A stretch of 64,000 nt of DNA from Rhynchopus sp. YZ270_cl-10 (lineage: Eukaryota > Euglenozoa > Diplonemea > Diplonemida > Diplonemidae), in NCBI GenBank assembly GCA_964035575.1, contig OZ037862.1, forward strand, positions 62,001-126,000. The letters run 5' to 3'. The notes under the pieces were generated by a model, which had not been told where the DNA came from, ran no database searches, and was given only the letters and a program-made list of their open reading frames with translations. A program made the translations under genes and the position numbers. How positions within the stretch are numbered: position 1 is the stretch's first letter; every line of letters begins with the position of its first letter. Shown here piece after piece: positions 1-64,000 of the stretch.

Positions 1-2855
1 GCCGATCTCATCCTCGTTGCAGAATTGCCACAACCGACTGACGTTTTTTACGTACGCGTCAAACCTGTTTTTCAAGACGTCCTTCGCCAAGCTGCGTGCC
101 TTGTCCTCGTTGTCTCGGCGCAGTGCGGCGTACTCCCGCTCGAAGCCCTCCTCCACCAGGTACTTCGCCTCCCCGACTTGCTTCATCAGTTGTGTCCCTT
201 CTGCACCAGGAATAACAAAGTCCACCACACACTCGGGGTCTGTAGTTGGAAGGTGGAACCGCTTCTTCGCAGCATCAAGGAGTGCTTCGTAGCGTCTGCG
301 GAGCTCTTCCTCGGGCACAGGGTACATCGCGAAGTCTTCGATGCAAACAGATTCAATGCGAATCTCACCAGGCTTCTCTTCATCCAAGCGTCGGAATTGG
401 TCAGGCGCACTCTGCAACCTGCTGACGAAGTCGCGCTTGAATCCTTGCAGCAGACGGCTCGCACCTTTCTTCATTTCCAGGTCCTGCAGCAAAGCGTTGA
501 TGGAGGGCACGTGGATGCCTTCCTTGTCCACTGCCTTTGTCACAGCACAAACATGTCTGACGAGGTCTGTGCCACTGAAGATCACTTTGCCTTGCAAGTC
601 ACGCAGCGGCGCACCCATGTTCAGGTCTGTTTCAGGTGCATCGTCATATAACCTCTCTGCACAACCGTCGTGCGAAGAGTCCTTCGATCGCAATCCAAGT
701 GCACACTTTGACACATTCTCAAAGAACCGCCATACAGGGGCACGGTACTCTTTGCTGAGAGCGTGCCACGGTGTTCGTGAAACTTGTCTCAGTGCGTGTG
801 ATGGCAGGGGAACACCACCCAGGTGCAGGTGGACGTTCTTGTTCGCAGGGTAGAACTGAGACGTGCTGTGTCCGTTCAAATCCTCGAAGCAGCCAGGCTT
901 GAAGATGCTCTGCAAGATTTCCTTTTGCTCGTCGGCAGAGAAGTCACGGTCCGCCTGAGCGGAGTCCTTTACCATCAGCAGCAGGTTGCGCCTTTGTGTC
1001 TGGTTCGGTGACACCATTGCAGTCTGCTGCAGCTTCGCCTCTGCGTTGATCGCTATCTGCAAGTACTGCTTCATCTTCTGCACAGCATCCGTGTCGTCCA
1101 GCTTCGTCCCACGGTAGATCAGACTCTGGCACAGCATGTAGGTGAGCGTCACAATTAAGCTGTCGTGGGTGTCGTTCTTCAAAGTTGATCCCGTGCCCTC
1201 GCTGTCAGCGAACAGCACAGTCCCAACACCGGATGGATGCGGTGCTGCAATGAACCATGCACCTCGTGTGCAGGACTCATGGTTCCCACTTGTCCGAAAG
1301 AAGCTACTCCCCATAGTCGCACCACGGATGCTTCCTACCAAGGACCGCACCGTGCGGTTCATGAGCTCGCTCTTGCCTGACCGCTGTGACCCAGCAATGA
1401 CAGTGATGTAAAACGGCCCAGGCAGGGGCTCCAGGAAAGCCACCGCGTCTTGAGAGAAAACAAACTTTGTTTTCCCTGCGGAATCTTCCTCACCTTCGTT
1501 GTACACCAGATGCTGGGCGTTCGAAGTGTATCTCTGCTCGGTGTACCGCTCTTGCACACAACCCCAGTACGTGCTGGCATCCGCAGCGCACCTTGGAAAT
1601 GCTTGCCAAACATGATCCTCACCAGAGAAATGACCCTGTCTCGCAATCTTCTTCTGCACAAGAGACGCCAAATTCTGCACAATCGTGTCGCAGTTGTTTG
1701 GCGCTGAACTGTCTGTGGTGTTCCCCTTCACATTCTTGAGCATGCTCCTGATTAGATTGATGGTGTCTGTCAGCAGCGTAAACAGCTCTACCTCATCCTG
1801 CAAGTTTGTCCTGCTGCTCTCGGAGAGGCTGGAGAACTGTGCACTGTGCACCGAGAACTCTTTTGGCTCCACTTGACTCCAGAGATTCCGTCGGCGTCCG
1901 ATATCTCCAGTTCACCCTCGTGCAGTTGGTGGTCGACCCAATCTTTGAATTGCAGAGGGAAGCTGGCCTTGCGGCAGTGCCTCAGCAGGTAGCTCATGAT
2001 GGAGCTGAGGGGCGGATGTCCACCGTGTCTTCTTGCCTTGTGCAGCTCGAGTATGCGCTTGTCATCCTCCTCCGCGTCGGGGGAGGTGCTGCCGTGTGGG
2101 GAGGAACGGCGGATGCCCTCTCTCTGGAACGCATCCAAGGCTTCGTTCAGCACCAAGCCGCTCCACGCAGGCACAGCCATGATGACGTACGCAGTGGTTG
2201 TGTGCAGGACGCTGTCCTTCTTCAGGATCTGCAGAAGCTTCACCTCAAACGCGAAGTGGCCTCGGAACCTATCTTCGAAGACGTCCAGGGCATCAAGGTC
2301 CTTGCGCTGTAACACCTCTTCCGCCTCTGCGTAGTTGTCGGGCTGCAGGTCCTTCTCCGGCACAGTGTAGGACACATCATTCAACTTCCTCCACAGCACG
2401 TCGGACCCCTTGGTGTTCCAGTGTTTATTGTGATCGAATGCAAAGGAAAACTTCCTGTCCCCGTTGTGGTCAGGTTCTGTTGCAGTTGTGCGGGTGAAGA
2501 AGCACATCGCAATGCCAGGATTCGTGCCGTCCTCGCCCGAAAACACGTTGGACAGCTCCCCGTATTCGGTGAAGACTTGATCCTCATGTGGGGGGCGAGC
2601 CTCAAGATCGTCATGCTGTGAAGAGACGGCTGCGGACGGGCCACTCTGATGTCCTGCCTGTGGCAAAGCATTCGCAGCAGACAACTGCTTCTGCAGCTCT
2701 GCAATCATGTCGCATTGCTTGCGGAATGCGGCATCCCGCTCTGCAGCGGCAGCACGTTCTTGGCGAAGCAAGTTCTCTGTGCGCTCCTTCTCCTCTTTCT
2801 CTTTGTGCAGCTGTTCGAGCACATCCACTTCTTTCTGTGTGTCATCCCCTGGCAT
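1..2855 (-). CDS. GBP/atlastin-like large GTPase, partial, with an internal frame break
   Basis: Starts at ATG 2855 and runs off the left edge. The first 350 or so residues (2855 to about 1900) hold a charged coiled coil (residues about 8-75) and an unrecognised domain. That frame stops at 1788. A different frame is open from about 1915 to position 1 without a stop and holds a P-loop (GSQRSGKSELMN, near 1365-1400) and a DSEGTGS motif (near 1190-1212). This resembles the G1 and G3 motifs of guanylate-binding/RHD3-type GTPases. A long charged helical part follows. The frames overlap between about 1788 and 1918 and are related by a -1 shift. I see no intron with the local GTATG consensus there. 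It may be a sequencing error, a decayed gene, a programmed shift or two genes. Family call is from motif layout only. Confidence 0.6.
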
Positions 2856-3892
2856 CGTTAGTTCAGTGTTCGTTGTTATCTGGAGGGAGATGGTTGTTGT
2901 GTAACGAAAGGGGCAAACAGGGGTGGATGTGCAAGAAGAAGGGAGGAGGGAGGAGGGTGCGTATGCATTGTTCAGTGAGAAGAAGAGGTAGTAGCTGTGT
3001 GGGAACACGTAACATGAGAGGTGATGTGCCCTACGTGTATTGTCGATGAGGCAGGATAGCTGAAGGTGCAGACACAGATGAGGATACACAAAGCGAGACG
3101 CTCCACATCGCTGTGGTTCGCTGGCACTCGCTCTGTCATGAATGCGCAGCTAAGGCGTCGCAGCGCATGTGGTCTTTCCTTCATCTGGAGGGGCCGGAGC
3201 ATGTAGTGCCGAACGGATAGGGAACAGTCAAGAGCGTTCTCCACACGTTCGGCTCTCGGAAAAGGGGGTGGTGGGGAGGTGGTGCTCCCGAGAGTGGCGC
3301 AGAAAACCAATATCAGTGGCACCTCGGGAGTAGTGGGAGTGGTGTACAAGGTGGCACATCTGTAGTGGTTCCCCCCTCACACTGGTCTGGACCTTAAAAA
3401 GGAGAAAAGTTGGTAAGACCGCTTTGTCAGACCTTGGCACAAAGGTGACGAGACATCTACCTCTACTAGGTCCAGGTGAAGAAAAGTGTGCAAGACAACA
3501 CCACACATTGCGTCACCTATGAATAGAAATGGCGAGGATGAGTTGGGTCTCTCATCCACAACGAAAACAGAACATGAAAACCGTTTTTCAGGGGAAAGAC
3601 ACCACACACATACAATAGACAATGGGCGTACTTGCGTGGCCCATTGCGAGCAGACCGAGAATGATCCTCATAGCAACAGACCTTTGCTGACAACATGCTA
3701 CCCATTGTTCACTTGGGAGTTAAGAATGTGACGGTACAAAAGTGCCACAGAAGAGCAACTCAAGTCCAGAGCCCTCTCCACTTTAGAGTTCGGGGCGGCA
3801 ATGTGGTGGGTACAAACAAAACAAAAACAAAAGCAAAATGCCCTGACACAGTCACTAGTTTCATATACTTTCAAGGTAAAAAATTAAATAAA
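2856..3892. other. intergenic, no gene seen
   Basis: Mixed-composition spacer between the GTPase start and the MITE downstream of the cyclase gene. Short open frames are present on both strands, but none shows a recognisable domain, a polypyrimidine leader or a splice pattern like the neighbouring genes. Confidence 0.5.
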
Positions 3893-4133
3893 GGGACAAG
3901 GACAGTCTGGTCCACTAAGTGTGTCTTTTGGACAGCATGATCTCAAAACGTTTTAAGAAAGACAGTTCAGACCCAGGCAGACCCGCAACCCACATACCCC
4001 ACGAGTGTGCTTGTCAACTAGACCCTGCCGTGAAACTACTACCACTGCCTGGGTTTTGAACTGTTTTTCTTAAAACGTTTTGAGCTCATACTGTCCAAAA
4101 GACACACTTAGTGGACCAGACTGTCGTTGTCCC
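3893..4133. mobile_element. 241-bp MITE with long inverted repeats and 9-bp target duplication
   Basis: Terminal inverted repeats of about 90 bp begin GGGACAAGGACAGTCTGG on the left and match the right end with a few mismatches (left AAGG versus AACG). The element is flanked by the perfect direct repeat TTAAATAAA at 3884-3892 and 4134-4142. A 9-bp duplication and long terminal repeats fit Mutator-like (MULE) non-autonomous elements; hAT would give 8 bp. It ends 14 bp below the stop codon of the cyclase gene, so it lies in that gene's 3' untranslated region. It has no coding capacity and the arms are about 95% alike, so it looks fairly young. Confidence 0.85.
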
Positions 4134-4147
4134 TTAAATAAATAATA

Positions 4148-6250
4148 TCAAAACACGGAAGTGCTTTGAGTCACAACGTAGACGCCTTGTTCGCTATCGA
4201 GGGGGACGACGTGCACGAGGAGGGAAGGGACGAGTGGGACCCACGCAGGGTTGTGTTCGTAGAGACACTGGCAGGTGGGGAGGGCCTGCTCGCAAAGGCT
4301 CCAGCCACGTTGAACGGTGCTGCCGATGACTGTGACAAAGCGCTGTGTGCGTGCATTAACGTCGCCGTGCCGCACCATACCCGTCACGATGCCGGCACCA
4401 CGGAGCACCTTCGTCTGCTGTAGGTGTTGTGCAAAGCGGATCGCCCCTTCCGCGTGAGACAGCTCAGGACGCGCCAGGTTCCACCCAACACAGACACGAC
4501 TCCCGAGCACAGTCACCAGCGTGCCACGGCTCTGCTCGAGAGCCGCAGAAAGCGTAGTGAGCGCGAGGCTCATGTTGCGCAGCAGTGCGTCCTCCCCAGG
4601 GCCGCTTGCTACCAGCTCCACTGCGCCCACAGTTGCCTCAAATTTAGTTTCACAAAACTTCGGTGCAGATGCCATCGAGCTGCAGCTGCTGTTGATCGTC
4701 GAATGCAAGGACGCCAGATCCTCCACTAGCGTCGTCGCCAAAGGTCCTGGCAGCGGGTGCTGTGCACGCCCAGCCAGCTTCGGTGGCCACAGGCAGCTCA
4801 CACTCGTGAGGCCGGATACTCCTGGCAGCCGGACGTCCTCAGCCTCGTCGATGTCGGCTGCGTGCGACGCACAGTGCACCTTCCACAGCAGCGCGGGCAC
4901 GGCCACAGCACCAGGCCGGCACGAGCTCTCCAGGCGCGACGCAACGTTCACGACGTGCCCAAAGTAGTCAGTCCGTCCCGTCAGCGGGCTCTCCTCCAGC
5001 TCAACCTTCCCGCTGTTCACACCAATGCGCACAGTGAGCCCTCCCCAAAGCGTGCAACGATTGCAGATCGGATGCTCAAGAAGCGACTCTGGCCAGTCCG
5101 CCGTCTGCAGCAGCTCGTGCACCTTGAGCCCGAACCCTACCCCGTCTGCAGTGGTCGCGAAGGCCACCATGAAGGAGTCGCCTATCGATTTGACTTCGTA
5201 GCCGTGGAACATATGGATGACGTCGCGGATGATTCTGTTGTGTATGCGGAGGCCTGCTGCCATGCCTACGGGTGCGTGCTCCCAGATCCACGTTGACGAG
5301 CGGATATCGGTGAAGACGATTGTTGCTTCTCCAGTCTCGAGGCCGGGGGGCGCGACTGCGACGGACCTTGGGGAGAGCCCAGGCTCCTCAGACGCATCTT
5401 CGAAGAGCGCTGCAGGGAGGTATGCACGGTATTTGCGCAGGTTGCGCTCGAGCGTCTTGAGCGTCTCGTGCATGCCCTCCGGCAGCTCCGTCTCCTGCAC
5501 AGCCAGCATGCGCGCCACACCCTCCACATCGTACCCCGCAAGCAGCGACGCAATCTCGTGCACAACCTCAATCGTCACCGCCATGGCCTCCTGCTCCTTC
5601 AGCACCTCATCCGCAAAGCCGCGCGTCACGTAGAAGTCTGCCCCGAACACTGCGAGCGAGACCAGCAGCGATTCGAACGGGAACGACGTGCCGCACGGCA
5701 GCTCTGCACAGTCCGTCATTAAAGCAAAGTGCTTCCTCCTGTGATCCTGGGGCACTAAACCTGGCAGGTCCAACAACCCAAAACGAAAGTGCGACTCTAC
5801 TGCCATGAGCACAAGCCAGAACATTGTGAACACCACAATCGCAACACTATACTTCGAAGGCACCTGCAGGACCAGCAGCAGGTCCACAGCGATGATAAGC
5901 ATCGGCCAGTTAGGTGTTGCAACAGACCGCCCATCGAGGTCGATGAGGAACACCGAAACACATGACACGTAGACCACACATACGATGATCGTGTCGGTCA
6001 GTCTGCACTTATGAAGGATGGCGCCGATGGTGACGAACATCGCAACGACAAGCAGCAACGTCGCAAAGGAGCGGATGAGGATCTCGTCAATGTCGTAATG
6101 AAAGAGCATCCCCAACAGCGCAAGAAACGCAAACGACATAGCGATGAGGGCAAAGATAAGACACATGGCCTGCCGCTTTGCGTCCTTCTTGTTGAGTTGC
6201 CCATCTAAGGTGCACACACTCTCAAACCACACTCGAAAGCCGTGCAACAT
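4148..6250 (-). CDS. class III adenylate cyclase with six N-terminal TM helices and a second degenerate cyclase-like domain
   Basis: Single exon, 700 aa. Residues about 28-240 hold six hydrophobic segments. A catalytic domain follows (about 305-440) with FTDI and SIGDSF giving the two metal aspartates, Lys in EVKSIGD and Asp in TDYFG matching the adenine-selecting pair, and NVASR giving the transition-state Asn and Arg. The SSTWIW and YEVKSIGDSFM wording is like trypanosomatid receptor adenylate cyclases, so the product should be cAMP made at a membrane. Residues about 540-655 again show cyclase-like spacing (GTLVTVLGSRVCVGW, then GIVTGMVRHGDV, then VTVIGSTVQRGWSL) but lack the metal and Asn/Arg residues, so this looks like a pseudo-cyclase regulatory half. 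Trypanosome enzymes usually have one large extracellular domain and one TM, so the multi-TM layout differs. Confidence 0.85.
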   Translation of the reverse strand: MLHGFRVWFESVCTLDGQLNKKDAKRQAMCLIFALIAMSFAFLALLGMLFHYDIDEILIRSFATLLLVVAMFVTIGAILHKCRLTDTIIVCVVYVSCVSVFLIDLDGRSVATPNWPMLIIAVDLLLVLQVPSKYSVAIVVFTMFWLVLMAVESHFRFGLLDLPGLVPQDHRRKHFALMTDCAELPCGTSFPFESLLVSLAVFGADFYVTRGFADEVLKEQEAMAVTIEVVHEIASLLAGYDVEGVARMLAVQETELPEGMHETLKTLERNLRKYRAYLPAALFEDASEEPGLSPRSVAVAPPGLETGEATIVFTDIRSSTWIWEHAPVGMAAGLRIHNRIIRDVIHMFHGYEVKSIGDSFMVAFATTADGVGFGLKVHELLQTADWPESLLEHPICNRCTLWGGLTVRIGVNSGKVELEESPLTGRTDYFGHVVNVASRLESSCRPGAVAVPALLWKVHCASHAADIDEAEDVRLPGVSGLTSVSCLWPPKLAGRAQHPLPGPLATTLVEDLASLHSTINSSCSSMASAPKFCETKFEATVGAVELVASGPGEDALLRNMSLALTTLSAALEQSRGTLVTVLGSRVCVGWNLARPELSHAEGAIRFAQHLQQTKVLRGAGIVTGMVRHGDVNARTQRFVTVIGSTVQRGWSLCEQALPTCQCLYEHNPAWVPLVPSLLVHVVPLDSEQGVYVVTQSTSVF

Positions 6251-6479
6251 TGTGTATCAATCCATCTGAGGTGGGGAGGTGGGGTGTTTTAAACATTCCG
6301 GAGCTGCTGCATCTACTTTCCTTCCTCGGGTAAACCGTCATCGACTTCAGGAGGCGTCACACTCACCGCTCTTTGCCAATGGCATGATTTCCTCCGGATG
6401 CACTTTAACGTCCATCCCAGGACGTGTGGTGTAGGTGGTAGTTATCGACGCAATGTGCCGTGCGGAGAGAAATTCATTT

Positions 6480-6530
6480 GTGAAGTTGATAGTGCAAACG
6501 CCTCTGGGACGCAGGCACTGACACATACAA
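6480..6530. repeat. A2 repeat copy
   Basis: Carries AGTGCAAACGCCTC, then GACGCAGGCACTG. AGTGC and GCACT can pair. Same orientation as all other copies. Confidence 0.7.
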
Positions 6531-6612
6531 AAGCACTCTCGTGATAGTGTCGTATTTTAAAACACCTTGGTACAATGACCGGTGCGGACCCCAACTTTGC
6601 AGGAACTTAAAC
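6531..6612. repeat. A repeat copy (diverged)
   Basis: Contains GCACTCTCGTGATAG, CCTTGGTACAATGACCGG and GCGGACCCCAAC in family order, directly after an A2 copy. Confidence 0.65.
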
Positions 6613-7278
6613 TGTGGGTAGAAAATTTTAAGCGTGAGAATGGAGGTGCGTGCATGGGGTACAAAATAGTTGGGTGAAAAGGTGGCGTCGTGACTTTCGT
6701 TTCTTTCGACAATATAAAAATAAACAAAAAAAAAAAGGGGGTAAAAATGAACACACCTTTTTCCGATATTTAAATATTGCTATAAAAAAAGACCGCCCAC
6801 CCACCGCCCCTCCCCCGTGTGACCGTATTTTGTTTGTAATTTTTTCTTGGTGCTGATGATCCCTCTGTTATGACCTTCTTGTTTTTTGCAAGAATTTTTT
6901 TTTTTTTTGGCAAAACTAAAAAAATCCCCTCCCCATCCCGCCCTAAAAGAAAACGTTACCCACCCAACCCAACCTCAAAAATGATCCAGGCACACAACGG
7001 AAAAAAAAAGGGGGGAGGGAAAAGGGGGAAAAGGGGGAAAAAAGGGGATCTCCCCTTTGACTGATGGACCAAAACTGATTTTTTTTGTCATTTTTTTTGT
7101 GTTTTTGTTTTTGTTTTTTGCGCTTCATGAATTTGTTGTTTTGTTTTGTTTTATTGTTTTTTGCTTCTTTTTTCCCTATCTTTGACAAACTTTGCTGTGT
7201 TGTGTTTTCCTTTTTTTGTTTTTTTTTTGGTCAGAGAGATCACAAATCAAGCTGTGTTTTCGGCTCTTTTCTCCGATT

Positions 7279-9258
7279 TCACGCAAATGCAGTTTGCACA
7301 TCGTCTGTGACACAGTAGACCAGGGGCTTGCCAGCGTCACCAGATCCCAGAAGGTAGGTAGGCTTGTCTTCGGAGAACTGAAGCGAGAAGACACGGCCCT
7401 GGCCCATGTCTCTTGAGGTGATCTCGACAGGCTCGGCACGGACATCCCAGAGTTTGACCTTCTTGTCGTTTCCTCCTGTTGCCAGCAGGCCCTCGACGCT
7501 GGGGTTCACTGCAAGCCCGCCTGCCTCGCCCTGATGCGCTTTGACGACCCACTGTGCCTTCTGCGGCTTGCGCAGGTCGTAGTGCCGGAGCTCACCTTCG
7601 TCGGTGGTGACCCATGCCTTGTTCTCATCGAAGGGGGAGACTACTATTTTCTGTGCAGAGGAGAGTAATACACAAGGGTTTACACAAAAGTGAAGTTATT
7701 AATGCAGGCACCTCCGACTGACCCACGTACGATGCCAGCCATCCGGATGAAAGCACAAGTACCCTGCGGCCAACAACAGAAGATGTAAAAAGGAAACCTA
7801 ATGACTGGCCCGTACCGTAAGAGAACGAGGGCGGTTCACAACCGCTCGACAGCCGGCGGCCCACCTTCCGTTGAAGAGTTGTGAGCTTACAGGTACTGCA
7901 GTTCGCTGCACCCAACGCTTGATGCACGATAGTCTACACAAGAGAGCAGAAACCCAAAAACACAAAAAGGGGTGGGCGGGGGGGTCACAACATCTCTCTC
8001 TTGGCGCCCCATGCTGTACCGACACAAAAAGTGGTGTTGTGTGATATCTTAATATTTTGGAGCAAAGCGGGGGAGGTGGGGAAGTGTGTATACCTCTGGT
8101 GTTGCACCGATGGAAACGGACCCCTGCGACTTCTGTGTTCTGCAGTCGAGTATTTGTATGGTCTGGTCGAAACTGCCCGAGATCAACGAATGCGGCTGAT
8201 GCTTGAACCACTCCATGGTTTGCACAGGTGCCTGTCAATTGGGTGATGTAGTGTTGATATAAAGCCGTACACATACCTGATGGTGCTGCGACGTCAGCAG
8301 GTTCTCCCCAGTCCCGAGGTCCCACAGCTTTACAGTGCAGTCTGCAGACCCTGATGCGAGCACCTTCCCGATGTGCTGGTTCCATCTGTGTGATTGTTAA
8401 TATACCTCCAAACCCACACCGTGCCTCCAAACATACCTTGTGCACAGCACGGCGTCTTTGTGCGAAGACTTCTTGAGCATGTTAGGGGAGAGCGTTTTTG
8501 CGCGGTAGTTGTCTGAGGCGGTCTTGCAGCCACCGAGGGTGACGCATGGGTCGGGACTGTCTGTGACGTCAAGGTCCCAGACCTCGATGAAGGGGAGGAA
8601 GGTGGAGACGGAGGCAAAGGAACCCTGCTCAATGGCCTCAGAGCCTTTGCGGCCGTGCCGGCTCCATGATACACAGAGTGGGATGGCGGGGAGGGTGATG
8701 TCGTGGTGGAGGTAGATGTTCTCACGCTCGTCGTCGTACACGTAGACCTCGAGGGAGGAGAGCCCCGTCTGCCGTTGGTGTGTGCAAAGGAACACACAGT
8801 CCTCTGGTTTTATTTGCAGGTCATTTATCTCACTCTCGTCGTCGGACTCAATGTTCTGCACCCCATCCACCCCCTGTGTGGGCATGTCCAAGGTAGGCCC
8901 ATCGTAGTCGTCATCGTCGTCCTCCTCCTCCTCATCCTCCTCGTCCATCTCCAGCTCCGCCCCCTCAACGTGGTGTCTCGCACCGTCGTCAAGGATGTCC
9001 TCCTCACCCTCGGGGTCGTTCTCCATCTCAGCATCCTGCACCTCCGCCTCTGCTGCCAGCATCGCAGCCTTGTTCCGTGCACGCGCCATTTCCTGCTCCG
9101 TTGCCTGGTATTTTTCGGGCATCTGTAAGGATAAGGGTTTTGTGATGGGGGGGTGAGGGGTCATGTGTCCATACCAGCTTGCACGCACCCATCGGAATCC
9201 ACACCCCGCATGTAAGCCCGGACGGCCCTTGGTCCTCCTGGTTTTTGTCATCATCCAT
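7279..9258 (-). CDS. PWP1: PWP1 homologue, WD40 ribosome-biogenesis protein, five exons
   Basis: Exons 9258-9175, 9122-8437, 8385-8277, 8231-8094 and 7650-7279 join in frame to 462 aa, near the length of human PWP1 (501). The N-terminus TCGVWIPMGACKLMPEKY matches the PWP1 opening. A long acidic stretch follows (about 70-115), then LEVYVYDDERENIYLHHDI, PFIEVWDLDV and four or more WD40 blades such as VLASGSADCTVKLWDLGTG and GLLATGGNDKKVKLWDVRA. The family acts in the nucleolus on pre-rRNA processing and rDNA transcription. The first three introns are 52, 51 and 45 nt; the fourth (7651-8093) is 443 nt and contains two dispersed repeats, which explains its size. A shorter mini-exon inside that intron was considered but breaks the WD40 alignment. 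Confidence 0.9.
7702..7779. repeat. dispersed repeat E, copy 1 (PWP1 intron 4)
   Basis: About 70 bp, including GCAGGCACCTCCGACTGACC, GCCAGCCATCCGGATGAAAG and TACCCTGCGGCC, nearly identical to 39540-39616 in the same orientation. GCAGG and CCTGC at the ends could pair. Confidence 0.8.
7810..7850. repeat. dispersed hairpin repeat F, copy 1 (PWP1 intron 4)
   Basis: Begins CCGTACCGTAAGAGAACG and ends in the hairpin GCGGTTCACAACCGC plus TCGAC. The same 41 bp with two differences occurs on the other strand at 53078-53118. Confidence 0.8.
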
Positions 9259-9660
9259 TGTGGATTTGGTGTGTGTTGTGTTGCCCAAGGTTTGTGTACG
9301 GGCCTGTGGTGGATGCGGTAATAAAAGGATTTGAAAGGCTACTTTAATTACCCAAAAAAGACAAATTTGTACGTCTGTTGTGCGCACAAGAGTGTAAACC
9401 TCAATGGAAAAAATACCAGAATAAATCGCTGACGCTTCCACACACTACCTCCGGTGTGGAGAATGGTTGGAGTGACGACGTGACACTTTCCGCTCACAAA
9501 GTAGTCAAAAAGAGTTGGGATGTGTTCATATTTTTTTTTTAGGACCAGCAGAATGGAGATCACCCACTTTTCTGTGGAAACAGTCAAAAAAATGCGAAAT
9601 AGTCTAGCCAAGGCAAACTGAGAAAGAGGGCGAAACAGAACTGAACAAAACAGACCCACG
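9259..9660. other. intergenic, no gene seen
   Basis: About 400 bp between Era and PWP1. A CCACCACAG site in sense orientation near 9306 could be the leader acceptor of PWP1. Nothing else is recognised. Confidence 0.5.
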
Positions 9661-11446
9661 CTAGACGTAGAGCATATGTATCGCCCCCTCCGGGCTGTCC
9701 TTGTAGTCGCTGGCCCACCCAGGCTTGAAGAGGCCGTACGGGTTGTCGATGCCCCATGAGGAGAGTTCCGCCTTCTGGATGTGGTAGTGCAGCTTCACCT
9801 TCCTGCCGCCGACGTACTGCGGGAGGTTCTTGTGGAGGTTGTTCGTGATCTCGGTCAGGTTCTGTGGGGTGGTTTGTTGGGTTCATTGCATTGCAGACCA
9901 CTCAGGTACAGAATGTTCCCAAGTGTGATGCAGAAGGGATGGAGTGAAGTGCGTGATGCATACCTTAATGAGAACCATCATGATAGGATGTGCGACTGTG
10001 ACCACGACATCGATGTGCAAGAAGCTCTCTCCGTCGTCCTCTCGCTCCAACCAGCCGACCACCTTAGCCTTCACGTACTGTGTGTGTGTGATTTTTGTTT
10101 TGTTGAAACAATGATACAACCACCTCTCCACACACTATCTCTCATTGGATGCCGCGGGTCGTTCCCCCGATTGGCTCTCCAAGCGAACAAATGGGATAGC
10201 AATCAGTGGGCTGGGTTTTGACTATAAGTTCGGGCTTATCCATCTACTCTCAGGTGGGAAGCATCTCATAAAAAGGTTTATTTTTGGTTTCTTTAATATT
10301 TGTTCAAATCTGTGAAAGCGATCATTGAATTGTGTATCACCATACCTTCGCAGAAATGCCTTTGGTGGTAGGCATCCTTCGCATGCACCACTCCACGACG
10401 TGGTCCTCCACGAGCTCAAAGGGCGTCAGGTTTGTGAACTGCGTTGCAGGGAACATATGCGTTGCGTCGGGTACACAGTGCGCAAGGAGCTTTGCACGCA
10501 TGCCTGCGTAGTTGCGCCGGCTGTTGCGGTTCACGATGAAGATGTCCTCAAGCTTGAAGTGCACCAGGGCTTTTACGTTGCGCACGAAGCTGTCATCTAG
10601 CGGCGACGGCTGCAGGTCAGACTTTGTCACTGCGATGAAAACTCTTGGTGTACGCTCCATGGCGTCAAGCCTTGCGTGGAACTGATCTAGCAGCAACTCA
10701 TCTTCCTCATGGACTGTCCCGGTTGCCCCGCTGAGCACCAACACCACAGCGTCGGCACTGTGCATCGCCTCCCACGCTGCCTCAGTAGTAGTGATCCTGC
10801 GCGAGATCTCATTCACCTTCAACGCGTCAGGCCTGAAGGCCCCACGCCTCAGCTGCGGCAACGCAGGACACAACGGTGGTGTGTCCAACAACACCAGCTG
10901 CTTTTCCTTCTGCGTGGTCACCCCCATAGTATACCTCCTCGTAGTAAAGGCACGCGACGACACCGGGCAGAGGTGGTGACCAAGCAGGTTGTTCATCAGA
11001 TAGCTTTTCCCCGCATTTTCTCGCCCCAAAACAGCGACCTTGAGAAGCGCTGCATCATCAGGTTGGGTGAAATCCGGTGTCCGACAGGCTTGCACCTCAT
11101 CTTCAGAAAACGCATCAGAAAGCGAACAAAAGTGTTCCTCCCCTTTCGCCATGCGTGCCGTCAACGTCGGCAATGCGCCGTCTTCGTGCACCTCCCCACC
11201 CCCTTCCCCTTGCAGCACAGCGCCCATACGCTGCTCCAACACTCTCTCCCGCTCACGCCGTGCCTTCTGCTCCTCTTCCAACCTAGCGTAGGCAATCTCC
11301 AGCTTCCGGCCAACCTCCCTACCAACAGAGGGTTCCATCGGGTGGTGTGGCTTCCGAGGCACACCACTCTGCTGACGACGTTGATGCAGCGCAACAGGAG
11401 ACACCTGCACCACGCCTCTTATTAATCGTATATTTGATGTATTCAT
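9661..11446 (-). CDS. ERAL1: Era-like GTPase, probably organellar, three exons
   Basis: Exons 11446-10346, 10077-9964 and 9861-9661 give 471 aa. The N-terminal 40 residues are rich in Arg, Ser and Gln with no acidic residues, compatible with mitochondrial import. The G domain (about 135-330) has GRENAGKSYLMN, the Era-type stretch HLCPVSSRAFTTRRYTMGV with TTQKEKQLVLLDTP after it, and TKSD as G4. Era binds small-subunit rRNA during ribosome assembly. Two oddities are clear: the G3 box reads DTPP instead of DTPG, and the C-terminal KH-like part (about 368-470) shows the beta-alpha pattern but no GxxG loop. Intron 1 (10078-10345) is 268 nt. Family call rests on the G1-G2 wording and the KH position. 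Confidence 0.8.
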
Positions 11447-11463
11447 GTTTTGCCTTTTGCTTC

Positions 11464-11520
11464 CTAGGTGAGGGTGATGACGATGAGGAGGAGGAGGGAG
11501 GAGGGGGAGAAAATTGAAAA
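11464..11520 (-). promoter_or_regulatory. probable leader splice acceptor of the Era gene
   Basis: In gene sense a run of about 50 pyrimidine-rich bases (C/T blocks with few purines) ends in CACCTAG about 18 nt before the ATG at 11446. This is the layout of a spliced-leader acceptor; the leader itself was not found. Confidence 0.5.
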
Positions 11521-11528
11521 AAAAAAGT

Positions 11529-11632
11529 AGAGTTGAAATCCAAAGCACTCTCGTGACAGTACCTTGGTATATGACCTGGCTGTACCGTGGGGTGGACACC
11601 CCAACCATGCAGTCCTACAATCCATTTCGTGG
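11529..11632. repeat. A repeat copy
   Basis: Near full length: TTGAAATCCAAAGCACTCTC, then TACCTTGGTA and GTGGGGTGGACACCCCAACC. The second stem (GGGGTG with CACCCC) is one pair longer than in other copies. Confidence 0.8.
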
Positions 11633-11676
11633 TTTACATCTGATATGTGCTACTCCCGCTTCGGCCAAAAAAAAAT

Positions 11677-11717
11677 TATACAAATGAATCTAAGCCTCTC
11701 GTGCTCAGTCACTTTAT
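11677..11717. repeat. H1 hairpin repeat copy
   Basis: CTAAGC, loop CTCTCGT, then GCTCAG followed by TCAC; one stem position is A-C on the plus strand but G-U in gene-sense RNA. Confidence 0.75.
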
Positions 11718-12636
11718 TGAGTGAGAACAATGTAGTGTTCTCTCTTTCACGTTCGTTCGGGGAACTGTAGGCAAAGAGATGGCATGTGGTTGATACCACT
11801 TTGTGGGTGGTGAAAAAATGTGACTGTTGTGGTTGAACTGCGTGTTGGGGAGCGAGAGAAAGTGGAAGGTAGATGAACCGAAGAAGGCGTGAGTAGTGAA
11901 AGGGAAAGGTGTAGCGGAGGGGGTTCATTTTCCATTTGGTCTCTTTACTGAAAGTGGTATAACTTTTTAGCACAACAAAAAAAAGGTATAGCCAAAGTCA
12001 CGTAAAAAAGGGTGAAGGGAGTTTGGAAAAGAGGCGAGAAAACGAGAGACATTTTTTTTTCGAAGAATTCTCTAAGGGTGCACACGTTTTGTTGTGCTGG
12101 AACGATTCGAAAGTGCCACAGGGCCACACGGTCTGGTGTGTGCAGAACACGTCGCATTTGGAAAAAGTGAAACATATTTGACCAAAACTCGGCGTATATT
12201 TTCTAAAATTATTTTTTTTTGGTAATTTGTTAGGATCAGTGTAGCTTCCATTTGACAGTCTTCGCTGTGTTTTTTGTTACAGCTTTTTTCCAAAGGGGCG
12301 AAGAATGGGAGGTTTTGTTACTGTTATTGTTCGCAAATAATTGCTTTTTGAAAAGAACCTGCGAAATGTGTATGTCGGCCGCTCCAAACGGGTTTATATG
12401 GCACACATTTTCCCGTCAATTTCAAAAAGCGAAAATGTAATTTAAGATATTACAAGGACTCTAGGATTCATGACGAATCTTGCAAATTTGTATGAGATTG
12501 GGCCTTGGAGGAACAAATGCCCTAAGCAAGATGTGCTTGGTCAGGTATTCTCTCACCACCCCTCTAGAAGGGTCCCCGTTGCTGTCGAAGGTTGTCGTCC
12601 CCCACCATCGCACACATAGACCCGCCCCGACTACCA
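11718..12636. other. intergenic, no gene seen
   Basis: AT-rich spacer downstream of the CCCH gene. No recognisable coding region or structured repeat beyond those listed just upstream. Confidence 0.5.
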
Positions 12637-14249
12637 CTACTGTGTACGCTGCCGTCTGTGGTTGTTTTGTTTGTTTGTTTGTTTGATACTCTGAACATGG
12701 TTAACCACAAATAGTCATGCATTTTGTGTGGTAATTCAATCAAAAGGTCCTCATACCTCGCGTCTGGCGCGCCTTCGTCCCCCTCCTCCTCGTCACGTTC
12801 TCTTTTGGGCGGGCGTCGTGTATGGAACTCCTCAAGCTGGCGGTCGAGGTCTGTCTTGGACGAGCGTGGTGTGGCTGAAGCCTCTGGGCTGCACGGTATG
12901 GACGGTGCGCTTGCTGGCGACACTACACTTGCAGTGGCGTCACCTGCACTGCCTGCAGCGCCCACTCCACCTGCCGCAGCTGGCACAGCCGGGGTCATTG
13001 AAGGCGTCTTCTTCGGGGTGCCTCTGTTCTCGGGGAAGTCAACCACAAAGCACTCACCATCGCTCTCCTCGGTATGCGACGACTCTGAGAAGTCGTCCTC
13101 ACTCTCCGTTGGACGCTGTACCGGCACTGCGGCGGGTGCTGGCTGTGCGGTCTTGCTGAGCAGTGTGGTCAGCTTCGAGAGTGGACGCTGCTGTGGGGGC
13201 GAGCGGGCGGAGAGGACGGGGCTGAGGGCCTTGGCGGCCTCGGGGAGGGAGGTCGGGCTGAGGAGTGCTGCGAACTGCTGTGTGCCGCCTGTGGGTGTTG
13301 CTGGGGGTGTGGCGAGGGCGGCCTTCAAAGGCGACACGGAGACGGACGCAGTGTTGCGGCGGTCGATGACGCCACCCCCACCACTGCCGGTGGCCGTCGT
13401 CGTGCCGCGCTTGCGCAGAGACTCCAATAACGCAGACTTCAGCTGCTCGTCGCTCTTCGGTGCTGCCAGAGGGGAGGGCAGTGGCGTCGTGCTCGCACCC
13501 CGCCCAAGGCTCTCCATGAGGCTGCTGACCACGGCCTCGCGCTTCTGTTGGTACTGCGTGTCGCGTAGGGTAAGGGTGTGTTCGTAGGGGCATTGGTTGC
13601 GCATGCAGCCGCTTGGCTGTGGGTGGTGATGTGAGGGTGTGGGGGGAAATGCTGAAAAATGCTATGTGGAGGGGGAAAATAGACAAAATAGGGGTGAGGG
13701 TGTGTACCTGTGTGTAAAACCTGCACACTTCCGGCATCTTCGCGGTGTGTCTGAGGTTGTGCAGTTCATGTGCCTTGTCTGCCTTCAACTTTGCCTGCGA
13801 GTACTGCCCTGCAGCTTCGACGGAGTTCAGCTTTATCGCAGCCTGCTTGATGAGGGCTGTGCGCTGTGTGTTCTGCCATCTTGCGAACGTCTCTGCGTCG
13901 GGCACCTGCAGGGGTCTGTTGGGTGTTGGGTGGTGTCGTTTGGGGTCCTGCCTTCATGTGAGCCTGCGCATCACGACCAGACTGAACATCCGGCATTAGC
14001 GAGCCAGTCTTTACTATGCTATGTTCACAATCTGTCTGAACCATTTACCCAGTATTCCCCCTTTGCAACATACCCACGGAGACTTGCTAGGAGGGCTGCC
14101 TCTTGCTGTGCGAGCTCGTCTTGCTGGCCACCTTGCTGCTGGAGGCCGTTGAGACGCTCCTGCACGCTCATCGGCACGCCCATCGCGCTGTGTAAAGGGC
14201 TGTTGTGACCCATGGAAACGTTCCGCATTAGTCCATTATTTGTGTACAT
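12637..14249 (-). CDS. CCCH zinc-finger protein, four exons
   Basis: Exons 14249-14074, 13915-13708, 13616-12757 and 12655-12637 join in frame to 420 aa. The single finger is split across an intron and reads CRFYTQPSGCMRNQCPYEH, that is C-x8-C-x4-C-x3-H, around residues 117-135. CCCH fingers usually bind RNA. The N-terminus is rich in Gln and Met; the C-terminal 280 residues are low-complexity Ser/Pro/Thr/Ala with an acidic patch (SEDDFSESSHTEESDGE). The last splice uses GAGGTATGAG and an ACCACAG acceptor and leaves only seven codons; if it is not used, the frame reads on to a stop at 12564. No ortholog is recognised. Confidence 0.7.
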
Positions 14250-15002
14250 TTCTTCCTTCTTCTAGACTGCTCAATGGAGATTGGGGACAACTTGAGGGTG
14301 ACAGAACTAAGTGGATAAGTGGAGCTCATCCTTGGGTTATGCTAATACAACCAAGTCTTTTTCAAAAAGGAAAAAGGTTGAAAGTGCAAAAGAAGCGCCC
14401 CACACAACACCGCCCGAACGTAGTATGGAGTGCTGAAAGGTAGGGCTGCGTGGAAGGCCAAAATATGAAGCTCGTACTGTGCAGTAGTAGGCCAAAGAGA
14501 AGTAACAAAGATATCAGAAAACCCACCCAAAATCGTTATTTTTTCTAAGTGCGATTCGTGCATCCATAAAAGGCATAAATCGTTCGGCGGGACCAACAAG
14601 AGGACAGGTTTAGTGATTGCAGTTTATTTGCTGGAAATAAATGAAGAAAGCTTTGAGAGATTGCGCATCGCATGTGCACATCCATCTGAAAAAAGACAAA
14701 AAAAAATAAGTTGACTTGAAATCGTGACAGTACCTTGGTACAAATAATGACGGGCGTGGAAAGTCCACCCCATGATCCCTCCGTGGGGGCGTTCGTTCGA
14801 TGTGATTACCACAATACGCTTCTTGTTTTTTTTTATTTTCTTTTCAAAACAAAAACTGGAGTGATATGGGCTTTTTTTTACCCACCAAACACCCCAAAAA
14901 ACAAGAAATTTATGGGAAAAAATGATGTGAAAAAAGAAATAGATAGGGGGAAGTAATGGGCTAGATACGGCGAAATGGAGGCCAACGAAAGAAGTGTCTC
15001 AC
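14250..15002. other. intergenic spacer with one diverged A repeat
   Basis: No gene seen. It holds a diverged A repeat at 14709-14788 and T/A runs; the rest is unremarkable. Confidence 0.5.
14709..14788. repeat. A repeat copy (diverged)
   Basis: TTGACTTGAAATCGTGACAG and TACCTTGGTA are kept. The second hairpin has changed to GTGGA-AAG-TCCAC, a different sequence that still pairs. Confidence 0.7.
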
Positions 15003-16429
15003 CTAGAGGTACTTGTCCACGGGCAGGTTGATGGGGGGGAGGATCTGGTCAGGGTCCACTTCCTCAACATCCTGTGTTGTGTGACGAAACATTATTTAGG
15101 ACGAATTCCATAAAATGAGGATTAATTTCATCCTCTTTCCAATCAAAGAAGAAGCACACAGACATTCTATACAGATATGAAGAGAAACGCAACAAAAGAT
15201 TCACCACAAAGGTTCATGAAGAACCCTAAGCGTGCTTCGTCACCCTAGGTACAATAGGTAAGGGGGGGGTGTGGTGCATACCGAGACGGTGTACCCAATG
15301 ACATCGACATCCCCGCTTCGTGCAACGATCACAGTCTCGCTGCCTGCCTTCACCCGGAACCACACCTTTGTGCTGGGTGTCTGTGGTGTCAGGTTGGCAA
15401 GCAATGCCACGCCTTTGTCTGTGTGCACCTGTGGAGTGTGTAGTGAGTTGGGCAAGGTAAGAAACGAAAAAGCTATAGTGGATAGTGGTTCATCTTCGGG
15501 TGTCTACACTAAAACAACCAAGTTTCAGGGTTTCCGCGTAGGCTTTTGGTCCCCCCGCCCGGGGGGACCAAATTTTGGGAATCGCAAAAAAAAAAAAAAA
15601 AAAAAAAGGAAAAAATGCAGCATGAGGCACACTGGGTAGTACGGTGCGACGCACGGTTTCATATGCACCTGTGACCCCATCGTGAGCAGCAATCGGTTCG
15701 ATTAGTCCAAAGAAGACAGAAAAAGGAGGAGAAAAAAAAGGACGTAGCGTACCGTGCGCCTGCGGCGCTGAATTGTTTCTCACCAGTGCACACAATCAAA
15801 TGGAGTCCCAAGGTTTTGCGCGACTCTTCAAATTGTCTGCACCTACCCAACAAACACCATCACCGTCTCAGCTTCCTTCACAAGCCGTTCAGCCTCCACC
15901 ACCTTCACAAGCCAAAGAAAATAGGGCAAAAGTAGCGTACCGTGCGCCTGCGGCGCTCTTGCTGTCTTCATTAAAACAAAAGCACGTTGGCAAAACTGCG
16001 AATCGTGGCAATTTTTTTTCGCCTGCGGCGCCCACCTCCCTCCCCTCTCCTTCCTGTGGTTGCAGGGAGTCGAAGAAAGCGGGGGGACCAAATTTTGAGA
16101 CCAAAAACCAAGCGGAAGCCCTGAGTTTTCAAAAAAAAAAAAAAAAAAAAAGGGCAAAAGAAGCAAAAGAAGCAAAAGAAGCAAAAGAAGCAAAAGAAGC
16201 AAAAGAAGCAAAAGAAGCAAAAGAAGCAAAAGAAGCAAAAGAAGAGAGAGAGACGACATACATGAAGCTTACCCGCCCCCTGCACTGCTGCTGCATTGGA
16301 GATGATGAGATCCCTGTCGCTGTACCCAACCTTCACCTTCTCCCCTTCCTTTACGTTCTTCCCCCAGAACTCGGTTCGTGCGACGTTTAAATGTTCGTAA
16401 ACATCGGGGTGCACGAGCATCTCTGCCAT
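15003..16429 (-). CDS. nucleoplasmin-like (NPL) domain protein, three exons
   Basis: Exons 16429-16262, 15428-15282 and 15071-15003 give 127 aa. Residues 20-105 fit the nucleoplasmin-like fold found in FKBP46 and plant HD2 proteins: FWGKNVKEGEKVKV, then DRDLIISNAAA, a hydrophobic strand WFRVKAG and the closing VDVIGYTV. An acidic DVEEVD follows, then a short tail. Such proteins are histone or ribosome chaperones. Only the GTATGT site at 16261 keeps frame; a nearer GTAAGC site does not. Intron 1 (15429-16261) is 833 nt because it carries poly-A runs, a nonamer array and two copies of repeat C. Confidence 0.75.
15744..15768. repeat. dispersed GC-rich repeat C, copy 1
   Basis: GTAGCGTACCGTGCGCCTGC plus GGCGC inside NPL intron 1; copies at 15932 and 53353, with a shorter match (CGCCTGCGGCGC) near 16020. 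Confidence 0.75.
15932..15956. repeat. dispersed GC-rich repeat C, copy 2
   Basis: Same 25 bp as copy 1. Both lie among stretches reading GGGGGGACCAAATTTTG (near 15557 and 16080) and long poly-A, so part of this intron looks internally duplicated. Confidence 0.75.
16153..16243. repeat. nonamer tandem array (GCAAAAGAA) x about 10
   Basis: Perfect GCAAAAGAA repeats in NPL intron 1. In gene sense this is TTCTTTTGC, a pyrimidine-rich array close to the 5' splice site. Confidence 0.9.
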
Positions 16430-16543
16430 TGTGTGTTGTGTGTTTTTGTTGTCTGGAGAATAGTGTTCTGTCAATTCACATCGGGAGCGTGGAGATCTGG
16501 AAAAGGGGAACACGTGGTTGCATTTTATTTCTAAGATTCAGAG

Positions 16544-17056
16544 CATAGGTTTCGAACGCGCGTTCGAAAATCGAAAACGCGCAAATCCAAAATCGGAAAA
16601 CGCGCACATGAAAAAAAAAAAAAAAACGCGCAAAAAAAAAAAAAAAAAACGCGCGTTCGAAAAGCCGGACGCGCGTAAAAAAAAAAGGGCGTTTTTTTTT
16701 TTTTTTTTCAAACGCGCGTTCGAAAAAGTGGTTTTTTCGAACGCGCGTTTGAAAAACTGGACGCGCGTTCGAAAAAACCACTTTTTCGACGCGCGTTCGA
16801 AAAACCTCCCCACGTAAACATGAGGCTTCCACTTTTTCGAACGCGCGTTTTTTTTTTTCGTTTTTCAAACGCGCGTTTTTTTTCGTTTTTCAAACGCGCG
16901 TTTTTTTTTCGTTTTTTTCAAACGCGCGTTTTTTGTTCGTTTTTTCCGAACGCGCGTTTTTTTCCCCGTTTTTTCCGAACGCGCGTTTTTTTTTTCGTTT
17001 TTCAAACGCGCACTCGAAAACGCCCTAAAAACGCGAACGCGCGTTCGAAACCTATG
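16544..17056. mobile_element. 513-bp element made of GAACGCGCGTTC palindromes
   Basis: Starts CATAGGTTTCGAACGCGCGT and ends with its reverse complement, ending TTCGAAACCTATG. A 6-bp direct repeat TCAGAG flanks it (16538-16543 and 17057-17062). The interior holds more than 15 variants of TTCGAACGCGCGTTCGAA or half-sites AACGCGCGTT separated by A or T runs. It has no coding potential, no superfamily is recognised, and it lies between the NPL and epimerase genes. Confidence 0.75.
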
Positions 17057-17584
17057 TCAGAGGCTGGGCAAAAAAAAAAAAAAATAACAAACCCGCAAAA
17101 GCAGCTGTTGCAGAAAAATAAGGCGAATCCGGAACGGAACTGAAGAAGCTCAACAAAAAGGATAGTTGTCTGGTAGCACTACCCAAAACATGACTTGAAA
17201 GAAAAGAACGGGAATCACACCGTTACAACCTCTCAAGCGTTTTCTTATGATTTAAAAAGACAAAACACAAACACGCAAAACCAACCCCAGCTCACCTCCC
17301 TAAGTTGGGCCTTGGCTCTAACAACTGCACCGTTTTTTTGTTAATGAAAATTGGAAAAAAAAGGGACAGATTTTTCTCTAATTGTTTCGTTTTTGCACAA
17401 AACGTTTGGTTCTCTTAATCACCTAGAGCAACACAGAAACACTCCATTGACAGACACCCTCAAAAGGCACGGAACACATATTCGCTAAAATCGCTCTCAA
17501 AAAATAACAACACAACAAGCACCTACCCCAACAGCCCCCCTCACACACACGCCCCTCCTTTGATAGGGGGAACGCGAGGGGGTG
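17057..17584. other. intergenic, no gene seen
   Basis: AT-rich spacer downstream of the epimerase gene. No structured repeat or gene is recognised. Confidence 0.5.
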
Positions 17585-19152
17585 CTATTTGTGATACGGT
17601 TCGGTGCCTTGTGTGCTGTCGATGGTGTGGACTTGGGATTGGATGTCTTGGGTGTACCGTGGGTTGTCTGCCGCTGTGTGGTGCACAGTGTGCGTCTCGT
17701 TGAGGCTGGGACGCACCCAGGACCGTGGCATGCCTCTGAGCACTTCTACTGCACGGAACTCAACTGCCTCGAAGCCGTGCTGCTTCGTGCGCAGGGTCAC
17801 CCAGTCGGCAGTCTGCTTGAGGCCCACCAGCAGTGGGGTTGGAGGAGGAGGGTTGAACGCACAGCGGAGCTTCGCATGCCAGGCCTGTAGTTACATTGTT
17901 AATATACCAAGACAAAAACCACTTTGGGAAGGGGGGTTGACCCTTCAGACAATGTGTGAATGTGTTTCGCGATGAAAGCATGAGAGTTGTTGAAGTTGAG
18001 TAGATAAAAAGTGACATTGTCGTGGAGGTAGGGTAGTGCCTGCACCAAAGAAGAGGTGTGTTGCATACCTGAGCGTCGTCAACCTCGTGTCGTCTGTCCA
18101 AGTGTACCGTCTGCACGTCAGACCCCATCGCCTTGCCCACTGCCGCAGCAAGCTGGTTCAGTGAGCTCGGCTCGTCCGAGCCTATGTTGAAGACCTGGTT
18201 GTGCGCAATCTCCAAGAGAGGTGCCTTTGAGATCAACGGCGCAACGTCGTCAATGAAGGAAAAGCAGCGGGTCTGCAGTGTTGGTGGTGGAAATGAAACA
18301 CCCCATATGACATACCTGATTCCCATCACCAAATATCGTCATCGGACGGCCTCCTAGGATATTGTTCATGAATATCCCAATCACATTGCGGTACTTATCT
18401 GCGATGTTCTGGTGCGGCCCGTAGACGTTGTGCGGGCGGAAGATGACGTACTTCATGCCATGCGTTTCGTGCGCGACTTTGAGGTCCAACTCCATCGCGT
18501 ACTTCGCTACACCGTACGGGTCTTCTGGCTCAGGCCGTGTACGCTCTGTCACAGGCATTTCCGCACTGCTGCCGTACACTGCGATGGAAGAGGTGAAGAC
18601 GAACACAGAGGTGTTGTACTTCAACGCGTAGTTCACCACCTCCACGCCCCCGACCAGGTTGTTGCGGTAGTTGTAGCTGCGGACAAAGTGTGACAGTCCC
18701 TCAGCTGCGTATGCTGCCAGGTGGTACACATAGTCAAATCGTTTGTACTTCACAAACAAGGCCTCCAACGCAGAAGCGTTCTTCACATCAAGCTGGTAGA
18801 ACAGCACCCCAGTGGGGATGTTGTCAACAAACCCGCCTGACAGATCGTCCACACCTACTACCTCCATCCCCAACCCTAGACAGTGCTTCGCCACATGGCT
18901 TGCAATGAACCCTGCAGCGCCGGTGACAAGAACGCGTTTCCCGTTTCCTCCGTTCGAGGTCACCTTGCCGTCGCCCCAAGGATAGCCGAGTTGGTTGCAC
19001 TGTGCAGGCTCCCCAGTGAAGGTCTCCAAATGAGCGGATCGTGTTAGCAGCACGTCAACGGGAGGGATGGACAGCCTCAGAGGGGTGCTTTGCATTACAT
19101 AGAACCCAGTTGCAAAGCAAATACCGACCAGCCAGAGCCGTCGAATTGGCAT
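17585..19152 (-). CDS. membrane-anchored NAD-dependent sugar-nucleotide epimerase (extended SDR), three exons
   Basis: Exons 19152-18316, 18272-18069 and 17884-17585 give 446 aa. Residues 6-20 form a single TM segment, so this is probably a type II protein of the Golgi or ER. The Rossmann motif TGAAGFIASH starts near residue 76. The catalytic Ser and Tyr-x3-Lys are in TSSIAVYG and DPYGVAKYA, and FRPHNVYGPHQN with SFIDDVA matches GalE-like epimerases. It should act on a UDP- or GDP-sugar for glycan synthesis; the exact sugar cannot be told. The C-terminal exon (99 aa) contains DWV and coil-forming residues not typical of the family. Introns are 43 and 184 nt. Confidence 0.85.
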
Positions 19153-19162
19153 TGAACAATAC

Positions 19163-19215
19163 CTTAAAAAAGAGCGATTAAGAGAGAGAGGGAAAGAGGA
19201 GAGATGAAGAGAAGG
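19163..19215 (-). promoter_or_regulatory. probable leader splice acceptor of the epimerase gene
   Basis: In gene sense a long C/T tract (CTCCTCTTTCCCTCTCTCTC) runs into TTTTTTAAG about 11 nt before the ATG at 19152. Confidence 0.55.
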
Positions 19216-19414
19216 TGTGTGGTGTGGTGTGTGGACCCAAGTGACCCGGTGGTGCTTGAAGGTGAAAAAGAGGCAAAGAAAGAAAAGAAAACTCTGATAA
19301 ATGACAGGTGTTTGTCAAATAATCCTTAAGTTTTTAAAGGGGGGGACAATGGAGGGAAGATGTGTAAGTGAAAAGGAAAGAGTGAGGAGACATCTGTGAA
19401 AAGTTGGGTGTGGA

Positions 19415-19515
19415 AAGGGGAAGGGGAAGGGGAAGGGGAAGGGGAAGGGGAAGGGGAAGGGGAAGGGGAAGGGGAAGGGGAAGGGGAAGGGGAAGGGGAA
19501 GGGGAAGGGGAAGGG
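19415..19515. repeat. hexamer tandem array (GGGGAA) x about 16
   Basis: Nearly perfect run. The plus strand is a purine tract able to form G-quadruplexes or triplex; the gene-sense RNA is a pure UUCCCC pyrimidine tract about 260-360 nt before the epimerase ATG. Confidence 0.95.
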
Positions 19516-20250
19516 TGCACGACCATTTAAAAAATAAGAAAAAATCGCAACCTTTTTTTTTGCCCAAATTCGCCCAAAATGTAACTTTTCATTTTTGTTT
19601 TGCTCGATTTTCTGCTTTTGTTTTTGCTTTTTTTTCGTCATTTTGCGTATGATCAGCCACGCGTAGCTTTTTTTTTCTTCTTCTTTTATTCCCCCGTTTT
19701 TCCCCTCAAATCTGCGTTTTGTTGCATCGACAATCGACTAAGCTTTTTTCCCCCTCTCCATTTTTATTTTCTCCTTTGCACCACCAAACTTCTCTCCTCT
19801 ATGCTTCCCCTCTTCTTGAGGTCACTGATCGCATCGTGGTGGCGAGTGGACGCCACTCGTATCTAAAAAAAAATAAAAAAATAAACAAAATAAAACAAAA
19901 GGGCGTAGGATGATTGAATGGCCACCTCACATACGGCACGCAGCATCTAAAAGGTGGGGCAACGGGAAGGACACATTGTGCAATACCCTCTTTTGTACCC
20001 GGTCTTTTTTTGATAAATTGTTGGGAGTAGTGTAGTTGCCTCGGCTGTGTTGCCACAAAATTTGTGCAATCTCCACTGTCATTTTTCCCTCATCGTGGAC
20101 TAGATTTTCCACGGTAGCTCGGAACTCAGAAGGGAAGGGGCAGGTGTGTATGCACACTCACCAAAGGCCCAAACTGATAAAAAGAAGTGGACGCTGTGGA
20201 CTTTTATGAAAAAAAGATGAACTTAAGCCTTTTGTCCACCAAAAAGATGG

Positions 20251-20280
20251 ACTCGAAATACAAAGCCCTCTCGGGAGAGT
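20251..20280. repeat. A repeat fragment
   Basis: Only the first part of A (CGAAATACAAAGCCCTCTCG), directly followed by an A2 copy. Confidence 0.65.
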
Positions 20281-20282
20281 AA

Positions 20283-20323
20283 AGTTTGACAGCGCAAACG
20301 CCTCCACGGGCGCAGGCACTGGA
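20283..20323. repeat. A2 repeat copy
   Basis: GTTTGACAGCGCAAACGCC, then GGGCGCAGGCACTGG. The inner arm is changed but still has complementary GCGC-type ends. Confidence 0.65.
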
Positions 20324-21101
20324 AAAAGAGGCGGGGTAATACCCCCCCTCTGAAAACGATTGTCAAACAATTTTTTGTTGCTGCGTTTTTTTTTTGCGGT
20401 GAGGTGCCTTTCAGAGAGGAAATACTGAGGGGTGTAAACATTTTCCAGGAGGGAATTTTTTTGAACGCTTTTTGTCGGTCCCATTTGTGTTATCCCTGTT
20501 TGTTTTCCTGGGTCGTGAAGAAAAAAAAAACACACACACGACGAAACGTTGCTACCTCAATGTGTGATTATTCACTTAAAACAACAAGTAACGAAGGTTT
20601 GACTTCATTTCTGTGTAAGGACACAGATTACCCACACACCACAAAATACTAGAAAAGGTTTTTCGTTCAATATTCGTCCCGTGGTTTTTCACTTTTTTTT
20701 TTTGAGGATCTAAAAAAAAGGGTCGTTACTTCGTTTACTGTTGGCATTGTTTGTGCAGAGGATGGTCGGCAAAGCCGTTGAAGAAGAAAAAAAACTTGAA
20801 AGATGAACGTGCCTCTACCTACGCAAGTGGGCTATACTCCGTTCAGGTGCTACCCACCCTAAATCTGTTATCAAACACATTCATCTCTCTTTTAAGAAAC
20901 AACCCCTCCAGTTCGTTTCTTTATCACATCCTCCCTGTTTTTTTTGACCAACAATAAAAAAATAACAAATCTAGTTGAAAATCTTGTCTTCAGCCTTTTT
21001 TTTTTGGCTTTCCGACATTTTAGTTTTGCTGCTTTTTTTTTAATTTTTTTGGGGCTTCGTTTTTACCTAAAAAACTCTCCCCTCCCCCCAGCAGAGATTG
21101 C

Positions 21102-23744
<2,643 letters not shown>

Positions 23745-23986
23745 CCTATATCTGCTGTTTTTTGCTACTTTTTCCACAAAAATGTCTTCTTTTCTTCAAA
23801 ACCTTTACAAACGTTTTGGTTTTTTTTCGTATCAGTCTTATGGGGCACTGCCCTATTACACTCTGAGGAATATTTGATGTGATAAGTGCTGAAAAAAGGG
23901 GAGAGGGAGAGAGAGGGGGGTTTGTCAGAAAGTTGTTGTTTTTGCTTTGTGCTCTTTTTGTTTTGGTGGTCTTTAAAAATGTACTA

Positions 23987-25435
23987 CCGTAATTGTAAAA
24001 ATATTGGGACGTAAAAAAGTTGAAACGTAAAAATGTTGGGCCGTAAAAATGTTGGGACAGCTGGGCGAAAAATTCCCGTCCCAACATTTTTACGGCCCAA
24101 CATATGGGAGCGTCCGCGAAAGACCCCCCCCTAAAGCTAACATCCATGCTTATTGGTATTTCACTAATTAAAATTTTGGTATTTTATAAGATTTTTTTTT
24201 ACAATGAACTCAGAGTTAAGTTTCTGAGTTCATTAAAAAAAAAATCGGTGAAAAATTCCGAGTAGGTATTAATTTAGATAGGAAAAGCTATGTCAGCAGC
24301 TATGTGTCCCCTTATTTTACCTGTAAATACTAAGGATATAGGAAGGAATTCACTAATATCTGTCTCTAAACCCATTATCAAAAAGGGGGGGGGAGGAAAG
24401 GGGGGTGGAGGCTTGTCGCCCCCTCCGAACACTCTAAATAGAGCGCGAAAGAGCTTCACGCTCCGGGTCGTCTGCGGCGATGTCGACTTTCTCGCAGAAA
24501 ACCCCCTTTTTTGAGTGACCCTATTGACCTCCGTGATGAGTCTCTCCAAGAGTTGCAGACAATTGTCCGCCTGTTCCTCCTCTTCCTCCTCCGTCTCGCT
24601 GTCACTGTCCTGAGGGTGTCGCTGATGCAACTACAGGAGTAGTAAACGGCGGACACCCCTTTTCTCCTGGTGGTTGTCTTCTGCATATGGAGGGACATAT
24701 GCTTCGAGCTACACACCTCGCGCATCCAGCTCCTCGCGCCCCACCCTTTGCCCCCCTGCCAGTGGACCCCTGCATACACCTGCAGCTCGGCGAAGTTTTT
24801 TAGGCCTCGGAAAGGCCGGGTTTTCAGCTCCTGAGCGAATGCTTTGGCTGGTGATTACATTTCCCCCTGTTGTGTTGTTCTATGGGTGGTTATATGGGTG
24901 TTTGTGAGGATTTCCTTGTATATCCTTAGTATTTACAGGTAAAATAAGGGGACACATAGCTGTTGACATAGCTTTTCCTATCTAAATTAATACCTACTCG
25001 GAATTTTTCACCGATTTTTTTTTTAATGAACTCAGAAACTTAACTCTGAGTTCATTTAAAAAAAAAAATCTTATAAAATACCAAAATTTTAATTAGTGAA
25101 ATACCAATAAGCATGGATGTTAGCTTTAGGGGGGGGTCTTTCGCGGACGCTGCCATATTTACGTTCGGGAATTTTTACGTAGATTTTGTTAGGGAAGATT
25201 TGTCTTAGCTAGCAAAAAAAAAAAAAATTTTTTTTTCGATTACCTAGCGAGTAGGCGGGTTGAACGTCACTGGCACGTGTCAAAGTTTTCAAGAGGGCGT
25301 GGGAAAAAAACGCTAAGACAAATAGGCTCAAGCCAAAGTAGCCCAAAAAATGTTGGGCCGTAAAAATGTTGGGACGAGCGAGCCTTTTTTGGGCTGTCCC
25401 AACATTTTTACGGCCCAACATTTTTACAATTACGG
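23987..25435. mobile_element. outer inverted-repeat DNA element, split by another element
   Basis: Ends are CCGTAATTGTAAAAAT and its reverse complement, flanked by TA on both sides. Inside each end are tandem units of GTAAAAATGTTGGGCC and self-complementary hairpins of the same unit. TA duplication would fit a Tc1/mariner-like non-autonomous element. Without the 1051-bp insert at 24105-25155 it is about 400 bp. No transposase is present. Confidence 0.7.
24105..25155. mobile_element. TA-flanked MITE, copy 1 (long form), nested
   Basis: Inverted repeats of about 240 bp begin TGGGAGCGTCCGCGAAAGAC (TGGCAGCG on the right arm). TA flanks both ends (24103-24104 and 25156-25157). The 570-bp middle has a small minus-strand open frame with an acidic run that I do not consider a gene. 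It sits inside the outer element at 23987-25435. The TA target suggests Tc1/mariner-like mobilisation. Confidence 0.85.
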
Positions 25436-25761
25436 TATTTGCTTTTTTGTTTTGTTGAAAGGGGAGAGGGAGAGAGAGGAGGGAAGGCAGAGTAAAAGGC
25501 GGAATAGTGTTCGTGATTTTTTTTTTCCTTTTTGTTTTGCGGGGGTCTTTTTGAATTTTCTCTGGTATTTTCTTTACATTTTTTTTTTGGCAAGTCTTCC
25601 CATTTTTTTGTCTTCGCAATCGTTGTCGCAGGACTGTGCAAAGAAGGGGGGGAAAAAAATGTTTGTTTTTTTTTTTAGTTCAATTCAAGCTGGTAATAAT
25701 ACCCAACGTCTTCCCCCCCGATACAGCGCAAGAGAAAAGAAAAACAAAAAAACAAAAAAAA

Positions 25762-25802
25762 GTGCAAATGCCTCACCGTGCATCGGCGGACGCAGGCGCT
25801 GG
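25762..25802. repeat. A2 repeat copy
   Basis: AGTGCAAATGCCTCACCGTG, then CATCGGCGGACGCAGGCGCT; long-arm form as at 55157. Confidence 0.75.
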
Positions 25803-26050
25803 TAACAAAATCAAAAAAAAAAGTACGACTTTAACAAAATAAAGAAGAATGCAAAAAAAAAGAAAAAAGCAGTAATAAATACCGTTTACCCCCTTCCCTC
25901 TTTTCCCATCCCCGCATTTTTTCTCTCTTTTTTCTTCCGAAAAAAAATCAAAAAAAAAAGGAAAAAAAAAAATTGAAGAAAATTCAAAACTCCCCATCAC
26001 CCCCGCCATCAAATAAACTGAAGAAAAAAAAAAGAAAAAAAGGAGATATT

Positions 26051-26088
26051 ACTAAGATGACCCCAAGCCTCATGTGCTCAGTCATCTA
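26051..26088. repeat. H1 hairpin repeat copy (diverged)
   Basis: TAAGATGACCCCAAGC, loop CTCATGT, GCTCAGTCATCT. Confidence 0.65.
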
Positions 26089-26148
26089 GCAAACAATGTG
26101 CTTCACTACACATCATTTTTTTTTTTAAAGGAGAAAAATAAAGGAAAA

Positions 26149-26185
26149 AGGTGATGAACTTCAGCCTCTCATACTTAGTTAACAT
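26149..26185. repeat. H1 hairpin repeat copy (diverged)
   Basis: GGTGATGAACTTCAGCCTCT, then CATACTTAGTTAAC; recognisable by order, with a weaker stem. Confidence 0.5.
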
Positions 26186-27179
26186 ACCCTTAAAATAGGG
26201 AGCACACCCATTGACTGCTCCGGTCCTTCTCAATCCCTTCCCGTGGAAAAAAAAAAGCCCCCCAAAAAAAAAAAAGTTGCTGCTTTTAAAATGAAGACAA
26301 AGCACTAAACGTCAAAAGAACAGAAACCTTTTGAGTGTTTTTTGTTACGTTGATGCCCTTATGGCGACCCCGTGAAAGGAGAACAACTATTTTGGGGGAA
26401 ATTTTTATTAATCCGGGCAGTGGGATACAGCCAAAACTCGCGCCACTACCCGATGATGAAAAAAACCAAAAAAAAAAAAATAAAAGAGAGAAAAAAACAC
26501 ACATAAATAAAACTGAAAGTAAAAGATGCGTAAAAGGCTTGGTCGTTCTGTCGTGGTTGTCTAGGAGCCTTTCGATCTCTTTTTTTCAAAACACACAAAA
26601 GTGAAATTGTTAATTACGTAAATGCAAGGAACCCACAATACCAGCTCCCGGATAGCACAAACAATAATTGAACACCTTTTTTTCCTTTTGTTTCTTGCTA
26701 AAACAAAAAACAGGGTGTGTTTGCTTTTGCCACTCATCATAAAGGAGCAAGCATTATTCCTGGGTCTAACTCATAAGGCAATGATTAAGGAAAAACAAAA
26801 AGATATCTTTTTTTTGACGGGAAACGAAGCGCTTCCGTAAAAAAAAGCAAAAACAAAAACAAAACAAAAAACAATTTTTTTTTTTTTTTTGAAACGGAGT
26901 ATATTTCTTGATGATGAATATTTTCTTATCCTGTACACTATATTTTTTTTCTTCAATTTACAGTATCATTTTTACCCCCCACCCACCCATACCCATCCCC
27001 CCATTGATGAAAAAAATTTTTTTTTCCCTTTTTTTGCAGAACTAAATCGAACGAACATGCACACGGGGCACTATTGCTCCAAAAAAATGTGCATTGTTTT
27101 GTTGCGATTACTGCGTTTTGATGTTACGTTCGATTGGCTCGAAGCTGAGACCACACACACCACTCCCTACGTTTTCTCT

Positions 27180-29063
27180 CTATTTCGATGATGTCGAGAC
27201 GGTTTCGGTTCCGTCGGTTGCCGAGATGGTGATGTTGGTGTCGACATCGATGGTGACTGTCACGGACACCTTGTTGTCGGTGGTGGGGGTGAAGGGGAGC
27301 TTCGCGAGGTCTGTTGTCTCACCCTTCTTGCCCTCAACAAGGTCGAGCAGGACAGCCTTGTCCTTGGCGGCAGGGAGCTCGAAGGTCTCCACGAACGGGA
27401 GGGGGGTCGACTCGGTTGCGAGCACCATAAGGTCTGTGTATGGGTTGCGTTGTGTTAGATCCTGGATTGGAAATTGAAATTTCCTGCATAGTGCATACCT
27501 CCCTTGGCAGTGCGCAGGCTGACGTCCTTAACAAGGAGGTTCAGCTCGCACTTCACACCGGACGCGTCGACAGCCTTGCCCGCAGTGCCGTTGCCGGCCT
27601 TGGCCCAGAACTCGGCGACGGGGAGTGCGATGTCGGTCTGTGGAGGGAGGGGTAGTAGAGGGTAGGCTGTGGAAAGTGTAGTGTGCCGCATACCAGGTCG
27701 CAGATGTGGGTCTGCTCTGCCGCTCCCAGGGCACCGACCTCCTCGGGCATCTGGAACTTGACGAGGGAGCCTGCGCCGCAGCCCTCAGCCATGGTGGTGA
27801 GCTGCTTGTTGTTGGCACCTCCTCCGATGAGGAGGATTCTGGTGGGGTTGGTCTGTGTTGTGTGTTGTGATGTGGTGGGGAAGTGGAGGGGTGACATACG
27901 AGGTGCTCGGCGTCAAGGACCTTCTTCACAGCGCTCTTAATGCCCATCGTGAGCATGATACCGGACATCTCGAACTTGCTGGTGGTCATCTTGCCGTTGA
28001 AGTCGGCACCCTCGGACAGCGCCTCAACCTGCACAGAGGCCTCCTGCTGCTGGGTCATGGACTTCTTGCAGCGTTCGCTCTCGTACATCAGCTTTCTCTT
28101 GGCTCTGTTTGAAATGATGTAGACATTTTCAAAATAAAACACTATACCTAGCGTCGTCGATGATGTCGATGCGTGTCTTCCTCTTGAACTCCGTGGCAAG
28201 GTGGTCGAACACAATCTTGGTGAAGCAGCGGCCGCTCTGTGTGGCCATCTCCTCGGTCGCCACCTGCATGGTGCCGTTGTTCTCGTACACAAGCGACGCG
28301 GTGGACGCAGCACCTCCGATGTCGAGCACGAGGGTGGCCTCGTGGTCGTGCGACTTGGGGCCCTTGGCAGAGCCTCCCGACGTCGCGTGGATGATGGCTG
28401 CGGTGGCAGGGCGGATCACACGGAGAACCTCAAGGCCGGCAGACTGTGGGGGATGATGGATGGATGATGGATGGGGTGGATGGATAGTGAGTCAAGGCAT
28501 ATGAGAGCAACGCTTCTCACAATGCGTGAAGGAAATTTGGGGTGCTACGAACATACCTTGGCGGCAGCCACGACCATGGCGACTGCTGCGGGGGAGTCGC
28601 ATGTGTAGTGCGGGAGGGTGACGACGACACCGGTGGTGGTTGTGCCGGTGAAGGCCTCGACCTCGCCCTTGGCGTACTTGAAGAGTGGGATGAAGGCGTC
28701 GGAGAGCGAGCTGGTGGTGGTGGGTGCCTCGCAGTCCATGCCGGGCTGTGTGGTGACACCGGTCACAACGTTCGCGTCGTTCACTTCGAGCTGGAAACCG
28801 AGCTTTTTGCTGCGGAGCAGGTCCGGGTCTTCTGCGTTCTTCACCACCGAGAGGAGGGAGTGCACAACCTCACGCGGCCGCTTCACAGACATCAGCTTCG
28901 CGGTGTCACCCACAACGGTCTCGGCCTCGCTGTACGCGACGTACGCAGGGGTCGTTCTGTGTCCGTCGGCGTTCACAACCACCTGCGCGCAGTCGTCCTG
29001 CCACACCGCCATCACCATGTTCTCATTTCCTAAACTCAATCCGAAAGTTGTTGCCTTCGACAT
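27180..29063 (-). CDS. HSPA14: Hsp70-like protein of the Ssz1/HSPA14 (ribosome-associated complex) type, six exons
   Basis: Exons 29063-28557, 28443-28148, 28104-27900, 27852-27694, 27637-27499 and 27433-27180 give 519 aa, near yeast Ssz1 (538) and human HSPA14 (509) and far shorter than canonical Hsp70 (about 640). The first phosphate loop reads FGLSLGNEN, so the catalytic Asp of GIDLGTT is replaced, as in Ssz1 and HSPA14. VLDIGGAASTASLV and ILLIGGGANN are the second phosphate and adenosine motifs. The substrate-binding part is cut to about 120 residues with no lid. In the family it pairs with a J-protein at the ribosome exit tunnel to stimulate the Hsp70 that folds nascent chains. Introns are 43-113 nt. 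Confidence 0.85.
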
Positions 29064-29073
29064 TTTAACTGCT

Positions 29074-29110
29074 CTAAAAAAAAGGGACTAAAGAAAAGAG
29101 ATAACAGAGG
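29074..29110 (-). promoter_or_regulatory. probable leader splice acceptor of the Hsp70-like gene
   Basis: Gene-sense tract TCTCTTTTCTTTAGTCCC then TTTTTTTTAG, ending 10 nt before the ATG at 29063. Confidence 0.5.
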
Positions 29111-29906
29111 AGCTCTAGAGTTGCTTGATACTGATTGATATGATAAAAGTGTTTACTTCCGTTTCTTTTCCTTTTAGTGTACAAGTGTAGTCTGTTAGTG
29201 GGTGATGGTTTGTGAGGGATGGTTTTGAGAGCAATCTCATACGTGGTACGAGGACAAAGTTTACAAAAGAGAAGGAGGCCCTTTTTGTTTATAGTATTAT
29301 AATACGTTGTCGTGCATGCGCATTGTTCTGTTGTGGAGTGGACACACACAGGGAAAACAATAAACGTCCAGAAGGCAGACACAACAACACAACAGCCGCG
29401 AGCGGCTCGTAGGTGCCCTGCAAAAAGCCTTCAGTAATTATTGCGTTCCTTGTGGAAACGGAGTGGATCTGGGTACCCCAGCAGCAACAAAAAAAGACAG
29501 GGAGAGAGAAAGAGAGAACAGGATGCGAATGTAGGAGCAGGACAAAAAGAAAGAAAAAAAAAGGCAGCACAACGTTGGGCACGAGTGGAGTGAAAACAAA
29601 TACCTGAGATGGTTGCATTCTTCCGTCAGAGAACAAAGTTGCAACGACAGAATTGAATGCTACGCTTCGGGTATTTCTTTTGTGACAAACAGCAAATAAC
29701 AAAAAAAACACAAATGTCCCCTAAACAAAATAGGGCACACGCAGCAAAAACAGCGCTGTGCTGTGGGATACGTGCAAACAAAATCGGTTGTGCTGTGTTG
29801 CCCCCGTCTTCTGTGTCATCACACTGCTGCGGAGACACGCATTTTTTTTGTAGGGACAACCGAAAAGCGGAACAGAGAAAGAAAGAAAAGCTTCAAAAAA
29901 AAAAAA

Positions 29907-29943
29907 AGATAGGCTACCTAAGCCTTGCGTACTTAGTCACCTC
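29907..29943. repeat. H1 hairpin repeat copy
   Basis: CTAAG, changed loop CCTTGCGTA, CTTAGTCACCTC. Stem kept, loop altered. Confidence 0.7.
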
Positions 29944-30724
29944 AACAACAACAAGATGGGGGTTGGAGAAACCAACTACTTGCTTGCCAGCAACAGCAAA
30001 ACCTCGCGTGCACAATTCTTCCCTGGCCTGTTTTCTTTCTCTCTCTCTCTTTTTGCAATAAAAACACGGCCGCCAGAAGTGCACAATTACGGTTTTTTTT
30101 TTTTTTTTCCTTCCCTTCTTCGGCGCAATAGTGTGTGCACAGGGAACATACGATATCGTGCTAATCACGAGCAGACGTAAACCCCTGTTGCTAACACATA
30201 GCACCATTGTCACATGCAAGAGCAAACGTGTATGGGGGTGGGGATGGGACGGGATGGGGATGGGGATTGGGTAGTTGTAGTCATAGGTACTACCACAAGG
30301 TGGGAGTCTTCACTCTCCACAGCGGTGCGACACCTACGGCAGCCAACAACGCAAACAACGTTCCCAAGGGAAATGCAAAAAAAAAAAAAACGTCACTATA
30401 TTATGGGTTCTGCGACTCTTGTGCAACATCCACACAAGAGAACAGAAAAGAAGTCAGGGGGGTGAGGTGAAAGTGAAGTAAAGTGAAGTGGGTACAGATG
30501 ACGAGCAGATCCACTCACTCAGTGTTGCGACACACACAACACACGCAACACACACACACACACGTAACCTGGGTTGGGTTGGGTTTTGTACCTACGATTA
30601 CGTTAAAAGAGTGGAGCTCGTCACCTTTCTTCTAGTTGTGCAAATAGTGGGCTTTTCAAAGCGAATCGCAAATGGAAGGGAAAAAAACAAAACAAAACAA
30701 AACAAAACAAGCAAAAATAAAAAG

Positions 30725-30758
30725 CAGGCCTAAGCCACACGTGCTTAGTCACACCTAC
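30725..30758. repeat. H1 hairpin repeat copy
   Basis: GGCCTAAGC, loop CACACGT, GCTTAGTCACACC. Stem kept, loop altered. Confidence 0.75.
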
Positions 30759-31152
30759 AAAATAGCAAATAAGATAATAACGGGATGCCGTGGTGTCTCT
30801 TTCCACTGCGCCGTGTGAAAAAGTAACAAGCTAGCGGACACACGCACCGTCCGTCGTTTCTCTTTCCTATTTGTTAAGAACTTGGTATTTAAAGAAGAAG
30901 AAAATACACAAAAGCACTAACAACAACAAAAAACACACACGCACAAAACAAAATGGGACTACCCACCCTGTATGGAAGTGGAATGGGGCCCCCCCAGGTT
31001 TTGTGCATAGGATTCATAGGTCGGGGGAGGGGAAGTGAAATATAGGAAAAATGAAAAAAAAGGGAGACAGCTAAAGAGTGCTGCCAAGGGGACAGGCAGA
31101 ATATTTTCCCCTTGTTTTCTAGAAACTATAAAGTAATAAGAGTTTGTTTTTT

Positions 31153-34100
31153 TTAGACCTCGTCAAGGATCTCCGAGTCCAGCCCACACTGCTTCGACAG
31201 CAACGTGGCCTCGATGCCCGAGGACAGAGCCCCCTGTGCCGCTGCGAGAGAGATCTTGTAGTCCGCAAGGGTCGCCATGTTGAAGGCCGCCCCGCTCACC
31301 GTGGTGCGCTGCGTGCCCGCCGCTCCCCCGCAGGGCCCCGCAAGAACGTCGACGTCGGAGGCAACGTCCCCTGTCGTGCTTGTCTGGCCAACAGGGAGTG
31401 TGAGGGCCACGTTCAACACCGACACCTGCGGCACCGTTGTCCCGGCCGCAAGCCCAGCAAGGGCAGGGTTCTTTGTCTTCGAGGATGTGACGGCATCGTC
31501 CTTTCTCTTCATCACAATCAGGTCGTCCTCCACCTGCTTCGCTGCATCTGCAATCTCCTGCATGCACGCCTTGTCCGGGAAACGGTTCCCATACTTCGCG
31601 CTCCCGCACGTCTTGAAGGCAGGTGTGCAGACCCCCGGCGTGCACACAACCGGGGTGCATACCTTCGGGGTGCATACTTGCGGTGTGCACGTCTTCTTGC
31701 ACTTCTTGAACCCACAGCACCCGACGCACACCTTCGTGCAGTCGCCCCCTGTGCACTTGGCCGGAGTGCAGTCGCCACCCGTGCATTTCTGCGGTGTGCA
31801 CGCCTCGGGCGTCATGAAACACTCAAAGTACTTGATTCTTTTCCACCGGCAGCCATACTCGTTCACCCCTTCGCCTGCGTCCACCTCCGTGTGGCCCTCT
31901 GTCCCAGACAGCCCGAATGCCCCGGCGAGGTTGAAGGTCGCGTCCCCGAGCGAACTGAAGTCCCCGTTCGCGAAGTCCTTCGACAGCGACACCAGGTTGC
32001 TCAGGCTCGCCTGGCTCAGCGCATTCGCAATGTTGTTCAGCACCGTCCTCATGTCCGAGAGGAAGTTCCCGATCACACTCACCATGCGGTTCAGCGGCGC
32101 CTTGTTGAACTGGTTCGTCACACTCGTCCACGCCGACGACACCTGCCCACTCACAGTGTTCCACACACCCACCGCAGTTGACGCCACCACCTTCGCCCCG
32201 TCCACAACAGCCGCAATCACTACCGTCGGGTCCAGGTCCGAGGATACAGAGATGGAGAACTCCGAGTTCAGGAAGTTGTTTGTGTTGATCTGCGCGGTCC
32301 CGGAAATCGTGTTCTGCACACCCAGCACAGCCACACCGAGGGAGAAGGCAATCGTGTTCCCCTGCACAGACAGCGTCGTCTGCACGTTCACGGCAAAGAG
32401 CACCGAGATGTCGCTGTTGAAGATGGCGTATGGGACCGGTGCTGCCGTGTCGTACTCAAACAGCACCTGCTTCACCTTCACCACCCCGTACAGGAAGGTC
32501 ATGTCCGACAGGCTCATGTGGAAGGACGTGAAGTCCCACGGGAAGTACACCTCCGCCGTAGACGTCAGTGCCCCGTCGAACAGGTTCATCTCCCCTGCGA
32601 AGTGCAGCTTCTCCGAGTCCACAATCAGCAGCAGCGCACCGTACGACCGCAGGAGCGGGATGTCAAACGCCCCCTGGATGTTCACCTCTGCGGCCGGAGG
32701 GGCAATGTTCAGGTCCACCAGGAACCGTGCCCCGCCCGCCGCCTCTTTCGCAGCGTTCAGGTGCGACCCGATCCGGATGAAGTCGACGTCGCCAAACTTA
32801 AGTGCAATGTGGTCCATCGTTGCGTTCACGTAGAACTGCGTTGGGCTGATCGCCACCTCCGCCGCCATCTCCCACCCGATGAAGTTCAGGCGCCCTGCAA
32901 ACGCAAGCCCCTTCGGCACAACCAGCGTCGACAGCCCCAGCTCCAAGGTCTGCTCCTTCAGCGGGCTGAAGGACATGTACGCAAAGCAGTCCTTGTTGAT
33001 CTCCGTCACGCCTGCGTCCGCCGCAGGTGCAACGCAGTTCGCCTTGTAGTCCTTGTCAAACGGGTACAGGCCCGACTCTGCAAACTGCGGCGGGAGTGCC
33101 TTCTGGATGTTCTGCAGCGTCGACGTCACCTCAGACACGTCCACCCCCAGGGCCTCGAACGCTGCCTCTGCCGCAGCAAGCCCCGCATCAGACGCCTCCC
33201 CGGTGAGCAGCACCAGCCACGGCACCTCCGCCGAAACAAAGTCTGCAATCGACCCAATTGTCAGCTCCGACACCATCACCACAAAGAAGTTGTCCTCAGG
33301 CAGCGTCGCACTCAGCCCGATGTACGCCCTCGCCTCCACGTACGGCTGCACCTGGTCCACACAGTTGTCCTGGCGCCCGATGCACGCAGCCGCCCCCAGC
33401 ACCAGCCCGGTCGGGAGGGGCGACTTCAGGTCCCAGTCCATCCCGAGCACCATGTCCCCGAGGTGGATGAACGGGATCTCAAAGGACTCGTACCACCACC
33501 CCGCAGCGACGATCGACCCGCGCAGGATCTGTGCCGTCGGCGTCACAATGATCGACAGGTCGCCGTTGAAGTAGATGTCCTTCCGCTTCTCCGAGTCGTT
33601 GCAGTCGTCCACGCACACAATGAACGGGAACGTCATCCCAAGCTCCTGCCGCGGCGGCGCCGTGCTCCCAATCGCATCCACAATGTACCGCATGTACGTC
33701 GAGGCCCCGTACGTCCCCGTTGCGTCCGACACGCGGAAGGCCTGCGAATCGTCCGTGTCCGCCTCCGTCCCCACACGCAGCTCCAGCTCCAGCACCCCAG
33801 AGTACGCCAGCGATGCCGAAGCCCCCAGCTGGATCTCCTCCACCATGTCCTTCAGCAGCGACACAAAGGCGCTCCCCGTCGTCTCGGGCAGAAGCGGACT
33901 CCCGACCGCAGCCAGCTTGATCCCGTCCGTCGTCACCCCAAAGCTCAGCGTCGTGTCCTGGATCCCCAGGGACAGCACAGTCTTCATGATGTCGCTCTCC
34001 ATCATCGTCTTCCCGACACTCGCAAGCTCCCCGGCCGTGATCAGGTGCGCCAGGCTCCCCACCGTGAGCGTCTCCACAGACACGCTTGCCTCCACCCCGT

Positions 34101-36003
34101 TGCACGTTGCCGGCGGGCCCACCCGCCCCACACCGATGATCGAGTCCAGCGAGCTGTTTGTGGGTCCGCAGTTCCCGGCGCAGAACGGCATCAGAATCTC
34201 CCCCTTCGTCACAATGTTTGTTGCCTGCTTCAGGAAGGTGACCAGGTCCGACGCAGCGTCGCTCTGTGCCTCTGCATCCCGTCCCTGCTCCTTCGCCTGT
34301 GACTGTGCCTGTGCCTCTGCAGCCCGCCCACTCGACGACGCCCCCGGGCAGTCCGCACTCGCATACTTCAAGCTCGTCCCGTCGTTCGAGTCCTCGAGCG
34401 TGATCGACTCCGCAAACCCAATCCCGTCAAAGCCCGTCAGCAGCTTCTCAAAGTTGCTCTTCTTCGCCACCAGGTCCTGTGGGAACTCCTCCTTCAGCGA
34501 CAGGAGCTTGTCCACATTCCCGAGGGCAAGCTTGCTCGCCTCCTTCTTCGGGCTCGCTGAAGGCGGGTCATCCGTAGGGGCGAGCGTCACACCGAAACCC
34601 CCGAACGCCACCCCTCCCCACCACTTCGCCGACGTCATGTCCGGCTCCCCGAGGCACTGGTAGTGCGGGTGCCCGAGGATCACGTGGATGTCCTGGATCC
34701 CGTACTTCTCCTTCAGGAACTCGTTCGAAATCGCCACCACAAACGAAAACCCGCTGAAGGAGCTTGCCTCCTTGAACCAGTCCAGCGACACCCCGACCGA
34801 GTCCCCCACCTTCGACCAAAACCCCTCCTTCGTAGGCGTCGGCGTTGTCTCTGCAAGCACGCTCGCCCGTCTTTTCAAGACCCCGTCGTCAACGCAAATG
34901 TCCACATCACAGGTTTCTCCAAGGCCACATTCCGCGTCCTTTGTGCACGCAACCCCGCACAGACTCACAGACGGACGGCACGTCTCGCCGGCAACCGTGC
35001 AGTCCAGATCCTGCACGCATCCAGCTGCGGATGCGGCCTCGACACACAGCCCGTCCACGCAGGTCTGCGTCGCAGTGCAGTCCGACGTGTCTGTGCACAG
35101 GGTCCCGTGTTCCGGCACACACTCTCCGTTCAGGCACGTCTCCCCCACAGTCGTACAGTCAATGGGGCTTGTGCAGGTGTTGACGTAGCAACGCCCATTC
35201 TCACACACCTCGTTCGGCCCGCACGTCGACGCGCCGTCTGCGTCACACGTCTTCACGCACTTCTGGCTCTCGCACACCGCTGCCGCCCGCAGACTCGACG
35301 TGCACTCGTCATCGCTGAGGCACTCCTTCTGTCCCTTCGAGAACCCAAACGAGAGTCCGACACCAATCCCAGCGAAGATCTCTGGCTGTGCCGTGTTCAC
35401 ACCAAAGCTGAACCCGCCCCCGACCTGGAACGCCGCCTTCCAGTTTGTTGTCAGCTGGATCGGCACCTCGGGCAACGACACCCCCAGAGTTGCCGTGAAG
35501 AGTGGCCTCGCAAACGCCGCAGCCGCCGCATTCGCCGTTCTGTTCTTCGTCTTCGCCTCCTGCTTCCGCAGGAACGTCTCCTTTGCCTGCAAGAACGCAG
35601 CCTCACGTCTCGCCTCCCCCGTCTCCTGGCTGCACACACCACTCATCATGTCCAGCGCAGGCGCCAGCTGGTCAATCACCATGTCAACCCCGTCAAACGC
35701 CTCCCCGGATTCAAAGTACGCTGTCATGTCCGAGAGACCGACCTCAATCTTGTCCTTCAGGTCTGCCAGAACCTGCGCGTCCTTGAACGCCGACTCGAAC
35801 GCGTCCGTGATCCCCAGCTTCTCCATCTTCTTCTCTGCGAGGTTCATCACCGAGTTCACAACAGTCCCCCTGAAGTCGTCGAGTGCATTCTCCAGGCCGT
35901 CTCCGAGGACACCCAGCGTCAGCGGCTCCCCTGTTGTTGCTTCCTCCTCACACCGCACGCCTGCCAGCAGCAGAAGCAGCACACACAGCCGGTCCCACAC
36001 CAT
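31153..36003 (-). CDS. large secreted cysteine-rich protein, single exon
   Basis: 1616 aa from ATG 36003; the upstream in-frame start at 36111 is TTG. Residues 1-18 are a clean signal peptide (MVWDRLCVLLLLLAGVRC). Residues about 225-375 hold repeated modules of the form C-x4-DC-x5-TC-x2-GxCV (for example CTDTSDCTATQTCVDGLCV). Residues about 375-1380 are a long stretch of alternating hydrophobic strands, probably beta-rich, with no domain I can name. Residues about 1380-1465 form a second cysteine cluster dominated by CTP repeats (CTPQVCTPKVCTPVVCTPGV). There is no C-terminal TM segment or obvious GPI signal, so it is probably extracellular or lumenal. GC-rich coding sequence, no introns. Function unknown. 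Confidence 0.85.
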   Translation of the reverse strand: MVWDRLCVLLLLLAGVRCEEEATTGEPLTLGVLGDGLENALDDFRGTVVNSVMNLAEKKMEKLGITDAFESAFKDAQVLADLKDKIEVGLSDMTAYFESGEAFDGVDMVIDQLAPALDMMSGVCSQETGEARREAAFLQAKETFLRKQEAKTKNRTANAAAAAFARPLFTATLGVSLPEVPIQLTTNWKAAFQVGGGFSFGVNTAQPEIFAGIGVGLSFGFSKGQKECLSDDECTSSLRAAAVCESQKCVKTCDADGASTCGPNEVCENGRCYVNTCTSPIDCTTVGETCLNGECVPEHGTLCTDTSDCTATQTCVDGLCVEAASAAGCVQDLDCTVAGETCRPSVSLCGVACTKDAECGLGETCDVDICVDDGVLKRRASVLAETTPTPTKEGFWSKVGDSVGVSLDWFKEASSFSGFSFVVAISNEFLKEKYGIQDIHVILGHPHYQCLGEPDMTSAKWWGGVAFGGFGVTLAPTDDPPSASPKKEASKLALGNVDKLLSLKEEFPQDLVAKKSNFEKLLTGFDGIGFAESITLEDSNDGTSLKYASADCPGASSSGRAAEAQAQSQAKEQGRDAEAQSDAASDLVTFLKQATNIVTKGEILMPFCAGNCGPTNSSLDSIIGVGRVGPPATCNGVEASVSVETLTVGSLAHLITAGELASVGKTMMESDIMKTVLSLGIQDTTLSFGVTTDGIKLAAVGSPLLPETTGSAFVSLLKDMVEEIQLGASASLAYSGVLELELRVGTEADTDDSQAFRVSDATGTYGASTYMRYIVDAIGSTAPPRQELGMTFPFIVCVDDCNDSEKRKDIYFNGDLSIIVTPTAQILRGSIVAAGWWYESFEIPFIHLGDMVLGMDWDLKSPLPTGLVLGAAACIGRQDNCVDQVQPYVEARAYIGLSATLPEDNFFVVMVSELTIGSIADFVSAEVPWLVLLTGEASDAGLAAAEAAFEALGVDVSEVTSTLQNIQKALPPQFAESGLYPFDKDYKANCVAPAADAGVTEINKDCFAYMSFSPLKEQTLELGLSTLVVPKGLAFAGRLNFIGWEMAAEVAISPTQFYVNATMDHIALKFGDVDFIRIGSHLNAAKEAAGGARFLVDLNIAPPAAEVNIQGAFDIPLLRSYGALLLIVDSEKLHFAGEMNLFDGALTSTAEVYFPWDFTSFHMSLSDMTFLYGVVKVKQVLFEYDTAAPVPYAIFNSDISVLFAVNVQTTLSVQGNTIAFSLGVAVLGVQNTISGTAQINTNNFLNSEFSISVSSDLDPTVVIAAVVDGAKVVASTAVGVWNTVSGQVSSAWTSVTNQFNKAPLNRMVSVIGNFLSDMRTVLNNIANALSQASLSNLVSLSKDFANGDFSSLGDATFNLAGAFGLSGTEGHTEVDAGEGVNEYGCRWKRIKYFECFMTPEACTPQKCTGGDCTPAKCTGGDCTKVCVGCCGFKKCKKTCTPQVCTPKVCTPVVCTPGVCTPAFKTCGSAKYGNRFPDKACMQEIADAAKQVEDDLIVMKRKDDAVTSSKTKNPALAGLAAGTTVPQVSVLNVALTLPVGQTSTTGDVASDVDVLAGPCGGAAGTQRTTVSGAAFNMATLADYKISLAAAQGALSSGIEATLLSKQCGLDSEILDEV

Positions 36004-36542
36004 TGTTCCGCTTCTCTTCTGTGCTGCTGTTTCTTTTTGTGGTCTGTTATATCTGTTGTGGGGATGTGGGTATGTCGTTGCATCGGTGTTGCAACAAGAA
36101 CAAAGTTTCAAAAAGAGAAGGACCTTTTTTAATCTTTATCCTCGTATTCTGAGAAGGCCTCCAACGTGACAGAACCAAAGCGGAAGACACACACAATAGC
36201 TGCACCACGGTGACTGTCTTTCCAGAGGGGAGAAAAATTTACGAGCCCTACTAGTTACTTTACCGTACTAGAGCGCTTTGGGTACTGTGGACATTCCCGG
36301 CTCGCAAAACACTGGCAAATATCACAATATTCGAATAGAAAGAAAAAACCGACAAATTGTTATAGGGGCTAGAAACACTACCATATCCATACACTTCAAG
36401 GCTAGCACATGAAGAGTGCCTACCCAAACCCTACCCATTTTTACTTTTGAAAACTTGGTTTGTATTAGTGTAGCCACCCTAGAGTGTGCTCCACTATACT
36501 TTAGTTTATTTTTTTGTATCAACCCCTCCCACAACCTTCGTC
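36004..36542. other. intergenic, one dispersed repeat
   Basis: Between the secreted-protein start and the six-TM stop. Apart from the 52-bp repeat at 36445 nothing is recognised. Confidence 0.5.
36445..36496 (+). repeat. 52-bp dispersed repeat, copy 1
   Basis: Starts TTTTGAAAACTTGGTTTGTA; its exact reverse complement (52 of 52) is at 60700-60751, 24 kb away. It lies about 50 bp downstream (gene sense: before position 36543) of the six-TM gene's stop, so in its 3' UTR. Confidence 0.85.
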
Positions 36543-37316
36543 TCAAATCCCAGACGGATTTACACCAAAATCTTCGAGAGAGTCGCCTTCGTCGCTGGAG
36601 ACGTCAGTGCCGTCGTCGTCATCGTCGGAGAGGAGGGTGACGTTTACTAAGGCAACGACTGCACCGCCTATACCACCTAGGGCATATGTGAGTTTGCGGT
36701 AGAGGGAGTGCCCAGAGGTGGGGTCTTCGAGGTCGCAGAGGCCAAAGACTAGGCCGTAGATGAGACCTGTGGTGACGCAGCCGATGGCGGTGGTGAGGGA
36801 GGCACGGAGCATGCGTTGTTGTGGGTCGGTGTGCAGCATGGGTGCCGTATCGCCTGTGTGTGTCTCCCTCGTGAAGAACAGCATCACCACATCCAAGGCA
36901 AGGTAGATAAACGCAAAGGAAAGGCACGCACTCAAAAAGGCGTACAAAGCGACCTTCACGGCCTCGGGTAGACCACGTACGATTTTGTTGTCGAGCGCGA
37001 TGCAGACGCCCCCACTCAACGCAACGCAGACAGTGCCACCAACAACTATAGCGCGAGAACGGCCGTTCAGGCGAGCATCGCGTACGCGCCAAGCAAGCAC
37101 GCCAGAGAGAACGAAAAGAAGACAGCCGAAAACGATTGCGAAGATGGGGCTGATAGTTACCTGTGGTCAAAATGAGGCGTTCCAAAAAAGGTTTGATAAA
37201 CAGCGTCATGAACATACCTGTTCTAAAGACCCACCCACCACTGCCGCCATCGCAACACCTGCGAGAGCACCTACCACCGCACACCCAGCACGCTTGAGAA
37301 GGTTTGGCAATGCCAT
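36543..37316 (-). CDS. six-TM small membrane protein, two exons
   Basis: Exons 37316-37218 and 37160-36543 give 238 aa. Hydrophobic segments: residues about 11-29 (Ala/Gly/Val-rich), 34-55, 70-90, 98-128, 150-172 and 190-212, several rich in Gly (ALGGIGGAVVALV). A short acidic tail (DDDDDGTDVSSDEGDSLEDF) ends the protein. The Gly-rich helices recall Tim17-like or tetraspan carriers, but no signature is present, so no function is assigned. Intron 57 nt. Confidence 0.7.
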
Positions 37317-37563
37317 GGTCGCCTAGAGAGGGAGGGAACCCGCGTTGACAAAAAAAGTGCAAAAACTACTCACTGATGTGAGCAGGTTTTGTCTGTGTAC
37401 ACCTGGGGTGCTTTTGGTTGCGTGTATTGGGATGTGGAAGAAAGTTATAAAAAGAAGTCACTTTAGTTTTGAAAAGAAACGCGTTTAGTTAAGGTTTAAA
37501 AAGCAATTCTAGGGAAGGAAGGGTTACGGGCATCTCGCGGAGCCAGTAACGACAAAAAAAAGA

Positions 37564-37610
37564 AGTTGAAAGTGCAAACGTCTCACGACGCAGGCACTGA
37601 TTCTCCGCGG
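37564..37610. repeat. A2 repeat copy
   Basis: GTTGAAAGTGCAAACGTCTC, short arm, GACGCAGGCACTG, then TTCTCCGCGG. Confidence 0.8.
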
Positions 37611-38175
37611 AAAAAAATCAAGACAATCAAGAGAAAAGCTTTTGTCAGGTTCAGCTAGATCCTTACAAAAAAATTATAGAATTATTTTAAACGAGCACAG
37701 CCCAACGGGCAGATGTCCCTTCCCGTTCCATTTCAAAACCAGAACAAAGGCAGCAAGACCACTTGCCTTGCAAAACTATTTGTTTTTGCCACTCTGAGAC
37801 TGAACTACTAAAATGTTCGAGGAAGGAAACGCCTTCCCAAGCGACAGCGACATCATATCTCTAGCAAAGTGTCTGGCCTTAGCTTTCTGGCCTCTGGTTT
37901 CTTTAAGCGGGTGGGCTGTGGGGGGGGAAGAGAAAACTTGTAAGGAGCATTACCTCTCGTACCTCACGCATCTGGAAAAAAATCTGTGCACATCGACAGC
38001 GTGCACCTGAAAAGAGGGATGAACGGGCACAAGGGGTATTCCCTTATTGATGTTTTTGTTTTTTCTCGATTGTGCAGACCAAAAATCGTCCGAAAGATGC
38101 AAAGTACAAAAGCGCATGCTTACGACAAAATAATAGAACAGGTACAGTTCGTCGACATTGAATGAACCGCAACAA

Positions 38176-38280
38176 AGTTTGACTTGAAATACAAAAGCCC
38201 TCTCGTGACACGTGTACCTTGGTACATGACCGGGTCTACTGGGGTGGACCCCAACCATGCAAACCCCTACATCCATTTCA
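38176..38280. repeat. A repeat copy (near consensus)
   Basis: TTTGACTTGAAATACAAAAG, CCCTCTCGTGACA, hairpin GTACCTTGGTAC, then hairpin TGGGGTGGACCCCA and CATCCATTTCA. Confidence 0.85.
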
Positions 38281-38588
38281 AGGCATATCATCAGAACAAA
38301 AGAAATCAGAAGGCTGTGTATTAACGATTTGTCCACTCCGATTAAGGGTGCCGGACAAAAAAATAGCGGCGTGTTACTGGGGAACGGCTTTCTTAGTGGC
38401 AACAAAACAAAAAACTGGCAAAAAAATACATAACATTCGTACAAACACCTTTATGACACACACACAATCGCTGCGATGCTTTTCGAGCGTCTACGTTCGA
38501 CGCGCCTCTCTCCTCGCTTCTGAGACTTTGAACACACAATTCCAACGATTTTACAACACCGCCTCTGTCTACAGGCATGTCTCCCTCC

Positions 38589-39056
38589 CTAACTCCACAG
38601 CACCTCCTCGCAGGCGTACACGGAGACACGCTTCATAGAGGCGTGTCGTGACTTTCTCTGTTCGCTGCGGTCCTTGCGGCGGTCGTCTGCAACGCTCTGC
38701 TCATAGAGCAGCTTATGCAGGAGGTCCTCTGCCTTGCGCAGGTCTGTGCGTTCTTCAGTCCTACTGCCACGGTGTACGTTCCGTTCTGTACCAGACGTCT
38801 TCAGGGTCGACTGTAAATAGCGAATCTTCGGCAACGTCTCTGAGCTGTGCTCCACACGCTCGCAACCCCAGTCCTGCAGACAGCTTGCACGAACCGACAT
38901 ACTCTGGCGTAGCGCAAGCAACACTACAGCATGTTCCACTAACAGCGCGCGACTCGCATTGAGACACTCGCTAAACAGACGCACACTCTCCAACCTACAA
39001 TACGAAGTGTCCTCTTGAGCAAAGCAACGCGTTTGTAATGCAATGAGATCAATCAT
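38589..39056 (-). CDS. small hypothetical protein, 155 aa
   Basis: Single exon. No domain is recognised. The first 60 residues are mixed hydrophobic with four Cys; residues about 100-145 are strongly charged and helical (Arg/Lys/Glu/Asp). Support as a gene comes from codon use like its neighbours and from a strong leader-acceptor arrangement just upstream (39065-39126). It lies on the same strand as all other genes. It could still be a chance frame in an expressed RNA. Confidence 0.6.
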   Translation of the reverse strand: MIDLIALQTRCFAQEDTSYCRLESVRLFSECLNASRALLVEHAVVLLALRQSMSVRASCLQDWGCERVEHSSETLPKIRYLQSTLKTSGTERNVHRGSRTEERTDLRKAEDLLHKLLYEQSVADDRRKDRSEQRKSRHASMKRVSVYACEEVLWS

Positions 39057-39064
39057 TTCATTCC

Positions 39065-39126
39065 CTTGAGGTTGGGGTCAGGGGAGGAGGGAGAGGGAGG
39101 GAGAGAAGGAGAGAGGGAGGGAAAAA
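39065..39126 (-). promoter_or_regulatory. probable leader splice acceptor of the 155-aa gene
   Basis: About 50 nt of nearly pure C/T in gene sense, then a short A-bearing stretch ending CTCAAG, 9 nt before the ATG at 39056. Confidence 0.55.
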
Positions 39127-40139
39127 ACCATCACCGTGTTTTAATTTGACTTTTGTGGCTGACCTATAGTCTAAACTTTTTTATATGCGGGGAGGGAGAA
39201 AATAGTACATCAAAACCCTTCGCAGGAGTGTTCGTGTTACCGTAGGGGGGTATTTGTGATGTTTATCATAAAACAACAAGCAGCTTTGTATGATTACCGT
39301 ACTTTGATGCATGAAGCATAGTCCACACGTGTGACGAAAGAAATATCAAAAATAGTCGGCAAAAACATCTTGCTGAAGTGTTGGGGGCGAAATGGTTCAA
39401 GTGTTTGAGAATCACTGCGCCTCACGGCAGAACAGTGCGCTCTGTGGATGCGAAACACAAGAGAAAAGTTGGGTAGGGGGAAACCGGGGTGGGATTGAGC
39501 CTCGTGCTCAAAATAAAAATAAAACAAACTGTAGTGTTGATGCAGGCACCTCCGACTGACCCACATACGATGCCAGCCATCCGGATGAAAGCATTAGTAC
39601 CCTGCGGCCTATAACAGTAGGTAAACAAATTTTTAGAAGATGGATTTCACCTCACGGCGGAAATGCCATCCCAAAGGATGCAATGAAACGACTCTGCCTC
39701 CTGACAACAGACCATGATAGAGTGAGTGGCACTGTGTTAACGGTTAAAAGCGTATTTTATAACATGTGTCCAGCACAAACCCACACGGACCTTATAACTT
39801 GGCAGCAAGACTGGGGAACATTAGAAAGAGAGAGAAACGCACACTATTTCTAGCAAAACAGCAAGCATTTAAGGGTGTACCATGGTACGCCCGGAATAAG
39901 AGAAAAACGATGAAATGTGCTTCACTGCACACATACATCAGAGAGGATTCGGTTGTCGACATCCAGGTCAAACGAAACACGATTGCAGAAAACACCCATG
40001 GCATTGACACTTCAACATATTTCACAAGCAAACTGTGGTGTCTGCCTCCTCTGCACACTTTGCTTGCGTTGGTCTGTTCTGAACTTCAGACCGTCTACCG
40101 ATGCGCCGCTCACAGATCTGCGTGGGGTGTGTGGTGTTT
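39127..40139. other. intergenic, one repeat E copy
   Basis: Spacer between the LRR-protein stop and the 155-aa gene. Only repeat E is recognised. Confidence 0.5.
39540..39616. repeat. dispersed repeat E, copy 2
   Basis: Matches 7702-7779 with only a few changes over about 70 bp, in the same orientation. Confidence 0.8.
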
Positions 40140-43100
40140 TTAATGCATCACTTTGTCTTGTTGTTTCATACCGAAGTTGTTCTCACGGTAGATTACGACA
40201 TCTGCAGCGTTGCTCACTTCGTCGCTGGTAGGGGCACGGCCACTCAAATTGTTCTGGTTAATGACAAGCATGCTCAAGGTACGGTGTGGTCCATCCTCAA
40301 CAAAAGGGAAGTTGCCAGAGAACGCGTTTGACCCCGCCTTGAGAACCTCAATCTTCAGATCGGTCGCATACAAGTTCTCAAGAGCACCGCTCAAGGCGTT
40401 GTGTGTCACATCCACGTACGTCGCCTCTGGCATCAGAGACATGTCCAGAGCGCCAGTCAGAAGGTTAAAGTGGAAGTGCCCTCTCACCATGTTCGGGTAC
40501 GACCTGAGCCCTCCGGTCAGCTTGTTGTGATTCAGGATAACGCGTTTGCAGCTGTCGCACTCAGGAAGCCCACCACTGAAGCTGTTGCCCTCGGCAACGA
40601 GGTTGATAAGGCCTGACGGGAGGTTCTCAATGGGCCCCTCAAGATTGTTCAAACTCAGGTCAAATCCGGTGACGGTGTCGAGGAAGGTGGGGAAGGGTCC
40701 GGTGAGGCCAGCACCGCGTGCACCAACGTACCTCGTCACATTCTGAAGGGCATAGGGGAAGGGTCCGTTGATTTGGGTGAAGGACATCTCCAAGTCAAGG
40801 AGAGAATCAGGGAGTCCGTGGAAGCCCGTCACACCAGTGCCCCTGACATTGAGCTCGACAAGGCCGGTCAGAAGAGAAAGATCGGGCAACTCGCCAGTAA
40901 TGTTGGTTCCCTCGAGGTTCAGTCTCTGGACGAATTCATCACGGAAGCACGTCACACCCTCCCAGGCACACACGTCGTTGCCATTCCACGAGTCAAAAAC
41001 ACTAGTTTCATTAACACCCACCAGGTACTTGATGCCATACAATGCTTTGTGTGCACACGCATGTCCCTCGCAAGCAGTAGAAAACGAGAGCTCACCGATC
41101 GAGAGCATAACCACACCCTCACGAACGTCGTTGTCGTCAGTCACAACAAGCTTGTACTGGGAGTAATAACCAGGGTCCGCAATTGTGTACGTCTTGGTGT
41201 TTCCTGCTGCCTCCCACACTGCAATCGTCTGGTCCTGCTGCGTGTCAACCACAGTCCACACGCCATCCGCAAATCCCTGCATCGTGAAGTCCTTGGGTGA
41301 ACGTGTCTTCACATCGCCGTTCGAGTAGACAATTGTGTAGGACAGGAAACGACGGTCAGACACAAAGTTGTATCCGAGCTCAGCAGGTGTCACAAACGTC
41401 TGCGACAGGTACATGCTGCTCGGAACACGGTCAAAGGCGTAGTACAGCGGGTACGCAGAAGAGTACGGAGCAGTGCCGAAAGGACCCAGGCCATTGGGCA
41501 GGATTGGCGGGGACGGCGGCGATGGTGGGGATGGTGGGGACGGTGGCGTGGGTGCGTCAGCCCAAGAGAGCTCACCGATCGAGAGCATAACCACACCCTC
41601 ACGAACGTCATTGTCGTCAGTCACAACAAGCTTGTACTGGGTGTACTCAGCAGGAGAAGCGATTGTGTACGTCTTTGTGTTTCCTGCTGCCTCCCACACT
41701 GCAATCGTCTGGTCCTGCTGCGTGTCGAGCACAGTCCACACGCCGTTCGAGAATCCCTGCATCGTGAAGTCCTTGGGTGAGCGTGTCTTCACATCGCCGT
41801 TCGAGTAGACAATTGTGTAGGACATGAAACGACGGTCAGATCCGAAGTTGTATCCGATCTCAGAAGGTGTCACAAACGTCTGCGACAGGTACATGCTGCT
41901 CGGAACACCGTCAAAGGCGTTGCTCTGTGGGTACTCAGAAGTGTACGCAGGGGTACCGAAAGCGCCCAGACCAGTTGGCGGGGATGGTGGGGACGGAGGG
42001 GATGGTGGCGTGGGTGCGTCAGCCCAAGAGAGTTCACCGATCGAGAGCATAACCACACCCTCACGAACGTCATTGTCGTCAGTCACAACAAGCTTGTACT
42101 GGGTGTACTCAGCAGGAGAAGCGATTGTGTACGTCTTGGTGTTTCCTGCTGCCTCCCACACTGCAATCGTCTGGTCCTGCTGCGTGTCGAGCACAGTCCA
42201 CACGCCGTTCGAGAATCCCTGCATCGTGAAGTCCTTGGGTGAACGTGTCTTCACATCGCCGTTCGAGTAGACAATTGTGTAGGACATGAAACGACGGTCA
42301 GATCCGAAGTTGTATCCGATTTCAGAAGGTGTCACAAACGTCTGCGACAGGTACATGCTGCTCGGAACACCGTCAAAGGCGTTGCTCTGTGGGTACTCAG
42401 AAGTGTACGCAGGGGTGCCGAAAGCACCCAGACCAGTTGGCGGGGATGGTGGGGACGGAGGGGATGGTGGCGTGGGTGCGTCAGCCCAAGAGAGTTCACC
42501 GATCGAGAGCATAACCACACCCTCACGAACATCATTGTCGTCAGTCACAACAAGCTTGTACTGGGTGTACTCAGCAGGAGACGAGATGGTGTACGTCTTG
42601 GTGTTTCCTGCTGCCTCCCACACTGCAATCGTCTGGTCCTGCTGCGTGTCGAGCACAGTCCACACGCCGTTCGAGAATCCCTGCATCGTGAAGTCCTTGG
42701 GTGAGCGTGTCTTCACACCACCGTTCGAGTAGACAATTGTGTAGGACATGAAACGACGGTCAGATCCGAAGTTGTATCCGATTTCAGAAGGTGTGACAAA
42801 CGTCTGTGACAGGTACATGCTGCTCGGAACACCGTCAAAGGCGTTGCTCTGTGGGTACTCAGAAGTGTACGCAGGGGTGCCGAAAGCACCCAGACCAGTT
42901 GGCGGGGATGGTGGGGACGGAGGGGATGGTGGCGTGGGTGCGTCAGCCCAAGAGAGCTCACCGATCGAGAGCATAACCACACCCTCACGAACGTCATTGT
43001 CGTCAGTCACAACAAGCTTGTACTGGGTGTACTCAGCAGGAGACGAGATGGTGTACGTCTTGGTGTTTCCTGCTGCCTCCCACACTGCAATCGTCTGGTC

Positions 43101-46100
43101 CTGCTGCGTGTCGAGAACAGTCCACACTCCGTTCGAGAATCCCTGCATCGTGAAGTCCTTGGGTGAGCGTGTCTTCACATCGCCGTTCGAGTAGACAATT
43201 GTGTAGGACATGAAACGACGGTCAGATCCGAAGTTGTATCCGATCTCAGAAGGTGTCACAAACGTCTGCGACAGGTACATGCTGCTCGGAACACCGTCAA
43301 AGGCGTTGCTCTGTGGGTACTCAGAAGTGTACGCAGGGGTACCGAAAGCGCCCAGACCAGTTGGCGGGGATGGAGGGGACGGTGCGGTAGGTGCGTCAGC
43401 CCAAGAGAGTTCACCGATCGAGAGCATAACCACACCCTCACGAACGTCATTGTCGTCAGTCACAACAAGCTTGTACTGGGTGTACTCAGCAGGAGAAGCG
43501 ATTGTGTACGTCTTTGTGTTTCCTGCTGCCTCCCACACTGCAATCGTCTGGTCCTGCTGCGTGTCGAGCACAGTCCACACGCCGTTCGAGAATCCCTGCA
43601 TCGTGAAGTCCTTGGGTGAGCGTGTCTTCACATCGCCGTTCGAGTAGACAATTGTGTAGGACATGAAACGACGGTCAGATCCGAAGTTGTATCCGATCTC
43701 AGAAGGTGTCACAAACGTCTGCGACAGGTACATGCTGCTCGGAACACCGTCAAAGGCGTTGCTCTGTGGGTACTCAGAAGTGTACGCAGGGGTACCGAAA
43801 GCACCCAGACCAGTTGGCGGGGATGGTGGGGACGGAGGGGATGGTGGCGTGGGTGCGTCAGCCCAAGAGAGCTCACCGATCGAGAGCATAACCACACCCT
43901 CACGAACGTCATTGTCGTCAGTCACAACAAGCTTGTACTGGGTGTACTCAGCAGGAGAAGCGATTGTGTACGTCTTTGTGTTTCCTGCTGCCTCCCACAC
44001 TGCAATCGTCTGGTCCTGCTGCGTGTCGAGCACAGTCCACACGCCGTTCGAGAATCCCTGCATCGTGAAGTCCTTGGGTGAGCGTGTCTTCACATCGCCG
44101 TTCGAGTAGACAATTGTGTAGGACATGAAACGACGGTCAGATCCGAAGTTGTATCCGATCTCAGAAGGTGTCACAAACGTCTGCGACAGGTACATGCTGC
44201 TCGGAACACCGTCAAAGGCGTTGCTCTGTGGGTACTCAGAAGTGTACGCAGGGGTACCGAAAGCACCCAGACCAGTTGGCGGGGATGGTGGGGACGGAGG
44301 GGATGGTGGCGTGGGTGCGTCAGCCCAAGAGAGTTCACCGATCGAGAGCATAACCACACCCTCACGAACGTCGTTGTCGTCAGTCACAACAAGCTTGTAC
44401 TGGGTGTACTCAGCAGGAGAAGCGATTGTGTACGTCTTTGTGTTTCCTGCTGCCTCCCACACTGCAATCGTCTGGTCCTGCTGCGTGTCGAGCACAGTCC
44501 ACACGCCGTTCGAGAATCCCTGCATCGTGAAGTCCTTGGGTGAACGTGTCTTCACATCGCCGTTCGAGTAGACAATTGTGTAGGACATGAAACGACGGTC
44601 AGATCCGAAGTTGTATCCGATTTCAGAAGGTGTGACAAACGTCTGCGACAGGTACATGCTGCTCGGAACACCGTCAAAGGCGTAGTACAGCGGGTACGCA
44701 GAAGAGTACGGAGCAGTGCCGAAAGGACCCAGGCCATTGGGCAGGATTGGCGGGGACGGCGGCGATGGTGGGGATGGTGGGGACGGTGGCGTGGGTGCGT
44801 CAGCCCAAGAGAGTTCACCGATCGAGAGCATAACCACACCCTCACGAACGTCATTGTCGTCAGTCACAACAAGCTTGTACTGGGTGTACTCAGCAGGAGA
44901 AGCGATTGTGTACGTCTTGGTGTTTCCTGCTGCCTCCCACACTGCAATCGTCTGGTCCTGCTGCGTGTCGAGCACAGTCCACACGCCGTTCGAGAATCCC
45001 TGCATCGTGAAGTCCTTGGGTGAACGTGTCTTCACATCGCCGTTCGAGTAGACAATTGTGTAGGACATGAAACGACGGTCAGATCCGAAGTTGTATCCGA
45101 TTTCAGAAGGTGTCACAAACGTCTGCGACAGGTACATGCTGCTCGGAACACCGTCAAAGGCGTTGCTCTGTGGGTACTCAGAAGTGTACGCAGGGGTACC
45201 GAAAGCGCCCAGACCAGTTGGCGGGGATGGTGGGGACGGAGGGGATGGTGGCGTGGGTGCGTCAGCCCAAGAGAGTTCACCGATCGAGAGCATAACCACA
45301 CCCTCACGAACGTCATTGTCGTCAGTCACAACAAGCTTGTACTGGGTGTACTCAGCAGGAGAAGCGATTGTGTACGTCTTTGTGTTTCCTGCTGCCTCCC
45401 ACACTGCAATCGTCTGGTCCTGCTGCGTGTCGAGCACAGTCCACACGCCGTTCGAGAATCCCTGCATCGTGAAGTCCTTGGGTGAACGTGTCTTCACATC
45501 GCCGTTCGAGTAGACAATTGTGTAGGACATGAAACGACGGTCAGATCCGAAGTTGTATCCGATTTCAGAAGGTGTGACAAACGTCTGTGACAGGTACATG
45601 CTGCTCGGAACACCGTCAAAGGCGTTGCTCTGTGGGTACTCAGAAGTGTACGCAGGGGTACCGAAAGCGCCCAGACCAGTTGGCGGGGATGGAGGGGACG
45701 GTGCGGTAGGTGCGTCAGCCCAAGAGAGTTCACCGATCGAGAGCATAACCACACCCTCACGAACGTCATTGTCGTCAGTCACAACAAGCTTGTACTGGGT
45801 GTACTCAGCAGGAGAAGCGATTGTGTACGTCTTTGTGTTTCCTGCTGCCTCCCACACTGCAATCGTCTGGTCCTGCTGCGTGTCGAGCACAGTCCACACG
45901 CCGTTCGAGAATCCCTGCATCGTGAAGTCCTTGGGTGAGCGTGTCTTCACATCGCCGTTCGAGTAGACAATTGTGTAGGACATGAAACGACGGTCAGATC
46001 CGAAGTTGTATCCGATCTCAGAAGGTGTCACAAACGTCTGCGACAGGTACATGCTGCTCGGAACACCGTCAAAGGCGTTGCTCTGTGGGTACTCAGAAGT

Positions 46101-47087
46101 GTACGCAGGGGTACCGAAAGCGCCCAGACCAGTTGGCGGGGATGGAGGGGACGGTGCGGTAGGTGCGTCAGCCCAAGAGAGTTCACCGATCGAGAGCATA
46201 ACCACACCCTCACGAACGTCATTGTCGTCAGTCACAACAAGCTTGTACTGGGTGTACTCAGCAGGAGAAGCGATTGTGTACGTCTTTGTGTTTCCTGCTG
46301 CCTCCCACACTGCAATCGTCTGGTCCTGCTGCGTGTCGAGCACAGTCCACACGCCGTTCGAGAATCCCTGCATCGTGAAGTCCTTGGGTGAGCGTGTCTT
46401 CACATCGCCGTTCGAGTAGACAATTGTGTAGGACATGAAACGACGGTCAGATCCGAAGTTGTATCCGATCTCAGAAGGTGTCACAAACGTCTGCGACAGG
46501 TACATGCTGCTCGGAACACCGTCAAAGGCGTTGCTCTGTGGGTACTCAGAAGTGTACGCAGGGGTACCGAAAGCACCCAGACCAGTTGGCGGGGATGGTG
46601 GGGACGGAGGGGATGGTGGCGTGGGTGCGTCAGCCCAAGAGAGTTCACCGATCGAGAGCATAACCACACCCTCACGAACGTCGTTGTCGTCAGTCACAAC
46701 AAGCTTGTACTGGGTGTACTCAGCAGGAGAAGCGATTGTGTACGTCTTTGTGTTTCCTGCTGCCTCCCACACTGCAATCGTCTGGTCCTGCTGCGTGTCG
46801 AGCACAGTCCACACGCCGTTCGAGAATCCCTGCATCGTGAAGTCCTTGGGTGAACGTGTCTTCACATCGCCGTTCGAGTAGACAATTGTGTAGGACATGA
46901 AACGACGGTCAGATCCGAAGTTGTATCCGATTTCAGAAGGTGTCACAAACGTCTGCGACAGGTACATGCTGCTCGGAACACCGTCAAAGGCGTTGCTCTG
47001 TGGGTATGCAGAAGTGTACGCAGGGGTACCGAAAGCACCTGCGTGGACACCTACTATCAGGGCGAGCTGCACCGTTAGGCGGAGCAT
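40140..47087 (-). CDS. giant secreted protein: 13 F5/8C-like domains plus LRR tail
   Basis: Single exon, 2315 aa from ATG 47087 (the upstream frame extension starts at a GTG). A signal peptide MLRLTVQLALIVGVHAG leads straight into 13 near-identical units of about 151-160 aa. Each unit fits the F5/8 type C (discoidin) jelly roll: an AFDG turn, IGYNFGSDRRF, a TRSPKDFTMQGFSNGVW core and a closing VVMLSIGELSWADAP. Units are joined by Pro-rich linkers built from PSPP. Residues about 2003-2315 form a plant-type LRR domain, opening with an LRRNT-like WNGNDVCAWEGVTC and then about 10 irregular LRRs (LTGLVELNVRGTGVTGF). No TM segment is seen. The family logic is carbohydrate or lipid binding by the F5/8C units, hence adhesion or a surface coat. 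Confidence 0.9.
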   Translation of the reverse strand: MLRLTVQLALIVGVHAGAFGTPAYTSAYPQSNAFDGVPSSMYLSQTFVTPSEIGYNFGSDRRFMSYTIVYSNGDVKTRSPKDFTMQGFSNGVWTVLDTQQDQTIAVWEAAGNTKTYTIASPAEYTQYKLVVTDDNDVREGVVMLSIGELSWADAPTPPSPPSPPSPPTGLGAFGTPAYTSEYPQSNAFDGVPSSMYLSQTFVTPSEIGYNFGSDRRFMSYTIVYSNGDVKTRSPKDFTMQGFSNGVWTVLDTQQDQTIAVWEAAGNTKTYTIASPAEYTQYKLVVTDDNDVREGVVMLSIGELSWADAPTAPSPPSPPTGLGAFGTPAYTSEYPQSNAFDGVPSSMYLSQTFVTPSEIGYNFGSDRRFMSYTIVYSNGDVKTRSPKDFTMQGFSNGVWTVLDTQQDQTIAVWEAAGNTKTYTIASPAEYTQYKLVVTDDNDVREGVVMLSIGELSWADAPTAPSPPSPPTGLGAFGTPAYTSEYPQSNAFDGVPSSMYLSQTFVTPSEIGYNFGSDRRFMSYTIVYSNGDVKTRSPKDFTMQGFSNGVWTVLDTQQDQTIAVWEAAGNTKTYTIASPAEYTQYKLVVTDDNDVREGVVMLSIGELSWADAPTPPSPPSPPSPPTGLGAFGTPAYTSEYPQSNAFDGVPSSMYLSQTFVTPSEIGYNFGSDRRFMSYTIVYSNGDVKTRSPKDFTMQGFSNGVWTVLDTQQDQTIAVWEAAGNTKTYTIASPAEYTQYKLVVTDDNDVREGVVMLSIGELSWADAPTPPSPPSPPSPPSPPILPNGLGPFGTAPYSSAYPLYYAFDGVPSSMYLSQTFVTPSEIGYNFGSDRRFMSYTIVYSNGDVKTRSPKDFTMQGFSNGVWTVLDTQQDQTIAVWEAAGNTKTYTIASPAEYTQYKLVVTDDNDVREGVVMLSIGELSWADAPTPPSPPSPPSPPTGLGAFGTPAYTSEYPQSNAFDGVPSSMYLSQTFVTPSEIGYNFGSDRRFMSYTIVYSNGDVKTRSPKDFTMQGFSNGVWTVLDTQQDQTIAVWEAAGNTKTYTIASPAEYTQYKLVVTDDNDVREGVVMLSIGELSWADAPTPPSPPSPPSPPTGLGAFGTPAYTSEYPQSNAFDGVPSSMYLSQTFVTPSEIGYNFGSDRRFMSYTIVYSNGDVKTRSPKDFTMQGFSNGVWTVLDTQQDQTIAVWEAAGNTKTYTIASPAEYTQYKLVVTDDNDVREGVVMLSIGELSWADAPTAPSPPSPPTGLGAFGTPAYTSEYPQSNAFDGVPSSMYLSQTFVTPSEIGYNFGSDRRFMSYTIVYSNGDVKTRSPKDFTMQGFSNGVWTVLDTQQDQTIAVWEAAGNTKTYTISSPAEYTQYKLVVTDDNDVREGVVMLSIGELSWADAPTPPSPPSPPSPPTGLGAFGTPAYTSEYPQSNAFDGVPSSMYLSQTFVTPSEIGYNFGSDRRFMSYTIVYSNGGVKTRSPKDFTMQGFSNGVWTVLDTQQDQTIAVWEAAGNTKTYTISSPAEYTQYKLVVTDDNDVREGVVMLSIGELSWADAPTPPSPPSPPSPPTGLGAFGTPAYTSEYPQSNAFDGVPSSMYLSQTFVTPSEIGYNFGSDRRFMSYTIVYSNGDVKTRSPKDFTMQGFSNGVWTVLDTQQDQTIAVWEAAGNTKTYTIASPAEYTQYKLVVTDDNDVREGVVMLSIGELSWADAPTPPSPPSPPSPPTGLGAFGTPAYTSEYPQSNAFDGVPSSMYLSQTFVTPSEIGYNFGSDRRFMSYTIVYSNGDVKTRSPKDFTMQGFSNGVWTVLDTQQDQTIAVWEAAGNTKTYTIASPAEYTQYKLVVTDDNDVREGVVMLSIGELSWADAPTPPSPPSPPSPPSPPILPNGLGPFGTAPYSSAYPLYYAFDRVPSSMYLSQTFVTPAELGYNFVSDRRFLSYTIVYSNGDVKTRSPKDFTMQGFADGVWTVVDTQQDQTIAVWEAAGNTKTYTIADPGYYSQYKLVVTDDNDVREGVVMLSIGELSFSTACEGHACAHKALYGIKYLVGVNETSVFDSWNGNDVCAWEGVTCFRDEFVQRLNLEGTNITGELPDLSLLTGLVELNVRGTGVTGFHGLPDSLLDLEMSFTQINGPFPYALQNVTRYVGARGAGLTGPFPTFLDTVTGFDLSLNNLEGPIENLPSGLINLVAEGNSFSGGLPECDSCKRVILNHNKLTGGLRSYPNMVRGHFHFNLLTGALDMSLMPEATYVDVTHNALSGALENLYATDLKIEVLKAGSNAFSGNFPFVEDGPHRTLSMLVINQNNLSGRAPTSDEVSNAADVVIYRENNFGMKQQDKVMH
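41362..47060. repeat. coding tandem array, 13 units of 453-480 bp
   Basis: Unit boundaries fall near 46897, 46435, 45982, 45529, 45067, 44587, 44125, 43663, 43210, 42748, 42286, 41824 and 41362. Most units differ by only a few bases. Spacing is 462 bp with the PTPPSPPSPPSPP linker, 453 bp with the shorter PTAPSPPSPP linker and 480 bp with the ILPNGL linker. Units 6 and 13 share a variant start (GPFGTAPYSSAYPLYY), seven units apart. Confidence 0.9.
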
Positions 47088-47867
47088 GGTGGCTGTGTAA
47101 GAATGTGCGTGCACAAAGTTGTGTTGTGTGAAAAGACCTGAAGAGTGTTGTGTTAGCAGAATGCGGTTCTGTGTAGGGGAGCAAGCACATCAGGGAAAGT
47201 TTTCATCATTTATCACAGTGCAGTATATCAGGAAGGTTAGAACAAGACAATGCGATGTTTCTGACAAAACAAAACCAAGGTACAGTGTAGATATCCAGTC
47301 GCGAAGCCTTCCAAGGCGTGCATACCAAAATGGGTGAAACAAATGACCTCTCAGTGACGGCACGACGTGTAAAACATGTAAAACAATGCCTATTACGAGG
47401 TATTTCGTTTTTGAAATATTTACTTCAAACAGAAAATTTGGTGTATCTAGTGTAATGAGTCTCTGTGTTAGCAAGCAGTACTGTACTGTCTCTGTGGTAG
47501 AAACAACCAACAGCAATGCTACAGACAGAGGGTCGGACAGGAGGTGACACTGTAGGACTTTTTAAACACTGTTATCGCAGAACGAAGCATAAAAAAACAA
47601 ACAAAATCATCCAAGCTGAACCTAAGCCTCGTATTCTTAGCCACCTCTTGACCCAAGAAAAAAGTGAAGTGTGTCGTCATGCAGACACCTCTGGGATGTA
47701 GGTAAAAACAACAAAGAACAAAAAAAGACGCACAACGAACCTCCTGCACGCCCCGAGATAGGGGATGGTGACATGAATGGGGGAACAAAAAAACTGCAAA
47801 ACATTGTAACTAAAAACGTATTTTCAAACAAAATCAGAGCAACACTCCCTTCTTTGCCTACAGATAT
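47088..47867. other. intergenic spacer with one H1 repeat
   Basis: A TCTTCAG site about 65 nt before the LRR-protein ATG could be its leader acceptor. Otherwise only H1 at 47609 is recognised. Confidence 0.5.
47609..47648. repeat. H1 hairpin repeat copy
   Basis: CTGAACCTAAG, loop CCTCGTATT, CTTAGCCACCTC; about 220 nt past the stop of the gene at 47868. Confidence 0.75.
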
Positions 47868-48731
47868 TCAGAGCGACCCGAGAGCCCTTTCAAGACCGTC
47901 GTGCCCTTCCATCTCTTTCTGAGCGATGAGCAAAAGCTTGCGCTTTGTCATGCTCTTTCCATTGCTGAGGACGACCTCCGATGTCGCTCTGTCAAGCGTG
48001 AGTGCAAGATGGTAGCATGACAGTGGACAGCTCACTACGGCACCCTTCTTATAGCATGCCTCCTTCGTGTATTCTGTACCGTCATCAAGACGCACGGTGC
48101 CATCTGCAGGGAAGGTGTCTGCGATAAGCGCCCAGACGTACTTTGCGCGAGGGTAGAGTGAGAGCGTGCGGGCAAGGACCTGTGGGTAGCCGATGCGCTT
48201 GCCGTGGATGACGATGTAGTCGCTAGGGCCCATCATGGAGCAGAGGTTGAGGTAGGTGTCTGTGTGGCATGGGTCTGCTGAGAGGAGACTCGCGTAGACC
48301 TCGAAGCTGGTGAGGTCGTTGCCGGAGGGTGTGTCGGGGAGGGAGTTGACGAGGATCTCGTATGCGGCATAGTTGCGTGGGTCTAGCATGATGGCGTCCA
48401 GGAGCATCGCCTGCGCAGCTTTCTTGTCGCGTGTCAAGATGTTCAGTGCCGCGAACTTCATATCCGAAGACTGCTCCTTAGACTGCTTAGGTACCTCCGT
48501 CACAACAAGGACCGTGCTGCCGTGCTCCAAGTGGTAGTCGGAGATAGGTGCCTCGTCTTCGTCCATCGCCTCCCCCGTCGCATGGACCTGTAGTAGGATG
48601 GTCTCGACTGTCTGGAATGGGGTGAACAGTGCCTCCCTCACCTTGTTCTTCAAGGTCTGAACGGTCTCGTCGTAGTCGATCTCCAGCATGCACTCAGAGT
48701 TGCTGGAAACGTGTTCGCAAACGATTTCCAT
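47868..48731 (-). CDS. ubiquitin-like domain plus helical-repeat protein
   Basis: Single exon, 287 aa. Residues 1-80 look like a ubiquitin-like fold (TVQTLKNKVREALF as the helix, then a hydrophobic HGSTVLVVTEV end). Residues about 85-200 read as TPR-like helices (AAQAMLLDAIMLDPRNYAAYEILVN and similar). The rest contains a Cys-bearing segment (YTKEACYKKGAVVSCP) and a basic SMTKRKLLLIAQKEME helix. No known ortholog is recognised. The gene-sense leader has a TGCAG acceptor followed by a TTC repeat directly before the ATG. Confidence 0.65.
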   Translation of the reverse strand: MEIVCEHVSSNSECMLEIDYDETVQTLKNKVREALFTPFQTVETILLQVHATGEAMDEDEAPISDYHLEHGSTVLVVTEVPKQSKEQSSDMKFAALNILTRDKKAAQAMLLDAIMLDPRNYAAYEILVNSLPDTPSGNDLTSFEVYASLLSADPCHTDTYLNLCSMMGPSDYIVIHGKRIGYPQVLARTLSLYPRAKYVWALIADTFPADGTVRLDDGTEYTKEACYKKGAVVSCPLSCYHLALTLDRATSEVVLSNGKSMTKRKLLLIAQKEMEGHDGLERALGSL

Positions 48732-49620
48732 TTTGTTGAGAAGGAGAAGAAGAAGAAGAAGAAGAAGGGGGAGAGAAAAAGAGCTGCATGGAGAAGTGAA
48801 GGGAGGAAATGGGGGGAAGGAGGAACAGTGGCAAAAAAAAATGAGGTTCGTGTTATTAAAGGAACGTTATTTTTGAATTTTGTTTTTTTTTGTATCGTTG
48901 TTGTTCGCACTCCAGCCCCCCCTCGTTGCTACTTGGTTGTGTTAACGTTTTTGTTGTTGTTGTTTTTTTTTGGAGTGGTTTTTGTTTTCTTCCTCCCTGC
49001 CACTGCTATTGAACCTCAAAGGTGCACCCACGAAGTAAATTTGACGTGAAATACAAAGCCCTCTCGTGACAGGGTACCTTGGTACAATGACCGGTTGGTG
49101 GACCCCCAACCATGCAGTCCTACATCCATTTCGGCTGAAGTCAATTAGTTGAAAATCAAAAAGGAAGGAAGTTGGTAAGATACAGTGGGCCGCAATATTA
49201 CGGGAGTGTCTCTACTTATGGGTGGACCCAATACCCACCCATAATTAAGTCATCCGCAATAAAACGCACCCATACTATTGTAACGCACTGCGAACACACG
49301 CCTCACTGAGATAGCTACCCACCCTGCCCCCTCCGCCCCCCCTCCTTCCTGCAAATTTGAACGGTGCAAAACCCTTGTTTTTACCCCTGGTTAATCTAGA
49401 ATACCCCAATACGCAAAAAAAAGGGTGAGAAATAAAAAAGGTAAGACAAAAGCGAAGGCACACAATGCGTCACACAAAACCATACACAGTCACACCTTCT
49501 TTTGAAAAGTTGCGTGCTCCATTTGCCCTTGTTTTTCTTTGTCAAGTATATTTCAATAATTTGACAAAATCCGGTTTTGTCTTTTTGTACGGTAAGGTAA
49601 GGGCTAGAACTCGTTTCTTT
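48732..49620. other. intergenic spacer with one A repeat
   Basis: Between the VOC stop and the ubiquitin-like gene start. Only the A repeat is recognised. Confidence 0.5.
49038..49133. repeat. A repeat copy
   Basis: GGTACCTTGGTAC hairpin kept. The second hairpin has shifted to GGTTGG-TGGACC-CCCAACC, still complementary (GGTTGG with CCAACC). Confidence 0.85.
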
Positions 49621-51231
49621 TTATTCGTTTTCCGCGGAGACTTGAAGTGGCGCTGTGGCTTCTTTGCCGGCAATGTTGTCAAGCAGCTCTCTGTGATGCT
49701 TTTGTGCGGCAGTCTCGAACGACGCAGAGTTGAGGTCACCAGGGGGCAGATCGATCTGTTGCAAAGCAATTCAAAGAAAGAGTGGTTGCTAAAACGCAGC
49801 TCGGTTGAGTGCATTAGTCATGCAAGAAAGAAGGGTTGAAAGATGAACCTAACCCGAACGTAAGCCTCTGTGCTTAGCCGTCTTGATCATGTTGTGCAAC
49901 ATTCACTGCACAACGGGGGGGAATTTTGCAACAAAAGCAACATACGTCGTCTTGGCCATCGGGACCGCGAATCAAATGGATCATGTCGTTCGGAGGGGAA
50001 ATCCAGAACCCGTCTACACCTGGGGGAATTGCTTCTACCTGTTGCAAATGGTTTGAAAAAGATTTGGTTCAAAAAGAAAATTATTACGCATCCACTCGAC
50101 GTTGACACCTCCTGATATTGACAGGTCTGCCGAAAACACTCACACACACTTAGGCAATGTTTTGCTCTAATGAGTTACCTTTTTTCACAGAGTCTGCGGA
50201 AACTTAAACTCCCCTCAAATGGAGCAATATTCCGCAGGAATTATTCAAAAGCTGTTTTCAAAACACCACTCCACCTTCTAACATACCTCTGGCCGGAGCG
50301 TGACCTTCTTCCTCCCCTTGAGGTACGCCCGCGCTGTAAACGTATTCGCTGTCGAGACTTGAAGCCAGACTGCAGTAGCACAGAGCCCCTCCACGCTGTC
50401 AATCCACAGGGACATGCCGCCACGCCACTTAATCTTGCAGCAGAACTGACAGTAGTGCGCCACCTCTAGCCCAAGCGTCTCACGATAGAACGACACTGTC
50501 GACTCGTATTTCGACTTTGGACATTTAATCGCAATGTTCCTCCCCCCTGTGAATGAGCACGATGTGATCTTCCCTTTCTGCCCTTGCGGTGCGTGCGAGG
50601 CTGCGCTCACGTTTAAGGGATTCGCACTTCTTTCGTCATCTTCTTCTATGATTTTGTCCACCCCGATTGCGCTGGAAACTGTTGTCTTTGTTGTGTTCGC
50701 TGCAGTAGGGTACTGTGCCAGAGAGGACTCCACTGATTTGATGATATGCACCATGTCGTTCGGTGGTGCAGACCAAAACCCTTCTACCCCTTCAGGCAGC
50801 GTTTCGGTGATGTCGGTGCGGAGAAGGGATGATTTTTCAAAGATATCTTGTCCTTGGGGAAGGTCTGTTGCATCGACAGTAAGCCATATGGTCGGATGGG
50901 TCAGTTTGTCGATACGCACCACTGTAAGATTTGCGTCATCACTCCACTCAAAACAACACGCAATTGCCTCCCTTTGATGCTCCCTCTGCTTCAACCGCAG
51001 CCCAAGAATATCTCTATAGAACGCTACCGTGCTCTCATACTTATGAGAAGGGCATCTCAATATAATCAACGCACCACCACCAAACCCGACCACACCCTGT
51101 GGTATCACACTCGGTTGAGAATCCACTGCAGGCGGGACAGGAGAGGAGTCAGAAGTAGGTTGCTTCGGGTGGTTGTTGTTATTGCTGCCTCCAGACTTCC
51201 CCTTTTTACCCCCTTTTTTCTTCCCTCCCAT
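49621..51231 (-). CDS. two-domain VOC (glyoxalase/bleomycin-resistance fold) protein, three exons
   Basis: Exons 51231-50287, 50038-49946 and 49755-49621 give 390 aa. After a Lys/Gly-rich start (MGGKKKGGKKGKSGG), two homologous halves each contain C-P-x2-KYESTV-x-FYR-x2-LGL (near residues 60 and 245), then an IWLTV or AVWLQV strand and a closing PPGVDGFWISPPNDMIHLIR (FWSAPPNDMVHIIK in half 1). This is the paired beta-alpha-beta3 layout of the VOC superfamily. Metal ligands cannot be assigned with confidence, so the reaction is unknown. Intron 2 (49756-49945) carries an H1 copy. Confidence 0.75.
49837..49885. repeat. H1 hairpin repeat copy with an insertion (VOC intron 2)
   Basis: AAGATGAACCTAA, about 8 inserted bases, TAAGC, loop CTCTGT, GCTTAGCCGTCTT. 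Stem halves remain complementary around the insertion. Confidence 0.65.
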
Positions 51232-51390
51232 TTTCTTTTTTTTGTCCTTAATTTTGTGTGGAAGGGATGCAAGGATAATAGAGGGTTTCAAAGAGAATCC
51301 TGTTTACCATTTCTGGCCCCCGGATGATCTCTTTTTTAGGTGCAATACCGTTATTAGTTCTCCCTTTTAAAGGGAGCTTTTTTAAAGAAA

Positions 51391-51437
51391 AGTTTATAAG
51401 ATGACCCTAAGCCTCTCTGTGCTTAGTCACCTTATCA
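51391..51437. repeat. H1 hairpin repeat copy (near consensus)
   Basis: TTTATAAGATGACCCTAAGC, loop CTCTCTGT, GCTTAGTCACCTTAT. Confidence 0.9.
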
Positions 51438-51873
51438 TATTCGTTATCGCACAGCATCAGCTGCGTTGGCTTCCACAACGTTTGTTTAAAAGTAGGCCTT
51501 TTTTTTTTTCAAAACACCTGACACTATTTTCTTGACAAAAAAAAAATTCTTTTTTGTCGAGGGGGGGAGGGGAGAGAGGAGGGAGGAGGAGGGGGGGAGA
51601 GGGAGCGAGCGAGCACATCACCTCTCAAGATCCCCCCCCCCACACTTCCTCCAAAATTCGTATCCTGTGAAACAAATCACCTCAAGTGACGCTTTCCTTG
51701 TTATGCCCAAGGCAAGAGAGACAGCGAGAGAGACCCCCTTCTTGAGGGAAAAAGGAAACGAAAAAACCAACCTCCATTGTGTGGTGGTATTGTTTGTTTG
51801 AGGCAAGGACAAAAACCATCACACACACACACACACCCCTATTATTTTATTTATATTTTTTTTGAAAAAAGTT

Positions 51874-51915
51874 TTTTAGATGATAAACTAAGCCTCTCGT
51901 TGCTTAGCCACCTTT
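51874..51915. repeat. H1 hairpin repeat copy
   Basis: TTTAGATGATAAACTAAGC, loop CTCTCGTT, GCTTAGCCACCTTT. Confidence 0.8.
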
Positions 51916-52228
51916 AAAAAAAAAAAATGGCGGAAAATATGTAGGCCGTACCATTGCGATTACGGTTTTAGTCTCTACATGTGCCCACCGCATTTTTTTT
52001 TTTTGCTTTTGTTTTTTTTTTGATAATCTGTCGTCAATACACTCCTTTTCTGGTGGAATTTCACCACTTTTTTTTTCTTGCTTTTTTTGAATCAGACCCA
52101 TCCTATTGTATTTGCTATTTATAAAAAAAATGTGATCTTATTGCTGAACGAAAACCAACAAAAGAACCACCCCCAAAAAATACAAAAAAACCAAAAAAAA
52201 AAACCCCCCCCTGCCTTTTTGTTACCCC

Positions 52229-55200
52229 CTAATCTTCCTCGTCATCCGGAAGGTCACCTCCGTCAAAGAGGGACTCGTCGACAGCCGCTGCGGGTGCTGC
52301 CTCCTCCTTCTTCTCAGACTCCTCATCGTCAGACGCTTCGCGCTCCAGCTCAGCTGCGGCTTCGTCGTCGTCAACGAAGATGCTGTAATTTTTTTTTTTT
52401 TTGATTCATGGCTTCATAAATATATTCAATATTTTTTTTCACGTTTTTTTCAATATCAATATATTGATCAATATCACGTAGGAAATTTTCAATATATTGA
52501 CACTTTTACCGTGTAAATTTCCCATTCAATATTTGCAAATATTGATCAATATATTGATCAATATATTGACACTTTCCTTCCCACAATGGTCTTGCGCCCC
52601 TTGGAAACTGGTTCTGCATCTTCCAACCTCACACAACTCGTGCACCACACATAAAAACATGCCCGAGTTGAGGCACAAAAAAATTGCCCCAATTTCCAGG
52701 ACTGGTAATTGAACTTCGGACCAAAAAATGCAAAAAATATGGCGACTTGTGTGATACCAACTATGACAAAATTCCACATGACTTCTCGAGTCCGCATTGC
52801 ACTTCGCGGTAGCCCCAAGGGAAGACACCCTTCTTCAGAAGCCAGGTAGAGAATGCTGTTCCCCACCCACCCCCTCTCACTGTCCGCGTAGATCCCCCCA
52901 CTAAGGGGCCATCTGATGCCACAAGGCAAGTCGCTCCCCCGCGATGGCATTGAATGGCACGTGCGCGTTTACGAACTGAGCCATGATTGCCCTTAGAGTC
53001 CCACGGTAACACGTGCAAAATCATAGAGTTTTTTTGGCTGTTAAAAAAGGCTGGGGTATAAAGAGGTCGTGTGCTTCGTCGAGCGGTTGTGAACCGCCTC
53101 CGTTCTCTTACGGTACGGAACACCCACCTCCCACCCTTTGCATGAGCTCGACTGCGTTTTAGCACGTTTCAACTACTCTTTTTTCTCGTTCTGTACCCAG
53201 AACAACCTCCTCTCCAAACAGCAAACCCCACCCCTGACCAGGGGAAGCCTCCTGGGCCCATAAACGGAACTATTTACTCACTGATCCTCTCATAAAAAAG
53301 GACATGTGGATGGATGGATTTTTCAAATGTATGTTCGCAACTCTCATAAAAAGTAGCGCACCGTGCGCCTGCGGCGCGGACAAAATTTGGTTTTGCGAAT
53401 CCTAAATATTTTTTGCTAGCTCGCGTGGTTGATGAGCGAGAACGAAACCAAATCGATCGCAACGACTCGTACACTAGCTAAAACACCTGAATGGTCACAG
53501 AACACAACGCAGTGCATGGTTTTGTGGGTTGTTTTTGCCCACAGTAGTACCCCTGTGCGGCTAGACCTGGTTCTAGCACCCCAGAATCGCGTTTCCCAGT
53601 CCATACAGCCGGGTATGGGCCCAAAAAACCACCCAAAAAGGCGAAAATCCCGGTTTTTGGTGAAAAACGCCTGTTTTGCCCATAGGGTACTTAAGGAACG
53701 CACATTTCTAAAGCATTTCCCACGTAAACTCGTGACACGAAAATAGGAATTAAAAACAAATCTCTCACAGATCTGATTTGGTGATTCGCATTTTTGAGGC
53801 CCAATCTTTCCAACGCCGAAAAAATCTTACACTTTGGTGCATTTTCGGGTGGGTGCACCAGGAGGGTACTGGGAGGGCAGCAACCTTAAAAACCTAAACA
53901 CAAGTGTTTAGGAATTACGAGCGGTAGCCCGTAGCTCTACCCTATCCATGATATAGTTTGGCTGTAACAGTGTGCGATTTATGGCACAATCTTTGAAATG
54001 TTGCGCACATGGCTTCAACAGAAAAGTTTGACCCTTTGCCTCTCCACTCTGTGGCTGGAAGGGAGCTGAGAATAAGCCGGGTCCCGGGTACTGTCCCAGG
54101 ACTAGAACTAGGACGGGTACTGGTCACTGGGTACAGTCCCAGTCCTAGGGACTGGGAATACCCCTCCATCCATGCCCCACCCTCCCGCGCCCGGGTCCCT
54201 GACCCGCTTTCAGGCGTTTTCACAGCGTTTTCGACATATTGTGCCCAGTCCCGGGTCCCCAAGTCTTATTCTCAGCCATGGCCTCCCGTCAAGGAAAAAG
54301 CAGGCACTGCAACGTCAATATTCAATAATATGATCAATATTTCAATATTATTGAAATATTGACAGTTTTCAGTCAATATTATTGACACTTTCAATATTCA
54401 ATCAATAATATTCATCACCAAATCAATATATTGACAATATTCAATATGGGAGCGTCCGCGAAAGACCCCCCCCTAAAGCTAACATCCATGCTTATTGGTA
54501 TTTCACTAATTAAAATTTTGGCATTTTATAAGATTTTTTTCGTTAATGAACTCAGAGTTAAGTTTCTGAGTTCATTAAAAAAAAAATCGATGAAAAATTC
54601 CGAGTAGGTATTTAGTGAGATGGGAGAAGCTATGTCAACAGCTATGTGTCCCCTTATTTTACCTGTATTTTACTAAGGACCTTAATCCTTGGTGTTTACA
54701 GGTAAAATAAGGGGACACATAGCTGTTGACATAGCTTCTCCCATCTCACTAAATACCTACTCGGAATTTTTCACCGATTTTTTTTTTAATGAACTCAGAA
54801 ACTTAACTCTGAGTTCATTAACGAAAAAAATCTTATAAAATGCCAAAATTTTAATTAGTGAAATACCAATAAGCATGGATGTTAGCTTTAGGGGGGGGTC
54901 TTTCGCGGACGCTGCCATATATTTATGAAGCCATGTTGATTTTGAAAGTTTTTTTTTGGGTTTTGAATAGGTTTTTATGACGTTTTTTTTGATATTTTTT
55001 GCTTCGTCGTCTTGTTTAATGAACCCATAGGGGCTAATAGGGTCTGTATTCAATGCTGGCCGAAGCCCTTGCACTACGGAAGGTATAGGCGTCATTCGTC
55101 CTAAACCCTAGAGCAGATTTTATGAAAAATATCGTCCCCGGGGTGGTCTTTTGTAGAGAAGTTGAAAGTGCAAACGCCTCGCCGTTCATCGGCGGACGCA

Positions 55201-55881
55201 GGCACTGGTTCTCCGCGGGGTTATTGAACCCCAGAAGAAGAAAAAAACATACGTTGCGTCGTGCTCGAACAGAGCACGTCCAGAGATACCACGTCCGGTC
55301 TGCTTGAACTTCTTGATTTGCGCCTTGCGTGCCTTTTCGTTGGCCTTGGCGATGTCGGCCCTTCTCTTGACCCACCAGGCTTGGAAGGTCTCCTCCGTGA
55401 CAGGGGTCAGGTCGGTACGTCCGACAAGGTCGCCACGCTGTCCCTCGAGCTGCTCTTCAAGACGCTGTTCGTCCTCCTCAATCTCGTCGAAGTCGTCAGC
55501 CGTCCACAGGTACTCACCACGTTCTGCTGCTGCGTCTGCCGCAGCACTCTTGCCGCCCTTCTCCTCCTCAACCCCGCTGTACAGCTTCTTCATCTCATCC
55601 TCCTTCACCTTCTTCTGCAGCTTCTCCTGCTTAATCTTGTCGCGCTCGGCCTCCTTGGCACGCTGGTCTTTGTTCCCTGCCTTCACGCTCTGCGACACAG
55701 TCTGCACATACTTCTGAACGTTTTTACTGCGGTTCTTGTTTTTCAATCCAAAAGTCTGCAAAAAGAGAAAAAAAAAATTCTGTTAAATTCGGGGGGAAAT
55801 GGGGCGTACCTTGTCCTCAATGATTTTGTCCTTCTTTTTCGTCTCAGCCTTGTTGGAGGCTTTTGCCTTCTTAGGCGCCAT
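52229..55881 (-). CDS. ZC3H15: ZC3H15/DFRP1 (Tma46) homologue lacking the CCCH fingers, three exons
   Basis: Exons 55881-55810, 55755-55253 and 52382-52229 give 242 aa (human: 426). The N-terminal signature KKKDKIIEDKTFGLKNKNRS and the DFRP domain (LTPVTEETFQAWWVKRR, then GRGISGRALFEHDAT near residues 140-191) match ZC3H15. The acidic end DESLFDGGDLPDDEED matches the human NLFTGEDLDELEEEL tail. The family binds the GTPase DRG1 and polysomes. The two CCCH fingers, normally between these parts, are absent with no gap in the exon. Intron 1 is 54 nt; intron 2 (52383-55252) is 2870 nt and consists mostly of a 2.5-kb mobile element. Frame and the tail match support joining across it. Confidence 0.85.
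53078..53118. repeat. dispersed hairpin repeat F, copy 2
   Basis: Reverse-complement copy of 7810-7850, two differences in 41 bp. Confidence 0.8.
53353..53377. repeat. dispersed GC-rich repeat C, copy 3
   Basis: GTAGCGCACCGTGCGCCTGC plus GGCGC, one base different from the NPL intron copies, followed by ACAAAATTTGG. Confidence 0.75.
54447..54917. mobile_element. TA-flanked MITE, copy 2 (foldback form), nested
   Basis: Two arms of about 225 bp, over 90% complementary, with a loop of about 20 bp. Same ends as the element at 24105 (TGGGAGCGTCCGCGAAAGAC) and TA on both sides (54445-54446 and 54918-54919). It sits directly against the right inverted repeat of the host element. Confidence 0.9.
55157..55220. 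repeat. A2 repeat copy (near consensus), ZC3H15 intron 2
   Basis: GTTGAAAGTGCAAACGCCTC, inner hairpin CGCCGTTCATCGGCG, GACGCAGGCACTGG, then TTCTCCGCGG. It lies just inside the 5' splice site of the long intron. Confidence 0.85.
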
Positions 55882-56290
55882 ATTGGGTGGGGAGGGGGAG
55901 TGAGTTCACTCGCGTACCGTGAGGATAGAAGGGTACCTGTGTGATGTGGAAGCTCTGGCATTGGGGAGGTGTACCGTGGCGTTGTGGGTGGGGGTGGGTG
56001 GGTGGGTGTTTATCATGAAGGAGGCTGGGTGGAGCAAAAGGGGGGTGTAAAGGGAGGGGGGTTATTGACAAGTCATTTTGTCTCAAATCATGTGTTCTTG
56101 AAATAAGCGATTTTTTAACGTCTATTTTCTGTGGAAAATATGGGGGAAAAAATCCACATGAGGGGGAGGAAAAAAACGTCACGAAAAAGAAGAAGACCTT
56201 TTGTTGACTGCTAAAAAAAGTATTTTGGGGGAAAGGGCCTGGTTGACCAATGAGTATATCCCAGGTTGTCTGTTTGAAACAAGAGAAAGG

Positions 56291-56332
56291 TTGGAAAGAT
56301 GATCCTAAGCCTCTCTGTGCTTAGTCTCCTGG
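56291..56332. repeat. H1 hairpin repeat copy
   Basis: GGAAAGATGATCCTAAGC, loop CTCTCTGT, GCTTAGTCTCCTGG. Confidence 0.85.
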
Positions 56333-56441
56333 AAGAGAAAAAAAAATGACTCTTTTGTGGGACTGAATCAATCCCCTTTTTGGCGCAGAGCAACGCCTTG
56401 AGAATCACTGCAAGAAAAGCTGTATATTCAAGAAAAGCACT

Positions 56442-56510
56442 CTTGAAATACAAAAACCCTCTCATGACAGTGTACCTTGGTGCATGACCAGAACACGGGG
56501 GGGTGGCCTG
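56442..56510. repeat. A repeat copy (truncated 3' part)
   Basis: TTGAAATACAAAAACCCTCT, CATGACAG, TGTACCTTGGTGCATGACC; the second hairpin is not recognisable. Confidence 0.7.
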
Positions 56511-56856
56511 TTGCCGTGCTAAAAAAAAAAAATCATATCGTGTCGACAAGCACCATGCCTACAGACACCTCGAAGAGGTGGGCTCGGTGCTTTCAAGAAC
56601 ACACAACGAAATCCCTAAAGAGCGTTACATGAACGAGATATTATCTCTGGTGACCCCCTTTTTTTAACCCGCTCTTGAATGCGAATTCTCCTACGAATCC
56701 ATACGTTACAGACATCTTATATTACTACTAGGCCAAAAAAGACCATTAAAAAATACGAAACAAAACGAAGAACTGAATCTTGCATCCCCAATCCCCCCAA
56801 AACCCACTCTACTGTCTAAAAGCCTGACTCTATCAGTGCCCTTTGGTCCTCTCCTT

Positions 56857-59549
56857 TTATCTCTTTCTCGCTCTGGGCGCGCCGGTGCGGAAGTGTGTTT
56901 CGAGCGCTTCACGGACAACTTGGAGTTCTTGTTTGATGCGGTCGCCAAGAACGTCAATGTCTTTGTCGTGCTGCTCGATGTGGTCGTCCAAGGTCGTGAC
57001 GAGACTGCTGATCTCTTTGAGGTTCTGCTCGAGCACCACATCCTTAGCTTCGAGACGGCACTCCGCAAGCTTTCTCTTCCGCTTTCTGAAGCGTTTGATC
57101 GCCTCAAACAGAAAATTCGCCTTGTGCAGTGGTGAGTACAAAGGCAAGCACGGTCTATACTTCTGCTGTGAAAGGATCCGTTTCTTATAACTCGGCAGGT
57201 CCGTCTCCGGCATATCCTCACGCGTCACACCACGCAGAATGCCTGCCAGCACACCCGACCCTCCGGAACTGGTTTTCCCCCCATTTTCTACCTGGGTGTT
57301 GAGGCGGTTCACCGTCTCCATATCGTAGTAGAACTGCGATTTGCGTTGGTACCCTCCGGGGACGTGCTGTGTGAAGACAGCACCATGGCGGGTGGCGGAG
57401 GCAAGACGGAGGGTAGAGTTGACATTGGTAGGTCTGCTGTGGCGGTGGCGTTCGAAGCGCTCAAGCATGTCTTTGTCGCGGTTTCCGGGGCGCTGTGCGA
57501 AGCCTTCGCTGCGCCCCATGGAGCTTGTGTCCTTGCCGGAGGTGCGTGTCATGGTGGGTGAGGACTCAGGCATGGATTCGGTGTCGCGTTCGGTTGTGTC
57601 CTTTTCAGACCGGTCGCGGTTGTTGAGCTTGGCCACCTCGCGCTGGAACCTGCCCGAGGCAGAGAGGAGCGCATCGTCGCCGCCGACAAAAGACTTCTTG
57701 CGCGTCTGGTGGATCTCACGCCACAGTTCCTTGAGGTGCGCCTCTTCGCTCGCAGCGATCATCCCATGCAGCACCTTGTACCGCTTGCTCGACTTCCACC
57801 CCGCCTGTATCAACATCGCTGCCGCAACACGGTATTTATGCTCAGCACGGCCACTGCTGACATAATTCTTGATCTGCTCCTCCTCCTTGCTAGGCTCCAG
57901 CACGTTGGTGATGATGGCGGTGAAGAAGGTCATCAGAATCTGCCCATAACACCCGAGCAGGAAGGTCACAAACCTGCCGGCCTTGCTGATGGTCGTGGCC
58001 CTGCCGTAGCCTATTGTGGCGGCGGTGGTGAAGCAGTAGAACAGCGTCTTCTCCATACTGCCAAAGGTGCTGGGCTGCTCGACACGCTCGATGATGAAGA
58101 GGGCGAACCCAAAGACGAGGAACAGACACAACGTGAGGAAGAGCATCGACGCCCACATGTGGCCGTAGAGGTACAGCTTCATGGTCATGGACCACGTGAC
58201 CTTGAAGTTGGTGGACTGCAGCTCCAGGTTGTTGTAGAGGATCTCAAAGCGTTTTCGGTAGGCTGTGGAACGTGGTAAATGAAGTGCCGTATGCAGATTG
58301 TCCATCGGTGACAGTTAAGACGCAAGAAAGTGTGAGATGACATACCTGGGTGCAGTGTGTGGAGCACGCGACACACAAGATAGAAACGCAGCAGCATCCA
58401 CAGCTGGAAGTACGAATAGATGGTCTTCTGCCTGATGGAGACGTACTGCGAGGTGCCGTCCATGAAGGGCATCGGGTGCACCAGGTGGATGAAGAGCTCG
58501 AAGTAGCAGTACCACGAGAGCGACGACTGCCAGAAGGAGTACACCTTGCGCTTCTCGTGTTCCAGGACAGGGATGCGCTGCCAGGGCACCATCTCCTGGT
58601 TCCACTCGTGACGCTTCTTGTCCAGCAGCAGCGAGTAGTACCGGATGATCAGCACCAAGGAGATCAACGTCGAGATAGAGGTGATAATCGACAACGCCCT
58701 GCACACAATCTCGCCAGTCGGTGAAGGGTCCAGGTCGTAGTAATCCGGTGCAGGCGCGTCGTCCAGACCCGACTCGCGTGTAGGGTTTGAATACCACGTG
58801 ACCACCGCACCCAGTCCCATGGTGAACAGCCCGAAGAGCGACGCAAAGGTGAGAATCAGGTCCCGTCGTCGCAGCTCCTGTTCACGAGATTTGTCTTGCA
58901 CCTCGAGTGCGACGAGTCTGAAAACGGAGGGCCCGCCGCCGAAGACCTGTAGGAGCTTCGGCACCTTGCTGTTGCTGTTGTGGTTCTCCTCCGTGAAGCG
59001 CACGTTGCGCACCTTCTCGTTGCTCTGCTCGGGGTGCTGCTGCTGCTGCACGTAGTCCTCCGGGTGCGCCATGTCTTGTATGGCTTGCGCGTAGGGCCTG
59101 CTGGCCTCTTGCTGCTCACGCCGCATGGTGGGGTAGTTGTACGCTGAGTGGTCATCCATGTCGCCATTTGCTCTATATGTCTCGGGCATATGCGAGAAGC
59201 GTCCCTGCTTGCGGCGGTGCAGGCCCGACACACGCCGGATGTCCTCCATGGTCGCGGCGGCGACGTCTTCGTTCCAGAGGCCAATGCGCTCGTTCGTGAA
59301 GGGATCGTCATCATCGGATGCGTAGTGCTGCTGCTGCTGTTGTTGTTGTTGTTGTTGCTGTTGTTGCTGCTGGTAGTGGTTTGGCTGGCCGTATGCATGT
59401 TGGTGCTGCTGTTGCTGTTGCTGCTGCTGGTGGTGATGTTGCTGTTGCTGTTGTTGTTGTTGTTGTTGTTGCTGGTACACATCATATTGAGGACGCATGC
59501 GTCGTGTTGTCGGCACCTGGTGTCCATCCCTCCCCTCCAAATACCCCAT
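56857..59549 (-). CDS. KCNN: SK-type (KCNN) Ca2+/calmodulin-gated K+ channel with poly-Gln N-terminus, two exons
   Basis: Exons 59549-58346 and 58262-56857 give 869 aa. Residues 25-75 are Gln/His runs encoded by CAG/CAA mixtures. S1 starts near residue 230; S3 ends with FELFIHLVHPMP and S4 is LWMLLRFYLVCRVLHTLHP, both close to SK channels. S5 follows the intron; the pore is LFYCFTTAATIGYGRAT (near 485) with the GYG filter, and S6 runs into ITNVLEPSKEEEQIKNYVSS and AAAMLIQAGWKSSKRYK, matching the SK calmodulin-binding domain (529-565). A coiled coil closes the protein (about 800-860). It should be a plasma-membrane K+ channel gated by Ca2+-calmodulin. A 250-residue Ser/Arg-rich insert before the coil is unusual. 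A TTTTTAG acceptor and a TTC repeat precede the ATG. Confidence 0.9.
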
Positions 59550-60699
59550 CGCAAGAAGAAGAAGAAGAAGAAGGGGACCAAAAGAGTTCTAAAAAGTGGT
59601 CAAAAAAAAATTCCAAGAAAAATAGCAGCTACAACGACTCCATGGCGGGGGATGCAAAAAGACAAAAAAACGCTCAAAGTTTTTTTTTTTTTTTTGTGGA
59701 GCGAATGTATGCTGTGTTGTGTACTGCGGGTGAGGTTTATGGTGTTGTGTTTTTGGGTGGCTGTGGGTACATCGCTGAAAAAGGGAGGAGACTCTTTTTT
59801 TGGTTTTTCTTGAACATAAATCTAACCTGTCATCAATAATAAACAAACTAAACACATCAACGAACCCCCTTGCAGGTGAAAAGGCCTCACGCGAGGCACA
59901 CACAAAACCCTTTTTCCATGAACCATACTTTTTAAAAAAAATCCCTCGCTGCTTTGATTTCAGCGAGAGAGAGAGAAAGAGAAACAATGTCAAATACATC
60001 CCGACATTTCGCCCTTTTATTTTTCCCATTCAAAGGCTTCTTCTCCTTCTTCACAAAAATACTCCTGGACGCGATGGCCCTGGTGTCGGGGGGAAAATAT
60101 GAGGAAAAACAAAAAGTAAAAAAAAAAAAAATTGAAAAAAACATTGTGACGCAGCTGCTGCCAAGGCAATGCCACATGACACTCTGTGGGGTAATGGGGA
60201 GGGAAAATATATCGAGACCACCACCTCCAGCGATCCCCCTTGGTGTGGCAGAGCTGAGATGTGAAGGCAAAGTTCTGAGCTGACCCAAGGGGAAAAGAAA
60301 GAGGTGGGGTTTAAAAAAAGAAAAAGAAAAATCAAATTACACACTATTGCTAGGAATACGGAGAAAAGCGTGAGAGAGTGAGAGAAGTGGCGGCGAACAC
60401 ACCCCTTGCAACCTTAGATAAAACAACAGTAAAAACTTGTAGAGCCACAACGGATGCAAACACAAAAGATAACCCTGTTGCTGCGATCCCTTTTATTGCA
60501 CCGTACTGCCTTCGTTAGACGGTTGTACCCTTTACTCTCTCTGGTCTTGATCTCCCGCACACAAAAAAAAAATCAAAATCAATTAGGTTGTACTTTCCCA
60601 TCAAGTACAAGGATACTCTATACAGAGACATCCACTCTTTTATTGGTTGCAAGAATGTGAAAAAGAAAAAGGGAAATACACATAAAAAAAAAAAAAAAA

Positions 60700-60751
60700 T
60701 AGTGGAGCACACTCTAGGGTGGCTACACTAATACAAACCAAGTTTTCAAAA
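60700..60751 (-). repeat. 52-bp dispersed repeat, copy 2
   Basis: Exact reverse complement of 36445-36496; directly followed, after an A run, by an H1 copy. Confidence 0.85.
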
Positions 60752-60760
60752 AAAAAAGAA

Positions 60761-60806
60761 AGGTTTATAAGATGATCCTAAGCCTCTCGTGCTTAGTCAC
60801 CTTAAA
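60761..60806. repeat. H1 hairpin repeat copy (consensus)
   Basis: GGTTTATAAGATGATCCTAA, then GCCTCTCGTGCTTAGTCACC and TTA; identical over most of its length to the copy at 22903. Confidence 0.9.
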
Positions 60807-60848
60807 AGCTTGGAAGATGGATGTGTCTCTCGTGCACACATCAGAAGA

Positions 60849-60893
60849 GGTAAGATGATCCTCATACTTAGCCTCGTTCTTAATCACCTTTCC
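60849..60893. repeat. H1 hairpin repeat copy (rearranged)
   Basis: GGTAAGATGATCCTCATACT, TAGCCTCGTTCTTAATCACC and TT. The outer stem is kept while the inner stem has moved. Confidence 0.65.
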
Positions 60894-61004
60894 AAAATTG
60901 TACACAATAAAAAAAAAAAAACAGGAAAGGGAGGCAAGAACAACAACAAAATAGTGAACAAAATAGAAAAAAAAGCAAAAAAAAAACAAAAAAAAAAAAA
61001 AAAA

Positions 61005-61042
61005 TGTGAATACAAAGCCCTCTCGTGACAGTGTGACCCCCC
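61005..61042. repeat. A repeat fragment
   Basis: GTGAATACAAAGCCCTCTCG, TGACAGTGTGACCCCC; followed by an A2 copy. Confidence 0.7.
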
Positions 61043-61059
61043 CCCCAAAAAAAAAAAGT

Positions 61060-61110
61060 GAAGTTGATAGTACAAACGCCCCAGGGACGCAGGCACTGAA
61101 CACTCCGCGC
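61060..61110. repeat. A2 repeat copy
   Basis: GAAGTTGATAGTACAAACGC, GGGACGCAGGCACTG, then ACTCCGCGC. Confidence 0.75.
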
Positions 61111-61416
61111 AAATAAAAAAAAAATATGGGAGATCCTTTAGGTGGACAGTCCTAATGAGATTTGGCATCTTTTCTTTTTTTGCATTTTCATACAGTAAAC
61201 AAAAAGGGAACACCGCACATAACACACATACCACACATAACATTGAATGCAGACATCACAGTGTCTGCCTGCAAACGTTTTCTTCGAATATTGATTGGAG
61301 TTAGGATACGAAAATAAAAAGCATTCAGAATGACGCAGGAGGGGGGAAAGCAAATACTGGCTGCACCTGCGTTTTTTTTTCTGCTGGCTTTTTGTAAAAC
61401 AGAATTACATCAAAAA

Positions 61417-61470
61417 AGAGTCGAAAGTGCAAATGCCTCATCGCTCATCGCAAGCACTACTACTCTAACA
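61417..61470. repeat. A2 repeat copy (diverged)
   Basis: GTCGAAAGTGCAAATGCCTC, ATCGCTCATCGCAAGCACT. Confidence 0.6.
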
Positions 61471-62292
61471 CACAGTATTTCCGCAAAAAAAAAAAAAAGA
61501 AAAGTTGAAAGTTGAATATGTCTCGTGTGCATACACATCTTTACAAAGAAACAAAGGATTATACACCAAAAACACAGCATAGCATTACAGAGAAGAAGGG
61601 TAAAGGAATGACTTGATATACAGCCATACAAACAAAACATCGCTAGGGTTAAAAAAAAAAACCCCCCCAAAAAACCCCCACCTTAGTTTTTACCCCTCCA
61701 TCGTTGTATGACTGTAGCTTTTTTTGAGAGACGAGACAAAAAGGGCGAAATGGACACAAAAAAAGGGGGTGTTTTTAGTTATTTGCTTTGTACAGGAGAA
61801 ACAGCCGGGAAATTCCACAATTTGCATTTCTTTTGATGAATACAATTTACAAGGTTTTTGAGAGCTGTCCGGTAGAGGAATGGTAGGAAAAGGAGGGGAG
61901 TTACAGCATGATGTGGTATCACGGTTAGGGTCAGTTGAGACCCCTGAAACAGGGACCCCCCCCTATTCCCAGGAGTCCACTTTTTGCATGTAAACATCAC
62001 ACAAGACACCATTTTGCTGATCCCTTCATTTGTCCTGGACCTCGGTGAGATTAGTGGAGTAGAAATCTCTTTACTGCCAAAAAAAAAAAAAAAAATACAC
62101 AAAAAAAATATAGTGTTTACCACAGAACGGCCAGATTTTACTGACGCGAACGTCGGGGGAGGAAAGCTACGACTGTATTACATTGAAAAAAGCAGCTTAG
62201 CCTAGATCAAAACTTTCCCGTTTTTTGTCCACATCCTTTTTTTCCCTCATAAATGGAACCCCCCTCCGCTCCCTTCCCCCTAAATAAAATAT

Positions 62293-62332
62293 TGGTCAGA
62301 ACCTGAGCCTCTCCCTTCTTAACCCTTCTTGA
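62293..62332. repeat. H1 repeat copy (highly diverged)
   Basis: GTCAGAACCTGAGCCTCTCC, then CTTCTTAACCCTTCTTG. Recognised by order only. Confidence 0.45.
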
Positions 62333-62632
62333 AACATTGAGAGATGACCGTGCTTCTCGCACATCCCATCGTTTTGAGATGTTCTTGCTGGGATACACAC
62401 AACCCATGTCAGTTTGTTAGCTCTACCGCACAGAGGTTACGATATCCTTTTCAAGCTTTTTAACGGAAAAAAGCTACACCTCCCACAACCCCGACCCAAC
62501 AGAACAAGACTTCTAAATATGATGGCACATGCATTCAAAACAAGACAGGTTTTTTTTTGTGGAGAACGGAACATCACGGCATCATGACTCCCCCCCTTTT
62601 TGCCCCCCCCAAAAAAAACAATGGGTCTTCGT

Positions 62633-63994
62633 TCAGTCACTTCGACTCTGCGCTTGGCGTATGAGTTCTACCAACTCCCCCTTTTCGCAGACGCCTACTG
62701 TGGAGACTCCTAACGCTCCTGCAATCCCGATCAGCTCTGACACGACCAGCGAGGTTAGGTAGTCGCGCTGGCGCGTCTCGCGTACGCTTTCAGCGCGAGG
62801 GCGGGGTGGGGTGACGGGGGGGTAGTCTGCGCCACCTCCTCCTCCTCCACCTCCACCTCCGCTGACACTCCGTGCCGGGGAGCCGTTAACAAAGACACCA
62901 AGAGAAGGGTCCAGCTCCAACAGCTCCCCCATCAGCTCCTCCCGCGAAGCGTTTGCCGCAAAGTAACCGAACACTGCAAGACGTCCACGCAGCTCATCTT
63001 CGCTAAGGTCTCCGAGACGCCGTCCGTCGCCACAGCGGATGCGTGCGTGCCCTGTGAAGGAGGGGAGCGGCGAGTCGTCGTAGATGGGTGGGCGTGCGGC
63101 TGGGCTGGCAGCGTCTTCGACAGGCGAGCCGAGGTCTTGGTCGACGGAGAGCAGAACGTCTTCCAGCTCCTCCCGCTCTGCACCGTCGGAGACAAACTCG
63201 GCCATGCCGCGGTCCTGGAGGCATGTCCGCAGCTCGTCGTCGGAGAGTTGGTCGACTACCCTGCGCTTCTTGGAAGGGGAGTGCGGCAGCGGGGAGGAGG
63301 TGGAGGTGGAGTTGGCGTGGTTGCTGAGCTCGCGTTTGGTGCCGATCGTGAGGTTGGGGCGTGTGTCGTCGTCTGCGTCTTTGTCTTTGTCTTCATCGTC
63401 GGATTGTTGTTGTTGTTCGCGTTCAACCCGTTCCCGAAGGTCTTTGTCAGCAGCCAAAAGAAGCTTCGCCAAAAGCAATCGTTCCGCGTCAATTTCATGA
63501 GAGATGCCAAAGAGGCGCAGCCGTTCCCGCAAATCGTCGTCGGTCAAAAACGGTAGTCGGTCTGCCGCGTCTTCCTCTGCGTCGCGTACCCGGACACCGA
63601 TGGAAGGGTCTGCACAGAGAAGCATATCCCTGCAGTCATCGTCGCTGTCGGTGTCCTTGAAGGTCACCGAGAGTGAGGTGAGGAGCTCGCGCACCATGCT
63701 GGGGGTGAGGTTGTGGAGGGGAATTTTGCGGAGCTTGCGGATGTGCGCGGCACGCCAGGAGCGGAGTTTGAGGTCGCGAGCGGAGCGGTCGTGCTGCCCT
63801 TCAGGAGAGTTCCTGCAGGTAGGGCAGATGAGCTCCTTCTCCCACCACGTTTCGATGCAGTCGGTGTGGCAAATGTGGTAGCAGGGCACGTCGTACACGT
63901 ACTCACCTTCGTCGAGCTCGATGAGGCAGATGGAGCAGGGGTCAAGGTTCTTCGACTCGAGGGCAGTGATCTTAAATTTGCGGACCAGTGGCAT
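62633..63994 (-). CDS. RING-H2 E3 ligase-like protein with about five SAP-like repeats
   Basis: Single exon, 453 aa. A RING-H2 finger lies at the N-terminus with ligands C20, C23, C38, H40, H43, C46, C57 and C60 (PCSIC, PCYHICHTDC, CPTC), so ubiquitin ligase activity is likely. The rest holds about five copies of a helix-turn-helix unit of roughly 40 residues, for example LSEDELRGRLAVFGYF then REELMGELLELDPSLGVFV; others start near residues 93, 145, 245 and 408. The L-x4-LR-x2-L-x2-G-x-EL pattern resembles SAP-type DNA/RNA-binding motifs. Linkers are acidic or Gly/Ser-rich (Gly run near 62835). The start lies six bases from the window edge, so upstream exons cannot be excluded. Confidence 0.8.
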   Translation of the reverse strand: MPLVRKFKITALESKNLDPCSICLIELDEGEYVYDVPCYHICHTDCIETWWEKELICPTCRNSPEGQHDRSARDLKLRSWRAAHIRKLRKIPLHNLTPSMVRELLTSLSVTFKDTDSDDDCRDMLLCADPSIGVRVRDAEEDAADRLPFLTDDDLRERLRLFGISHEIDAERLLLAKLLLAADKDLRERVEREQQQQSDDEDKDKDADDDTRPNLTIGTKRELSNHANSTSTSSPLPHSPSKKRRVVDQLSDDELRTCLQDRGMAEFVSDGAEREELEDVLLSVDQDLGSPVEDAASPAARPPIYDDSPLPSFTGHARIRCGDGRRLGDLSEDELRGRLAVFGYFAANASREELMGELLELDPSLGVFVNGSPARSVSGGGGGGGGGGADYPPVTPPRPRAESVRETRQRDYLTSLVVSELIGIAGALGVSTVGVCEKGELVELIRQAQSRSD

Positions 63995-64000
63995 TTTGTT

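Follow-up and report, generated by a model that had tools for sequence, protein, structure and literature searches.

Along the 64,000 nucleotides of DNA analysed here (the window), a short hairpin, H1, recurs in the non-coding sequence and is always read in the same direction as the genes. The question that this raises is twofold, namely what kind of element H1 is, and how its orientation comes to be so constant.

The H1 copies of the window

A covariance model recovers H1 at all 15 positions in the window, with E values from 1.7e-15 to 6e-4. The roughly 15 sites listed in an earlier note on this sequence are real, in that each of the 15 matches the model at E <= 6.2e-4, although the model was made from 28 copies, 15 of which are these same sites, and these match by construction. 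All 15 lie on the minus strand, as do the window's genes, which bears out the common orientation that had been claimed for them; three weaker matches (E 0.07-0.87) are also minus, and the covariance model search found no plus-strand H1 in the window. The exact core CTAAGC-N(3-12)-GCTTAG is present seven times in the window, where 100 shuffles predict 0.00, and reads the same way in 7/7 cases. Beyond the window, three adjoining 10-kb pieces, outside the model, hold four matches at E < 1e-5, all minus, and two pieces of C1, picked for holding listed copies of which at least two are in the covariance model, hold four more, again all minus; a codon model reads all five pieces as minus-coding.

The conserved unit is ~48-50 bases long, including the 3' tail TAAACTTTTC that follows the hairpin, and so exceeds the 35-45 bp previously given. 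Its stem-loop consists of 14 bp with one G-U pair, a 2-nt bulge and a 7-nt loop, followed by a pyrimidine tail. The predicted RNA fold is -14.5 kcal/mol in the gene sense versus -9.2 in the antisense, in keeping with the correct observation that one pair is G-U in gene-sense RNA and A-C on the opposite strand. Copies on the minus strand at 29895..29944 (44.1 bits), 30709..30756 (35.0), 47599..47648 (47.1), 51865..51915 (45.4) and 56282..56332 (56.4) are accompanied by two diverged ones at 26040..26089 (45.1) and 26137..26186 (39.9), one in which the alignment places an insertion in the loop region (49826..49885, 38.6), one with a rearranged loop (60840..60891, 32.4) and the lowest-scoring of the 15 (62282..62330, 26.9 bits, E 6e-4), all likewise minus.

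H1 as the tail of a retrotransposon

H1 is not a free-standing RNA signal but forms the final ~48 bases of a non-LTR retrotransposon (LINE). When a 160-nt query, taken from the 3' end of one copy and reaching into the hairpin core, was searched for (790 candidates), 40 scored copies matched to the query end. Each of the 20 loci retrieved has a stop codon 9 nt upstream of the hairpin, and in locus L064 the hairpin follows a frame of 1462 amino acids that matches both Exo_endo_phos (PF03372, 1.8e-13) and RVT_1 (PF00078, 2.1e-24). In other words, a reverse transcriptase and an APE-like endonuclease share one open reading frame, as in APE-type LINEs. The copies of this LINE start at many points but share one 3' end, ...TATAAACTTTTC, which in some of them is altered by point changes; their 5' junctions range from about 6462 to 8071 of the LINE copy L062 with a single 3' end, two starts at 6446-6448 being the edges of loci. 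The identity of H1 with the LINE tail is evident within the window itself, where the copy at 22896..22945 (minus, 71.5 bits) aligns over 50 bases without a difference to the tail of L062, that at 60755..60804 (minus, 70.4 bits) aligns to it with one base changed, and that at 51384..51434 (minus, 69.1 bits) is preceded by ~50 nt more of the LINE 3' end (BLAST to L062 8014-8114, 95%).

Most copies are truncated at the hairpin. Among 57 aligned copies that were not found via the LINE query, 40 are tail-only, stopping at the hairpin base, and in 47 the similarity just upstream of the hairpin is at background level; the copies at 11667..11716 (minus, 58.7 bits, E 3.4e-12) and 22350..22399 (minus, 52.6 bits) are of this tail-only type. 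These 5'-end counts omit 20 of 99 copies that BLAST could not align, and a further five are left out of the duplication test below; the 99 include C81 twice (as L055 and L062), making 98 distinct copies.

Target duplications are present at a preferred register. A repeat of the 5' flank directly after CTTTTC is found in 22 of 74 copies, compared with 6.3 when flanks are shuffled (maximum 13 in 300 shuffles), as is expected of a LINE. The neighbouring offsets 7-9 come close to offset 6 (21, 17 and 13 of 74), which is expected in T-runs, and so the register is not sharp. Within the tail-only subset the excess is marginal (8/48 against 3.3, shuffle maximum 8 in 500 shuffles), and duplications of at least 8 nt in free register do not exceed the shuffles (9 against 4.9, maximum 12). 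Where copies have inserted, the sense strand is T-rich.

Taken at a probability of roughly 85%, the reading is that an APE-type LINE ends, at its 3' terminus, in the stem-loop and pyrimidine tail seen as H1, and that the copies in the window arose by target-primed reverse transcription at T-rich sites, as insertions that are 5'-truncated and mostly reduced to the tail. The suggestion of a SINE-like unit tolerated in one direction therefore came close, the unit being in fact the 3' tail of a LINE and its copies mostly tail-only retroposons. The tail-only copies might still be an independent SINE, with its own ~50-nt RNA mobilised by the LINE, instead of aborted LINE insertions, and such an origin would suit the abrupt 5' end of these copies at the base of the hairpin; this is, however, rather unlikely, given that the bulge variants GGATC, GGTTC and GGGTC are common to tail-only and LINE-linked copies, that intermediate lengths are present, and that neither a tRNA nor any Rfam family at gathering threshold was found in the window.

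Structure of the hairpin and its possible role

The stems of H1 had been said to survive while loops change, yet in 65 of the 98 copies this hardly exceeds shuffled expectation: paired stem cells amount to 86.1% versus 85.2% (38/500 shuffles as high), double-change cells to 12 versus 7.9 (32/500) and double-change pairs to 5 versus 4.1 (171/500). Covariation among the copies is weak, and the earlier note's own grounds for abandoning its reading, covariation no greater than shared ancestry would give, very nearly describe the copies.

A host hairpin, captured by the LINE as its tail and serving in RNA processing or protein binding, has to be considered. Its position between coding segments, its sense orientation and its RNA-type pairing would all fit. 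Predicted coding segments make up 47% of the window and contain 0/15 of the H1 midpoints, in agreement with the reported placement between genes or in introns. The distance from H1 to the next predicted coding segment, however, varies from 42 to 3829 bp, and this lack of a fixed spacing, the weak covariation, the decay of copies and the target duplications make such an origin very improbable. Neither a processing signal of polycistronic RNA nor a conserved site for a host protein is needed or supported, the tail being joined to LINE coding sequence and the copies varying in their 5' truncation. Structure in the sense-strand RNA may well matter; the most plausible setting is the LINE transcript, where the hairpin would be the tail that the reverse transcriptase recognises.

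A stem-loop common to the copies at the 3' end of the element is the feature of stringent-type LINEs, as described for UnaL2, ZfL2 and their partner SINEs (PMC4176376). By that account, the LINE of H1 resembles UnaL2 and ZfL2 in its endonuclease and reverse transcriptase, its specific 3' tail hairpin and the short elements that share its 3' tail, and differs in its pyrimidine tail, T-rich target, mostly tail-only copies and near-absolute co-orientation with host transcription; recognition of the tail by its reverse transcriptase is putative, by analogy with these elements (PMC4176376). The closest matches bearing an organism name are LINEs of Diplonema papillatum, with about 42-50% identity across the aligned part; the available part of the account of these LINEs (PMC10161547) describes no tail hairpin or orientation rule.

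Orientation relative to the genes

Genome-wide, a 19-base core with at most two mismatches occurs 2692 times on the plus and 2715 times on the minus strand (reversed pattern, 0 and 2), totals that balance since the copies listed fall in blocks of opposite direction. Relative to genes, equal numbers both ways are not seen. Among the 100 copies listed, which are exact-core copies and on average younger, 85 match their flanking markers, none conflicts and 15 give no call, one of the 15 having proved antisense; at least one antisense copy exists, at C4:1974713. A first codon model, applied to 30 loci, gave 14 agreements, two disagreements and 14 uncalled; retraining with the LINE masked, in a set where L055/L062, L061/L063 and L008/L042 are double entries, turns both disagreements into agreements, such that the gene strand agrees with H1 in every callable locus, an outcome that leans on this final model. 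In it, L023 and L062 have coding score on both strands (52 vs 41 and 69 vs 18), and a control of 60 kb of reversed sequence yields eight segments at threshold. The orientation is thus near-exclusively gene-sense.

Polarity of the target alone could be the source of this bias, since pyrimidine-tailed RNA could enter T-tracts that are mostly gene-sense, such as the polypyrimidine tracts of splicing. The T-rich insertion sites are of the right polarity, and tracts of at least 20 pyrimidines are 38:10 sense, but T-runs of >= 3 to >= 12 in non-coding, element-masked sequence are only 0.56-0.68 sense, which predicts that about a third of copies, or more, would be antisense. As a sole cause, polarity is therefore disfavoured and improbable.

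Selection is a much stronger contender: the LINE would insert both ways, and antisense copies would be lost from the long one-way blocks because their RNA would pair with thousands of sense copies in nuclear RNA (dsRNA, RNA interference) or because they would disturb processing. This is a serious possibility, if somewhat short of even odds. The bias extends to diverged copies, 30/30 extra copies being on the strand of their anchor. Of 12 listed k-mer families of sampled short repeats (some being pieces of one unit), eight are sense-only, three mostly sense and one mixed, with sense:antisense counts of 7:0 for P2, 11:0 for P3 and 19:0 for P4 (a further row, in fact a P3 copy, being dropped); the orientation rule is thus not special to the LINE of H1. 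SIDER elements of Leishmania, moreover, have a milder sense excess (PMC2689281). Against selection stand the listed younger copies themselves, with their 85 concordant and no discordant calls and one antisense among the uncalled, the A-tailed family P1, which is 62:7 by markers and 7:5 in a sample, and the reverse transcriptases of other LINE families, which by flanking markers are 13 sense and five antisense (n=18). These five lie between same-strand markers, a placement by markers and not by local coding strand, and they imply that these blocks tolerate LINEs in antisense. A general intolerance of antisense mobile DNA is weakened by these LINE families and by P1, and keeps some plausibility from the mainly sense orientation of most sampled short repeats.

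Insertion restricted to the transcribed strand is favoured, with selection as its strong rival. The LINE's own endonuclease and reverse transcriptase would insert copies at T-rich sites by target-primed reverse transcription; the hairpin would be the tag by which the enzyme picks its template, and synthesis would very often abort just past it. Orientation would then arise mainly at insertion, the primer strand being nearly always the transcribed (template) strand. It is proposed tentatively that priming and host transcription are coupled, the transcribed strand of T-rich tracts being used nearly exclusively, and that the reverse transcriptase mostly stops at its recognition hairpin. The direction of transcription may be confounded with that of replication.

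Two comparisons, limited to what the cited accounts report, place this bias in context. SIDERs, like H1, are short truncated retroposons in polycistronic units with a sense bias; their sense excess is ~4-fold and antisense SIDERs are common between poly(A) and trans-splice sites, and they measure ~0.5 kb with a 79-nt signature, as against ~50 bp and one antisense copy found for H1 (PMC2689281, PMC2424063). Human L1 within genes would share with H1 an orientation bias set at insertion and tied to transcription; that of L1 is against the sense orientation, ascribed to transcription-coupled repair of the template strand, and the bias of H1 is opposite and far stronger (PMC5717806).

Implications

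Hairpins in LINE tails and mild orientation biases are already known. Copies of the LINE described here number in the thousands, most of them tail-only and almost all gene-sense; in a diplonemid-like genome with long blocks of genes that all run one way, H1 can serve as a marker of their direction. A nearly one-way LINE of this kind offers a natural test of whether orientation is set at integration or by later selection. If transcription-coupled insertion is true, these thousands of copies would show, over the length of whole chromosomes, which way polycistronic transcription runs.

The H1 element and its surroundings

The 15 H1 sites that the earlier note had placed in the window are real, and all 15 lie on the minus strand, which is also the window's gene strand. 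With the final codon-usage model (retrained and LINE-masked), 28 coding segments are predicted, 28/28 of them minus; together they take up 47% of the window, and none of the 15 midpoints falls within one. An earlier, smaller model gave 17 minus and one plus. Read in the direction of the genes, the element is TAAGGTGA, CTAAGC, ACGAGAG, GCTTAG, GA, TCATCTTA and TAAACTTTTC, with T-rich sequence next, and its hairpin has 14 bp including one G-U pair. The gene-sense RNA folds with −14.5 kcal/mol, a value equalled by 0/200 shuffles, and the antisense with −9.2 kcal/mol, equalled by 7/200.

Other short repeat families in gene sense are P2 (window about 11620–11641), P3 (about 39537–39593) and P4 (about 6480–6499). 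Copies of P3 and P4 often end in AACTTCACTTTT, resembling the H1 tail; the majority form of P4 folds as a hairpin (z −3.1), and that of P3 has no outstanding fold (z −0.3). Possibly, P2, P3 and P4 are the tails of other LINEs. The minus strand also carries a 2349-aa open frame (40140–47189) made of 13 tandem copies of a 453–480 bp unit, 81–100% identical to the reference copy, which, at a guess, probably encodes a repeat protein of surface or adhesion-like type, and a 1660-aa open frame (31153–36135) for which Pfam gave nothing at E 0.001. An inverted repeat is indicated at 25209–25805, where the plus and minus strands both have frames encoding similar peptides (MLGRKNVGT...PNIFTAQHF).

H1 as the tail of a LINE

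Among 30 fetched loci with an exact hairpin core, the flank upstream of the hairpin is mostly unlike from locus to locus, a longer stretch being common to a minority. A 160-nt query containing this stretch gave 40 scored copies among 790 candidates; in the 20 loci fetched the common sequence proves to be the closing part of a reading frame, whose stop lies 9 nt upstream of the hairpin and which is cut at varying points from copy to copy. One locus (L062) retains 1112 aa of the LINE frame, with a reverse transcriptase (PF00078, 7.4e-24) whose best solved relatives are LINE-1 ORF2p (E 7.5e-19). Another, L064 on contig C9, has a 1462-aa frame that encodes both a reverse transcriptase (2.1e-24) and an endonuclease of APE type (1.8e-13), followed by the stop, CGAATATGA and the hairpin with one stem base changed. 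Upstream of it, in frame and beyond one stop codon, a second open frame runs for at least 452 aa; it matches no Pfam family at E ≤ 0.01 and may be a separate ORF1. A 1462-aa frame occurs in 18/150 scored rows of a reverse-transcriptase family search, matched by frame length and thus perhaps including other LINEs. The closest organism-named matches (7991 candidates scored) are Diplonema papillatum retrotransposon proteins, with ~42–50% identity over the aligned part.

According to one account (PMC4176376), stringent-type LINEs have a recognised 3′ stem–loop that is also common to their short partners, and by this likeness the H1 hairpin would be a recognition tail of the same kind. Neither H1 nor a near-absolute sense rule is described in the titles and abstract openings of the open-access papers listed.

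Insertion sites, 5′ ends and covariation

On the sense strand, the insertion sites are rich in T. Together with the flank repeats described next, this is read as target-primed reverse transcription, at T-tracts, of an RNA with a U-rich end. Both ends could be placed for 74 copies, and in 22 of them CTTTTC is immediately followed by a repeat of the 5′ flank. Flank shuffling predicts 6.3 (maximum 13, 300 shuffles); neighbouring offsets score almost as well, since T-runs make up the sites. Copies that extend upstream into the LINE account for 14/26 (3.4 expected, maximum 10, 500 shuffles), and those starting at about the hairpin base, the tail-only copies, for a marginal 8/48 (3.3 expected, maximum 8, 500 shuffles). 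In free register, duplications of at least 6 nt number 28 against 17.1 (maximum 26), and those of at least 8 nt show no excess over shuffles (9 against 4.9, maximum 12). At L030 ~1501, about 30 flank bases, longer than a target duplication, are repeated either side of an H1 copy.

The 5′ ends of 57 aligned copies from outside the LINE-query search cluster at the hairpin base (40 within 5 nt, 13 further, 4 shorter), and 47/57 have only background-level similarity in the 15 nt upstream. Genome-wide (152.4 Mb, 126 contigs), a 27-base hairpin pattern has 3317 matches, and a 28-base pattern reaching 15 nt into the LINE has 448 (≤ 2 mismatches each), a rough ratio since the patterns are unlike. The suggestion of a SINE-like unit holds insofar as short retroposed copies exist; bulge variants are common to tail-only and LINE-linked copies, however, and from these shared sequences we read the former as mostly aborted LINE insertions and not a separate SINE.

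That stems survive while loops vary, as also claimed, is borne out only faintly. Among 61 distinct sequences of 65 aligned copies, standard pairs fill 86.1% of cells against 85.2% in shuffles (38/500 as high), double changes 12 against 7.9 (32/500), and pairs with double changes are 5 against 4.1 (171/500); sliding the partner drops pairing to 17–54%, the structure itself being taken from the consensus. Covariation this weak is consistent with a structured source RNA whose copies have decayed neutrally.

Orientation across the genome

The same-way orientation relative to genes extends well beyond the window. By the final codon model, gene and element strands agree in 19/30 exact-core loci (11 uncalled), 14/22 LINE loci (8 uncalled; double entries included) and 5/5 block pieces, with 0 disagreements; the earlier model had given 14 agreeing, 2 against and 14 uncalled for the 30 exact-core loci. 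Where anchor loci contain further H1 copies, 30/30 of these share the strand of the anchor. Of the first 100 listed exact-core places (C1–C5), 85 match the strand of flanking H1/P2 markers with 0 conflicts, and 15 lack agreeing two-sided markers; by P2 alone 44 match and one conflicts, in a minus block with no P2 among the matches listed there. One of the 15, C4:1974713, is minus between 10-kb pieces that are mainly plus-coding, with a plus H1 copy 2.9 kb off. Its core is intact, but over the tail region its identity to the LINE is 88%, so that it is probably old; it is either a true antisense case or within a small inversion. The sense rule is thus strong but not absolute.

Spliced-leader-like sequences form arrays in both orientations (C1:1.31–1.50 Mb, C2:0.96–1.05 Mb, C9:0.18 Mb and others, among the matches listed). 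The leader's 3′ half has 739 matches genome-wide (≤ 1 mismatch), and L034–L036 contain CCAACGATTTCTAAAGCTACAGTTTCTGTACTTCATTG then GGTATG, which we take to resemble the diplonemid spliced leader. Combined with the named relatives of the LINE, this resemblance makes it likely that the host is a diplonemid. At C3:1156485–1190457, reverse-transcriptase frames of 1406–1505 aa alternate in orientation and may, at a guess, be array-inserted elements.

Cause of the one-way orientation

In element-masked non-coding sequence, 0.56–0.68 of T-runs (from ≥ 3 to ≥ 12) are sense, and pyrimidine tracts of ≥ 20 are 38:10 sense; this asymmetry is too weak for the observed bias, and target polarity as the sole cause is disfavoured. 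A general bar on antisense mobile DNA is opposed by reverse-transcriptase matches of other families on contigs 1–16, where 13 are sense and 5 antisense by agreeing two-sided markers (H1 LINE places, 5/5 sense). The A-tailed repeat P1 stands at 62:7 by markers (31 without a call) and 7:5 in the sample, in which P2, P3 and P4 are 7:0, 11:0 and 19:0; P2 is 21:1 by H1 markers, its odd copy lying beside a plus gene and hence sense. Twelve k-mer families are listed from the sample, some of them parts of a single unit: 8 occur only in sense, 3 mostly so (16:2, 10:2, 9:2), and one is mixed (4:6). Most other repeats sampled being mainly sense, the one-way rule is common and not peculiar to H1.

Such a common rule could be produced by transcription-coupled retroposon insertion or by general selection. 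The latter, the main rival, would act against antisense copies, for example through dsRNA formed with the very many sense copies, and accords with the mainly sense k-mer families; exact-core copies, however, are as one-sided as diverged ones, and for this reason an insertion-stage cause is favoured, in which priming would nearly always use the transcribed strand. Human L1 has a transcription-linked bias that runs opposite to that of H1 (PMC5717806), and Leishmania SIDERs have a 4-fold sense excess (PMC2689281).

LINE-extended copies are listed on 41 contigs (C1–C44), and 17 of the 18 contigs with both strands have minus left and plus right, a layout in which the directions of transcription and replication may coincide and be confounded; C1 and C2 have more polarity blocks than this pair. 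H1 orientation marks gene polarity at chromosome scale, as if transcription ran outward from a central region.
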